Source: a virus. From it: a stretch of 39,156 nucleotides of DNA. The stretch is taken from the IMG/VR virus record IMGVR_UViG_3300017957_000027, positions 1 to 39,156 of that record, one strand, 5' to 3'. Of the stretch, positions 1-39,156 are shown piece by piece; within the stretch, counting starts at the first letter, position 1, and each line of letters opens with the position of its first letter. The translations under genes were made by a program, and so were the position numbers. A model generated the notes under the pieces. It made no database searches. It worked only from the letters and a program-made list of their open reading frames with translations, and was not told the DNA's origin.

Positions 1-4
1 GACC

Positions 5-21
5 ATGCGGAACTTCGGATC
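5..21 (+). repeat. 17-base repeat at the start of two RNFG genes
   Basis: ATGCGGAACTTCGGATC occurs at 5-21 and again at 1299-1315, each time as the start of a coding region. It encodes MRNFGS. It shows either recent duplication of the gene start or strong constraint on the peptide. Outside this stretch the two genes differ. Confidence 0.8.
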
Positions 22-445
22 CCTCAACGGGCACGCTCGGCGTGACATCCTCACGCAGGCTCACCTCCGGTACTACCGGAGCCCGATCTACTTCCAGCAC
101 GATGTCGGGAACCCGTATGGAACATACGGCGCTCCCGGTTCGGCGTCTCAAGGGTTCAATCTGAGCCTTGGTTCCGGATACACCGGTCCTGGCGTGGCCT
201 ACACCTCGGCGCAGCCCAGTTCAAACAAGTACGATGCACGCGCTTCCGGTCTCACAGCCACTGGGAACGTGCTGTCGGCGCTCGTGACGGGGGTCTTCGG
301 ATTGAAGGCCGCCCAGGCTGGAGCCAAGGGACAGCCCGTCGTCTACCCGCAGCCGACTGGGCCGAACTGGGGTCTCATTCTGGGTGGAGTTGCCGTCACG
401 GGTGTCCTCGTGACGCTCCTTGCCATAGCTCTTCGGAAGAAGTGA
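5..445 (+). CDS. Small membrane protein, RNFG family (putative virion protein)
   Basis: A 146-aa protein starting MRNFGS. The N-terminal 80 residues are rich in Gly, Tyr, Ser and Pro. A weak hydrophobic stretch lies near residues 88-100, and a strong membrane helix at about 122-143 is followed by a basic end (RKK). This C-terminal anchor plus basic tail recurs in most neighbours. The first 17 bases are identical to the start of the gene at 1299. The gene heads a plus-strand run joined by stop/start overlaps. No family is recognised. A structural protein of a virion membrane is inferred from context only. The start lies four bases from the window edge, so its ribosome site is not visible. Confidence 0.8.
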   Translation: MRNFGSLNGHARRDILTQAHLRYYRSPIYFQHDVGNPYGTYGAPGSASQGFNLSLGSGYTGPGVAYTSAQPSSNKYDARASGLTATGNVLSALVTGVFGLKAAQAGAKGQPVVYPQPTGPNWGLILGGVAVTGVLVTLLAIALRKK

Positions 446-744
446 TGATGGGACCGTCCGGACCGACATCTGACTATGGCTGGGGCTTTCTGTTCAGCCC
501 TGTCGTGGCCGCAGGTGTCCAGGCCGGAGGTCAGATCGCGACCGCGACAGTGGCGGGCCGGAGTGGTGTCCGCATGGCGGAGATCGGGGCCGGTGCTCAG
601 GAAGTCACGGGCCGCCAGCAGATTCAGTCTCAGGTAGTCGCCGAGCAGGCAACCCAGCAGCTCGTCGATCGTGTACTCAACATCGCCCTCTTTGGGGCAT
701 TCGCAGTGGTGAGCATCGTCCTCATCAAGAATCTTCCGGAGTGA
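445..744 (+). CDS. Small membrane protein (putative virion protein)
   Basis: About 99 aa. Three starts are possible (GTG 442, ATG 445, ATG 448); ATG 445 is chosen because it forms a TGATG overlap with the preceding stop. The N-terminus is Gly/Ala-rich, the middle is Gln/Ala-rich and probably helical (about residues 45-75), and a membrane helix occupies roughly residues 76-94. There is no enzymatic motif. It sits between two other single-anchor proteins, so it probably belongs to the same membrane or virion set. Function unknown. Confidence 0.75.
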   Translation: MMGPSGPTSDYGWGFLFSPVVAAGVQAGGQIATATVAGRSGVRMAEIGAGAQEVTGRQQIQSQVVAEQATQQLVDRVLNIALFGAFAVVSIVLIKNLPE

Positions 745-747
745 CTC

Positions 748-1296
748 ATGGCCTACGGTGACGGTGGCTTCTTCTTCACGCAGCCCGTGGGTAACGGGTA
801 CAGCGGTGTCTCCTACAGCGCACCTCTCGGTCTCGGCGCAGACGCACGTCTGGCCCGGATGGAGGCTGAGCTTCGTCAGGTCCTCGTTCAGATCGCGAAG
901 GTCCAGCGTCTTCCCAACAACGCCGCCAAGGCTGGGCTGCTTCAGTCGCTTCAGCAGAAGGCTGCGTCGCTGCGTTCGCGCATCGCGAAGATCAAGAGTC
1001 GGCAGCGTCCGCGCTTCAACCTGCGCGTTCCCCCGGTCTCGCTCCCCTACATCGAGTCCCCGATCGATCAGGGACCGGCACTCGACCTGAGCGATGTCCA
1101 GCCCGAGGTGGGTCCCATGCCCGCCGGGTGGAACGTGGTCGAAGACGAGATGACCGTGATGGATGAGGGCCTCGAAGATGAAGGTTTCCTCGCCAGCGTC
1201 CAGAACTACATCATGGAGAACCCCCTGATGTCGGCCGCCATCGGTGCGGGTGTGGGCTACGGCCTGTTCCGGCTCTACAAGCGGTACCGGGGCTGA
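748..1296 (+). CDS. C-terminally anchored coiled-coil protein with MTVMDE motif
   Basis: A 182-aa protein with three visible parts: a Gly/Tyr-rich N-terminus (1-33); a basic helical, probably coiled-coil stretch (about 35-85); and an acidic linker containing EDEMTVMDEGLEDEGF, followed by a membrane helix at about 158-176 and the basic end YKRYRG. The acidic MTVMDE motif recurs at the equivalent position, just before the membrane helix, in the next gene (1299). That suggests duplication or a shared docking site. GGAG followed by GTGACTC precedes the ATG. Probably an integral virion protein; function unknown. Confidence 0.8.
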   Translation: MAYGDGGFFFTQPVGNGYSGVSYSAPLGLGADARLARMEAELRQVLVQIAKVQRLPNNAAKAGLLQSLQQKAASLRSRIAKIKSRQRPRFNLRVPPVSLPYIESPIDQGPALDLSDVQPEVGPMPAGWNVVEDEMTVMDEGLEDEGFLASVQNYIMENPLMSAAIGAGVGYGLFRLYKRYRG

Positions 1297-1298
1297 TC

Positions 1299-1661
1299 AT
1301 GCGGAACTTCGGATCTCCATACGGTGTTGCCGCGACTCGTGAAGCGCAGGCCGCGACCAAGAAGGGCAAGCCCAGCACGGGCCTTCGTGGTCGCATCGCT
1401 CGGCAGCGCCAGCGCGAGCGTGAGCAGGCCATCGCTCGGATCAAGAGCGGCGGTCGTTCTCCCGGAGGCCGAGGCACGCTCAACCTCTTCGCTCCGACCG
1501 CACAGTCCGATGGCGTGGTCGATGACTCGATGACCGTCATGGACGAGTCGTTCGAGGAGCCGACGTTCTTCGAGATGTACCGGACTCCGATCCTCGTGGT
1601 CGGGGCGCTCGGACTCGCATTCGGTGGGTACCACTTTGCCAAGAAGAGGGGATGGTTCTGA
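1299..1661 (+). CDS. Small membrane protein, RNFG family with MTVMDE motif
   Basis: A 120-aa protein beginning MRNFGS, like the gene at 5. A strongly basic region (about residues 20-58, Arg/Lys/Gln) is followed by an acidic segment with SMTVMDESFEEPTFFE and a membrane helix at about 96-112 with a KKR tail. It therefore combines the N-terminal motif of the gene at 5 with the pre-membrane motif of the gene at 748. The basic stretch could bind nucleic acid on the inner face of a membrane (inference). It starts two bases after the upstream stop. Confidence 0.8.
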   Translation: MRNFGSPYGVAATREAQAATKKGKPSTGLRGRIARQRQREREQAIARIKSGGRSPGGRGTLNLFAPTAQSDGVVDDSMTVMDESFEEPTFFEMYRTPILVVGALGLAFGGYHFAKKRGWF

Positions 1662-2050
1662 TGCCTCAGTATGGCTATTCCGCTCCCCTCTTCCCGGCGC
1701 TCTCCGCTTGGCTGGACAGCCCCATGGGGTTCGACGTTGCGGGCGGCGCTGACGAAGGCGTGATCGGCGGATCCTGTGTGGACTCGAAGGGAGTCCTGGG
1801 ACCGGCCGGAGCCAAGGTCTCTTGTTCCGCGCTGCGTGCAGCCCTGGAAGGCAAGAACCCATCCACGTACCGCGAGTACGAGACGATTCCGGACGGTGGG
1901 GCACTTGAGCAGATCGCCGAACTCATCGATGGCGAGGCTCCGGCTGCGGCTACCCCTTCGCTCAAGCCGGAGATCCCGAAGTGGCTCTACGGTGTTGCTG
2001 TCGCAGCCGTGGGCGCAGTTGCCTTTACCCTGTGGACGAGGAAGAAGTGA
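1661..2050 (+). CDS. C-terminally anchored membrane protein
   Basis: A 129-aa protein starting MPQYGYSAPLFP. ATG 1661 is preferred over ATG 1652 because it overlaps the upstream stop as TGATG and has AAGAGGGG a few bases before it. Two cysteines (in GGSCVD and VSCSAL) could form a disulfide in the soluble part. The C-terminus is a membrane helix (about residues 108-125) followed by TRKK. No known family. Topology and operon position match the neighbouring putative virion membrane proteins. Confidence 0.78.
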   Translation: MPQYGYSAPLFPALSAWLDSPMGFDVAGGADEGVIGGSCVDSKGVLGPAGAKVSCSALRAALEGKNPSTYREYETIPDGGALEQIAELIDGEAPAAATPSLKPEIPKWLYGVAVAAVGAVAFTLWTRKK

Positions 2051-2556
2051 TGTACAACGCTCTCGCACTTGAGCCCAACTACGGCTCCGCATACGGTGCT
2101 CCCCCCAAGGAGGGGTACCCCTGCATCCAGATGGGCGCGCTCGACGGCCCGTCCGGTGGCGCAGTGTCGGCAGTCCAGAACGCACTGACCTCCCAGTTCG
2201 GTCCGCTGCTTCAGATTTCGAGCAACCACTTCTCCCAGAAGATGACGCTCGGAACCTTCGACGCTGAGACTGACCGTCTGATCCGCAAGTTTCAGGACAT
2301 CCAGGGACTGACTCCCGATGGGATCGTGGGTCCCGTGACCGGCCAGAAGCTCGGTCTGACGTTCCAGAAGTGCTCGAAGGTCATGGCCTCGGGCGCGGGT
2401 GGACCGATCGATCCCGACCCCCAGCCCATGTCGCTCTACGACAAGTTGATGATCCACCGGTACACGAACCCGGTCGCCTTCTACAGTGTCGCGGCACTGC
2501 TGGCCGGTGGCATCAGCGTCGGTGTGTACAAGGGTTACAAGTGGGTCTGGGGCTGA
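2050..2556 (+). CDS. Peptidoglycan-binding protein with C-terminal membrane anchor
   Basis: A 168-aa protein; ATG 2050 overlaps the upstream stop. Residues 36-104 match the PG_binding_1 fold: a helical VSAVQNAL start, then TFDAETDRLIRKFQDIQGL, then PDGIVGPVT, the usual signature around the last helix. A Pro/Gly linker leads to a membrane helix at about 143-160 and a Trp-rich end. Such domains bind cell-wall peptidoglycan. The anchor suggests the protein sits in the virion or envelope membrane and docks the lytic machinery to the wall. The membrane-anchored lysozyme at 8039 is a likely partner. No catalytic domain is present. Confidence 0.85.
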   Translation: MYNALALEPNYGSAYGAPPKEGYPCIQMGALDGPSGGAVSAVQNALTSQFGPLLQISSNHFSQKMTLGTFDAETDRLIRKFQDIQGLTPDGIVGPVTGQKLGLTFQKCSKVMASGAGGPIDPDPQPMSLYDKLMIHRYTNPVAFYSVAALLAGGISVGVYKGYKWVWG

Positions 2557-2557
2557 T

Positions 2558-3151
2558 GTGAGTCGAGCCGCAGACGAGTTCCGGCGGTGGACCTGGGGTC
2601 TGCCGCACCACGATGTGGAAGACTGGTCTGATCCAGTGCTGGACAAGCACCTGGGGAAGGACCATGAGTACGTCGCGGCTGGACGGCTCTGCGAACTGCA
2701 CTTCACCGAGCCCGGCAAGAAGAAGCAGACCATCCTTCGGCTCAACACGAAGCAGGCGAACAACAGCCTGCTCATGTTCGATCCGGAGCACCGTCATCAG
2801 CGGCTCTACTTCAAGCTCGACCCGAGTTTCCGGGCCACGCTGAAGAAGAAGTACCTGACGAACCCCAAGTACCAGTTCATGCAGGCAGCCAAGGCTGCTT
2901 CACTTGTCGGGGGCCGTCATGGTCACCGGTCGAACCCCGGAACCGACTACCCGAAGGTCGAGGTGATGCCCATCGGGGTCTGGGATGCCGTCGTCTACGC
3001 CATCGAGAAGAACGGAGACGACTTCTCCAAGTACATCCACCAGATGGGGGAGGAGTCAGGCGTCAAGCCCGCACTCGGCCTCGACAAGCGTGGGGGGATG
3101 TACGTCCTCGGGGGGAACTACACTTGCCCGACGGCTGGCATCACGGACTGA
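2558..3151 (+). CDS. Conserved-looking hypothetical protein
   Basis: A 197-aa protein starting with GTG at 2558, two bases past the upstream stop; an ATG at 2556 is out of frame. It is a soluble mixed alpha/beta protein with many charged and aromatic residues and no membrane helix, unlike its neighbours. It contains RSNPG, one of the Asn-Pro-Gly motifs that recur in this virion block. Its last 96 bases are overlapped by the antisense regulator gene at 3056-3334. Last gene of the first plus-strand run. No family recognised. Confidence 0.75.
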   Translation: MSRAADEFRRWTWGLPHHDVEDWSDPVLDKHLGKDHEYVAAGRLCELHFTEPGKKKQTILRLNTKQANNSLLMFDPEHRHQRLYFKLDPSFRATLKKKYLTNPKYQFMQAAKAASLVGGRHGHRSNPGTDYPKVEVMPIGVWDAVVYAIEKNGDDFSKYIHQMGEESGVKPALGLDKRGGMYVLGGNYTCPTAGITD

Positions 3152-3334
3152 GGGGAGTGTCGATGCGAACGCTTCCTGACGGTTCTGGTCGTTCAAGTAC
3201 GTCCGCACTGCGTAGCGCACGATGTCGCTCACATAGACACGTCGATCACACTCGGCGCTGCGGTCGAGTGCATGGGTCTCCAAGTCCTCGAACATCTGGT
3301 CCCGAACGCGGACACGCATCAGTCGGTAGCCCAT
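3056..3334 (-). CDS. Ribbon-helix-helix-type transcriptional regulator
   Basis: A 92-aa protein on the opposite strand to its neighbours. Residues 1-49 read as an RHH (CopG/Arc-like) domain: a basic beta strand (RLMRVRVRDQMF), a first helix, then VSDIVRYAVRTYLND as the second helix. The tail is disordered and overlaps the end of the gene at 2558. A perfect Shine-Dalgarno, GGAGGTGAC, directly precedes the ATG. Its promoter (3362-3390) carries the palindrome AGCACT-CGA-AGTGCT in the spacer, so it is probably autorepressed. The same half-sites occur before a capsid gene at 6350-6378. It likely controls virion gene expression (inference). Confidence 0.75.
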   Translation of the reverse strand: MGYRLMRVRVRDQMFEDLETHALDRSAECDRRVYVSDIVRYAVRTYLNDQNRQEAFASTLPSVRDASRRASVVPPEDVHPPTLVEAECGLDA

Positions 3335-3361
3335 GTCACCTCCGCGCGAGAAAGTACCACA

Positions 3362-3390
3362 TCGATAGCACTCGAAGTGCTCTCAATCAA
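3362..3390 (-). promoter_or_regulatory. Promoter of the RHH regulator gene
   Basis: On the minus strand, TTGATT (3385-3390) and TATCGA (3362-3367) are 17 bases apart, upstream of the gene starting at 3334. The rest of 3335-3453 holds no gene. A promoter for the plus-strand gene at 3454 must lie in the same stretch, but I cannot pick out its boxes. Confidence 0.55.
3367..3381. promoter_or_regulatory. Palindromic operator AGCACT-CGA-AGTGCT
   Basis: A perfect 6-bp inverted repeat with a 3-base centre, lying between the -35 and -10 boxes of the regulator promoter. Binding here would block RNA polymerase. RHH dimers usually bind short inverted repeats such as this. Confidence 0.55.
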
Positions 3391-3453
3391 ACCTCAACCC
3401 CTTGCGTGGCAGTTACTGCGCGTGAGAAGTTGTCCACCAATGGAGTCTGACTC

Positions 3454-5505
3454 ATGGACATCCCCCTCAGCGGTGCCCTGTTCATCACGAACCCCCGACG
3501 CAAGCGTCGTCGCGTGGTGACCCGTGACAACGGTGCCAAGGACCGCATGATTGCGCGGCAGACTGGCCGCACGCTCAAGAGCGTGAAGGCCATGAAGGCC
3601 AAGAACTACGCTGCCTACCAGAAGCTGTTCAAGGATGCTGGGGGAGAGGCGGCTCTCAAGAAGTACAAGGCCAAGGGTCAGCGCACTCGGGCTGCCGTCA
3701 AGGATGGCTCATACACTCACTCCACTTGGGGCAAGGGCAGCACGTCCAAGTCCAAGTCCAAGTCCACATCGAGGAAGAAGTCCGCCATGAAGAACAACCC
3801 CCGCCGCAAGAAGTCCGTGTGGCAGCGCTACCTCAAGGCCGCCAGCGGCAAGGGGTACTCGATGGCTGAGCTTCGCGCCGGCTACAAGACGCTGGTCCGC
3901 AAGCACGGTAACAACGCCGCCAAGATCGTTGCTGCTGCCAAGGCATTCAAGGCCAAGGCTGGTGCCGCTCCCAAGAAGCGGAAGAGCACCAAGCGCAAGA
4001 GCGCCTCGAAGGCTCCGGCCCGTCTCGGATTCAGCCTTTCCCGCGTGCAGCGCGTCGTCCGCAAGAAGGGCAAGAACGGTCGCTACAACTACTTCGCAGT
4101 TCTGGGTCGCTCCGGGACCGTGATGAAGCGGATCTCGAAGGCCACCTACAACATGCTCCGGGCCAAGGGCATCGGCGCGAAGGGCCGCACGCTCAAGAAG
4201 CGCAAGACGACCCGCAAGACGACCCGCAAGGCCGCTCCGAAGCGTCGCACGACGACCCGTCGTAGCTCGGCCGCTCGCGGTCGCAGCCGCGCCAAGGTCA
4301 CGGCCAAGCGCGCCAAGCGCGCTCGTCCGAAGGGCGGTCTCCGCAAGATCCGCACGAAGCGCGGGATGCGGTTCATGCTCGACGGGAAGTTCATCTCGAA
4401 GGCGAAGTACAACTCGATGCTGCCCGCTGGGCTGCGCGTCGCGAACCCCCGTCGCCGCAAGAACCCCGGTCTCGGCGCTCTCGCCCTTCGCAAGAACGGA
4501 CGCGCTCGCAAGAACCCGGGTGTCCTCGGGGGCGCTCTGAACCTGTTCGACCGCAGCGCCGACATGCTCGCTCGGGTTCCGCTTGCCGGGCGCTTCGCTC
4601 GACTGGTCCCCACCGTTGGTGTCTTCGCTACCACAGGTCTCATCCACTACTACGCGATGCGGTACCTGGGTCCGAGGCTCCCCGAACTGGGCGCGAAGAT
4701 CGGCGGCCTCATTGGTCAGGAAGAACTTGGCTATGGCTTTGGGGTCCGGACTCAGATGTTCGGGTACAGCCTCGGTGGTGCGACCATCGGAGCCCTCCTG
4801 CTCGCAGGACACCGCTTCCTGCCGAAGGTATTCCCGAGCCAGAGGGCTTCGGAGGTCTTCGCCCTCGCAGCCCTTGGTGGAGGTATCACCCTCGATGTCG
4901 TTGACGCGCTGAAGCGCCGGGACGGGTCCGAGGCTTCTATGGACGCCAACTTCGAGGCTGGTGAGGACATGGATCCGATGCTCGGCCAGCAGCAGACTCT
5001 GAGCGGTCTCGCTTACACGAGTGGTGCTCTCAACGGTCTGGCGTACACAAGTGGCGAACTCAACGGTGTCGCGATGGACAGCGGCGCGGATCTCGTCCAG
5101 TCTTACGCTGGCGCTCACCTCGGTGACGCTGCTCACTGCGGTCCTGACTTCGACGCCGCCGAGGGGCAGGCCCTGATGATGGGTCCCGCTGCCTACAAGG
5201 CTCGCTTCGGCCTCCCGGCTGCTCGCGGATTCTTCAACCGGATGGGCATGTCCCCGATGGCTGGCCGTCCCGGTCACCGCTGGGCCTGGCTCGTCAAGAT
5301 GATCGGCTTCAACCGCGCCGCTAAGCTCGCTTCCATGTCGCCCCGTAAGCGCATGGCTGTCATCGCGAAGCTCCGCGCCCAGGCCAAGCAGACCATCGAT
5401 CAGGCCAACTACGGCGCACTCGCCTACAAGGGCGGTGCACTCAACGGTCTGGCCTACACTGACGGTGCCCTGAACGGCGTCGTCTACACTGGCGGCGTCC
5501 TCTGA
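3454..5505 (+). CDS. Large basic membrane protein with NP(G) motifs and AYTxGxLNG repeats
   Basis: A 683-aa protein with an unusual layout. Residues 1-355 are extremely Lys/Arg/Ser/Thr/Ala-rich, histone-like, with NPRRK-type motifs (13, 115, 331) and RKNPG (335, 353). Within this part, ISKATYNML (227) and ISKAKYNSML (314) suggest an internal duplication. Hydrophobic segments lie near 383-403, 435-453 and 466-486. Residues 517-540 and 654-680 carry repeats of the form GLAYTSGALNG. GGAGTCTGACTC precedes ATG 3454. The basic half could condense the genome against the inner membrane face, as core proteins do in other viruses (inference). It lies just before the main capsid candidate. Confidence 0.85.
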   Translation: MDIPLSGALFITNPRRKRRRVVTRDNGAKDRMIARQTGRTLKSVKAMKAKNYAAYQKLFKDAGGEAALKKYKAKGQRTRAAVKDGSYTHSTWGKGSTSKSKSKSTSRKKSAMKNNPRRKKSVWQRYLKAASGKGYSMAELRAGYKTLVRKHGNNAAKIVAAAKAFKAKAGAAPKKRKSTKRKSASKAPARLGFSLSRVQRVVRKKGKNGRYNYFAVLGRSGTVMKRISKATYNMLRAKGIGAKGRTLKKRKTTRKTTRKAAPKRRTTTRRSSAARGRSRAKVTAKRAKRARPKGGLRKIRTKRGMRFMLDGKFISKAKYNSMLPAGLRVANPRRRKNPGLGALALRKNGRARKNPGVLGGALNLFDRSADMLARVPLAGRFARLVPTVGVFATTGLIHYYAMRYLGPRLPELGAKIGGLIGQEELGYGFGVRTQMFGYSLGGATIGALLLAGHRFLPKVFPSQRASEVFALAALGGGITLDVVDALKRRDGSEASMDANFEAGEDMDPMLGQQQTLSGLAYTSGALNGLAYTSGELNGVAMDSGADLVQSYAGAHLGDAAHCGPDFDAAEGQALMMGPAAYKARFGLPAARGFFNRMGMSPMAGRPGHRWAWLVKMIGFNRAAKLASMSPRKRMAVIAKLRAQAKQTIDQANYGALAYKGGALNGLAYTDGALNGVVYTGGVL

Positions 5506-5525
5506 TTCTCAACCCTTCCCTGAAT

Positions 5526-5546
5526 GCTGCCCCATAGTGGGGCAGC
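5526..5546 (+). promoter_or_regulatory. Hairpin before the major capsid candidate
   Basis: GCTGCCCC and GGGGCAGC form a perfect 8-bp stem around ATAGT. There is no T-run after it, so termination is uncertain. It may instead protect the 5' end of the downstream mRNA or attenuate read-through. It ends 31 bases before ATG 5578. Confidence 0.5.
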
Positions 5547-5577
5547 CCCAATCACAACTCCGCACTGGAGAACCATC

Positions 5578-6261
5578 ATGTCCTACGGTATGCCCGTCTC
5601 CGTCAGCCCCGGCGCTGGCCCCGTCCCCCCGGTTTCCTTCCAGCAGCCGACCAACCTCTTCCGCTTTGGCGAGCAGACCATTTGGTCCACCCAGCTCTAC
5701 CAGGCTGGCGCTCTCGCCAACACCACCAACCGGATCTTCACGACCCCGCAGGGTCAGAGCGGTCAGGGCTTCACCAACGCCCTCTCCATCGCTGAGACCA
5801 ACCTGAAGGAAGGCGGTCGCGTCCCCGCAGGCATCGCCTACGACGTGTTCGGTATCGCTACCGAGGTCGCTCTGGCTTCCGCCGCTGACGACACCGGGAC
5901 CCTCGACGGTGCCATCGACACCGCTGCTGAGATCGCCTCGCTGCTCAACGTCATCCATAACGTCGTGCTCCAGTGGGACTTCACGCAGACCCAGATCGAC
6001 ATCTGCCCCGTGCTCCTCGCTGGTGCTGGCGGCGGTGCGTTCGGTGCTGTGGGTACCGGAAACGCTGCTGACGTCGGTCACATGAACAACGGCAACGGCA
6101 ACATCTGGATGTACCAGAAGCACCCGGTCGCCCTCCCCGGTCAGACCACCTTCGCCATCCAGCTCCGCGCTGGCTCCCGGGCCGCCGCTGTGGCGAACAA
6201 CTCGGTCGCCGTCCGCGTCGTCCTGCTCGGCTACTACAAGAACGTCATCGAGATCGGCTGA
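5578..6261 (+). CDS. Major capsid protein candidate (beta-rich, jelly-roll-like)
   Basis: A 227-aa soluble protein, low in charge and rich in Gly, Ala, Thr, Asn and Val. It has alternating beta-strand patterns and a typical ending (VAVRVVLLGYYKNVIEIG) as seen in capsid beta sandwiches. There is no membrane helix. Its position suggests very high expression: its own leader hairpin upstream (5526-5546), GGAG before ATG 5578, and a strong UUCG-loop terminator directly behind. The length suits a single jelly-roll protein of the kind used in pairs by P23-77-like viruses. The fold is inferred from composition and context, not shown. Confidence 0.6.
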   Translation: MSYGMPVSVSPGAGPVPPVSFQQPTNLFRFGEQTIWSTQLYQAGALANTTNRIFTTPQGQSGQGFTNALSIAETNLKEGGRVPAGIAYDVFGIATEVALASAADDTGTLDGAIDTAAEIASLLNVIHNVVLQWDFTQTQIDICPVLLAGAGGGAFGAVGTGNAADVGHMNNGNGNIWMYQKHPVALPGQTTFAIQLRAGSRAAAVANNSVAVRVVLLGYYKNVIEIG

Positions 6262-6296
6262 TTCTCAGCCCTCTCGGCAAACATGCCGTTCGCTTC

Positions 6297-6320
6297 GCCC
6301 TCGGCCTTCGGGCCGGGGGC
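6297..6320 (+). terminator. Intrinsic terminator with UUCG tetraloop behind the capsid gene
   Basis: GCCCTCGGCC-TTCG-GGCCGGGGGC forms a 10-bp stem with one G-U pair and a very stable UUCG loop. GTCGTCGTTT follows, a weak T-rich tail. It sits 35 bases after the stop of the gene at 5578, with no other gene in between. Confidence 0.75.
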
Positions 6321-6349
6321 GTCGTCGTTTCTGGATACGAAAGTAGGTG

Positions 6350-6378
6350 AGCACTCCATCTTCACTGAGGCAAGTGCT
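6350..6378. promoter_or_regulatory. Spaced AGCACT/AGTGCT half-sites before the second capsid gene
   Basis: AGCACT (6350-6355) and AGTGCT (6373-6378) repeat the two halves of the operator at 3367-3381, here 17 bases apart. The stretch AGTGCTATC is shared with the regulator promoter. The region 6321-6427 holds no gene, so it probably contains the promoter for 6428. No convincing pair of boxes could be assigned. Confidence 0.4.
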
Positions 6379-6427
6379 ATCTTGACGCACCTGCTATACG
6401 ATGGTCCCGTCTCTGGAGGCTCTGCTC

Positions 6428-7057
6428 ATGTCCAACAACTACGGGTACGCCAACCCGAACCACATGCAGCCCGCCGGGCAGCAGAACAGCGCCGTCGTGT
6501 CGATGCCCAGCATCGGTCAGATGGGCGGAGTGCAGGCCAACCAGCCCGCATGGTTCCGGTTTCCGTTCTTCCCCACGGCTCCGTTCTACTCCACCAACCC
6601 GAACGTCTCGACGCAGGTCCGGTACTACTCGACCGGGATCACTGCGGCTGACACCGACGTGACGCTCGGGCAGGAGACCATCCGGACCATCACGTTCGAC
6701 ATCCCCGCTCGCGTCATCGCGATCGAGGGCTCGTTCGCGTACACCGCGAACCCGAACACCGACAACTTCCTGGCGAACGGTGGGAACAAGCTCGACACCT
6801 TCCTGTTCCGTGTGGAGTACACGACGGGCGATCGGCTCCACATCAACCCGCGTCTCGCTTCGACGGTCATCGGCTCTGCCGAGAACCCGGCTGAGATCGG
6901 TGGTGTGGGCTACACCGTGGATCAGGGCGCGTCCCTCATCTGCGGACTCACCCCACTGAACAACATCACGGACGCCGACACGACCGCGTGGCGGATCGAC
7001 ATCACCTTCCACTGCCTTGAGATGCGGGGCAGCGCCAACTTCGTGGGCGGTCGGTGA
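6428..7057 (+). CDS. Beta-rich capsid protein candidate (second)
   Basis: A 209-aa protein. ATG 6428 is chosen over ATG 6401 because GGAGG lies 7 bases before it. The N-terminus is Asn/Gln/Pro-rich and flexible (1-45). From about residue 60 to the end there are alternating strands such as TIRTITFDIPARVIAIEG and WRIDITFHCLEM, with polar loops rich in Asn, Asp and Gly, as expected for a jelly-roll. No membrane helix. It starts a GTGA/ATGA-linked run 6428-8590 that ends in the lysozyme gene. It could be the second major capsid protein or a vertex protein; the assignment is inferred. Confidence 0.6.
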   Translation: MSNNYGYANPNHMQPAGQQNSAVVSMPSIGQMGGVQANQPAWFRFPFFPTAPFYSTNPNVSTQVRYYSTGITAADTDVTLGQETIRTITFDIPARVIAIEGSFAYTANPNTDNFLANGGNKLDTFLFRVEYTTGDRLHINPRLASTVIGSAENPAEIGGVGYTVDQGASLICGLTPLNNITDADTTAWRIDITFHCLEMRGSANFVGGR

Positions 7058-7650
7058 GCGACAGGGAACTGCCATACCCCCTTCCGGGAAAGTGGGACCC
7101 GTCAGGCCCGTTCCGGAATCCTGGCGGGACCAACCCGCTTCCGCGACCAGCGAACCTGCCGGTCACGGTGTGGTTCGGTGCGCGTGTTCCCCTCACCTGG
7201 GAGACCATCAACGCAGACGGCGTGCTGTTCCGCGCGACGTGGGCATCTCCCGTCTTCGATCTGTACCCCTGGCTGCGTGGCATGTCTCCGGACAGCGCCA
7301 ACCAGTTGGCTGCGGGCGCGAACCCCATCTGGAACGGACCTTCGAGCCTCTTCCGGTTCCAGTTGAACTCGCCCGCCACGAACGGTCTGGGTGGACTTGA
7401 CCTCCGGGGTTTCCGTGCCACCTACCGTGAGTTTGGTCACATCTCGCAGGTCACGCAGGTCGAGAGCATTGACGCAGAGCAGGACATCACTGCTCAGGTC
7501 ACTGCGGCGCAGGACGCATCGGTGGTCCTGATCCAGCCCAAGAACATCCGGTACTACCGGGTCTTCACGACGTTCGAGGTGCTGGACAACTTCTCGTATG
7601 GGGGCGGCAACGCAGGTCCCCAGATCGCGATTCAGGGAGCGATGTACTGA
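7054..7650 (+). CDS. Beta-rich virion protein candidate (third)
   Basis: A 198-aa protein starting with GTG 7054 in a GTGA overlap with the preceding gene. The N-terminal 40 residues are Pro/Gly-rich. The rest alternates beta strands and loops, with many aromatic residues and a Gly/Asn-rich segment before VFTTFEVLDNF. No membrane helix or enzymatic motif. Its translational coupling to the genes at 6428 and 7650 points to products needed in related amounts, such as capsid, penton or spike components. Function inferred from context only. Confidence 0.55.
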   Translation: MSDRELPYPLPGKWDPSGPFRNPGGTNPLPRPANLPVTVWFGARVPLTWETINADGVLFRATWASPVFDLYPWLRGMSPDSANQLAAGANPIWNGPSSLFRFQLNSPATNGLGGLDLRGFRATYREFGHISQVTQVESIDAEQDITAQVTAAQDASVVLIQPKNIRYYRVFTTFEVLDNFSYGGGNAGPQIAIQGAMY

Positions 7651-8039
7651 TGCCTACCGTCAGTGGAAAGGCCGTTGGCTCCCAGAACGTCGCAAAGGCC
7701 GGGGTCAACCTCGAACAGAAGCAGGCGGACCTCGCTGCGGGCGTCACGTTCATCACGGACACGCTCGTCACTGCCGGGATGCCGAAGCTGTCGTTCGCGG
7801 TGACGTGCGACCAGACCCACAGCATTCAGGTCCTGTGTCAGGTCGCCTACCGTCGTGCGGCTGCGGGTATCGACAACTACGAGTTCCTGTCGATCCTGCC
7901 TGTCCAGCTTGCCAGCGCCAGCGGGCCGTTCTTCATTGAGATCAACGCCCCCGCTCAGGCCATCCGGATGCAGGTCACGAACCCCGGCGGGGCTCCCTCG
8001 ACGATCGACATCACGACGATCCTGATGGCTTCGGGCTGA
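7650..8039 (+). CDS. Small beta-rich virion protein candidate (fourth)
   Basis: A 129-aa protein with an ATGA overlap to both neighbours. After a short basic/helical start (1-30) it consists of regularly spaced beta strands (KLSFAVTCD, IQVLCQVAY, FFIEINAPAQAIRMQV, STIDITTILM). Two cysteines lie in the core strands. The size fits a penton, spike-base or decoration protein, a role inferred from its place between a capsid candidate and the membrane lysozyme. No family recognised. Confidence 0.55.
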   Translation: MPTVSGKAVGSQNVAKAGVNLEQKQADLAAGVTFITDTLVTAGMPKLSFAVTCDQTHSIQVLCQVAYRRAAAGIDNYEFLSILPVQLASASGPFFIEINAPAQAIRMQVTNPGGAPSTIDITTILMASG

Positions 8040-8590
8040 TGAGCCTCATTGGCGAGTTGACGAGCCGCGTCTCGCTGACCCCTCAGCAGTCCCAGAACGC
8101 CGCCATCATCATCGGGGAGTTCCGCAGTGCCGGGCTCCCTGCGAGTCTGGCTGCGGGTGCCATCGCCAATGCGTGGCACGAGAGCCGCTTGAACCACCTC
8201 GCTCACAACAAGTGGGGCGAGGACTCGGCAGGTCTGTTCCAGTTGAACGTGCGGGGCCTCGGGCATGGCATGTCGCTGGAGCAGCGGCTCGACCCGATCG
8301 AGAACACGCGCAAGGTCATCGCTGAGATCAAGCGGCGAGACCTCATTCCTCTCGTGAAGCAGAACCCGAGTGTCGCGTTCGCGGCCCAGCTCTTCGCGAA
8401 GGAGATCGAGCGGTGCGCTGCTTGCGGCTACCAGGGCGGAAGCAGCGAACTGTACAAGCGGGCCGAGACCGCCAACAAGTTCTTCCCGACCTACGTCGGG
8501 TATGGCTTCGCTTGGTGGTGGATCCCAGCGGGCGCTCTGGCCGTCGGAGGCGTAGCACTCGGCGTTCGGTACTACCTCAAGAACCGCTGA
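8039..8590 (+). CDS. Phage lysozyme-type peptidoglycan hydrolase with C-terminal membrane anchor
   Basis: A 183-aa enzyme. Residues 13-125 fit the phage tail lysozyme (Phage_lysozyme2-like) fold: LTPQQSQNAAIIIGEF, then AIANAWHESRLN with Glu48 as the expected catalytic acid, then EDSAGLFQLN. A Trp-rich membrane helix (about 159-178) and basic end anchor it. Such enzymes cut the glycan strands of peptidoglycan. In tailed phages the domain sits on tail proteins; an anchored copy next to capsid genes fits a virion-membrane entry enzyme, comparable in role to the transglycosylase of PRD1. ATGA overlap with the upstream gene. Confidence 0.85.
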   Translation: MSLIGELTSRVSLTPQQSQNAAIIIGEFRSAGLPASLAAGAIANAWHESRLNHLAHNKWGEDSAGLFQLNVRGLGHGMSLEQRLDPIENTRKVIAEIKRRDLIPLVKQNPSVAFAAQLFAKEIERCAACGYQGGSSELYKRAETANKFFPTYVGYGFAWWWIPAGALAVGGVALGVRYYLKNR

Positions 8591-8595
8591 GGCGC

Positions 8596-8608
8596 GTGAT
8601 ACCCTCCC
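8596..8608 (+). promoter_or_regulatory. GTGATAcCCTCCC leader motif (copy 1)
   Basis: It lies 31 bases before ATG 8627. A near-identical copy, GTGATAgCCTCCC at 15426, lies 30 bases before another gene start. The fixed distance and the gap between genes suggest a shared -10-like or leader element. No -35 box is evident. Confidence 0.35.
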
Positions 8609-8626
8609 GCATGGAGGAGTCCGCCT

Positions 8627-11600
8627 ATGCCGCGCATCGCTCTCGGAACGCACGTCGAGGTGGATGGCCTCCGTGGCGTCGTTGTGAGGCACAGCCCGCA
8701 GGGCATGGTGGACGTTCAGCCGGATGGAGAGGACTTCATCATCCGGAAGCGTGAGTCCGCCCTCCATCGACTGAACCCGGGCAAGGGCTCTCCTCCGCTC
8801 CGTGTTCGACGCGAAGTGGAGAAGATGCTCCACAACCCACCGTCGTCGTGGAAGGCGCTCTACCGTCGAATGGGGCTCCCTGCGAAGCCCTCGGTCGAGG
8901 ACTTCATCGACACGGTTCGGGGGTACACGCCATCTGGCCGCAGCGCCGAGGCGTACTACGGCCGAGAGATGGGGCAGGGACGACACGTCCCATCCAAGGC
9001 GGTCCGGGAGGCAGCCCTGCATGGCCTCCGGCTCTCCTACGACAACAACTACACCTCTGAGAGCGGTGTGGGCCTCGCCCGTGCCGTTCAACTCGTACTG
9101 GACCCCAGCATCGACGACCTCGCGAAGACCCGGATGCAGGGCTACCTGTCGCGGCACGAGCGGGACAAGCAGGCCAAGAACTTCGGCAACGACAAGAATC
9201 CCAGCGACGGCTACATGGCTTGGCTCAACTGGGGCGGAGATCCCGCAAAGGAATGGCTCGGCATGAGGAACAACCCCGCAGGTCGGAAGCCCGACGTGAT
9301 GAAGAAGCAGGACGCTCAGTTCCAGGCTGTCGTGCAGGGCATCTACGAGACCCTCATGGCGAAGCACCTGGGCGTTGAAGACCTCTACCTGCCGACGGGT
9401 GAGCGGATTGACCTCATCGCGTTCAGTGAGGGTGACCTCAGCAAGCGTGAGGTCCGGGACACGCTGTCCCGCGCCTTCGCCATCGCGACCCGGCAGGGTC
9501 AGAAGCATGGGTACCTCCGTCCCGGAAGCCGGGAGCCCACAGCCAAGGGTCGCCGCCGCGCCTACGCCCGCTTCAAGGACCGGGACCTCCGGGCGCAGAA
9601 CGCGCAGGACTACGAGGTGACGCTTGCGATGGCCCGCAAGAGCAGTCCGCTCCGCGTGGTCCAGAAGGGTCGGGGCAAGTCCAAGAAGTTCTTCGTCGAG
9701 CCTCACATCGAGGGTGTGAGCAAGCGCGGGTACAAGACGCAGCTTGGCGCAGTCAACGCCATCGAGCGGGTCATGGGACTTCGCATGAACCCGGGTCCGC
9801 TCGACGACATGGTGGCGGATCTCGACGGCGACCCCAACACGGTGTCCCTGGGCGAACTGTGGGACGACTTCGACGAGTGGGTCGAGACGAGCAAGGAGCG
9901 GCTCCTCCCGAGCGCATCCAAGTACCACTCCGAACTCATCCAGTCCCTCAACTCCATGTACCGCAAGCGGGGGATGACGCCGCTTGAGGCCAACAAGGCG
10001 ACCGCAGAGGAGTTCCGGAAGCACTACAACTCCTACACGGGCGTCTTCGCTCCTCAGATGCGGAAGGCCGTCGTAGGCATCCTCCTGAAGCTCGATCCCG
10101 AGTCGCTCCGAAGCAGCCCGGCTCAGGTCACGCCGGAACAGCGGGCACGTCTGCGTCAGGTCGAGCGGGCCAAGTTCGGAGGCGCGCGTGTCGTGCCCAG
10201 CGCAGTCGGTCAGTCCGAAGTGGAAGGACCGGCATTCGTCGCAGGCGTCCGGTCCGGAAAGGAGGAATCCGAGCGCCGCAAGGCTTCCAAGGCCAAGGGC
10301 AAGGTCAAGGCAGCAATCGCACGCAAGGGTGATGGGATCGGTGCCCTGAGCCGCAAGGGTAGTGCTGCGGAGGACCGGACCTTCACTGCACCTCCCGGGT
10401 TCCAGGGCGCGAACTACGTGAGCCTCCGGCGCGTCATGGATGAGGAGGGCAACGAGGTCACCGCTGCGGGCCTCATCTCCTACGACGTGGCCGGAAACGG
10501 CAACATGACGCTCTTCTTCAGTGAAGGGGACACACTCCGTCGGCTCTCGCTGAACGTGCCCGATGCCGTCGCGAAGAAGGTCTACTCGGCGTCTTCCGCA
10601 GAAGAAGCCAATGAGATCATGTCCTTGATGGGTCGGACGCCGCTGGGTATCCAGCCGATGTCGATGCAGAACGGGAAGATCGTCTACGCCCCCATCACGC
10701 CCACAGAGGTGCAGACGATCCTCGACGAGAAGCCTGAGGCGAACTTCCGGAAGTTGGCTCAGTACATCTGGGACAACGGCTCCTCGATGCGTGAGCGGGT
10801 CATGGAGTACGTCCCTCCGCGAATCGATCTCGCTGAAGTGACGGTGTTCGACGACCGCCTCGGGAAGCCCACTCAGACCACGACCTACGTCATTCATGGC
10901 GTGGGTGGGAACGTGCGCCGCATTCAGGAAGCCATCCGGCGATCCCAGCCCCGCCGCAAGACGTGGACCTCTTGGAAGGAAGCCGGAGCCAAGTTCTCCG
11001 ACCCGAAGGGAACATGGAACACCCGGGGGTCCCATCGCACGGTCGGGCATCGGGGTAAGTACTACGTCGTCGGCCCTCTGGTGGGAGAGGGCTACTCGGC
11101 CAGTGACTACCGGAAGTACACGAAGTGGCTCCGCCAGTTCGCCAATCTTCCTGCGGAGTTGCAGAAGAAGTACGGCGACACTCTGAGCACCGTCACCCCT
11201 GACCGATTCACGTTCAAGACGAAGACAGCCGCCGAGGCTGTCCGGAAGCGCCTCGACCGGAAGCTGGGAACGAAGCGGGTCCCGCTGGATTCGCTCCCCG
11301 GGTACTACGGGTTCTACATCCGTCCCGAGAAGCAGGGACCCGATCTTGGCTACGCAGCCGCTGTCGCTCTCGCAGACGAACTGGGAGTTGACGGTCCGGG
11401 CCTCATCGTTCCGCAGGGGCGCGGTGCTCAGGTGGCACGACTTGCTGGCGGGGTCAAGAGTAGCCGGGAGTTTGGTCAGGACCGGAGGGTGATTGTCCAG
11501 GGCCTGAAGGACCGGTACAACGAGATCGGAGAGACCTACACCGAAGCCCTTGGGCAAGCGCGCACCCGCCGTGAGCAGGAACGTCTCGCTGGGATCAACG

Positions 11601-11725
11601 AGCGCTGCCAGACCGTCCGCCGGGCACTCAAGATGCTGGACGACTTGAGAAGTGACCCCGAGAAGTTCGAGATTCTGAGCCAGCGCATCGCCAACACTCT
11701 GGATGACATCGAGGACACCTTCTGA
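8627..11725 (+). CDS. Very large hypothetical protein with KOW/SH3-like N-terminus
   Basis: A 1032-aa soluble protein, the longest in the window. Residues 1-45 resemble a small SH3/KOW-type barrel (THVEVDGLRGVVV, then MVDVQPDGEDFIIR). The remainder is basic and multi-domain, with Asn-Pro motifs at several apparent domain joints (RLNPG, RNNPAG, RMNPG, HNPP). A Lys-rich, probably flexible linker lies near residues 540-580. The C-terminus (about 945-1032) is helical. No catalytic motif is recognised. GGAGG precedes ATG 8627. It may be an internal or minor structural protein, possibly DNA-binding; this is a guess from charge and position. Confidence 0.8.
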   Translation: MPRIALGTHVEVDGLRGVVVRHSPQGMVDVQPDGEDFIIRKRESALHRLNPGKGSPPLRVRREVEKMLHNPPSSWKALYRRMGLPAKPSVEDFIDTVRGYTPSGRSAEAYYGREMGQGRHVPSKAVREAALHGLRLSYDNNYTSESGVGLARAVQLVLDPSIDDLAKTRMQGYLSRHERDKQAKNFGNDKNPSDGYMAWLNWGGDPAKEWLGMRNNPAGRKPDVMKKQDAQFQAVVQGIYETLMAKHLGVEDLYLPTGERIDLIAFSEGDLSKREVRDTLSRAFAIATRQGQKHGYLRPGSREPTAKGRRRAYARFKDRDLRAQNAQDYEVTLAMARKSSPLRVVQKGRGKSKKFFVEPHIEGVSKRGYKTQLGAVNAIERVMGLRMNPGPLDDMVADLDGDPNTVSLGELWDDFDEWVETSKERLLPSASKYHSELIQSLNSMYRKRGMTPLEANKATAEEFRKHYNSYTGVFAPQMRKAVVGILLKLDPESLRSSPAQVTPEQRARLRQVERAKFGGARVVPSAVGQSEVEGPAFVAGVRSGKEESERRKASKAKGKVKAAIARKGDGIGALSRKGSAAEDRTFTAPPGFQGANYVSLRRVMDEEGNEVTAAGLISYDVAGNGNMTLFFSEGDTLRRLSLNVPDAVAKKVYSASSAEEANEIMSLMGRTPLGIQPMSMQNGKIVYAPITPTEVQTILDEKPEANFRKLAQYIWDNGSSMRERVMEYVPPRIDLAEVTVFDDRLGKPTQTTTYVIHGVGGNVRRIQEAIRRSQPRRKTWTSWKEAGAKFSDPKGTWNTRGSHRTVGHRGKYYVVGPLVGEGYSASDYRKYTKWLRQFANLPAELQKKYGDTLSTVTPDRFTFKTKTAAEAVRKRLDRKLGTKRVPLDSLPGYYGFYIRPEKQGPDLGYAAAVALADELGVDGPGLIVPQGRGAQVARLAGGVKSSREFGQDRRVIVQGLKDRYNEIGETYTEALGQARTRREQERLAGINERCQTVRRALKMLDDLRSDPEKFEILSQRIANTLDDIEDTF

Positions 11726-12285
11726 TGGCCTACACCCACGCCTACATGCTGAAGCAGAACCTCCGGGACATCGAGATGATGGCTCGGGCCACCAATGCGC
11801 GACTCACGGATGAGTCCTACGTCATGCCGTGGGAGTCAGACCTCGTGAGCCGGGCCTCGACGCACCTGTTCTCGGTCCACCGTCGCCGGAAGCTCCAGCG
11901 GAACTTTGGTGGCGTTTCGCGCGACTACGGCTTCCTTGACGGAGGCTGTGGCACCTTCCTGGGGATCGGTGTGAAGGATCCGGTCAAGAAGGCGTGCATC
12001 CTTGAGCGGAAGATCCGGAAGGCGCAGGACAAGTGCGCTCGGGGCAAGCAGAAGCACTGCGACAAGGCCGCGCGGTACCAGTCCGAACTGGCGACCATCT
12101 CGGGTGGCGGTCTGACTCCCGGTGCAGGTACTCCGCTCGATGCCTACTACCAGCAGGCGTTGCAGGCGCAGCAGATCGCCGCGACGGACGCCTCTCAGGC
12201 CGGTGGGATCGAGAAGTACCTCCCCGTCCTCCTGGCTGGGACCCTGGGCCTCGGGACCATCTACCTCGGGAGCAAGTTGCTGTGA
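11725..12285 (+). CDS. Cysteine-containing membrane protein with RNFG motif
   Basis: A 186-aa protein in ATGA overlap with the long gene before it. It carries an internal LQRNFGG (about residues 57-63), matching the N-terminal motif of four other small proteins here. A cysteine-rich basic helical stretch follows (CGTF, then KACILERKIRKAQDKCARG and KHCDKAA), then a Gly/Ala/Gln linker and a C-terminal membrane helix (about 168-185). The cysteines could bind metal or form disulfides. No family known. Likely an integral virion component. Confidence 0.75.
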   Translation: MAYTHAYMLKQNLRDIEMMARATNARLTDESYVMPWESDLVSRASTHLFSVHRRRKLQRNFGGVSRDYGFLDGGCGTFLGIGVKDPVKKACILERKIRKAQDKCARGKQKHCDKAARYQSELATISGGGLTPGAGTPLDAYYQQALQAQQIAATDASQAGGIEKYLPVLLAGTLGLGTIYLGSKLL

Positions 12286-12908
12286 GCACCTACGGGGCCA
12301 CCACGCGGCAGGCAGAGACCGCTGCGACGACCGTCGGCATCGTCGGGTCGGTGGCGGGGATTCCCAGCACGGCTGCCACTGTCTCCGGGCTGGTAGCGGC
12401 TGCGGGTGCCTCGTCAGCGGCCCCCGTCGTGGGCTGGGTCGTTGCGGGTGGTCTGGTCGTGGCCGCGAGCATCATCCAAGTGGTGACGATGCTCAAGCAG
12501 CGTCGCATCCGTGAGTCACAGGCGATTCAGATCGCGCAGCAACTCGGCCTTCCGGGCGCGGCTTCTGTTCCGGGCTGGATCTTCGAGGCGCTGAAGATGA
12601 CGCCGAGCCGTCGGAAGATTGAAGCGCAGCGCCTGGAGCGCGCGCTCTCCCGTGGTGGGACCATCAAGGACCCGGTGTGGCGCGCCAAGACCAAGCTCAC
12701 CATCATCGGAGCCATCGATCTCATCGAGATGGCTGATGCACGGGCTGCGAAGGGTCTTCGGCCCATCCCTCCGACGGAAGCGGAAGTCCGGGCGATCATG
12801 GCGAAGACCGAGGACATCAAGCGGCGCACCCAGATGGCTGAGTACGCCAAGATCGGAGTGGTCGCAGGAGTCCTCGGGCTGATTGGCTACGCGCTGTTCA
12901 GCGACTGA
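12282..12908 (+). CDS. Multi-helix membrane protein
   Basis: A 208-aa protein starting with GTG 12282 in a GTGA overlap. The N-terminal 70 residues are small-residue-rich and hydrophobic, with membrane helices at about 15-40 and 48-70. A basic amphipathic soluble region (75-185) follows, and the C-terminus is a third membrane helix (about 189-206). No enzymatic motif. The stop overlaps the convergent gene at 12898 by 11 bases. Probably a membrane structural protein; function unknown. Confidence 0.75.
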   Translation: MSTYGATTRQAETAATTVGIVGSVAGIPSTAATVSGLVAAAGASSAAPVVGWVVAGGLVVAASIIQVVTMLKQRRIRESQAIQIAQQLGLPGAASVPGWIFEALKMTPSRRKIEAQRLERALSRGGTIKDPVWRAKTKLTIIGAIDLIEMADARAAKGLRPIPPTEAEVRAIMAKTEDIKRRTQMAEYAKIGVVAGVLGLIGYALFSD

Positions 12909-13734
12909 CCCGACGGAACTCGCTCATCCGAATGGACCGGACTTCCAACTGGTCGGTTCCCCTCAATCGCCCGACATTGATCCGGTACGAAGTGTTCGCT
13001 CCGGCAGAACTGACGTCATGGGCGGTGTACGCCAGGACTGGACCGAGCCCCGGGACGGTCCCCTTCTTGTCGTACTCGAAGTCGTAGAAGCCTGCGTCTC
13101 GGATCGCAGCCTCAGCCTGACCCCGTGCGGGCACACGACCGTATCGATACGAAGGGTTGGCTGACATCGAGTAGACGCCGATCACATCCCCGAGAACATC
13201 GTTGATGTACCGCTCGATCCGGCGGCCTGCGCCGCGCCGAGGCCCGGAGACCGTCATCTTGACCGTCTTGAACCGGTACTTTCCTGCTCGCTCCTCTGAG
13301 ACCTCAGCGGACACGCGCGTAGCGAGTCCTTCCTCGATCAGGGTCTCCCCCAACTCCTCCGCACGATACACAGGGTCGAAGATGTTGGGCCGAGGTTCGA
13401 TGTGATAGACCGTGGCTCGGGGATTGTTCGGGTTGGCAACCATGCGGGCACGACCTCGGCCTGACATGCGAGCGTTGATGGTCTTCTTGCGCTCGGCCCA
13501 GAAGGACTTGAGGCTGGGATGGGCTGCGATTGCCCGCTTCGCGATCTGGTCCCGCTGTCCCTTCTTCTTGTCGTAAGACGGGGAGGCGATCAGCACGAGC
13601 GCGTACCGGGCGCGACCGATCGGGTACAAGGGGTAGCTCCCGACGTTTGGAGCCATCGTGGGGATTCCAAAGCCCTTCTGACCGTACTGGTTCCAGACAG
13701 ATGCGTACTTCCCGCTGCGGCGCTGCCTTGCCAT
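12898..13734 (-). CDS. Basic hypothetical protein
   Basis: A 278-aa protein on the minus strand within a plus-strand region. It begins very basic (MARQRRSGKYASV), contains VANPNNPRAT and SANPSYRYG, and has a mixed alpha/beta C-terminal half. No membrane helix and no known motif. GGAGTGAGAC precedes the ATG. Its high Arg content and NP motifs link it to the virion set rather than to replication genes. It is transcribed away from the SNF2 gene, sharing the interval 13735-13812. Confidence 0.75.
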   Translation of the reverse strand: MARQRRSGKYASVWNQYGQKGFGIPTMAPNVGSYPLYPIGRARYALVLIASPSYDKKKGQRDQIAKRAIAAHPSLKSFWAERKKTINARMSGRGRARMVANPNNPRATVYHIEPRPNIFDPVYRAEELGETLIEEGLATRVSAEVSEERAGKYRFKTVKMTVSGPRRGAGRRIERYINDVLGDVIGVYSMSANPSYRYGRVPARGQAEAAIRDAGFYDFEYDKKGTVPGLGPVLAYTAHDVSSAGANTSYRINVGRLRGTDQLEVRSIRMSEFRRVSR

Positions 13735-13812
13735 GTCTCACTCCGGAGTCGGTGATTAGGGTACTGTCGCTTCCCTTGTCTGACCAGAGTGAAAGCCGCC
13801 ACGGAGTGCCAT
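13735..13812. promoter_or_regulatory. Divergent intergenic region
   Basis: It lies between the minus gene at 13734 and the plus gene at 13813, so promoters for both should be near. It contains the perfect palindrome ACTCCGGAGT (13740-13749), which includes the Shine-Dalgarno of the minus gene. No clear -35/-10 pair could be assigned. Confidence 0.35.
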
Positions 13813-15429
13813 GTGCCCGAGTTGATCCTGCGGCCCTTTCAGGAAGAAGACGTACAGTTCCTGAAGGAGAACGACTACAACGCGCTGGTCGCCAACGCTC
13901 CTGGGACGGGCAAGACCATCGAGGTGCTCGCCTGCATCAAGCGAGACATCGCGAAGTTGACGCCGGCTCTCATCGTCTGCCCGAGCAGCGTGGTCACGAA
14001 CTGGTGCCGTGAGGCCCGGAAGTGGCTGGGCCGTGTGCGGATCCATGCGGTCAAGGACATGAAGAGCCCCATCCCCCGAAAGCGGGCACACATCATGGTC
14101 GTGCCCTGGTCGATGCTGGCGGACCGGGAACTGGAACTGGCACACTACGGCTTCAAGATGCTCGTCGCGGACGAGGCTCACTTCGCCAAGAACCCCGAGG
14201 CGCAGCGCAGTCAGGCGCTGATGACCATCAGCAAGAAGGTCAACCATCGCCTGCTCCTGACGGGCACTCCCATCGTCAACACGAGCCTCGAACTCGACGC
14301 CATCAACAGCTACTTCGGGACGACTGAGCCACCTCCGATGATCCGGCGGCTCCTCGAAGATGTTGCACCGGACATCCCTCCGAAGGTCCGGAGTCGCCTG
14401 ACGGTTCGGCTGCGTCAGAAGGACCGCCGCCGGTACATGCGACTGGACGCGGACTTCACAGAGTGGCTGGAGGCCGAACTCCGGAAGCGCATGGATGCAG
14501 GCGAGGCGGAGGCCGCCGCAGCGCGGGCGCTCGCAGCCGAAGCGCTCGTGAAGGTCGGGTACCTGCGGCGTGTTCTGGGCGAGAGCAAGGTCTACGCGGC
14601 GGCGGACTGGGCGAGTCGGGCGGCACGTCTCGGAGAACCTGTCGTGCTGTTCGCGGAGCATCAGGAGGTCATCCGGCGGCTTCAGATCCTGCTCCGCAAG
14701 CAGCGCATCAAGTTCGTGACCATCGACGGGAACAGCACCCGCAAGAAGCGCCAGAAGGCCATCGACGACTTCCAGCAGGGCCGAACTGCCGTCTTCATCG
14801 GGAGCAAGGCTGCGAAGGAGGGCATCACGCTCACGCGGGCTCGGCACCTCATGTTCGTCGAGCGGTACTTCACCGCAGCCGACGAGGAGCAGGCAGAGGA
14901 CCGCATCCGGCGCATTGGTCAGCGCTCCAAGACGACCATCTGGCAGCTCCACGCGCAGGACACCATCGACGATCGGCTGTCCGACATCGTGGAGACGAAG
15001 CGTCGCATCGTCCGTCAGGCGATCGGGACCGCAGACATCCGGGAGAAGGACGAGGACGCCGTGGCGCGTCTGGTGGCGAAGTGGAACACCCACCTCCAGC
15101 CGAAGCGGGACAAGCCCGTCGCTCTGGGACTGAGCAAGCCGCTGCCTCCGCTGCCTCCGACGCCGAACGTGCATCAGATCGTGTTCGCGAAGCCCCGCTG
15201 GAACGAGCGCTCCGCGCAGGTCTGGATGGCGATGCACGGGTACCACTACGCCCAGTTCGGGACACAGGGCCACTTAGTCCGGATGTGGAATCACGACGCC
15301 ATGAAGTTCGTTCCCAACACGTTCAAGACCATCCAGCTCGCGAAGGATGTCCACGCCATCATTGGTACGAGAAAGCCGGATAGCACTCGGCGCAAGCGCA
15401 AGGGATCGCGGAGAAAGCGTCGGCGGTGA
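13813..15429 (+). CDS. SNF2-family DEAH helicase/translocase
   Basis: About 538 aa. GTG 13813 is preferred (GGAG six bases before); GTG 13789 is the alternative. Helicase motifs in order: Walker A APGTGKT (29-35), CPSSVVTNW (Ia), VADEAH (118-123), LLLTGTP (147-153), and motif VI QAEDRIRRIGQ in the second RecA-like lobe. Family members translocate on duplex DNA and remodel DNA structures or remove proteins. A basic tail (RRKRKGSRRKRRR) could bind DNA. Unusually, it lies among virion genes rather than with replication genes, and a second SNF2 gene lies at 35795. A role in genome packaging or delivery is possible but speculative. Confidence 0.92.
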   Translation: MPELILRPFQEEDVQFLKENDYNALVANAPGTGKTIEVLACIKRDIAKLTPALIVCPSSVVTNWCREARKWLGRVRIHAVKDMKSPIPRKRAHIMVVPWSMLADRELELAHYGFKMLVADEAHFAKNPEAQRSQALMTISKKVNHRLLLTGTPIVNTSLELDAINSYFGTTEPPPMIRRLLEDVAPDIPPKVRSRLTVRLRQKDRRRYMRLDADFTEWLEAELRKRMDAGEAEAAAARALAAEALVKVGYLRRVLGESKVYAAADWASRAARLGEPVVLFAEHQEVIRRLQILLRKQRIKFVTIDGNSTRKKRQKAIDDFQQGRTAVFIGSKAAKEGITLTRARHLMFVERYFTAADEEQAEDRIRRIGQRSKTTIWQLHAQDTIDDRLSDIVETKRRIVRQAIGTADIREKDEDAVARLVAKWNTHLQPKRDKPVALGLSKPLPPLPPTPNVHQIVFAKPRWNERSAQVWMAMHGYHYAQFGTQGHLVRMWNHDAMKFVPNTFKTIQLAKDVHAIIGTRKPDSTRRKRKGSRRKRRR

Positions 15430-15438
15430 TAGCCTCCC
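15426..15438 (+). promoter_or_regulatory. GTGATAgCCTCCC leader motif (copy 2)
   Basis: It lies 30 bases before ATG 15456 and matches the copy at 8596-8608 at 12 of 13 positions. It overlaps the stop of the SNF2 gene. Function unknown. Confidence 0.35.
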
Positions 15439-15455
15439 CGTGAAGGAGTCTCACT

Positions 15456-16007
15456 ATGATGCACGGTGTAGTCCGCAAGGGCGTCATCCCCCTCCATTCT
15501 GCCACTGGCGACATGGGCTATGGAGCCTACGGCGTCCGACTCGCTGGCGTGGGCTGGCCGAGTTGGAACTGGCGGCAATACAAGTACTCCCAGTGCCCCG
15601 GCTACCGCAAGCAGGTGGACCTCTTCGTCAAGAAGAAAGAGGAGTACAAGGCGAAGTACGGCACCATCGGCTGGTTCAAGGGAGGCAGCCAGGACGCCGC
15701 CAACCACCTCCGCGCCATCGAGAAGCGTGGCAAGGCCGAGTGGAAGAAGTGCAAGGCTGTACGGAAGGCCGGCAAGAAGGGCTGGACTGACATCTCGGCT
15801 GGCGGTGCGGGCATGGCTGCGGGCGGAAGCGCGCTGGTCGATCCCCTCACCGGGATGCCGATGGACACGTCCATGGTCAGCGCCGAGGTCGATGAGGGCG
15901 GGATCGGAAGTGGAGTCTGGCTCGCACTCGGCGGACTGCTTCTCGTCACGGGCACCGTCGTCGCCGTCAGGAAGTACAGGAAGGGCCGGAAGGGCCGCCG
16001 TCGGTGA
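15456..16007 (+). CDS. C-terminally anchored basic membrane protein
   Basis: A 183-aa protein. AAGGAG lies seven bases before ATG 15456; ATG 15459 is also possible. The N-terminus is Gly/Tyr/Trp-rich (YGAYGVRLAGVGW). A Lys-rich helical middle follows (about 48-112) with two cysteines that frame it (QCPGYR and KKCKAV), then a Gly/Met-rich linker, a membrane helix (about 152-171) and a strongly basic tail. The layout resembles the gene at 11725. Probably a virion membrane protein; function unknown. Confidence 0.78.
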   Translation: MMHGVVRKGVIPLHSATGDMGYGAYGVRLAGVGWPSWNWRQYKYSQCPGYRKQVDLFVKKKEEYKAKYGTIGWFKGGSQDAANHLRAIEKRGKAEWKKCKAVRKAGKKGWTDISAGGAGMAAGGSALVDPLTGMPMDTSMVSAEVDEGGIGSGVWLALGGLLLVTGTVVAVRKYRKGRKGRRR

Positions 16008-16354
16008 CCCCTGAGATGCTCAACTTCTTGCTCCAGGCAGGACTCCCGTCAGGGATGGGCGTCCTCATCATCCTGTACCTCCTGAAGCACCACCTGCCTC
16101 GGGAGCAGGCTCTCTACGCGGAGAGCCTCAAGGGACAGCAGGAGACCTTCAAGGAAGCACTGAGGTCCGAGCAGGCCGTTCACGCCGAACTGATGACCCG
16201 GCTCACCGAGCAACATCGCGAGAGCCTTCAGGTCATGCGAGACACCTTTATCGACGAGCACACCCGTACTCGTGTCGCACTGGATAGACTCTCGGACCAG
16301 ACGAACAAGCTGAGCGAAGCGGTATTCACGCTGCGCGGGCAGGAGAGTAGCTGA
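16004..16354 (+). CDS. Holin-like protein (BhlA/UviB-type layout)
   Basis: A 116-aa protein, GTG start in a GTGA overlap. One membrane helix lies near the N-terminus (about 12-28, GMGVLIILYLLK). A long charged coiled-coil (30-110) follows, rich in Glu, Gln and Arg. A short N-terminal anchor plus cytoplasmic coiled-coil is the layout of BhlA/UviB holin-like proteins, which help phages or bacteriocins leave the cell. I see no sequence signature that proves it. A structural membrane role is the alternative. Confidence 0.7.
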   Translation: MTPEMLNFLLQAGLPSGMGVLIILYLLKHHLPREQALYAESLKGQQETFKEALRSEQAVHAELMTRLTEQHRESLQVMRDTFIDEHTRTRVALDRLSDQTNKLSEAVFTLRGQESS

Positions 16355-16686
16355 TGTCGCAGTTCGACCCGTTCGAGGGATTCCAGACGACCGTCGCAGC
16401 GGCCGGAACCGCCGTGGCGCTCAGCCCCCAGCCCTACGGCAACACGAACACGATCCTCGTGTACAACAGCACGGCGAACGACGTGTTCCTGAAGTGGCAG
16501 ACCAGCAACGCTGCGATCACGGCAGCGAACGGCGTCCGGGTTCCGGCCACGTCGAGCGTCCAGTTGGTGATCGGCCCTGCGAGCCAGCGCCCCTCCGCAG
16601 GCGGCGCAGGCTACGAACTGTACGCTGACGCTTCGGCTGGCGGCACGACGTTCGAGGTCGCCTACGTCAACGGATCGTCGTACTGA
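16354..16686 (+). CDS. Small beta-rich protein, possible capsid accessory
   Basis: A 110-aa protein in ATGA overlap with the holin-like gene. It has no membrane helix and little charge, with regular beta strands (TNTILVYNST, DVFLKWQT, SVQLVIGP, TFEVAYVNG) and Asn/Thr/Ala loops. This resembles small beta-sandwich decoration or spike proteins. It ends a plus-strand run; the convergent minus gene begins at the very next base (its stop at 16687). Confidence 0.6.
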   Translation: MSQFDPFEGFQTTVAAAGTAVALSPQPYGNTNTILVYNSTANDVFLKWQTSNAAITAANGVRVPATSSVQLVIGPASQRPSAGGAGYELYADASAGGTTFEVAYVNGSSY

Positions 16687-17220
16687 CTACTCGTCGTCCT
16701 CGTAGAGACCGAGAGCCTCCGCGACTTCCTCACGCACCATGTCGGCAACGGCGTCTGCGAAGACGTTGAGCTGAATGGCGTTGAAGTCCTCAGAGATCAA
16801 GTCGAGTTGTTCGAGGTCGATCTTCGCGGCGACCTGCCACTTCCCGCTGGCGAGGACCTTCGCGCGGATCTCGAACGTAGCCTCTGCTGCCTCACGCGCC
16901 GCTTCCAGTTGGGCGGCCTCGTAGGCTGCCTGCGCCGCCCACGTCGCGCCCGAGCGAACCTGATTGGCTACGCGGTCGAAGATGTCGCGCAGGTTGACCC
17001 CGCTCGTCGGACGGTACGACGAGTGAAAGCCCGAGGAACTGAAGTCGTCCTCGGGCTCTTCAGGGCGGAATGCCTCTGCGTGGATGTGGGGGTACTTGGC
17101 CCGGAGCTTGTCCGCCAGCTTCTGGGCGTTGGCCTTCTCCCCACCTTCTCCACGCTCAGACAACTCCACAAGGACTCGGTACCGGTTGAGGGTGCTCTCG
17201 TCCAGTGGGGCTGCCTGCAT
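16687..17220 (-). CDS. Hypothetical acidic helical protein
   Basis: A 177-aa acidic, Ala/Glu-rich and mainly helical protein. Its first 45 residues (NRYRVLVELSERGEGGEKANAQKLADKL) faintly resemble the helical DUF2786 repeat found in many phage proteins, but the match is weak. The middle has a Ser-rich loop; the C-terminal half contains two or three amphipathic helices and an acidic end (LYEDDE). No membrane helix. It is the last gene of the minus-strand block 16687-22592. Confidence 0.7.
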   Translation of the reverse strand: MQAAPLDESTLNRYRVLVELSERGEGGEKANAQKLADKLRAKYPHIHAEAFRPEEPEDDFSSSGFHSSYRPTSGVNLRDIFDRVANQVRSGATWAAQAAYEAAQLEAAREAAEATFEIRAKVLASGKWQVAAKIDLEQLDLISEDFNAIQLNVFADAVADMVREEVAEALGLYEDDE

Positions 17221-17232
17221 GGCGACTTCCTA

Positions 17233-17754
17233 TCAGCGGTTCGGGTAGATCAGATCCGCAGCATAGGCACCACCGACTGCCGCAGCAACCAGACCCAGAC
17301 CCCGCAGGAGCGATCCGTCGTAGTCCTTGTAGACCGACGCCGCGACGCCCATGCCCAGCAGAGCGCCAGCGGTCGGAACGCTGTCCTGCAACGCCGCGAC
17401 GGGCATCGAGGGAGCGAACTTCCGACCCGCAGCGAAGCCGAGAGCGGTCAGGCCCGCGTAGGTCAGGAGCTTCGGGAGCAGGGGCTGCTCCTCTTCCACG
17501 AGGACCAGATCGGGAACCTCATCCGTCTGCCCGTAGGTCATTCCGGGACGACCGCTCACGGCCACACCCGGACCCTGGTGCCACCCGGACTGCATGTGGA
17601 TGGGACCCGGAAGGTCATCCGGCGGGGTGACCGGACCAGGGATGTTGCCCGGGTCGATCGCGCCGTTGTGGATGAAGCCCGGACCCGGGTTCCCCTGGGG
17701 AGTGGGGACCGGCTCTGCCGGGAACTTGTTGAGGAAGGCAGGTGCGTCAGCCAT
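17233..17754 (-). CDS. Pro/Gly-rich membrane protein with three helices
   Basis: A 173-aa protein. The first 80 residues are Pro/Gly-rich and probably extended (TPQGNPGPGF, then PGNIPGPVTPPDDLPGP). They are followed by an acidic patch and three small-residue-rich hydrophobic segments (about 91-108, 121-139, 148-167). The extended half could reach from a membrane to an outer shell, as membrane-capsid linkers do (inference). It is separated by two bases from the recombinase gene upstream. Confidence 0.75.
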   Translation of the reverse strand: MADAPAFLNKFPAEPVPTPQGNPGPGFIHNGAIDPGNIPGPVTPPDDLPGPIHMQSGWHQGPGVAVSGRPGMTYGQTDEVPDLVLVEEEQPLLPKLLTYAGLTALGFAAGRKFAPSMPVAALQDSVPTAGALLGMGVAASVYKDYDGSLLRGLGLVAAAVGGAYAADLIYPNR

Positions 17755-17756
17755 GA

Positions 17757-18548
17757 CTACTCCATGTGTTCGATCGCATCGCTGAGCATCTTCGCATCAG
17801 GGTGCAGGTAGCGAGAGGTGGTGTCGATGCTCTCGTGCCCCATGAGGGCCTGGAGCGTGCGGAGGTCCATCCCGCTCCGCAGTGCGTTCGTGGCGAACGT
17901 GTGACGGAGCGTGTGGGGGGTCATCTTGCCGAGTTCGGGATGCTTCTTGCGGAGCTGACGGCAGACCTTCCGGACCGCAGCGGGTCCGATGGGTCCACCG
18001 GACCGTCCGAGGAAGAGCCAGGACTCGACCGAGTGAGTCTTGTTGTAGGTCTTGAGGGCCGTGAGCGCTGCCCGATTGAGCGGTACGAACCGCTGCTTGT
18101 CCCGCTTGCCCCGGAACACCAGACCCCAGTGACCCTGCTTCTGCACGATGTTCTTGCGATGCAGGTTGCACGCCTCCGAGATGCGGAGGCCCGTGCGAGG
18201 GAGCAGGAGAAGGATGGTCCGGATGGGGTCGTGGACTTCGCTCGCGGCTGCGTAGAAGATGGCGAGTTGGGCCGGAGACAGGGAGTCACGCTCCGCTGCG
18301 GGTCGGCCCTTCGCCTTCGGGAGAAGCGCCTCGACCTCTGCGGGTGAGTAGCCCTCGGCCAGGAGCATGTGCTTCACCGCAGCGCGGAGAGGCAGCACGG
18401 TCCCGAGCGGAGTCCGGGCGTTGATCTTCCGGTTCAGCCAAGTTGCCGGGTGCTCACCCTGCATACGGTCGGCGATCCGCTGGTACTGCCGCTGGGTATC
18501 GGGCAGCAAGCGGTGTCGATCCATGTGCTGGATGAGCGCGGCACTCAT
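17757..18548 (-). CDS. Tyrosine recombinase (phage integrase/Xer family)
   Basis: A 263-aa protein; ATG 18548 overlaps the stop of the upstream gene as ATGA. An N-terminal SAM-like DNA-binding domain (about 1-80) precedes the catalytic domain, whose residues are complete: Arg122 (in RTGLRISEACNL), Lys149/151, His212 and Arg215 (HTLRHTF), His238 (LMGHESIDTTSRYLH) and the nucleophile Tyr247. The short, Xer-like form with a small N-terminal domain is typical. It catalyses site-specific strand exchange. It lies inside a membrane-protein operon with overlaps on one side, not beside a visible attachment site. Genome circularisation or dimer resolution is as likely as host integration. Confidence 0.93.
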   Translation of the reverse strand: MSAALIQHMDRHRLLPDTQRQYQRIADRMQGEHPATWLNRKINARTPLGTVLPLRAAVKHMLLAEGYSPAEVEALLPKAKGRPAAERDSLSPAQLAIFYAAASEVHDPIRTILLLLPRTGLRISEACNLHRKNIVQKQGHWGLVFRGKRDKQRFVPLNRAALTALKTYNKTHSVESWLFLGRSGGPIGPAAVRKVCRQLRKKHPELGKMTPHTLRHTFATNALRSGMDLRTLQALMGHESIDTTSRYLHPDAKMLSDAIEHME

Positions 18549-18748
18549 GCGTCGTCCTTCTTGGGGCTCAGCGCGATGGTCGGAACGAGGAAGCCGAGGG
18601 TTGCTCCCACCCACCAGAGGCTGGGCTTGAGAGAGGCACCAACGAAGGCCCCGACAAGGCCACCCATGATGCCAAGTCCACCGACGCCTGCGGAGCGCGC
18701 GGCTCCTGCGACCTGGGTGTCGAGATCGGTCTGTCCAAAGTTACGCAT
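18545..18748 (-). CDS. Tiny membrane protein, RNFG family
   Basis: A 67-aa protein starting MRNFGQTDLD; this start is set by the family motif and by GAGGA upstream. Two hydrophobic segments (about 20-36 and 41-58) and an acidic/basic end (SPKKDDA) make it a small two-helix membrane protein. It is the third protein here that begins with MRNFG, but on the opposite strand to the others. Its end overlaps the recombinase start (ATGA), so the two are translationally coupled. Confidence 0.75.
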   Translation of the reverse strand: MRNFGQTDLDTQVAGAARSAGVGGLGIMGGLVGAFVGASLKPSLWWVGATLGFLVPTIALSPKKDDA

Positions 18749-18756
18749 GGCGGTCC

Positions 18757-19053
18757 TCACATCATGGAGTTGTTGTAGCGGTACCAGAGCATCCCGATGA
18801 GGACGGGGCTGCCCAACGTTCCGAGAGTCCACACGAACCGCATGGTGTCGTCCGGGGAGTTCTTGCGGAGGCCGTTCGCGAAGTAGGTGAGAGCGGCGAG
18901 ACCGAGGGTCTGCATCAAGGGAGGATCGACGGGATTGGCCCACTCGTAGCCCATGACCTGTGGCATCTCGGAGCCGTTGGTCTGGCCGAAGTTCCGCTCC
19001 GGCGGGCAGCAGGGCTGGGGCATCGGGTTGTTCATGCACTCAAGACAAGCCAT
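18757..19053 (-). CDS. Small membrane protein with RNFG motif and N-terminal cysteines
   Basis: A 98-aa protein. The first 17 residues contain four cysteines (MACLECMNN, then QPCCPPE), which could bind a metal or form disulfides. ERNFGQTNGS follows, the same motif that begins the downstream gene. Two hydrophobic segments lie at about 47-60 and 74-90. GAGGAA precedes ATG 19053. Membership in the virion membrane set is inferred from the motif and topology. Confidence 0.75.
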   Translation of the reverse strand: MACLECMNNPMPQPCCPPERNFGQTNGSEMPQVMGYEWANPVDPPLMQTLGLAALTYFANGLRKNSPDDTMRFVWTLGTLGSPVLIGMLWYRYNNSMM

Positions 19054-19054
19054 G

Positions 19055-19354
19055 TCAGTTGTTCCTCAGGTGGGAGTACAGAGAGCGCGCACCACCTGTG
19101 ATGGCTCCCCACTTCAGCCCCTCGAACGCGGTCAGGCCGGGCACGAGGTAGCCAATGGCTGCGAAGATGACAGCCGACGTGGCTGCTCCCCGCACGGTGT
19201 TCTCGATGAGGCCCCCCGAAGGGTCGGCCTGGACCGCCGCGTCCCACACCCCGTAGGTGTTCTTGATCAGCGCCAGCGACTCACCCGCAGACGAGTCGTC
19301 CGGAGTGCGGTACCCCAGGCCCTGAATGAGGGGGATGACGGTCTTGTAGGACAT
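19055..19354 (-). CDS. Small membrane-associated protein
   Basis: A 99-aa protein, ATGA overlap with the upstream gene. The soluble N-terminal half is polar; a hydrophobic segment lies at about 58-75 (AATSAVIFAAIGYLVPGL). A small Gly/Ala-rich end with basic residues follows. No family recognised. Its coupling to the multi-helix protein at 19354 suggests they act together. Confidence 0.72.
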   Translation of the reverse strand: MSYKTVIPLIQGLGYRTPDDSSAGESLALIKNTYGVWDAAVQADPSGGLIENTVRGAATSAVIFAAIGYLVPGLTAFEGLKWGAITGGARSLYSHLRNN

Positions 19355-19959
19355 CAGCCGATCTCCATCGCTTCCACATCGATGATGCCAGCATCGTCGA
19401 GGCGCTGGGTCAGCTTGCTGGCGGCACCGACCTGAACGTACATGACCTCACGCACCAGCCGGCGCAGCCCGAAGCCAAGTCCCAGACCGACGATTCCGCC
19501 CTTCAGACCGTCCATGATGCTGCCACCACGCACGGTGGAGAGCAGAGCGCCTGCGGCGAAGCCCACTGCGGGCGTGACGAACCGGAAGAAGGGATTGGTC
19601 TCGATCACCTCGTCTGCCGTGGCGCGACGCTCCACCACTTCCTTCCGCTCCTTGAAGTAGTAGTACGCCAGCCCGGCCGCACCGGCTGCTGCCGCACCGG
19701 CCAGGAGCGGAATCCCGAGAGCGAGGAGCGGGAGGGGGTTCTTGCGGGGATTCGACTTGGCACCGCCGAAGGTAACGCCCCGATCTCCGAAGTACTTGGC
19801 CCAGGTGGCGAAGGCACCGATACCGAACAGCACGCCATCACCGGGCAGCGGCGACAGGGCTGCGACACCCCAGACAGCCGAGGCAAGGAGAGGAACTCCG
19901 ATCCCCAGCGGCTTCTTGGGGTTCATCAGTGCGAATCCGGCCTTCTTCTTCTTTGCCAT
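19354..19959 (-). CDS. Multi-helix membrane protein with NP motifs
   Basis: A 201-aa protein beginning MAKKKKAGFALMNPKKPLG, a basic start followed by an NP motif like those in the basic 683-aa protein. Hydrophobic segments lie near 18-36, 43-56, 77-101, 127-142 and 152-166. SNPRKNPLP precedes the third segment. The C-terminus is soluble and helical (LTQRLDDAGIIDVEAMEIG). It may be a main protein of the internal membrane. Function unknown; the start is set by the clear basic N-terminus. Confidence 0.78.
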   Translation of the reverse strand: MAKKKKAGFALMNPKKPLGIGVPLLASAVWGVAALSPLPGDGVLFGIGAFATWAKYFGDRGVTFGGAKSNPRKNPLPLLALGIPLLAGAAAAGAAGLAYYYFKERKEVVERRATADEVIETNPFFRFVTPAVGFAAGALLSTVRGGSIMDGLKGGIVGLGLGFGLRRLVREVMYVQVGAASKLTQRLDDAGIIDVEAMEIG

Positions 19960-19960
19960 G

Positions 19961-20392
19961 TCAGAGCCCCAGGTGAGCGGGTCGGGGGCGAGCACCGCCC
20001 GAAGTGGTCTGGATGAGATCGTGGTCGTAGTAGATGGGTGCGCCGTACAGGCGCTCCCCGACGGCATCAGCGCGGCGCTCGATGCCCTTCGGCAGCCCCG
20101 GCATCCAGTCGTTCAGCCCTTCGAGCCCAAGGTGGAACTCCACGGCGTGTCCGAACTCGTGACGCAGGAGTCCTTCCTGTCGCCCCTTGTTCATCCTCAG
20201 CACCTTGGGCGCGACGAAGATGTCGATCTGCCGCCCAGCGTTGGTGTCGAGGTACATGCACATCGCGCAGTTCCGCTTGTGGGGGTAGTCCCCCGAGTGG
20301 CCCAGGAAGAGCCGAACATCGAAGTGAGGGAGATGCGAGGAAGTCTCCGCCTGAAGGCGGTCGAAGATCCGAACCAGACGTGACTCACTCAT
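19961..20392 (-). CDS. Putative zinc metallopeptidase (HEFGH)
   Basis: A 143-aa protein with RHEFGHAVEF, the HExxH zinc-binding helix (His78, Glu79, His82), followed at residue 105 by ERRADAVGE, which can supply the third Glu ligand as in ImmA/IrrE-like and related peptidases. Residues 42-45 (CAMC) may add a structural site. No signal peptide or membrane helix. Because it lies in the virion-protein operon, a maturation protease for structural proteins is a reasonable guess, as is an anti-regulator function. The Shine-Dalgarno is weak. Confidence 0.75.
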   Translation of the reverse strand: MSESRLVRIFDRLQAETSSHLPHFDVRLFLGHSGDYPHKRNCAMCMYLDTNAGRQIDIFVAPKVLRMNKGRQEGLLRHEFGHAVEFHLGLEGLNDWMPGLPKGIERRADAVGERLYGAPIYYDHDLIQTTSGGARPRPAHLGL

Positions 20393-20451
20393 TCCCGCAG
20401 CCTACTGGCTTCTCGGGACCTGCTCAACGCGCCACGCAAGATTGTGGGCCA

Positions 20452-21585
20452 TCAAGCGCTCTGCATCTCACCTTCGGACACAAGCATGAGGATGGTCTGA
20501 GTGATCAGAGCCTCGAAGCTCTCGGGATCGATGCCCAGTCCGATGAACTCGTCACGGTACTGCTGGAACTCCGGCTCCCGTCGAAGCATCTTGGCGATGG
20601 CCCTTGCGTTCGGGACTCGACCCTGGGTGTAAGCCGTTTCCACCGTGGAGATGAAGAAGTTCGCTGCCGTCCCCACGCTGTCGGTCGAGACCTGCTCCGG
20701 GTCCATCTCGTCCACGATGGTGTTGACCCAGGAGCGCGTCACAGTGGTGTCGCTCACATCGGCCTGTTCGAGGACTTCCCTCATGTTGAACAGCCCCTCA
20801 GGCTCACCCAGCATGGCGGCGAGCTGTGCGCGGAGTGCCGCGATCTTCGCCTCTGCCTCATCCCAGCGTGCCCGTGCAGACTCCCGCTCTCCCGGCGGTG
20901 TGGTCAGACGCTCGAACAGCGCACTGAACGAGGACTGACGCTGTTCCATCTTCTGGATCTGGGCCTTGAGTTCCTCGACAGACACCGGACGGACTCGCGC
21001 CGACATGCGGGATGCCTCACGCTGCCTCTCCGACTCGGGTCGGAAGCGCAGAGACCCCGCGCCGGAACTGAACGCCTCGGGTGTCCGGAACGCAGGACTC
21101 GTGCGCGGCCAGCCGGTCTGGCCGACCTGACCCTCTCCGTACAGTGACTCCCAGTGTGCCTGGACAGAAACAAGGGCGGTCTGATTCACTGCACGGTTCG
21201 GTAGACGGGTGCGACTCAACGTGACTGAGGCGCGAGCGTTCGGACCGCCGTACCGGCGACTGCCAGCCCCACCGTACAGGTGCTCGACCGCTTCGTACTT
21301 CGTCGCCTGCGGCAGGATGGGCATGAACGCGACCTTCCGGTCTGTCTTGTCGCTGAGTTTCTGCGCTGCCTCCTGCGCCTTCAGGAGCGCCTGCTGCTTG
21401 AGGACATCCGGGGGGAGTCCCATCTCCTGCCGCAGTCGGCCCTGGGGACCTGCCGAACGGATCGCCACCGCGTAGCCCACATCAGGGTCGTCCACGAACA
21501 CGAAGTACCCGAGGAAGTAGCGGGACTGCGTGCTCTTGGTCCCAGGGACCGGGTTCAGGCGCTGACGCGGCAGACGGATTCTCAT
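20452..21585 (-). CDS. Hypothetical protein with coiled-coil
   Basis: A 377-aa soluble protein. The basic N-terminus contains RQRLNPVPG, one of the NP motifs typical of this block. Residues 1-120 look like a compact alpha/beta domain, and 125-190 are polar and low-complexity. Residues about 198-260 form a Glu/Arg/Ala-rich coiled-coil, and the C-terminal 100 residues are helical and acidic. No catalytic motif. ATG 21585 overlaps the upstream stop (ATGA), tying it to the membrane-anchored helical protein at 21582. Structural or assembly role inferred. Confidence 0.75.
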   Translation of the reverse strand: MRIRLPRQRLNPVPGTKSTQSRYFLGYFVFVDDPDVGYAVAIRSAGPQGRLRQEMGLPPDVLKQQALLKAQEAAQKLSDKTDRKVAFMPILPQATKYEAVEHLYGGAGSRRYGGPNARASVTLSRTRLPNRAVNQTALVSVQAHWESLYGEGQVGQTGWPRTSPAFRTPEAFSSGAGSLRFRPESERQREASRMSARVRPVSVEELKAQIQKMEQRQSSFSALFERLTTPPGERESARARWDEAEAKIAALRAQLAAMLGEPEGLFNMREVLEQADVSDTTVTRSWVNTIVDEMDPEQVSTDSVGTAANFFISTVETAYTQGRVPNARAIAKMLRREPEFQQYRDEFIGLGIDPESFEALITQTILMLVSEGEMQSA

Positions 21586-22592
21586 CGCTTCTTGTCACTC
21601 CTGATGAGGAGCCCGAGGATCACACCACCGATCGCCAGCGGGATGAGCGTGGACTTGGTGGGAACGAACGACTTCTGGGAGAGACCGCTGTATCCAGCAG
21701 GGCAGACATCGGGAGCCTGGACCGCAGAGATGGAAGCGTTCGCAGTGGTCGCCTGATTCTTCTGTGCCTGGATGGACCGCTGCATGGCGGGCAGTCCGCT
21801 CAGGAAGGAGAACAGGTCTCCCCGAGACGCGAGCAGAGCAGTGCGCGCGTTCCGAATGTCGTCCCGGTACTGCCGCAGGTACCGGAAGAGCGTGTCCCGC
21901 TTCTGCGTGCGGCTCTTGCGGTCCCAGGCGGACTCCCGCATCTCGATGACCCTCCACCCCCACGCGGTGATTCCGAGAGGTAGAGCGGCGTTCCAGAGGG
22001 TCTGGCGCAGGTCGTACACGGTGTTGAGGACGCCACGCACGCGCGTCACCAAGTCCACGGTCTGGTTGAAGTCCGAGACGAGCTGGGCCTGACCGGCACG
22101 CAGGGACGTGATGGTCTGGTCGGCCTCGGAGAGGACCGTGATCAAGTTCGGCAGCACGACCTGAACCGACTGGTACGACGCGCGGAAGTTGTTGTACTTC
22201 GCGCAGGTGTTCACCGGAGACGGGAGCACCATCGTGTTGACGGAGTTCGTGCTCGTCGTCAGCAGGCTCTTCCACCGCCGCATCGAAGACAGCGCGCTCG
22301 CGGCCGAGGACAGCAGCCTCAGGGTGGACTGAGCCTCGCTCCGAACCTCGTCACGCGCGGACCGAGGCACGACCAGACGCATCAGGACGCTCCAGTCCGA
22401 CGACGCGAGGGGTCGAACCTTGCGCTGGATGTCCCGTGACGATGCGAGTGCAGTGTTGATGGACCGGATTCCACGGTTCAGGTCCCGCGTGACACCCGGA
22501 ATGACCCTCGTGTACGAGGACTTGAACCTACGAAGCTGCGAAGAAGCGTCAGAAGCAGCATCAAATGCCATCTCTTGTAGCGCGTTTGGCAT
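21582..22592 (-). CDS. Long helical protein with C-terminal membrane anchor
   Basis: A 336-aa protein. ATG 22592 is chosen because CGGAGATTCC lies directly before it; an upstream in-frame ATG at 22655 lacks such a site. Nearly the whole protein is Ser/Thr/Arg/Leu-rich helix, suggesting helical bundles or coiled-coils. The end has a Cys-containing segment and a membrane helix (about 313-330) with RSDKKR. It is the first gene of the minus-strand block, read from the promoter candidate at 22691-22719. The layout suits a spike stalk or membrane-spanning conduit protein, but nothing proves this. Confidence 0.78.
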   Translation of the reverse strand: MPNALQEMAFDAASDASSQLRRFKSSYTRVIPGVTRDLNRGIRSINTALASSRDIQRKVRPLASSDWSVLMRLVVPRSARDEVRSEAQSTLRLLSSAASALSSMRRWKSLLTTSTNSVNTMVLPSPVNTCAKYNNFRASYQSVQVVLPNLITVLSEADQTITSLRAGQAQLVSDFNQTVDLVTRVRGVLNTVYDLRQTLWNAALPLGITAWGWRVIEMRESAWDRKSRTQKRDTLFRYLRQYRDDIRNARTALLASRGDLFSFLSGLPAMQRSIQAQKNQATTANASISAVQAPDVCPAGYSGLSQKSFVPTKSTLIPLAIGGVILGLLIRSDKKR

Positions 22593-22684
22593 GGAATCTC
22601 CGTTGCTTCCGACCGTAGCACGCACCCTGGAGCAACAACGGCCCTGATGGCACACGGTGCAGCAAGGATGCCGGTTTCCATTTA

Positions 22685-22756
22685 GTTACGATAATACCTT
22701 ATTTCCGTAACAACATGAAAGTAACGTGCTGGTGGGCATTCTCAGCAAACCGTAAC
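22685..22756. repeat. Cluster of GTAAC-type sites
   Basis: GTTACG at 22685-22690 and CGTAAC at 22706-22711 form an inverted repeat around the -10 box. AGTAAC (22720-22725) and CGTAAC (22751-22756) add two direct copies. The spacing is irregular, so these look more like regulator or initiator binding sites than tandem repeats. Confidence 0.45.
22691..22719 (-). promoter_or_regulatory. Candidate promoter for the minus virion block
   Basis: On the minus strand TATTAT (22691-22696) is a strong -10 box; the hexamer 17 bases before it, TTCATG (22714-22719), is a poor -35. A weak -35 is common in promoters that need an activator, and GTAAC-type sites flank the -10. Confidence 0.4.
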
Positions 22757-22858
22757 TGAGGTTGCTGATCTGGTCGATATTCTCGACGAGCGAAACCCCG
22801 TTGTTGCTCGACCCTTTCTGAACGGTGAACACGCTATGCTTCGCCTTCTGGAGGCCAC

Positions 22859-23191
22859 ATGCAGGTCGAAACCCGTGATCCCAAGGTGCTGCTCGGCGGC
22901 GCATTCGCTCTCATCGCAGCCCTCATGGGGGGTTCCTTCATGGGATTCACCATCGAGCCGAAGGAAACGACGCTACTTCGCACGGAAGCAGCGCTGCTTC
23001 GTCAGCGTGTTGAGATTCTCGAAGAGGACATCGAGACCTGCGTGCGCCAGCATCCGGAGATGAAGCTCGCCTCGCTGGAGTCCGAACTGCCTCCCGTGAC
23101 CGATGTGGTCGTCACCGAGAGCACGGTCTCTGCTGCGGTCGAGGCTCCCGAGGAAGAGCCTCAGGTCGTCGAGGCTGAAGTCACCGAGTGA
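22859..23191 (+). CDS. Membrane-anchored coiled-coil protein
   Basis: A 110-aa protein and the only plus-strand gene between 16686 and the right end. GGAGG precedes ATG 22859. One membrane helix (about 10-30, small and hydrophobic residues) is followed by a coiled-coil (about 36-62, ALLRQRVEILEEDIE) with one Cys, then an acidic Pro/Val/Glu-rich tail. This layout is seen in inner-membrane spanins and in small phage accessory proteins, but no family is recognised. Its end overlaps the convergent gene by 11 bases. Separate control suggests use at a different time from its neighbours. Confidence 0.72.
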   Translation: MQVETRDPKVLLGGAFALIAALMGGSFMGFTIEPKETTLLRTEAALLRQRVEILEEDIETCVRQHPEMKLASLESELPPVTDVVVTESTVSAAVEAPEEEPQVVEAEVTE

Positions 23192-23531
23192 ACTCCAGCC
23201 ACGCGAAGTGCTTGCGCTTCGACAGGTACTCTTCATCGAACTCGTTGAGATACGCCTCCCGCTCGAACGGGTTGGCGTGGTACGCCGTGTCTCCGTCCAT
23301 GCCCCGCGCTCGGTTCAAGATGTGGAACCATGCGTAGAGCAGCGGGAAGAACACGAATCCCAGTTCCCGCCACTGGCAGTAGTGGATGGTCTCATGGCGT
23401 CGTGTGACGTCGCTGATGATGCCGCGTGAGAAGACGAACAGTCCGAGGCTGATGGCCCCGATCTCAATCGGGCTCACCTTCGACAGGGCGACCGGGACGA
23501 GGCTGTGGTTGAAGAAGATCGGGAACTTCAT
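23181..23531 (-). CDS. Membrane HExxH protein (HETIH), putative metallopeptidase
   Basis: A 116-aa protein; ATG 23531 (ATGA overlap) is preferred over GTG 23534. A hydrophobic segment at about 22-38 precedes TRRHETIHYCQWRELGF (His46, Glu47, His50). A second hydrophobic stretch follows (58-71), and later HANPFEREAY, where a Glu could be the third ligand. The pattern HExIHxxQ...EL...FExEAY is known from small uncharacterised bacterial membrane proteins. It may be a zinc peptidase working in or at the membrane; activity is not shown. Confidence 0.7.
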   Translation of the reverse strand: MKFPIFFNHSLVPVALSKVSPIEIGAISLGLFVFSRGIISDVTRRHETIHYCQWRELGFVFFPLLYAWFHILNRARGMDGDTAYHANPFEREAYLNEFDEEYLSKRKHFAWLEFTR

Positions 23532-23740
23532 CACGCCTCCATCGCCTGCGCGACCCGCATGTAGTTCTGAGCGTTGTACAGGACCGTGCTGACGCCCAGG
23601 AGCGCCAGAGCTGTTCCGCGCACCGGGTACCGCTCGCGGAGTCTCAGACCGCCCCAGAGCATCAGAGGACCGATGAACAGCACGTCCGCGACCCGGATGC
23701 GCTGCGTCTTGACGACCTCGTTCAACTCTGCTGGCGTCAT
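23531..23740 (-). CDS. Small membrane protein
   Basis: A 69-aa protein. ATG 23740 overlaps the stop of the J-like gene (ATGA) and its own stop overlaps the HETIH gene, so the three are translationally coupled. Two hydrophobic segments lie at about 17-31 and 42-55. No motif recognised. It could be a partner of the membrane HExxH protein. Confidence 0.68.
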   Translation of the reverse strand: MTPAELNEVVKTQRIRVADVLFIGPLMLWGGLRLRERYPVRGTALALLGVSTVLYNAQNYMRVAQAMEA

Positions 23741-24150
23741 CCCTTCCTCCGCATCGACAAGAGCCACTGCGTCACGTCCGTAGCCGCTCGGCTGTTCCCG
23801 TGCTTGTCAGGATGGCACAAGCGGATCAACTGCGTGATCCGCTCCTGTGTCAGGTCACCCGAGGCTGCCGCCTGCATCAACTGCTTGGCCTTCGCCCGAA
23901 CTCGCTTGTAGCGACCCTCCAGTGCAGCGTGACGCTCTTGTGACGACCGGTACTTCTCTTGAAGCCGGAGAAGCGCCTTGTCCCCGACGTACAGGTCGTA
24001 GCCCCGGTCCAGCTTGAAGCAGATGGGACAGAGCCGCTCGAAGCCCTTCACGGCCACGAACGGCGTCATGCAGCCCGAACACTCCCGCTCGACCCCCGAT
24101 TCGAGGTCGGAGAGAGCCTTCTGACGGGCGTCCGCGAGTAGAAGACTCAC
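23737..24150 (-). CDS. Zinc-finger protein with J-domain-like HPDKH motif
   Basis: A 137-aa protein starting with GTG 24150, which overlaps the upstream stop (GTGA). A four-cysteine zinc site (Cys24, Cys27, Cys41, Cys44: CSGC and CPIC) lies near the N-terminus. A coiled-coil follows (60-95), and the C-terminus reads ITQLIRLCHPDKHGNS with an HPD tripeptide (113-115) between two helices, as in DnaJ J-domains. J-domains stimulate Hsp70 ATPase. Here the domain would be short and C-terminal. It may recruit host DnaK to a viral target; this is inferred from the motif only. Confidence 0.78.
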   Translation of the reverse strand: MSLLLADARQKALSDLESGVERECSGCMTPFVAVKGFERLCPICFKLDRGYDLYVGDKALLRLQEKYRSSQERHAALEGRYKRVRAKAKQLMQAAASGDLTQERITQLIRLCHPDKHGNSRAATDVTQWLLSMRRKG

Positions 24151-24383
24151 TGCTCCCAGGTGCCCGTCGTGGGGTCGTACCTGATGCTGTACGGGCACAT
24201 CCCGGACACGACCACCCGAACGCGGAGCGGCTGCGCCGAGTAGGGGTAGGACTGCTTGTAGTAGCAGGTCGTGTACCCGAAGGCGGGCTTGTTGTAGTCC
24301 CGGCTCTGGATGGTCATCGAGATGGGCATCGCCGCGTCAGCGGGCGGGGAGAGCAGAGCAAGAGCGAGTGCGACGTACTTCAT
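24147..24383 (-). CDS. Small secreted protein with Sec signal peptide
   Basis: A 78-aa protein. MKYVALALALLSPPADA looks like a Sec signal peptide, cleaved after ADA. The mature part of about 61 residues has two cysteines (TTCYYK and SGMCPY) that could form a disulfide outside the cytoplasm, with many Tyr, Pro and Ser residues. GGAGGACAC precedes the ATG. A virus-coded exported protein may act on the envelope, for example in superinfection exclusion or lysis. No family recognised. Confidence 0.75.
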   Translation of the reverse strand: MKYVALALALLSPPADAAMPISMTIQSRDYNKPAFGYTTCYYKQSYPYSAQPLRVRVVVSGMCPYSIRYDPTTGTWEQ

Positions 24384-24395
24384 GTGTCCTCCAGA

Positions 24396-24905
24396 CTACG
24401 GGTGAGACGTCAGATTGTAGTTCTTCAGGGCCTGAGCGAAGCGGACCAGAGGCTCCGTGTCCGACTCGTGGTAGACCAGCAGCGCGTCGTATCCTACGGC
24501 TTCGACCTTCACTCCCGCAGTCTTCGCCGCGTCCATGATGGGCGTCCGAAGGGAAGCGTCCGCCCAGAACCCGACGAGCGGGTGAGACTCGTAGTGACCG
24601 GGGTCTCCCGAGCACGACGTGAACGGCACCGCGCCGACGGCTGCCAGCGCGAACACTGCGGGCGCGACCTCGGGATCGATGTCGAGCAGGTACACCTCGT
24701 TGTCGCAGGCAGCCTCGCTCAGTTCGTCATCGTCTGTATACCGATCGGTAAGTTCGATGAGATCCCTCGCCTCCCCAGACAAGCGGTCGTAGTCCGACCA
24801 GTCGATCCACCGGAGATCCCGGTAGTAGTGGTTCTCCGGGATCCCATCTTCGCAGGCCATGTACTCCTCGTCGGGGAGCACCCACCCCTTCACAGGCCCG
24901 CCCAT
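24396..24905 (-). CDS. Hypothetical acidic protein
   Basis: A 169-aa protein; AAGGAGG precedes ATG 24905, which supports this start despite a 16-base overlap with the methylase gene. The N-terminal half is acidic with many Asp, Glu and Tyr residues. The C-terminal half looks like an alpha/beta domain (APAVFALAAVGAVPFTSC, SGDPGHYESHPLVGF, then VKVEAVGYDALLVYHES). Such SCSG-containing domains occur in other phage and plasmid proteins of unknown function, as far as I recall. Coupling to the methylase suggests a DNA-modification or accessory role. Confidence 0.7.
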   Translation of the reverse strand: MGGPVKGWVLPDEEYMACEDGIPENHYYRDLRWIDWSDYDRLSGEARDLIELTDRYTDDDELSEAACDNEVYLLDIDPEVAPAVFALAAVGAVPFTSCSGDPGHYESHPLVGFWADASLRTPIMDAAKTAGVKVEAVGYDALLVYHESDTEPLVRFAQALKNYNLTSHP

Positions 24906-25447
24906 CGCGCCTCCTTCTCACCGATGGCGTGCGCGAGTTCGTCCTTCTCGAAGTCCCAGTACCGGTGGCGCAGGGGGCGGCTCCGCAGAGCCGGCCAGTA
25001 GAAGATGAGGGCGCTTCCCTTCGGCGCGCCTTCCCGGTTGTTGTCCCCGTCACCCGGCAGCAGGAACTTCACGCGCGGCTTGAGGAAGACGACCATCCAG
25101 GCGTTCAGGCAGCACGCCACATGGTTGTACCAGTACTTCGTGTCCGTGTTCGCGTAGACGAGCATGACGAGGGACTCCAGTCCGGGAGCCTCGTCATGGG
25201 CCTTCTTGAACCAGTGCTTGATTCCCCGCCCATACGGAGGGTTGCACCAGACGCGCTTGCCGTAGTCCGACCAGTTGACCCGCAGGGCGTCCGTGCGGGG
25301 GTCGATGAACGGGTCCACCCGCGCCACGTCGAGGTTCGTGGCGCAGGCGTCGAGGTCGAAGCGCACGAGCCTGTTGACGGGATCGAACACCTCGGGAGGT
25401 GTCGTCCAGTCATCGCGCCCCAGCGTGCGGGTCGTGGGGTTCGTCAT
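24890..25447 (-). CDS. Phage-type DNA N6-adenine methyltransferase
   Basis: A 185-aa enzyme. DDWTTPPEVFDPVNRL at residue 12 and the SAM-site-like FDLDACA (30-36) are followed by the catalytic WCNPPYGRG (NPPY at 69-72). This is the layout of the phage N-6-adenine methyltransferase family (Dam, PF05869 type). It would methylate adenine in viral DNA, giving protection from host restriction or marking the DNA. No matching restriction enzyme is seen, so it is an orphan. The start lies directly behind the stop of the upstream gene. Confidence 0.92.
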   Translation of the reverse strand: MTNPTTRTLGRDDWTTPPEVFDPVNRLVRFDLDACATNLDVARVDPFIDPRTDALRVNWSDYGKRVWCNPPYGRGIKHWFKKAHDEAPGLESLVMLVYANTDTKYWYNHVACCLNAWMVVFLKPRVKFLLPGDGDNNREGAPKGSALIFYWPALRSRPLRHRYWDFEKDELAHAIGEKEARWAGL

Positions 25448-26329
25448 CTACCAGTCCTTCTTGATCTGGAAGGCCGAGGCGACCCGGATGACGCGCTCGT
25501 ACTGCACCGACCCGTCACGACCGATGGTCATGCTGTCGAACCCGTGCTCGTTCATGGCGAGGGCAAGGATCGAGACGGCATCCTTGATGTCCTGAGGAAT
25601 CTGCGACTCGCTCGGAGCAGGTGCCGGGGACGCTTGGATCGGGGTCTGCGGAGCGGTCTTCACGGGAGCCTCCTTCGTCTGGGGGGTCGGGGCCTTCACT
25701 GGCTTGGGGGCTGGGGCAGGTGCGCTGTGCGTCACTTCCTTCCGGTTGGCGATCTCCTCGACGCACATGAGGATCCTGGCGGCCTGGGCTTCGCGCAGGC
25801 GCGGCTTGGTGTAGAAGGTGTACGGGCGACCACGACGCGGGACCTGGGTCGGATGAAGCGAGATCGACTCCCACTTCATCTCGTCGGCAGCCCGCTTGAT
25901 GAGCCCCCGAACCGTGGACGGGTTCATCTCTGCAAACTCCTGCGCCTTGTCCCACTCGACCTCGATGCCCAGGCGGACGAACGCCTCGTGGTCCAGCGAC
26001 TTGATGATGTGCCAGTGGCACCACCCCAGTCGGTTCATCAGCAACTTCATCTTCACGATCTGGCTGTCCATCATCCACTCCTCAACTGCTTTGGCGGCTG
26101 CACCCGCACCTTCGATGTAGAAGACCTTTCCACCTGCCCTCTCCCACGCCTTCGCCACGTTGAACGCCGCGTGGGAGATCGAGCAGGTCCGGACGACAAG
26201 CGCGTCCATTCGTTGGGGGATGGTCAGTCCCACGTCACCGCCAAGCACCTTCACCTTCACGCCCAGACCCTTCAGGGCCTGAGCATGAGGGCGACAGTGC
26301 TCGGACTTGCTGACCAGTCCGATCCGCAT
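25448..26329 (-). CDS. DUF2325-like domain protein with Pro-rich linker
   Basis: A 293-aa protein; ATG 26329 overlaps the stop of the Rad50-like gene (ATGA). Residues 1-85 form a small Rossmann-like domain (MRIGLVSKSEHCRPHAQAL, then DALVVRTCSISHAAFNVAKA, then GGKVFYIEG) that resembles DUF2325. Residues about 90-195 look helical with a possible winged-helix (PSTVRGLIKRAADEM). A Pro/Ala/Lys linker follows (about 200-240), then a C-terminal helical/beta piece. Translational coupling to an SMC-like ATPase suggests a shared DNA-processing complex (inference). Confidence 0.8.
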   Translation of the reverse strand: MRIGLVSKSEHCRPHAQALKGLGVKVKVLGGDVGLTIPQRMDALVVRTCSISHAAFNVAKAWERAGGKVFYIEGAGAAAKAVEEWMMDSQIVKMKLLMNRLGWCHWHIIKSLDHEAFVRLGIEVEWDKAQEFAEMNPSTVRGLIKRAADEMKWESISLHPTQVPRRGRPYTFYTKPRLREAQAARILMCVEEIANRKEVTHSAPAPAPKPVKAPTPQTKEAPVKTAPQTPIQASPAPAPSESQIPQDIKDAVSILALAMNEHGFDSMTIGRDGSVQYERVIRVASAFQIKKDW

Positions 26330-27957
26330 CAGCCCACTTCCACCAGCGTCCAGCCCTTGGGAAGGCGGCCCTTGGGCTTGATGGGCGAGAGCAGGAGGAC
26401 CTGACCGGGGGAGTCCGAGAGCGAGCGCATCGACGCTGCGAGCGTGTCCGGGTCCCAGGCGCGCTCCTTGGGCGTCACGACGACCGGACCATCGTGCTGC
26501 GTGAGGCGAAGCTGAGCGGACGCGACGGCCAGCGTGAGACGAGCCCACTCGGCTCCCGAGAGCGCCGTGTGAAGCACACCGTCACGGACGAAGCCCATCG
26601 ACACGCTCTTGCCATCCAGCACGAGATGGAAGTCATCTCCGTCCGGGAGGTGCGCCTGCACGGCCTGCTCGAACACCGCGACCGAGTTCTTCACGAGGGC
26701 GTCCATCGCGGAGCGGCAGTCGTCCTTGAGGTTCGACAGGTCTCGATGCTCGGCCCGAGCTTCCTTGACGATGCTCTGCTGGTCCCGGACCTTCTTCCAC
26801 TCGCTCTTGACGAACGCAGCCTCGGAGAGGGCCTTCTGGGCCGTCGCGATCTCCTCAAGGATGCTGTTGTCCGGAGCCGGCGGCTGCTCGTCGAAGCGCT
26901 GGCTCACCGACTGGTACTGCGCCACGATGTTCTCTGCGCTGTGCCGGCGGCTGGACACCTGCACGGCCAGTCGGGTGATCTCCCGGTCCAGCGCATCGAC
27001 CTGCGCGTACTGGTTCGCCTGCGCTTCCCACTGGTCCGCCAGAACCTCCCAGTCCCGCTCCACCTGGGACCCGCAGACCAGACAGGCCGCCGGGTCGTGC
27101 GGAACGATGTGGCGCAGGGTCTTGCTCATCTGCACGATGAGGTCACGGGTGGGCGGGACTTGCATCTCTGCACGCTTGGCCTGGGCTGCTTCCAGTTCCG
27201 CCTGGGCTTCCTGCCACTGGTTCACTGCCGACTGAGCGCGCGCCGCCGTGTACTCCACCTCGGCCCGGCCGATGTGAGTGGCACTCGGATCCGGAGCGGA
27301 GGACCGCAGTTCGTTGAGACGAGCCTGGAGGTCGTCCAGTTCCGAGTCCCGAGGCTCCGAGCCCAGACCACGGCTCAGCGCCTCTGCGGTCGCCTCCGCC
27401 TGGGTCACGCGGCTCTTGGCCTTCCGAGCGTCCGAGGACACGACCTCCAGAACCTTGGCGAGCAGCTCAGCCTCGTCCATCGGCTCGTACCGCTTGGCGA
27501 TGCTGTCGTAGAGGTCGGTGTCCGTGATGTGGGAGTGGATCGCAGAGCGAGTCGCCTCACCTGCCACTCGGAGCAGCCACTTGCTCTGCGTCTCCGCGTT
27601 CCCCTTGAGCATGGCCTCGGTGTCGAGGACGGGCCACGCGACGCCAAACGGCTGATCGGGATCTGCCTTCTTGACCGACTTGCCCTTCTTCTCCGTGCTC
27701 CACTTGAACTCGGTGCCGTCGTCCATGATGGCGTTCGAGTAGAGCGTCGAACCGTCACCCAACGCGAACAGGTCCGACTCCTTTCTCACCTCGTCGCGAC
27801 CCGTCAGGTCCGTGACGAAGCCTCGGGTCGCCAGTTCCAGGCTGTTCTGGACAGCCGACTTGCCCGACCCGTTGGGTCCGACGATGATCGTCTTCTCGCC
27901 AAGTTCGACATCTACGCCGCCCTTGACGTTGCTCTTGACGTGCTTGAAGTAGGCCAC
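26329..27957 (-). CDS. Rad50/SbcC-like ATPase with CxxC hook
   Basis: A 542-aa protein starting with GTG 27957 behind GAGGAGG. N-terminal Walker A GPNGSGKS (27-34), long coiled-coil arms (about 165-265 and 310-425) around a zinc-hook-like CLVC (Cys292/Cys295), and the ABC signature LSGAE (466-470). The arms are much shorter than in cellular Rad50. The usual Walker B with Asp-Glu is not evident: after LRLTQHDG comes PVVVTPKERAWDPD, so ATP hydrolysis may be altered. Such ATPases tether and process DNA ends with a nuclease; the PD-(D/E)XK protein at 34989 could be a partner. A TTGACA promoter lies directly upstream. Confidence 0.9.
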   Translation of the reverse strand: MAYFKHVKSNVKGGVDVELGEKTIIVGPNGSGKSAVQNSLELATRGFVTDLTGRDEVRKESDLFALGDGSTLYSNAIMDDGTEFKWSTEKKGKSVKKADPDQPFGVAWPVLDTEAMLKGNAETQSKWLLRVAGEATRSAIHSHITDTDLYDSIAKRYEPMDEAELLAKVLEVVSSDARKAKSRVTQAEATAEALSRGLGSEPRDSELDDLQARLNELRSSAPDPSATHIGRAEVEYTAARAQSAVNQWQEAQAELEAAQAKRAEMQVPPTRDLIVQMSKTLRHIVPHDPAACLVCGSQVERDWEVLADQWEAQANQYAQVDALDREITRLAVQVSSRRHSAENIVAQYQSVSQRFDEQPPAPDNSILEEIATAQKALSEAAFVKSEWKKVRDQQSIVKEARAEHRDLSNLKDDCRSAMDALVKNSVAVFEQAVQAHLPDGDDFHLVLDGKSVSMGFVRDGVLHTALSGAEWARLTLAVASAQLRLTQHDGPVVVTPKERAWDPDTLAASMRSLSDSPGQVLLLSPIKPKGRLPKGWTLVEVG

Positions 27958-27984
27958 AGGCCCTCCTCTCGTGTGTGGGAGGAG

Positions 27985-28013
27985 ACCTTAGCCACGGGCC
28001 AAGTCTATGTCAA
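27985..28013 (-). promoter_or_regulatory. Sigma70-type promoter of the Rad50-like gene
   Basis: On the minus strand, TTGACA (28008-28013), a spacer of exactly 17 bases, then TAAGGT (27985-27990). The gene start at 27957 leaves a leader of about 20 bases that contains the Shine-Dalgarno. Confidence 0.7.
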
Positions 28014-28044
28014 CCATGTCAGGACAGATAGTCCGCAAGGTCCG

Positions 28045-28329
28045 CTACTGTGAGCCCATGAGCAAATGCCGCCCGAAGTCCGTGACGATGTTCGGTCCGT
28101 CGTGTCGCCTGCTACTGCTGACCAAGAGCGTCCCAAAGTCCGTGATGGTGTCCCAGTAAATCTCGCCCGGACCATCCACGAGGTACAGCCTGTCACCGGT
28201 ACCCGCCATGTCCTCCACATGAGGTCGAATGTCTCTCGGGGTAGGAAGGTCCAGCCCAACCCACACGGCTGTGTGAGAGCCGAGGCGACCCGAGGGGTGT
28301 AGCAGGACCAGCAGGTAGGGAGGCTTCAT
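28045..28329 (-). CDS. Small hypothetical protein
   Basis: A 94-aa protein with a hydrophobic start (PPYLLVLLHPSG) and an alpha/beta look. Two short repeats, ITDFGTLL and VTDFGRHLL, come from a DNA near-duplication (near 28076 and 28133). No clear Shine-Dalgarno is seen before ATG 28329, so confidence is lower. It lies in the gap between two certain minus-strand genes and has plausible composition. Function unknown. Confidence 0.5.
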   Translation of the reverse strand: MKPPYLLVLLHPSGRLGSHTAVWVGLDLPTPRDIRPHVEDMAGTGDRLYLVDGPGEIYWDTITDFGTLLVSSSRRHDGPNIVTDFGRHLLMGSQ

Positions 28330-28347
28330 CAGGACAACTCGCTTGCC

Positions 28348-28734
28348 TCAGGCTTCCTGGGACTTCGAGATCCTGACCATGAGCCGCATCAGGGCATCTT
28401 CGACGTTGGGCGGGATGTCGGACTTCTTGTACTTCCGAGGCCAGTACTTGCTGCGACGCCCGTTGATGCTGAGGTCGTCCGCAGCCTCGTAGGGGCTGAC
28501 CGTGGAGAACAGGGGGACCATCGAGTTCGCCAGCGCCTGGGCCGGCGGCAGCCCGATGTCGAATCCCACCAGTGCGATCGACGTGTCCGCGACCTTGCGG
28601 ATCTGCTGGTACGTCGGGTCCTCCGCGATGGTCTGCTCGACCTTCATCCGGAGTGCGTACCGCATCCCCATGAAGCCAAGCGCACCAACGCCGATGGCCC
28701 CGCCTGCAAGGGCGAGGGCACGACTACGCTCCAT
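28348..28734 (-). CDS. Membrane-anchored hypothetical protein
   Basis: A 128-aa protein with an N-terminal membrane helix (about 6-27, LALAGGAIGVGALGFMGMRYAL) after MERSRA. A soluble domain of about 100 residues with a basic Tyr/Lys patch (RRSKYWPRKYKKSD) follows. No family recognised. The start overlaps the HTH gene by 11 bases, suggesting coupling. It differs from the left-hand membrane proteins in having the anchor at the N-terminus. Confidence 0.7.
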   Translation of the reverse strand: MERSRALALAGGAIGVGALGFMGMRYALRMKVEQTIAEDPTYQQIRKVADTSIALVGFDIGLPPAQALANSMVPLFSTVSPYEAADDLSINGRRSKYWPRKYKKSDIPPNVEDALMRLMVRISKSQEA

Positions 28735-28933
28735 GAGAAGCCTCGGACAGCATGGTGTTCAGGCTCTCCATGAGGTGAGACTCACGAGGACCCGTGTCGC
28801 CCTTGTTCCAGTGGTAGACCGTGCGGACGCTCACATCGAGCTTCCGCGCGATGTCCTGAGGGGTCACCCCATGAACCCGCAGCGCCTTCACGAGGCGCTG
28901 TACCTGGGCTGCGTTGTCTACGAGGGCCGTCAT
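28724..28933 (-). CDS. Small HTH DNA-binding regulator
   Basis: A 69-aa protein; ATG 28933 has AAGGG five bases before it. Residues 10-50 form a helix-turn-helix: LVKALRVHGVTPQDIARKLDV, then SVRTVYHWNKGDTG, an XRE/Cro-like recognition region. It is close to the minimum size for a Cro-type regulator and probably acts as a dimer. It could control the accessory or replication operon. An in-frame ATG at 28951 is a less likely start. Confidence 0.8.
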   Translation of the reverse strand: MTALVDNAAQVQRLVKALRVHGVTPQDIARKLDVSVRTVYHWNKGDTGPRESHLMESLNTMLSEASHGA

Positions 28934-28970
28934 GCAGCCCTTGTAGCACATTGTGGTATAGGCAGTCCAC

Positions 28971-29384
28971 TCACTCGGTGATGGCGCGCCAACCTGCCTG
29001 CCAGTTCTCTGCGTCGATGGTCCCGACCGAGATGACACGCTTGATTCCGCCGTCAGTGACGAGGACTCCCATGCGCCCCGCGTCCAGGGCCTGACGCATG
29101 ATGGCTGCCGTGGCCTTGCCCATCATCTCGTGCATGACGGCGATGGCGTTGAACAGCGGCGTGCGCTGCTCGAAGTCGATTCCCGTGGCGACGTGCGTAC
29201 ACCACGCATCCCACGAGCCCTGCTCCGTGAAGCTGTTGTCCTTCTCGTCGGTCCCCAGGATGCAGGTCACGTCGATGTGCGGCGCTGCCTCCTGAAGCCC
29301 GGCCATCAGAGACTCCTTGGCGGAGTCCACCTCGGACGGGCTCGCGGTGAACGGGTCCATCAGGAGGACACGGTACTCAGGCAT
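28971..29384 (-). CDS. Hypothetical alpha/beta protein
   Basis: A 137-aa protein; ATG 29384 overlaps the upstream gene by 8 bases. It starts MPEYRVLLMDPFTASPSE, with alternating strands and helices (HIDVTCILGTDE, then MGVLVTDGGIKRVISVG), which suggests a compact Rossmann-like fold such as those of small nucleotide-processing enzymes. No catalytic motif could be assigned. It follows the polymerase and coiled-coil genes in the same run. Confidence 0.7.
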   Translation of the reverse strand: MPEYRVLLMDPFTASPSEVDSAKESLMAGLQEAAPHIDVTCILGTDEKDNSFTEQGSWDAWCTHVATGIDFEQRTPLFNAIAVMHEMMGKATAAIMRQALDAGRMGVLVTDGGIKRVISVGTIDAENWQAGWRAITE

Positions 29385-29667
29385 GAGCGGCCTCCAGAGC
29401 GCGCTCCAGCATGTGGCTGACCGTGCGGACGACGTACTTGTCGGCGTTGGGCTCCCGCGTCGTGTCGTAGTAGTCCCGCGCGGCGTCCCGGAGCTGGTCG
29501 ATGGTCTCAACCTTCACCTTCATCTGTGCGTTCTCTCGCATGGAGTCTTCGAGCGCGGACTCCAGATCGCACACCTTGTCCAGCAGGCTCTCGACCGAGC
29601 GGAGCAGGATCTCCATCTCCCCTCGCATCCCCGTCACAGTCTCCTTGTAGTCATACAGGCAGCTCAT
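29377..29667 (-). CDS. Small coiled-coil protein
   Basis: A 96-aa protein. Residues 10-65 are a probable coiled-coil (MEILLRSVESLLDKVCDLESAL and onward). The C-terminal 30 residues are helical and end in ERALEAAHA. The start lies two bases after the polymerase stop, so it is co-expressed with it. Possible polymerase accessory or adaptor; no known family. Confidence 0.72.
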   Translation of the reverse strand: MSCLYDYKETVTGMRGEMEILLRSVESLLDKVCDLESALEDSMRENAQMKVKVETIDQLRDAARDYYDTTREPNADKYVVRTVSHMLERALEAAHA

Positions 29668-29668
29668 C

Positions 29669-32434
29669 TCACACCTCGTCCCAGTAGAGGCCGTAGTCGG
29701 CCGTTGCGGTGAACGTCACGCCCGGGAGTCCGGGGTGCGTCTGGTTCATGGCTTCCTCGATGATGTGCTTCACACGCCAGGGAATGGAGCCCTTGGGCAC
29801 ATCCCAGGTCCCGTCCGTGCTCAGCGTTGCCCCATCGAGAGGGCACTCCACGACGATGCTGTCGTGGCACTGGTTGATGATCCCCGTCCCCGGTCCCCAG
29901 TGCTCGAACGGAATGGCGTCCAGCACTTCGAGGATGGCGATGTTCATCAGGCTCGCGCCTGCCGCCTGGATCGGGAAGTTCACGATTTCATTGGGGTTCT
30001 CGCCGTCCAAGAAGTCTCGGCGGCGACCCATCACGGGCTCGACCAAGAAGCCCTGCGTCTTGTACGCATCCATCTCGCGCTGCCAGCCCCACTCGAACCG
30101 GGCACCCTCCATCCACTTCTCGTGCATGGCCCGGACCTCACGCAGGGAGATGCGGAGGTAGGGCAGGCTGATGGTCCCGTCATCGTTGACCTGCTCGGTC
30201 TGGGTAATGACGCGGTGAACGGTCTCGACGGTGGCCCAGTACTGACTCGCGTACTGGACGGACTTCGCCAGTCCGCGCAGCTTCTTGGCATTCCCGGTGA
30301 ACTTGGTGCCCGTGGGCCACGGAGGCTCAGAGCCGGCGACCTTGGTGAAGCGGTCCCCGAACACGGCGTGCGCGGTCACGCTGCTGTGAGGGTCCAGTCC
30401 GCGCTCGAAGGCGTCGAGGTACTTGACCGACTTCCACCGCGCAGCCGCGATGCGGAGTTCCAACTGGTCTGCGTCCGCACCGACGAGCATGTGCCCTGGA
30501 GCGGCCCGGACCATTCCACGCAGCTTGCCCGGGAAGTTCTGGGCGTTGATGGGCTTGCTGGACGACAGGCGGCCTGACGTGGTGACGTGGGCGTTGTAGC
30601 CCGGGTGCATCCGTCCCGTCCGAGGGTCCGTGATGCCCCGCTTCTGCTCGCCCGTCTTCTCGCGGTAGAGCGCTTCTTGGTACTCCTCCTCGTCATCCCA
30701 GCCGAACGCGAGGTCGGTGGACGGACGGATCTTCGAGATGTACGTCCCGAGCAGCTTCTGGGCCTTTCGATAGTAGCGGACCTGCTCCAGCAACTCCTTC
30801 TGGTGGTCTTCCAGCGTCGGGATGGTCAGGCACGCACGGATGACCGCATCCGAGGTGGACGGGTCCCCCGCTTTGGTGAACCGGAGCTTGTCCTCGATGT
30901 TCGGTTCGAGTTTCCAGTCCGAGAACAGGAGCCGACGGAGCTGGAGCGTGCTGCCCGGGTTGAGCGGACTGCCCACGATCTCATGGACCCGCTTGAGGTG
31001 CCGCTCCCGCTTCTCGATGTACTCCTTCTCGTACTTCGCGCGGACCTCCTGATCGACGTACATGCCGACTCGGTGCATCCCAGAGCAGACGTACTGGAGG
31101 CGATGGTCACAGGCCATCACCGCGTCCTGCTGCCGCAGCGTCACCTGCTCCAGCATGGGCGCGAGCACTGCGTGGGTCACGCTCACGTCGTAGGCGCAGT
31201 AGACGTGGAGGTCCCGGTCCGTCTCGGACTGGGTGGCCTTCTTGTTGCCCTCTCGGTCCGTCTTCCACGACGGGGCGTCTGTGTAGATGCTGCCGACGAA
31301 CCCGAGACTGTGCGGCAGTTCCGACTCGACCAGTCGATGAACGAGCATCGTGTCGATGACGGGAGCCGCCTGTACGCCGACCTGTGCCTCAAGGCAGAGG
31401 TAGTCGTAGTACCCGAAGTTGTGGCCGACCTTGACCTTCGTCGGGTCGGTGAGCCAGCGACGAAGCACCCCGAGCACCTGATGGAGTTCGGTGTCCGGGT
31501 AGAAGCCCCAGAACTTCTGGCGCATCACGGCCTCGTCGGGCCGCAGGTACTTGTCAGGAACGGCTCCGATGGGGCGCGTCCCGATGACCATGACCTCCCG
31601 GTCCGTCCCCAGCGCGATGCACCGGATGTTCGCGACGAGGCACTCGATGTCATCGGTCTCGACGTCGCAGGACAAGATGGGGTTTCGGTCGATGAACGCC
31701 TGGAGTTCCGCCGCGCTCGGGTTGAACGTGATGTTCGGCGGGGTCCAGTTCATCTCGCCCCGGAAGAAGCGGAACGCCCGCGCCAGATCGCTCTTGAGGA
31801 CGTGGCTCCATCGCTGGTTGTGCATCACGAACGACGGGGAGAGCGTCGGGAGCATCTTGAGACTCCGGCCGTTCCGCTCTGCGTCGATGGGTCCGCCACG
31901 AAGCTCGAAGATGCCCGCGTTCTTTCCGACCAACTGCTTGACCGCAGTCGAGCCGACCGGGATGACGTTGGTGTACTCCGCGATCTCCGACTGGAGCCGA
32001 GGCGCACAGCAGGACATGGGCGTCGGGATCCTTGCTTCGAGTTCGAGCGTGTCTGGATCGATGCCCGCCTTCTTGGCGTCCTTGACCTTGGCCTTGTTCC
32101 GCTTCTCGATCGCACTGTTCTGACGCCGGAGCACTTCGAGGAAGCGACCCAGGTCGTTGTCCGGGGGACGGCAGAGCATCACCGAGGTCAGGTGAACGTC
32201 GTTCCGCCGGATGTTGCTCGCCTTGAGCATCCCCATCAGCATGTTGCCCGCAGGACCGACGAACGGACGGCCCTCGCGGATCTCGTGCTCTCCCGGAGCA
32301 TCACCGACCATGATGGCGATGTCGTTGGGATGACGCTCCGGCATGATGGGACCGTCCGCTCCGTTGAGCGGACAGACATCACACCGGCAGCCCATCTCCA
32401 TCGCGAGGCCCTTGTCGTAGACCCGATCAGCCAT
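29669..32434 (-). CDS. Uracil-DNA glycosylase / 3'-5' exonuclease / family A DNA polymerase fusion
   Basis: A 921-aa fusion. Residues 10-225 match family 4 UDG: GDAPGEHEIREGRPFVGPAG (44-63), CRPP (88) and iron-sulfur cysteines 18, 21, 88 and 142/143, with about 40 extra residues between the last two. Exonuclease: CDVETD (Asp257, Glu259), VGHNFGYYD, and YCAYD (Tyr412, Asp416). Polymerase: motif A DADQLELR (Asp654), O-helix Arg720, Lys724, Tyr728 and Tyr732, motif C CHDS (857-858). All key residues are present, so replication with proofreading is expected. Tyr728 occupies the Phe762 place of E. coli Pol I. The UDG part may recognise or remove uracil; phage SPO1 polymerase is reported to carry a related domain. 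Confidence 0.96.
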   Translation of the reverse strand: MADRVYDKGLAMEMGCRCDVCPLNGADGPIMPERHPNDIAIMVGDAPGEHEIREGRPFVGPAGNMLMGMLKASNIRRNDVHLTSVMLCRPPDNDLGRFLEVLRRQNSAIEKRNKAKVKDAKKAGIDPDTLELEARIPTPMSCCAPRLQSEIAEYTNVIPVGSTAVKQLVGKNAGIFELRGGPIDAERNGRSLKMLPTLSPSFVMHNQRWSHVLKSDLARAFRFFRGEMNWTPPNITFNPSAAELQAFIDRNPILSCDVETDDIECLVANIRCIALGTDREVMVIGTRPIGAVPDKYLRPDEAVMRQKFWGFYPDTELHQVLGVLRRWLTDPTKVKVGHNFGYYDYLCLEAQVGVQAAPVIDTMLVHRLVESELPHSLGFVGSIYTDAPSWKTDREGNKKATQSETDRDLHVYCAYDVSVTHAVLAPMLEQVTLRQQDAVMACDHRLQYVCSGMHRVGMYVDQEVRAKYEKEYIEKRERHLKRVHEIVGSPLNPGSTLQLRRLLFSDWKLEPNIEDKLRFTKAGDPSTSDAVIRACLTIPTLEDHQKELLEQVRYYRKAQKLLGTYISKIRPSTDLAFGWDDEEEYQEALYREKTGEQKRGITDPRTGRMHPGYNAHVTTSGRLSSSKPINAQNFPGKLRGMVRAAPGHMLVGADADQLELRIAAARWKSVKYLDAFERGLDPHSSVTAHAVFGDRFTKVAGSEPPWPTGTKFTGNAKKLRGLAKSVQYASQYWATVETVHRVITQTEQVNDDGTISLPYLRISLREVRAMHEKWMEGARFEWGWQREMDAYKTQGFLVEPVMGRRRDFLDGENPNEIVNFPIQAAGASLMNIAILEVLDAIPFEHWGPGTGIINQCHDSIVVECPLDGATLSTDGTWDVPKGSIPWRVKHIIEEAMNQTHPGLPGVTFTATADYGLYWDEV

Positions 32435-32708
32435 CAGTCTTGCCGCCGTCCAGAGCCACGAGAGGTCCGGGACCGGACATGGCCTTGACCATGCCCTTCA
32501 CGTCCCCGTGCATCCAACAGTCCGCGCACTCCTTGTACCGAGCGATGGCCCGAAGGCGCTTCACCTCGGTCTCAGGGCTCCACCGGGAGTACGCCGTCCG
32601 GAGTCCCCAACCGCGCCGGTCCATGTCAGGAACCCAGCGCTCACCGGAAGACCCCCGGACCAGCGTGAAGCCAATCCGGGGGTCTCGGTCGATGACCTCG
32701 ACTCGCAT
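32427..32708 (-). CDS. Small hypothetical protein
   Basis: A 93-aa protein; ATG 32708 overlaps the stop of the gene before it (ATGA), and its own end overlaps the polymerase start by 8 bases. It begins with a beta-rich half (MRVEVIDRDPRIGFTLVRG). A basic helical part with CADCW, possibly metal-binding with a nearby His, follows. The double overlap shows it is part of the replication operon. Function unknown. Confidence 0.72.
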   Translation of the reverse strand: MRVEVIDRDPRIGFTLVRGSSGERWVPDMDRRGWGLRTAYSRWSPETEVKRLRAIARYKECADCWMHGDVKGMVKAMSGPGPLVALDGGKTDG

Positions 32709-32974
32709 CACTCTTCCCCGCTCTCGTCTGCCAGCGCCTTCTCGGCAGCCTCCGCCCTCTCCATGAAGTGGAGGAGCGAGGACATGACGACGCAGAGGGT
32801 CGCCAGGGGCACCTCCGTCGGCGTCTGGGGCGGAACGCCAGAGGCGAGGGCTTCCTCCAAAGGGGCGACCACGGCGGGCAGCATCTCCTTCGTGAGGGGC
32901 TGGAAGTCCGAGAGCACGGGAGCGCCCACGATCTTGGCGGCCATGATGGGCTTTCCATCGGGTCCGAGAATCAT
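32708..32974 (-). CDS. Small hypothetical protein
   Basis: An 88-aa protein; GGAGTGAAAG precedes ATG 32974. Acidic and helical in its second half (HFMERAEAAEKALADESGEE), with a Pro/Thr-rich middle. No motif recognised. It is the first gene downstream of the large hairpin at 32991-33051, which may set its expression relative to the single-strand-binding gene. Confidence 0.7.
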   Translation of the reverse strand: MILGPDGKPIMAAKIVGAPVLSDFQPLTKEMLPAVVAPLEEALASGVPPQTPTEVPLATLCVVMSSLLHFMERAEAAEKALADESGEE

Positions 32975-32990
32975 CTTTCACTCCAAGCCA

Positions 32991-33051
32991 CACACCGACC
33001 CGGCGAGGCGGGGTCCCTGCGGAAACGGCCAGGGCTGTCCGGGCCGGTGTG
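32991..33051 (-). terminator. Large stem-loop between replication genes
   Basis: CACACCGACCCGG (32991-33003) and CCGGGCCGGTGTG (33039-33051) pair over 13 positions with one mismatch. Inside the loop, CCCTG (33015) and CAGGG (33030) can form a second stem. No T-run follows on either strand. It lies in the 93-base gap between 33068 and 32974, so it may act as a partial terminator or processing site, lowering downstream expression. Confidence 0.5.
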
Positions 33052-33067
33052 GGAGATGGTGCCGTGC

Positions 33068-33694
33068 CTACTTGGCCTGACCGAGCTGGGCGATGAGCTG
33101 GTTCGGGGTGAGACCGGCCATGCCGTTGTTCACCGGAGCAGCCTGGGGAGCGGGAGCCGCACCACCGATGCCGCCACCGATGCCGCCGATGGCGGGAGCG
33201 GTCTGCTGGGCCTGGGGAGCCGCGCCGCCGAGAGCGGAGCCGTTGCTGGCGGTGGTGCCCTCGAAGGACGCCTTCTGGGAAGCCCAGGAGGACGGCGAGA
33301 GGATCTTCATCTCGTCGTAGATGCCCGCGTCGCGGTCACCCGGCTTGTAGTAGACGTGGGCGGGGCGGTTGACGAAGACCTCGCGGGTCATGTTGATGAC
33401 ACCGCTGTCGATCTGCGCCGGGGTGTAGCCCATGCTCTCGAAGGCGGCGCGCCAGATGCTCTTCAGGCCCTCCTTCGTGTTCTCGTTGGGAACGGTGATC
33501 GAGGTGGTGCGGACGGCGTTGCCGTAGCCCTCGAAGTTGCCGATCTTGAAGACGAGGCGCATCGAGCCGGTGCTGTTCTGCGCGGAGTTGACGTCCACGA
33601 TGGTGCCCTTGTAGTAGCCCTCTTCGAGACGCTTGCCGCCTCCGGAAGCCTGGACGCCGGAGAGATTGATCTGGAAGTTGAAGTTCGGATCCAT
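33068..33694 (-). CDS. DUF669-like single-stranded DNA-binding protein
   Basis: A 208-aa protein; GAGGAATCTC precedes ATG 33694. The N-terminus FNFQINLSGV, then LEEGYYKGTIVDVNSA, then MRLVFKIGNFEGYGNAV, then the helical GLKSIWRAAFESMGY match the pattern of DUF669 proteins, found beside phage RecA-like ATPases and thought to be OB-fold DNA-binding proteins. From about residue 145 the tail is Ala/Gly/Pro/Gln-rich like bacterial SSB tails, but it ends GLTPNQLIAQLGQAK rather than acidic. It likely coats single strands for the polymerase and the Sak4-like ATPase encoded just upstream. Confidence 0.8.
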   Translation of the reverse strand: MDPNFNFQINLSGVQASGGGKRLEEGYYKGTIVDVNSAQNSTGSMRLVFKIGNFEGYGNAVRTTSITVPNENTKEGLKSIWRAAFESMGYTPAQIDSGVINMTREVFVNRPAHVYYKPGDRDAGIYDEMKILSPSSWASQKASFEGTTASNGSALGGAAPQAQQTAPAIGGIGGGIGGAAPAPQAAPVNNGMAGLTPNQLIAQLGQAK

Positions 33695-33752
33695 GAGATT
33701 CCTCGATGGTGTGGTGTGGTTGCCCCTGAAGAACGCCGGGGCCGCGTGTAGT

Positions 33753-34625
33753 TCAGATGATGAAGTTGTTGTTGTGCTGGGCCAGCGCGCGCTCAATGAC
33801 AACGCGGTCCAGCGCGTCCCGCATGACCCATCGGGCATACGGGTGGTCCGAGCCCGAGCCCACAAGCTGCTGGTAGAGTTCGTTCGCAGAGGCCGTCGGG
33901 TTTGCCTGCTGAGACAGGTACGCCGCGACCTGAGCGGTCATCTCTTCCTGGCCTGCGTGGATGTACGGCAAGGGGACGCCGCCGCTCCGCAGGATCTCAC
34001 GAAGGTTCATAGGAGCGGGTGACACCCGGGAGACGATGTTCAGTCGGTCCTTCATCACCCAGTTCCGGTCCAGACCGCACTTGTAGACGGACGGCCACGG
34101 CTTCCGCATGGGCTCCACATCGACGCGGAGAACCATGTCGCACCGCGCCGGGACCTGCTCGACGAGCTTGCCGACCAGTTCGGGACCACCACGACGACGG
34201 GAGCCGTCGTCCTTGGTCTTGGGGTCCACGCCCCAGCAGTTCAGGACGCCAACACCTCCGCGCTCAGCCAGCGCGTTCACGAGGTCGATCGCGTCGTTCA
34301 TCACGGTGTCCCAGACGTCATAGCCGTTCCGGAACTTCTTCTTGCACTCACGGACGGTCTCCCGAGCCATGCCCGAGAAGTCGTCGATGACCGTGTGGCC
34401 GCCCTTGGGCAGCTTCTTGATGATGGCCGTAGCGTTCGCCATCGTCTTGGCCGCGTAGCCCTTGGGCTCGTAGCCACAGACCTGCTTGATGCTCATCAGC
34501 CCGGCAGGCGGACCGCCCTTCTCGCCGGGCTGACCGATGAAGTCCCCTTCCGGGAACGTGTATCCAAGGTCTACGGTCTTCCCGACGCCGGGAGGGCCAT
34601 AGATGCCCGCCAGAAGAGGCAACAT
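33753..34625 (-). CDS. Sak4/RecA-like ATPase
   Basis: A 290-aa protein; AGGAG precedes ATG 34625. Walker A GPPGVGKT (10-17), a Walker B-type HTVIDDF (Asp81/Asp82), and a conserved-looking VGVLNCWGVDPK strand give a single RecA-fold domain. A helical C-terminus follows (about 215-290) that may contact single-strand DNA-binding protein. Phage ATPases of this type (AAA_24/Sak4) promote single-strand annealing or strand exchange and usually lie next to a DUF669 gene, as here. It has its own TTGACA promoter with flanking inverted repeats. Confidence 0.85.
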   Translation of the reverse strand: MLPLLAGIYGPPGVGKTVDLGYTFPEGDFIGQPGEKGGPPAGLMSIKQVCGYEPKGYAAKTMANATAIIKKLPKGGHTVIDDFSGMARETVRECKKKFRNGYDVWDTVMNDAIDLVNALAERGGVGVLNCWGVDPKTKDDGSRRRGGPELVGKLVEQVPARCDMVLRVDVEPMRKPWPSVYKCGLDRNWVMKDRLNIVSRVSPAPMNLREILRSGGVPLPYIHAGQEEMTAQVAAYLSQQANPTASANELYQQLVGSGSDHPYARWVMRDALDRVVIERALAQHNNNFII

Positions 34626-34663
34626 CGATGCTCCTGTTGTTCGTTCAGTCTTGGTGTGTGGAA

Positions 34664-34684
34664 GTCGCCGGGCTCAGTGGCGAC
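34664..34684. promoter_or_regulatory. Leader hairpin of the Sak4-like gene
   Basis: GTCGCC (34664-34669) and GGCGAC (34679-34684) form a perfect 6-bp stem with a 9-base loop that contains GGCTCAGT. It lies in the mRNA leader downstream of the promoter, or may be a binding site as DNA. Confidence 0.4.
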
Positions 34685-34703
34685 GTGGCTCAGTTCTACT
34701 GAG
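34671..34703. promoter_or_regulatory. Operator-like repeats over the -10 box
   Basis: CTCAG-TTCTA-CTGAG (34689-34703) is a perfect inverted repeat centred on the -10 box. GGCTCAGT occurs twice in direct order (34671-34678, 34687-34694). A repressor binding here would block the promoter; the HTH protein at 28724 is one candidate. Confidence 0.5.
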
Positions 34704-34721
34704 GGGGTACTTGGCTGTCAA
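34693..34721 (-). promoter_or_regulatory. Sigma70-type promoter of the replication genes
   Basis: On the minus strand, TTGACA (34716-34721), a 17-base spacer and TAGAAC (34693-34698). The start codon is at 34625, leaving a leader of about 60 bases. Confidence 0.7.
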
Positions 34722-34740
34722 TAGGTCCGGGCAGATTATT

Positions 34741-34992
34741 TCAGGCTTCGGCCATAACGTCTGAATGGACCACGAGGATTGACCGCTCCAGCAGCATGTT
34801 CTCGAACATCGAGATCAACTCGGGTCGAGTCATGTGCGTAGCGTCGGCGATCTCGATCGTGATCGCGATCATGGTGCGGGTCAGTTCAGCCGCAGAGATG
34901 TAGCCGACCTCATCCTCGACAGCATCGACCTCATCCTCGATCGCGTCGGAGATGCACTTGTGGATCACGTCTTCACGCTGCTTGGACATCAT
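34741..34992 (-). CDS. Small acidic helical protein
   Basis: About 83 aa; ATG 34992 overlaps the nuclease stop as ATGA (ATG 34989 is equally possible). Very acidic near the start (AIEDEVDAVEDEVGY), otherwise helical and hydrophobic enough for a helical bundle. No DNA-binding motif. Its coupling to the nuclease gene suggests a partner or inhibitor. The TTGACA promoter for the next gene lies just after its stop. Confidence 0.68.
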   Translation of the reverse strand: MMSKQREDVIHKCISDAIEDEVDAVEDEVGYISAAELTRTMIAITIEIADATHMTRPELISMFENMLLERSILVVHSDVMAEA

Positions 34993-35795
34993 CCCCACTT
35001 GCACTTCTCCAGATGCGGGCACCGGCCGTACCTGTGCCAGCATACCAGTTCAGACGTGACCATCGGCCAGTCCCGGGGGTCCTTCGAGTGCTCGGTCCAC
35101 TTCGCGATGAGCTTCTCAGCGAAGTCCACCGTCTCGGGGAACTCGCGCAGCATGTGCGGCGCGGGGGAGAGGTCGAACCGCTGGAACTTGATGTTCCCGG
35201 TGTGCTGGATCATGTTGATCCGCATCCCTGCGAGATCCGAGCCGTACCGCTGCTGCGCCAGCAGTCGGTACCCGTGCATCTGCCCGCTGATCGAGTAGAA
35301 CTCGCGCTGACTGGAGTCCAGACGGCTCGTGGTCTTGTGGTCCACGACCCAGACCCGGCCCTGTCGGTCCCGGTACACGAGGTCGAAGCGTCCGGTGAAG
35401 CGGTGTCCGCCGATCTGACCGTCCGCGAGGCTCTCCACCGCGAGGATCGTCCAGTTCTCCTGCCGGTACTTCTCCAGATAGGCGTCGATGACTTCACATG
35501 CGAGGTCCGCCCACTTCTCACTCAGCCCGCCCGCGAGGTCCGCGTATAAGCGGATCGCCTCCTTGGGTGTGTAGTACAGGTCCGGGTCTCGCCCCTGCTG
35601 GGACTCCATCTGCCGCTGGTAGTGGTGGGCCAGCCCGAGGTGGATCAGCGAGCCCTTGACCAACGGGTCACGCTCCTTCTCCTCCTTGTCCGGGTCGAGG
35701 TAGCCCCAGGCGTACTTCGCAGGGCACTCCAGAACCTGCTGGAGTCGATGCCAGCCACGCGGGCTGGGACCCGTCACAAGGATCCGCTTCTCCAT
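34989..35795 (-). CDS. Cas4/AddB-like PD-(D/E)XK nuclease with iron-sulfur cluster
   Basis: A 268-aa nuclease. KGSLIHLGLAHH (47-58), FTGRFDLVYRD (Asp138), VVDHKTTS (Asp152, Lys154) and QMHGY (172-176) are the RecB-family nuclease motifs. Cys24 near the N-terminus plus Cys252, Cys259 and Cys265 at the C-terminus fit the iron-sulfur staple of Cas4 and AddB. It would degrade or resect DNA ends. Together with the Sak4-like ATPase, the DUF669 protein and the Rad50-like ATPase it forms a full recombination set. There is no Cas1, Cas2 or CRISPR array, so an adaptation role is unlikely. Confidence 0.92.
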   Translation of the reverse strand: MEKRILVTGPSPRGWHRLQQVLECPAKYAWGYLDPDKEEKERDPLVKGSLIHLGLAHHYQRQMESQQGRDPDLYYTPKEAIRLYADLAGGLSEKWADLACEVIDAYLEKYRQENWTILAVESLADGQIGGHRFTGRFDLVYRDRQGRVWVVDHKTTSRLDSSQREFYSISGQMHGYRLLAQQRYGSDLAGMRINMIQHTGNIKFQRFDLSPAPHMLREFPETVDFAEKLIAKWTEHSKDPRDWPMVTSELVCWHRYGRCPHLEKCKWG

Positions 35796-37606
35796 CAGTC
35801 CTCCAGTTTGGAGAGGATGCTGTCTACCAGCGCTTCCTCATCTTCCATGCCGCCGATCGCGTAGCGCGCCTCGGCAAGCTCCGTGTCCTGCGCCACCTTC
35901 TCTACACCCGGCAGCTTCGAGATCAACTTGTCCGCGACATGTTCGTCCACCGTGTTCTCTGCCACGACGTAGTACACGACCACGGGCCGCTTCTGACCAA
36001 GGCGGCAGAACCGGCCTTCCCACTGGCGGACCTGCCCTGGCGTCCAGGGAAGCATCACGAACAGCGCCGCGTCCGTGTCGTGAAGGTTGATGGCCTCACC
36101 AAAGGCATCTCCGGTACCGACCAGCACGCATGGGCCGGGATGCTCCATGTAGTCGTCCACGACCTGCTGGCGCTGCGTCGGAGTCGATCCACCGTGCGCC
36201 GCCCAGACCTGCGTGCCCTTCAACTTCTTGCGGAGTTCCTCTCCGAGGGTGTCCACATCGCGCTTCCGACCCGTGAAGATGACGACCTTCTGCTTGCTTC
36301 CGACGTGATCCCCCACCAGTTGGATGACGGCCTTCCGCTTCTTGCTGGCCGCCTGGGCCAGCTTGCACTCCAGAATCGCAGACGGCCCTCGCTTGGCCGC
36401 AGCACGCAACTCCGCTGGGAAGCCGGCAGTCGGACGCCCCTGGTCCTCGGGAGCGACGTACACGCTCTGTCTACGCTTGGGAGGAAGACTGCGGTGGGTA
36501 TCGCGATAGTCGATGCGGTGGACGACGGGCGAGATGCGCTCCGTCAGTTCCTCCATGTTCGACATGCCCGTGGTGTCATATCCTCCGTAGATGCCGGGCT
36601 TCCGGTCGCAATAGCGGTTCATCCACGTTGTTGCTGACCCCCAGGAGTCGGGCTCCGCGAGGTCCAACTGACCCCACAGGTCACGCACACGGTCTTTGAC
36701 GGGTGTCGCGGTCGTGAGCGCACGACGGTCCGCCAGACGCGCCACCCGGGCTGCTGCGGACGCGGTGTTCAGGACTGGGACCATCATGGACCGCGACCCA
36801 TCATCGTTCTCGGTGATGAACCCACCGCGTGAGCGGGCCTCGGACTCTTGCGACCGGATCATGGCGGCGCGCTCGTCGTCCGTGCCTTCGAGTTCCGTGA
36901 GGGGCACACGGTCCCATCGCTTCGAGGACTTGCCCCGGTGGGACTCGTCGTAGATGGCGCTGGTCCAGGCGTACTGCTCAAGGATCGAGAGGTTGTGGGT
37001 CAGTGCTTCCCAGCCCACGATCACCACGCGGCGACCCGGCTCGGCCATGTACTCCTCAAGTGTCTGGGCAGACTTCTTGAGCGTGGACGCAGGCCGCACG
37101 ACGTAGGGGCGAAGGTGCGTGTACCGCTCGACCTCGCGGCCATACTGGAGACGACTCGCGGCGCGCGTGACAATGATGATGTTGCCCGGCGTCAGCAGGC
37201 CCCACAAGATTCCCGTCAGCGTCTTGCCTGCGCCTGTCGGATGCCAGAAGTGGACGCCGTTCTTGCCCCACGCGAAGCAGAGCGCGGCGCGCTGGTACTC
37301 CGTCAGGAATCCATCCAGCACGAACTCACGAGCCTCTGCTCCTTCTCGGAGTTCTTGCTCTACCTCGTGCCACTCCCTGGGGGCCGCGCTGGGGGGCGCG
37401 GCCCCCGGAGCCCACGACGCCGCGTGGAAGTGAAGTTGAAGTTCCTGAGCCTTCTGCATCGCCAGCGTCAGCGCGTGATGCGGGATGAGCAGGTCACTCC
37501 CGTAGACTCGAACGCCCGGCACGGCGACCATCGCCTCCCGGTGCGCGGGAGTGGGTCGGGAGGTCAGGGTGGCAACGACGTGGGCTGTCTGTGGGATCTT
37601 CCGCAT
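35795..37606 (-). CDS. SNF2-family helicase (second copy, divergent)
   Basis: A 603-aa helicase with an extra N-terminal region (1-100) that resembles the substrate domain of phage SNF2 proteins. Motifs: FLTEYQRAAL (Q-like), Walker A HPTGAGKT (122-129), IYDESH (218-223, DESH instead of DEAH), TTATP (298-302), KVVIFTGRKRDVDTL and motif VI RQWEGRFCRLGQKRP in the second lobe. GCAGGGG precedes ATG 37606. It shares little with the SNF2 protein at 13813, so the two are not a recent duplication. Its place before the nuclease gene (one-base overlap) points to replication or recombination. Confidence 0.92.
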   Translation of the reverse strand: MRKIPQTAHVVATLTSRPTPAHREAMVAVPGVRVYGSDLLIPHHALTLAMQKAQELQLHFHAASWAPGAAPPSAAPREWHEVEQELREGAEAREFVLDGFLTEYQRAALCFAWGKNGVHFWHPTGAGKTLTGILWGLLTPGNIIIVTRAASRLQYGREVERYTHLRPYVVRPASTLKKSAQTLEEYMAEPGRRVVIVGWEALTHNLSILEQYAWTSAIYDESHRGKSSKRWDRVPLTELEGTDDERAAMIRSQESEARSRGGFITENDDGSRSMMVPVLNTASAAARVARLADRRALTTATPVKDRVRDLWGQLDLAEPDSWGSATTWMNRYCDRKPGIYGGYDTTGMSNMEELTERISPVVHRIDYRDTHRSLPPKRRQSVYVAPEDQGRPTAGFPAELRAAAKRGPSAILECKLAQAASKKRKAVIQLVGDHVGSKQKVVIFTGRKRDVDTLGEELRKKLKGTQVWAAHGGSTPTQRQQVVDDYMEHPGPCVLVGTGDAFGEAINLHDTDAALFVMLPWTPGQVRQWEGRFCRLGQKRPVVVYYVVAENTVDEHVADKLISKLPGVEKVAQDTELAEARYAIGGMEDEEALVDSILSKLED

Positions 37607-37612
37607 GACCCC

Positions 37613-37641
37613 TGCGTACTACCGGATGGCCTTTCTGTCAA
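37613..37641 (-). promoter_or_regulatory. Weak promoter candidate before the second SNF2 gene
   Basis: TTGACA (37636-37641) with TACGCA 17 bases on (37613-37618). It lies partly in coding sequence of the gene before it, and the distance to ATG 37606 would give an almost leaderless mRNA. It could be chance. Confidence 0.25.
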
Positions 37642-38236
37642 TACGTCTGACATAAAGCCTGTAGCCCACGAGCCCGAGAATCCCCAGTGCTGCGGCACCC
37701 CCGAGTGCGAACCACAGACGGTTCTCGCGAAATGCTGCCCAGACCTTCACTGACGGCCAGATCGCATCAACCAGACTGCTGTACGCCGACGACGTGAGGT
37801 GAACGCCGTCGCGGCTGCCCGAGAGGTTCGTGTGCGGGTACAGGTCGAGGTAGCGATACCCGCGCCCGTCACGGAGCAACCAGTCCCGCGTCCACGCATG
37901 ACGTCGGAAGGTCGATGGGTCTCGGCTCGGGTCCACGTCGAGGGGACCGAGCCAGAGGATGTGGGAGACGCCGGCCTGTCGAATCTGCTGTATCAAGCCT
38001 CGGACTTCTTCGCCGTATCTCGGGGTGAGGTTCGCGTTGTTCCCACCCAGCGACAAGATGACTGCATCGACACCGGTCGATGCCAGCCCGCCCATCCCGC
38101 GCTGAGCGTACCGGCGCACTCCCCAGCCGGGTCGGCTCTCCTCGTACACGACGGTGTGACCTTCGCTCTCCAGCAAGTTGCGGAGGCGGGGGAAGGTCGC
38201 CTGCGAGTGGCTGTCTCCGATGAGTGCGAACCGCAT
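37619..38236 (-). CDS. SGNH/GDSL-type hydrolase with C-terminal membrane anchor
   Basis: A 205-aa protein; ATG 38236 overlaps the upstream stop (ATGA). SGNH blocks: IGDSHS (Ser9 nucleophile), a Gly in GMGG (block II), LSLGGNNAN (Asn66, block III) and SRDGVHLT (Asp143, His146, block V). A membrane helix at about 174-195 is followed by YVRRIDRKAIR. SGNH enzymes are esterases or deacetylases, often acting on acetylated sugars of peptidoglycan or surface polysaccharide. The C-terminal anchor is the same as in the virion membrane lysozyme, so a virion-borne envelope-opening enzyme is a fair inference. Confidence 0.88.
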   Translation of the reverse strand: MRFALIGDSHSQATFPRLRNLLESEGHTVVYEESRPGWGVRRYAQRGMGGLASTGVDAVILSLGGNNANLTPRYGEEVRGLIQQIRQAGVSHILWLGPLDVDPSRDPSTFRRHAWTRDWLLRDGRGYRYLDLYPHTNLSGSRDGVHLTSSAYSSLVDAIWPSVKVWAAFRENRLWFALGGAAALGILGLVGYRLYVRRIDRKAIR

Positions 38237-38976
38237 CAGCCTTCCTGCTTCCGGGAGTCGAACACGCTCGCCATCGCGCTTCCCAAGATGCCCGTCAACA
38301 CGAGCAAGACATCCTTGATCATCGAGAGCCCTTCTCCCGTCGAGCCTGTACTCCACTGTGCCACAACGAGCAGCCCGAGCATCACTACAAGACCAACAGT
38401 TCCGGCGAATATCTGCCGCAGGAGCGTGACCTGACCGCTTAGCCTCTGCTGGCGAAGGAGCCCATCCTCGGCGGCAGCACGGGCTTCCTCTGCGACCTGG
38501 GCCAGACGCTCCGCTTCGGCCGTTGCTTCGTGTGCTTCGAGCGTGGCGGCTTCGGCTCGCTCGATCTCGGTCTCAATCTCCGTCCGGTCCTTGAAGAACG
38601 CGACGAAGTACCGTTCCTCGTTGTTCCTCAGGTCGCAGACGTTCGCCTCGACACTGACCTGGGAGCCGTCCGCACGCACCGCGTGGAGCTTCCGCCACGA
38701 GCCCATGATGCCCGTCTTCTTGATCTTCCCGCCGTTCGCGCGCTCGACGTAAGATCCCACGTTGCCTCGATGATCTCGGGCAATCTCTGACGGCATCAGG
38801 GAGCGGACATCCATCCCCCGCATGGAATCGGGAGAGGGGAAACCGAACAGAACAGCCGCAGGACCATTGGCGTGCAAGATGTCGATGTTGCCGCTGCCAT
38901 CAGTCGGGACGGACCCGATCACGATGGCGATCTGTACCCGCTCAGACAGGTACTCGATGGTCTCGCGGACGTTCAT
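38236..38976 (-). CDS. PAS-domain protein with coiled-coil and two C-terminal membrane helices
   Basis: A 246-aa protein. Residues 14-133 form a PAS domain: DILHANGPAAVLFGF, then MRGMDVRSLMPSEIARDH, then RADGSQVSVEANV, then RYFVAFFKDRTE. A Glu/Ala coiled-coil follows (134-185), then two membrane helices (about 187-207 and 216-238) and a charged end (DSRKQEG). PAS domains sense small ligands, redox state or light; no kinase or cyclase output domain is present. The C-terminal hairpin with basic tail resembles small phage holins in layout, so a sensor-controlled lysis or membrane protein is possible. ATGA overlaps on both sides. Very unusual for a virus. Confidence 0.85.
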   Translation of the reverse strand: MNVRETIEYLSERVQIAIVIGSVPTDGSGNIDILHANGPAAVLFGFPSPDSMRGMDVRSLMPSEIARDHRGNVGSYVERANGGKIKKTGIMGSWRKLHAVRADGSQVSVEANVCDLRNNEERYFVAFFKDRTEIETEIERAEAATLEAHEATAEAERLAQVAEEARAAAEDGLLRQQRLSGQVTLLRQIFAGTVGLVVMLGLLVVAQWSTGSTGEGLSMIKDVLLVLTGILGSAMASVFDSRKQEG

Positions 38977-39156
38977 CAGTAGAACTCAACCCAGCCCACG
39001 CTGCCGAAGAATGTCGTGCTCGACGTGCCGAGGGGCCTCACTGCGAGCGTGAGGGTGTCCTGGGTGCCGGCGTAGTCGGAAGACACGGGTACATCCGACG
39101 CGATGGGAGAACCTGCGGATCCACCCTTCGTCGGGCCACCGCCGCCGAACCCGTAC
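38976..39156 (-). CDS. Partial protein, C-terminal end only
   Basis: The reading frame enters from the right edge and stops with TGA at 38978-38976, overlapping the PAS gene start (ATGA). The visible 59 residues begin Gly-rich (YGFGGGGPTKGGSAGSP) and continue in beta-strand style (DTLTLAVRPLG, then FFGSVGWVEFY). A glycine-rich linker before a beta-rich end is common in fibre or spike proteins, but too little is visible for an assignment. Confidence 0.6.
   Translation of the reverse strand, partial: YGFGGGGPTKGGSAGSPIASDVPVSSDYAGTQDTLTLAVRPLGTSSTTFFGSVGWVEFY

Follow-up and report, generated by a model that had tools for sequence, protein, structure and literature searches.

Only one isolate, the orphan SSIP-1, represents the large tailless membrane phages; it has been described as having hardly any similarity to GenBank sequences (PMC6356626, PMC4958249). 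SSIP-1 is circular, 44 kbp in size, and has a T=49 architecture (PMC6260650); its record, NC_017983, holds 43,788 bp. According to a 2016 paper, the single-beta-barrel viruses then known all came from extreme environments (PMC6356626, PMC4958249). An earlier, sequence-only reading of the DNA described here gave genomes of roughly 10 to 31 kb for the membrane-containing PRD1, PM2, and P23-77, a premise that overlooks the larger SSIP-1; tailless membrane phages are not limited to this range.

Here, we analyzed a window of 39,156 nt, which is the entire IMG/VR record IMGVR_UViG_3300017957_000027. In our view, it likely covers most of the genome of a dsDNA phage of 40 kb or more that lacks a tail, contains a membrane, and is built like SSIP-1.

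Results

The window is not closed, and its last gene overruns the contig end. An independent 41 kb relative, IMG/VR 3300029258_001816 (termed G002; 41.1 kb), is also open, and the break falls between g56/g52 and g01 in the two contigs alike, leaving an unsampled gap that could contain a terminase or portal gene. The structural block of the window includes the following conserved or virion-type candidates.

2555 to 3151, + strand: g07, conserved structural-block protein (start inferred from conservation; caller start 2636)
3454 to 5505, + strand: g08, 683 aa, very basic (+111), with repeated NP[RG] and GLAYT.G.LNG motifs
5578 to 6261, + strand: g09, major capsid candidate 1, 227 aa, 52% identical in G002
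6428 to 7057, + strand: g10, major capsid candidate 2, 209 aa, 53% identical in G002
7054 to 8039, + strand: g11 (198 aa) and g12 (129 aa), strand-rich, 28% and 24% identical to the G002 genes in the same place
8627 to 11725, + strand: g14, 1032-aa basic protein (1543 aa in G002) of no known family, 40% identical over the N-terminal 50 aa only

Both of the best capsid candidates are common to the window and G002 (52 to 53% identity). G002 also has weakly conserved counterparts of g11 and g12, the recombination and polymerase genes, and a lysozyme anchored in the same way. The order of the four capsid block proteins, at 5578, 6428, 7054, and 7650, is the same in G002, except that the first and the second are separated there by an inserted HNH/methyltransferase gene plus three small paralogues. 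The g07 protein is 39% identical to its G002 homologue, with a C terminus of GGNYTCP..GITD, and had no match in the database search. The g08 protein aligns with a G002 protein at 27% identity across 553 aa, has no match in phages, and is probably associated with the virion or its DNA. We regard g11 and g12 as probable minor capsid or vertex proteins and g14 as a probable internal virion protein. Searching IMG/VR for further capsid relatives with g09, g10, and g07, singly and in pairs, returned G002 or nothing, and a scan of GTDB genomes with the g09 pair pattern and a polymerase alignment gave no capsid relative. By tblastn, g07, g08, g09, and g10 had no homologue among phages, and g09 had no match among 72,556 plasmids.

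In both Pfam and the PDB, g10 best matches, though marginally, the single-jelly-roll capsid protein of a virus that contains a membrane. It scored E=0.0015 and 18.7 bits, below the 27-bit cut-off, against Pfam SPV1_VP4 (portoglobovirus single-jelly-roll capsid protein VP4) and E=0.021 against PDB 6oj0; the VP4 match is absent for the G002 orthologue. AlphaFold models of g09 and g10 from two-sequence alignments had pLDDT values of 32 and 30 and are unusable as fold evidence. Strand propensity separates jelly-roll from HK97-fold proteins poorly, with HK97 gp5 scoring 0.51 for helix and 0.62 for strand. The proposal of four adjacent beta-rich capsid-like proteins holds in that the four are adjacent, strand-rich by propensity, and recur in G002; the jelly-roll part does not yet follow from predictions at a pLDDT of about 30 and marginal sequence evidence.

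We next consider membrane anchors. A C-terminal helix was called where a 19-residue segment within the last 50 residues had a mean Kyte-Doolittle value of at least 1.1 and its central 15 residues were uncharged. By this rule, a single C-terminal membrane helix occurs in 18 of the 54 predicted window proteins, 12 of them with a net basic tail, in agreement with the earlier statement that at least a dozen small proteins have one such helix and a basic tail. These proteins are concentrated between positions 5 and 22592 (15 of 30 proteins, versus 3 of 24 in the replication half). Besides the wall-active proteins listed further below, they and their neighbors are as follows.

5 to 2050, + strand: g01 to g05, five small proteins; g01, g02, g04, and g05 have one C-terminal membrane helix
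11725 to 12908, + strand: g15 and g16, C-terminal membrane helix by the helix rule
15456 to 16686, + strand: g19, C-terminal helix and a +9 tail; g20, N-terminal helix and coiled coil; g21, 110 aa, strand-rich
17233 to 17754, - strand: g23, C-terminal membrane helix by the helix rule
18545 to 19959, - strand: g25 to g28, small membrane proteins
21582 to 22571, - strand: g31, 329 aa, C-terminal membrane helix (helix rule) and basic tail

The helix of g03 is weaker (below the rule) and is accompanied by a basic end, and the g05 segment GADEGVIGG[ST]C...GAKVSC is kept in G002. When one identical mechanical ORF caller was applied throughout, such proteins numbered 8 of 47 in the window, 8 of 56 in SSIP-1, and 19 of 858 (about 2%) in 38 control virus contigs, making them about 8 times commoner in the window than in the controls. 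The difference was significant by Fisher test (p=3e-5 for the window and p=5e-6 for positions 1 to 22592), with the caveat that composition is not fully matched, the controls having 37 to 50% GC versus 64% in the window. Anchored proteins are less numerous in G002, at 6 of 51.

Several proteins appear suited to acting on the cell wall or contacting the host; a probable protease, g29, is listed with them.

2050 to 2556, + strand: g06, peptidoglycan-binding domain (PG_binding_1, E=5e-8) and C-terminal anchor (helix at residue 142)
8039 to 8590, + strand: g13, lysozyme domain (Phage_lysozyme2, E=7e-7) and C-terminal anchor (helix at 158)
19961 to 20392, - strand: g29, HExxH (HEFGH) protein, conserved beside the integrase in G002 (HELGH)
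37619 to 38236, - strand: g54, GDSL esterase (Lipase_GDSL_2, E=6e-8) with C-terminal anchor (helix at 174) and basic tail
38976 to 39156, - strand: g56, last 59 aa of an appendage/attachment-type protein truncated at the contig end

The domains and C-terminal helices of g06 and g13 bear out the proposed membrane-anchored peptidoglycan-binding and lysozyme proteins. The C-terminal end of g13 resembles SSIP-1 gp54, and anchored wall enzymes were also seen in relatives, namely a GH24 lysozyme with a C-terminal helix in G002 and, in L004, an M15 peptidase whose C terminus includes a hydrophobic segment. Judging from its motif, g29 is probably a zinc metalloprotease. The g56 fragment is 90% identical to the C terminus of a 417-aa G002 protein (16989-18242) that matches phrog_1645 (virion structural protein) at E=1e-82, and this family occurs in tailed cyanophages.

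The sequence-only reading had also assigned the virus its own DNA polymerase and recombination set. These genes are present, with g46, g40, g50, and g52 identified by family and the set kept in G002.

13813 to 15429, + strand: g18, SNF2-type helicase inside the structural half (SNF2, E=2e-27), 46% identical in G002
17757 to 18548, - strand: g24, tyrosine recombinase (integrase; Phage_integrase, E=1.5e-36), 49% identical in G002
26329 to 27957, - strand: g40, SbcC/Rad50-like ATPase (phrog_77, E=6e-6; AAA_23, E=5e-5)
29669 to 32434, - strand: g46, uracil-DNA glycosylase (UDG) fused to a family-A DNA polymerase with 3'-5' exonuclease
33068 to 35795, - strand: g49 (conserved), g50 (Sak4-like annealing ATPase), and g52 (PD-(D/E)XK exonuclease)
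35795 to 37606, - strand: g53, second SNF2-type helicase (SNF2, E=5e-14)

The domains of g46 were found at E=7e-32 (DNA_pol_A), E=1e-18 (UDG), and E=1e-7 (exo), and its identity in relatives is 81%, 64%, and 47%. The g40 gene was found in all relatives whose contig covers its place. By position, g49 is SSB-like; it has no family match. The replication genes of the window match tailed-phage PHROGs, and a family-A polymerase replisome would be unusual in a tailless phage.

Window proteins were searched against PHROGs (10 + 10 + 40) and Pfam (10 + 10 + 10 + 40) in overlapping sets. As had been claimed, no portal, terminase, or tail-tube gene was found in the 39 kb, PHROGs and Pfam agreeing for the sampled, open-ended contig, and the 41 kb sampled of G002 is likewise without them. 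Neither contig shows a baseplate, head-tail connector, or confident tape-measure gene or a genuine match to a portal or HK97-type capsid profile, and the tail-related matches were only to fibre-type appendage families. “Terminase” names in the window were weak, and we infer that they stem from a helix-turn-helix in the 75-aa protein encoded at 28724-28951; the G002 match to phrog_2 is a helix-turn-helix gene that we rejected as a terminase. A “portal” PHROG match in G002 (E=7e-9) is the NUDIX domain of the gene at 16609-16989, and tape-measure PHROG matches to g13 come via its lysozyme domain only. No FtsK/A32-type packaging ATPase was found in the 39 kb window or in the 41 kb of G002, using an FtsK profile that nearly misses its positive control (the P23-77 ATPase). 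Canonical P-loops in the window are confined to SbcC-like g40 and Sak4-like g50; this pattern is no test for terminase because HK97 TerL itself lacks a canonical match.

These data bear on whether the window instead derives from a tailed phage (Caudoviricetes), with terminase, portal, and major capsid genes in the gap and a structural half consisting of tail, appendage, and unusual membrane proteins. Such a phage would fit the ending of both contigs in the same region, the matches of the g56 family and of G002 fibre-like proteins to tailed-phage structural families, and the tailed-phage affinities of the replication genes. However, it would have to leave 39 kb and 41 kb without the tail and connector genes listed above, and 15 C-terminally anchored proteins in its structural block would be atypical, given the 19 of 858 in controls. 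We regard a tailed phage as unlikely. Far less probable still is a nonviral origin, as an integrative element or a plasmid exporting membrane vesicles or encapsulated DNA. An integrase is present, a packaging ATPase was not found, and the capsid fold is unproven, all of which would suit such an element, but the virion appendage protein, the anchored wall-degrading enzymes, and the virus-typical polymerase and recombination set argue against it, as do the lack of any conjugation or partition genes seen and of a plasmid match to g09.

Discussion

Our preferred reading remains a tailless, membrane-containing phage. What stands of the original proposal of a large virus of this kind is the richness in membrane proteins, the failure to detect tailed-phage morphogenesis genes in either of two independent genomes near 40 kb, the virus's own polymerase and recombination set, and the close parallel with SSIP-1 in architecture; a jelly-roll capsid and the absence of terminase and portal from the whole genome remain conjectural. 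In such a virion, g09 and g10 would build an icosahedral shell, with g11, g12, and g21 as possible minor or vertex proteins. Inside the shell would lie a lipid vesicle holding about 15 proteins by the one C-terminal helix predicted for each, and their basic ends may face the DNA alongside the very basic g08 and g14. The appendage protein g56 would bind the host, and anchored g06, lysozyme g13, and esterase g54 could open the cell wall locally, after which the vesicle would deliver the DNA in the tail-free manner described for PRD1. Going by their families, the UDG-family-A polymerase would copy the DNA with the virus's own machinery, and exonuclease g52, Sak4-like g50, SbcC-like g40, and the two SNF2 helicases would form the recombination set. 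The tyrosine integrase g24 would allow lysogeny.

More tentatively, we propose a new, at least family-level lineage of tailless membrane phages over 40 kb. Its capsid proteins would be unrelated in sequence to known families. Its replisome, a complete family-A polymerase and recombination set, would be of a sort otherwise seen typically in tailed phages, and its packaging motor may not be of the FtsK/A32 type. Two related genomes sharing this plan would show that a tailless virion is compatible with a replisome of tailed-phage type. Annotation pipelines keyed to terminase and HK97 genes would overlook viruses of this kind. Two homologous sequences per capsid candidate are now on hand for structure work.

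Among known systems, PRD1 and PM2 (Tectiviridae, Corticoviridae) provide the working model, in which the virion has an internal membrane and carries peptidoglycan hydrolases (PMC6356626, PMC10589892). They differ in having 10 to 15 kb, one double-jelly-roll capsid protein, and the packaging ATPase P9, of which the window has no detected counterpart. The Portogloboviridae (SPV1) are linked by the marginal g10-VP4 match. SPV1 has a lipid layer beneath a single-jelly-roll shell and, comparable to the window, no packaging ATPase among its assigned genes. In contrast, these are 20 kb archaeal viruses with no polymerase and are presumably nonlytic, and the match does not extend to the G002 orthologue. 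P23-77, IN93, and SH1 (Matshushitaviridae/Sphaerolipoviridae) share an adjacent capsid-sized pair, virion wall-degrading enzymes, and membrane proteins but have 17 to 31 kb and, close to their capsid genes, an annotated packaging ATPase; homology was detectable neither to this ATPase nor to the capsid proteins. For the two single-jelly-roll major capsid proteins (VP16/VP17 type) that mark the Halopanivirales (Helvetiavirae), the window offers two conserved candidates of capsid size, and for the anchored virion proteins of their internal membrane it offers many genes for anchored proteins that may or may not be part of a virion.

Overlapping with our preferred reading, the window could belong to a known lineage that has diverged past sequence recognition, either the Halopanivirales (P23-77, IN93, SH1) or a sister of SSIP-1; true kinship of this sort seems to us rather improbable, though less so than a tailed phage. 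In its favor, SSIP-1 gp45-gp48 (210, 211, 256, and 132 aa) are paralleled by a neighboring pair of capsid-like proteins, each about 210 aa long, and after them a larger protein and a strand-rich one of 130 aa. The size of over 40 kb, the anchored lysozyme, and the integrase also parallel SSIP-1, and there are marginal scores for g10-gp45 (7.3 bits) and g13-gp54 (9.5 bits), with no profile match to SSIP-1 structural proteins. Against it, profile comparison (hhalign) with P23-77, IN93, SH1, and SSIP-1 gave capsid probabilities below 2%, and the G002 orthologue of g10 gives no support for gp45. The positive controls failed too, the comparison missing the control pair VP16-VP7, so hhalign leaves room for kinship to known lineages.

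The likeness of our tailless phage candidate to SSIP-1 is therefore one of plan. SSIP-1 has about 10 small one-helix C-terminal proteins (gp34-36, 39, 41, 42, 50, and 52-54), among them gp54, which looks like a lysozyme with a C-terminal anchor, as does g13. The window matches its genome plan in size (39.2 kb plus the gap; G002, 41.1 kb and open), integrase, anchored small-protein cluster, and anchored lysozyme, as well as in an adjacent capsid-sized pair of about 210 aa, then proteins of about 250 and 130 aa, with one very large structural protein beside them. Conversely, the integrase is the only significant sequence relation, gene order around the capsid block differs, and SSIP-1 has a primase and sigma factor with no polymerase annotated, while the window has the UDG-PolA fusion, two SNF2 helicases, and the Sak4/exonuclease set. 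Two related genomes of about 40 kb on one plan would make the SSIP-1-type one-off a lineage.

Record extent and gene calls

The stretch is a complete IMG/VR virus record (39,156 bases), in which no end repeat was detected. Genes were called with a purpose-written codon-composition caller, which gives approximate starts; judging from conservation, g07 probably begins near 2555. The main features are:

2050-2556: peptidoglycan-binding protein (g06)
3454-5505: very basic 683-aa protein (g08)
5578-6261 and 6428-7057: candidate shell proteins (g09, g10)
from 7054 and from 7650: strand-rich proteins (g11, g12)
8039-8590: lysozyme (g13)
37619-38236: GDSL esterase (g54)
38976-39155, minus strand: appendage-type protein (g56), cut by the right edge

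In the key relative, G002 (IMGVR_UViG_3300029258_001816, 41,099 bases), the g56 homologue extends about 358 residues further upstream. Nothing at the left end of the window, where genes lie on the plus strand, corresponds to this missing 1.1 kb. The contig therefore does not close into a circle and lacks at least that much sequence.

Relatives of the window virus

Four informative contigs came out of IMG/VR searches in which the queries were the polymerase, the SNF2 helicase of the structural half, and the capsid candidates. L002 (18 kb), L004 (13 kb), and L005 (8 kb) carry the replication block in the window's gene order, with polymerase identities of 81% and 64%. L004 and L005 seem to overlap and to represent a single virus. 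The final gene of L004 encodes an M15 peptidase whose C-terminus carries a hydrophobic segment; the first gene of L005 is amidase-like, and an endolysin-like gene is present in L002. G002 retains the capsid block (g09, 52% identity; g10, 53%; g11, 28%; g12, 24%) and has homologues of g05, g07, g08, g14 (N-terminus), g18, g22, the integrase, g29, and the replication set. Its counterparts of g09 and g10 are separated by an HNH-endonuclease/methyltransferase gene plus three ~115-aa proteins that are related to one another. The former (33896-35686), a fusion of HNH endonuclease and DNA methylase-like domain within the capsid block, looks like a selfish mobile gene. The GH24 lysozyme of G002 has a C-terminal helix and lies on the strand opposite to the capsid block.

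Within the phage collection, the best full-length polymerase match (26%) was Virus Rctr197k (KX853510; 197 kb, from an anaerobic methane-oxidising enrichment), which also has a g56-family member. The paper on that culture reports a 197-kb genome in which no tail gene is annotated, as well as particles that are tailless and apparently contain a membrane, and does not link the two.

Tailed-phage genes and appendages

Scans against PHROGs and Pfam, which covered every window protein of interest and almost the entire G002 protein set, detected neither a terminase nor a portal, tail tube, or baseplate. The proposed lack of terminase, portal, and tail-tube genes was borne out in the sampled ~40 kb; this is less than the genome, as the two contigs are interrupted at the same interval. 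A misleading "terminase" name in the window presumably reflects the helix-turn-helix of g43; the "presumably" is needed because the scan names families rather than members. Matches in G002 to phrog_2 and to "portal" were traced to a helix-turn-helix gene and a NUDIX gene, respectively.

The g56 family and the fibre-like proteins of G002 also occur in tailed phages, which fits exchange of host-binding modules; such sharing alone need not mean that there is a tail. Over its final 59 residues, the appendage protein of the window (38976-39155) is 90% identical to that of G002 (16989-18242), against only ~52% for the capsid proteins, and the gene occupies different genome positions. A host-binding tip was likely exchanged recently.

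Membrane-anchored proteins

Proteins with a single C-terminal helix were concentrated where the sequence-only reading had placed them, making up 15 of the 30 predicted in 5-22592 versus 3 of 24 elsewhere; over the whole window, 12 have a net basic tail. With one identical mechanical caller, the rate was 17% in the window, 14% in the isolated phage SSIP-1, and 2.2% in 38 control virus contigs; because these were picked solely for an SNF2 helicase and have lower GC, the enrichment p-values (3e-5 and below) are only indicative. The anchored peptidoglycan-binding protein and lysozyme held up as well, both scoring above Pfam curated cut-offs and ending in C-terminal helices. The GDSL esterase likewise ends in a helix of this type.

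The motif [RNQDSTM][FY]G (MRNFG, MSNNYG, MPQYG) occurs in the first 40 residues of 12 proteins in 5-22592 (2.9 expected from shuffling), with no excess in the window's right half, G002, or SSIP-1; it may be a signal for processing or targeting that is specific to this lineage. NP[RGK] tripeptides, often adjoining very basic stretches (g08, g28), number 15 in the window's structural half (3.0 expected) and 14 in G002 (4.5 expected), and L002 carries SNPRNFG. In g08, the repeat SGLAYTSGALNGLAYTSGELNG recurs near the C-terminus (D1, 69 nt, 75% identical); its G002 homologue has its own mid-protein repeat, EGVFGGIALDN. Two HExxH proteins (19961-20392 and 23181-23531; HEFGH, HETIH) were seen, one conserved beside the integrase and the other with a match to phrog_15610, which PHROGs names a protease.

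Capsid candidates

The four adjacent proteins read as beta-rich and capsid-like are indeed strand-favouring and low in Glu/Lys, a propensity that by itself is also compatible with an HK97 fold. The best match of g10 in both Pfam (E=0.0015) and PDB (E=0.021) was VP4 of Sulfolobus polyhedral virus 1, a single-jelly-roll hexamer protein (PMC8459092). This match is only a lead, because it falls below the curated cut-off and the G002 orthologue (53% identical) has none. AlphaFold models of g09 and g10 were too poor for use. An FtsK/A32-type ATPase was not found in the sampled contigs, in a search with a poor sensitivity control. We infer that g09 and g10 form the shell; sequence comparison finds their block kept in both genomes.

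Comparison with SSIP-1

At the sequence level, the enzyme families, C-terminal helices, replication families, and two-genome conservation of the capsid block are established. The anchored proteins would sit in a virion membrane, the wall enzymes would act at entry, and the integrase would confer lysogeny.

We place the virus in no family, because homology to SSIP-1 was sought and not detected and the fold models of the capsid candidates were unusable. Similarity between g13 and SSIP-1 gp54 (z=7.4) does not extend beyond the C-terminal portion that contains the anchor (lysozyme parts alone, z=0.5) and may thus be convergent composition. The comparison therefore establishes likeness of genome plan but does not establish sequence kinship. 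SSIP-1 is tailless and membrane-containing, with a 44-kbp genome, T=49, and two major capsid proteins (PMC6260650, PMC6356626). Like the window, its record has clustered small proteins that each end in a single helix, a lysozyme-like protein (gp54) anchored at its C-terminus, a very large structural protein, and an integrase; two adjacent, mutually paralogous ~210-aa proteins (hhalign 95%) are followed by proteins of 256 and 132 aa. We consider it probable that the window is a large tailless, membrane-containing phage of the SSIP-1 kind with a tailed-phage-like replisome.

Follow-up and report, generated by a model that had tools for sequence, protein, structure and literature searches.

We identified a viral gene that encodes a conserved three-part protein: a PAS domain of the haem-sensor class with an invariant histidine, a helical linker that occurs in two lengths one heptad apart, and a C-terminal membrane hairpin homologous to that of a PAS-less protein. 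We tentatively propose that a cytoplasmic PAS dimer of this class controls a lysis-linked membrane hairpin, which would act as a holin or as a holin regulator. The gene lies in IMG/VR virus record IMGVR_UViG_3300017957_000027 (positions 1 to 39,156), and this entire 39,156-nucleotide stretch is referred to here as the window. Its status as a virus record agrees with the initial annotation, which had described a virus-like genome from the letters alone.

The PAS gene, its neighbours and its distribution

The gene occupies the end of the window together with the following neighbours:

38976–39155, minus strand: upstream glycine-rich gene, C-terminal 59 codons, truncated by the window end
38236–38976, minus strand: PAS–helical linker–membrane hairpin protein, 246 amino acids, ATG start (open reading frame list, homologues, structure model)
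37619–38236, minus strand: SGNH/GDSL hydrolase, 205 amino acids, with a C-terminal membrane segment; its start overlaps the PAS gene stop by one base
35795–37606, minus strand: SNF2-type helicase, the syntenic anchor for locating sister virus L041

The PAS gene is the middle member of a tightly packed run and overlaps each neighbour by one base (TGATG): the TGA of the glycine-rich gene overlaps its ATG, and its own stop overlaps the hydrolase ATG. Given the window's base composition, the probability that a stop-free run as long as 38236–38976 arises by chance is about 0.001 for each starting position. The decisive sequence evidence, which confirms this reading frame as a real gene, is its conservation in homologues 50–70% identical to it, with synonymous sites saturated.

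Because the PAS stop overlaps the hydrolase ATG, the hydrolase is placed at 37619–38236. Its start is most likely 38236 rather than the GTG at 38356 given in the mechanical list, as the longer start is not needed. The protein matches Pfam Lipase_GDSL_2 (1e-7) and contains GDSH, GGNN and DGVH motifs, and no relative of its gene was found among the viral contigs searched. The overlap with an envelope hydrolase gene noted in the initial annotation is thus real and extends over just one base. The motifs, the Pfam match and the C-terminal membrane segment agree with that description of the enzyme, and its envelope substrate is putative.

Scans of viral contigs yielded eight homologues, 50–70% identical to the window protein, which together with it form a nine-sequence alignment (A4). 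Beyond this set, the scans gave further copies that are nearly identical and two partial sequences located at contig ends (L016 and L017). The contigs that carry homologues are 8 to 376 kb long, with one hairpin copy per record. Within the family, synonymous sites are saturated and the protein sequence is retained; the second membrane helix (TM2) is identical in the window and in L004, even at serines encoded by different codon families.

A cellular origin of the PAS–hairpin protein was rejected, as neither the full protein nor its hairpin had a relative in either of two scans covering 84,980 bacterial and archaeal species genomes. No full-length relative was found by tblastn among 50,697 named phage records, and plasmid matches were limited to the PAS part. 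A viral structure library contained other phage and giant-virus PAS proteins, none evidently matching over the hairpin. An origin in defence systems was also rejected; PADLOC matches were weak only and fell mostly across the coil.

Judged from sequence, the window may represent a tailless bacterial virus with a jelly-roll capsid. The protein at 6401–7057 (plus strand, with neighbours across 5524–8039) weakly matches the Sulfolobus polyhedral virus 1 capsid protein VP4 (SPV1_VP4; E 0.0016, below the cut-off). No relatives of this putative capsid protein were found, and its single-sequence model (pLDDT 35) is too poor to settle the virus type. A search of the window with PF03237 detected no terminase. 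At least eight predicted window proteins carry a single C-terminal membrane helix (2–2556, 8039–8590, 11725–12285, 15456–16007, 21582–22655 and 37619–38236). They include lysozyme-like (8039–8590), peptidoglycan-binding (1981–2556) and SGNH (37619–38236) proteins, and they share a common membrane-anchoring design.

These helix-ending proteins, the VP4 match and the terminase result would all fit a PAS–hairpin protein that serves, in the window's virus, as a structural component of a virion membrane. We consider this very improbable, since the same protein occurs in two phages that should have no such membrane: L013, in which a gene for a T4-like major capsid protein (phrog_138, 1e-75) lies two genes upstream of the PAS gene, and L004, which has an apparent tape-measure gene, read from sequence.

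The window has several further features of its own. An RNFG motif, often near the N-terminus, is common to unrelated-looking proteins of the window (2–445, 1299–1661, 11725–12285 and 18757–19053) and of L041 (744–1394). The 683-residue protein at 3454–5505 (plus strand) has a long N-terminal part rich in Lys and Arg, with repeats of the NPRRKRRR type, a single membrane segment and, close to its C-terminus, repeats of the GALNGLAYTSG type; it has no Pfam or PHROG match. The protein at 29669–32434 (minus strand) is DNA polymerase I-like (phrog_17, 4e-92) with an N-terminal part that reads like uracil-DNA glycosylase, and L041 encodes a protein of the same layout (10022–12694).

Class of the PAS domain

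The PAS domain and two of its invariant residues map as follows:

38584–38937, minus strand: PAS domain, residues about 14–131, haem-sensor class
38770–38772, minus strand: H69 codon, opposite His194, the haem ligand of SmFixL, in the alignment; the same residue in all nine sequences
38692–38694, minus strand: R95 codon, opposite Arg214 in the FG loop of SmFixL; the same residue in all nine sequences

The domain scores above the cut-off of NCBIfam TIGR00229 (30.6 bits versus 22.9) and below those of Pfam PAS_9 (21.0 versus 27) and Pfam PAS. Homologue L012 exceeds the PAS_9 cut-off (28.5) and matches the NCBIfam FixL (1e-13) and DosP (2e-8) models. When the family profile was compared with all solved structures, the matches were FixL (1e-11), BjFixL, DosP (1e-7), FG214 and YddU, all haem PAS proteins. 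No others were significant, the first non-haem chain being LOV-type at 0.06. The structure model of the window protein (mean pLDDT 78) has FixL as its top fold match (Z 16.6) and, with the TIGR00229 score, bears out the PAS domain of the initial annotation. Its other top matches are FixL, DOS/DosP and FG214 with one exception, 3mfx (SO_1695; ligand not annotated, Z 15.4), and the remaining PAS folds score Z 12.5 and lower.

In SmFixL, the haem is ligated by His194 and has Ile209, Ile210, Leu230 and Val232 over its distal side (PMC10765370). These five residues align with H69, I90, M91, A111 and V113 of the window protein, respectively. H69, the predicted proximal histidine on the F-alpha helix, is invariant across A4, as are Y76, W94 and R95; I90 and V113 are likewise invariant. 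In the distal pocket, I90, M91, V113 and R95 fit the SmFixL arrangement, and Arg200 and Leu230 are replaced by Ser75 and Ala111.

Sequence comparison and modelling argue strongly that the domain belongs to the haem-sensor (FixL/DosP) class, with a match that is incomplete because FixL Arg200 corresponds to Ser75 here. Haem would be the expected cofactor. This class is in line with the redox-type signal at which the initial annotation had guessed.

The window protein resembles FixL in fold, profile score, the ligating histidine, the equivalents of Ile209 and Val232, the FG-loop arginine and the helical linker that leaves the PAS domain. It differs in lacking FixL's Arg200 and Leu230, in having W94 in the FG loop and in its output, where a membrane hairpin takes the place of FixL's histidine kinase. 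DosP (EcDOS) is similar in profile (1e-7) and fold (Z 14.5), but its cyclic-di-GMP phosphodiesterase output is absent from the window protein.

The replacement of Arg200 and Leu230 and the presence of the unannotated 3mfx among the fold matches would also suit a PAS domain without haem, one that binds a flavin or small metabolite or serves in dimerization only, with the same membrane output. Sequence cannot predict haem binding with certainty. We nevertheless regard a haem-free domain as improbable, because only haem PAS proteins were significant in the profile search and because the ligating histidine is invariant among variable neighbouring residues.

Linker and membrane hairpin

The remainder of the protein consists of three segments:

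38419–38583, minus strand: helical linker, residues about 132–186, predicted coiled coil
38353–38415, minus strand: membrane helix 1 (TM1), residues about 188–208 (hydropathy, model)
38251–38319, minus strand: membrane helix 2 (TM2), residues about 220–242, LLVLTGILGSAMASVFDSR, 21 of 23 positions invariant

In the structure model, a single helix runs unbroken from the end of the PAS domain through TM1 (residues 132–210) and is followed by a second helix (216–243). Hydropathy places membrane segments at residues 188–206 and about 217–241. Both the coiled-coil linker and the membrane hairpin described in the initial annotation are recovered in this way. The spacing between the DR closing the PAS domain and the [ST]GQ ahead of TM1 is 51 residues in seven sequences and 44 in two, a difference of exactly one heptad. 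One-heptad length steps have also been reported in the linkers of LOV kinases (PMC6798134). In the few lineages represented, the heptad-spaced lengths are suggestive of signal transmission through the linker.

Hydropathy and charge predict an N-in, C-in topology with a cytoplasmic PAS domain; the PAS domain is placed there because three to five Lys/Arg residues precede TM1 and the loop is net acidic. The hairpin is the best-conserved part of the protein. Holins usually diverge fast, and a near-invariant TM2 would be unusual for one. This conservation suggests a specific docking or assembly constraint.

Lysis genes and the holin question

Ten other viral contigs encode a sensor-less 131-residue protein that ends in a homologous hairpin (hhalign 99%, 5e-18). 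At the loci read, tail genes are followed by a PGBD-CHAP endolysin (phrog_9589, lysis, 7e-14), small membrane proteins and then the hairpin protein. These PAS-less cassettes include further membrane proteins that are candidate holins. The helicase of sister virus L041 is 77% identical to that of the window. Between this helicase and a fibre-like gene, L041 has an endolysin-like gene (phrog_33083, 3e-15) where the window has the PAS and SGNH genes. The position of the PAS-less homologue behind a CHAP endolysin and the content of the L041 slot support a link between the hairpin and lysis genes, as read from gene order.

The surroundings of the PAS gene vary among the homologues. In L002 it is directly followed by a matrixin-type metalloprotease gene (8777–9442; Pfam M10, 3e-13) and, two genes downstream, by an SLT transglycosylase gene. 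In L003 and L004 it is convergent with an amidase endolysin cassette. The L016 fragment carries the hairpin end immediately upstream of what look, by sequence, like genes for terminase small and large subunits. The flanking genes in the large-phage lineages (L006, L007, L012 and L013) are not lysis genes; L006 encodes a HEIGHALGWGH-motif protein near the PAS gene (4586–5263, minus strand).

The initial annotation had proposed a PAS-gated holin and a comparison of the helices with holin families. No holin family in Pfam, PHROGs or NCBIfam gave a match; holins are diverse, and their diversity makes this absence compatible with a holin. One family member weakly matched phrog_689 (holin, E 0.52). 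A T4-type holin in the same phages was rejected, as T4-type holin T (Pfam accession PF11031) had no match at E 0.1 in 11 records including the window. The holin search in the large phages covered this family and saw no member. In the literature searched, which leaves most subscription journals outside its coverage, we found no account of a PAS domain fused to a holin.

Class II two-helix phage holins, such as S21, form N-in, C-in hairpins. The window protein is similar to them in its predicted topology and short loop and in having a PAS-less homologue beside an endolysin. It differs in its lack of a holin family sequence match, its large N-terminal sensor and its near-invariant TM2. In favour of a plain holin are the sensor-less form in lysis cassettes, the single hairpin copy per record and the search of the large phages for T4-type holins, which gave none; the lack of a family match and the conserved TM2 speak against it. 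In T4 lysis inhibition, holin T acts with a separate antiholin, RI, and the signal is sensed in the periplasm (PMC11413866). Signal-responsive control of lysis by a soluble domain attached to a membrane protein would be common to both systems. T4 differs in that sensing is periplasmic and done by the separate antiholin, that T has a single membrane helix and that no PAS domain is involved. VqmA of vibriophage VP882, with DPO as its ligand, is a PAS transcription factor that leads to host lysis (PMC8284805). It likewise is a phage PAS protein linking a small-molecule signal to host lysis, but acts as a transcription factor via Qtip and is not a membrane protein.

The near-invariance of TM2 across very different phages, as expected for a specific binding surface, the lack of a holin family match and the separation of the PAS gene from lysis genes in the large phages could instead indicate a membrane-anchored haem-PAS dimer that neither forms nor gates holes. 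The docking partner of such a dimer would be a conserved membrane protein of host or phage, and the effect could be, for instance, a change in respiration, envelope state or superinfection. We weigh this seriously and judge it unlikely, given that a PAS-less homologue sits in a lysis cassette, that an endolysin-like gene fills the L041 slot and that no host partner is known.

We favour a sensor-controlled, lysis-associated hairpin because the PAS class, the linker and the link to lysis genes point to it together. The cytoplasmic PAS dimer of the haem-sensor class would read a gas or redox signal, which would travel down a parallel coiled coil into the two-helix membrane hairpin (N-in, loop out, C-in). 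Within the lysis machinery, this hairpin would be either the holin itself or an antiholin-like regulator, and the cell signal would advance or delay lysis. Haem binding, the identity and sign of the signal, the dimerization and the making or controlling of holes by the hairpin are what we infer in this scheme. A more specific proposal, that a holin or antiholin is gated by a haem gas or redox sensor in the same polypeptide, with O2, NO, CO or haem redox state setting lysis by a mechanism common to the window virus and phages on contigs up to 376 kb, strikes us as rather unlikely when taken as a whole. The PAS-gated holin of the initial annotation is in part supported: its sensor class and lysis association are now better founded than that annotation could know, no holin family match accompanies them, and a pore would be a further, conjectural step.

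Nature supplies a sensor-less hairpin and a linker variant that is one heptad shorter, which makes the proposal directly testable. The usual picture of lysis timing is of an internal clock, set as holin accumulates. If our proposal is true, these phages would couple the timing of lysis to a cell state that they sense, using a sensor of known biochemical class, and haem gas sensing would be added to the known phage-carried functions.
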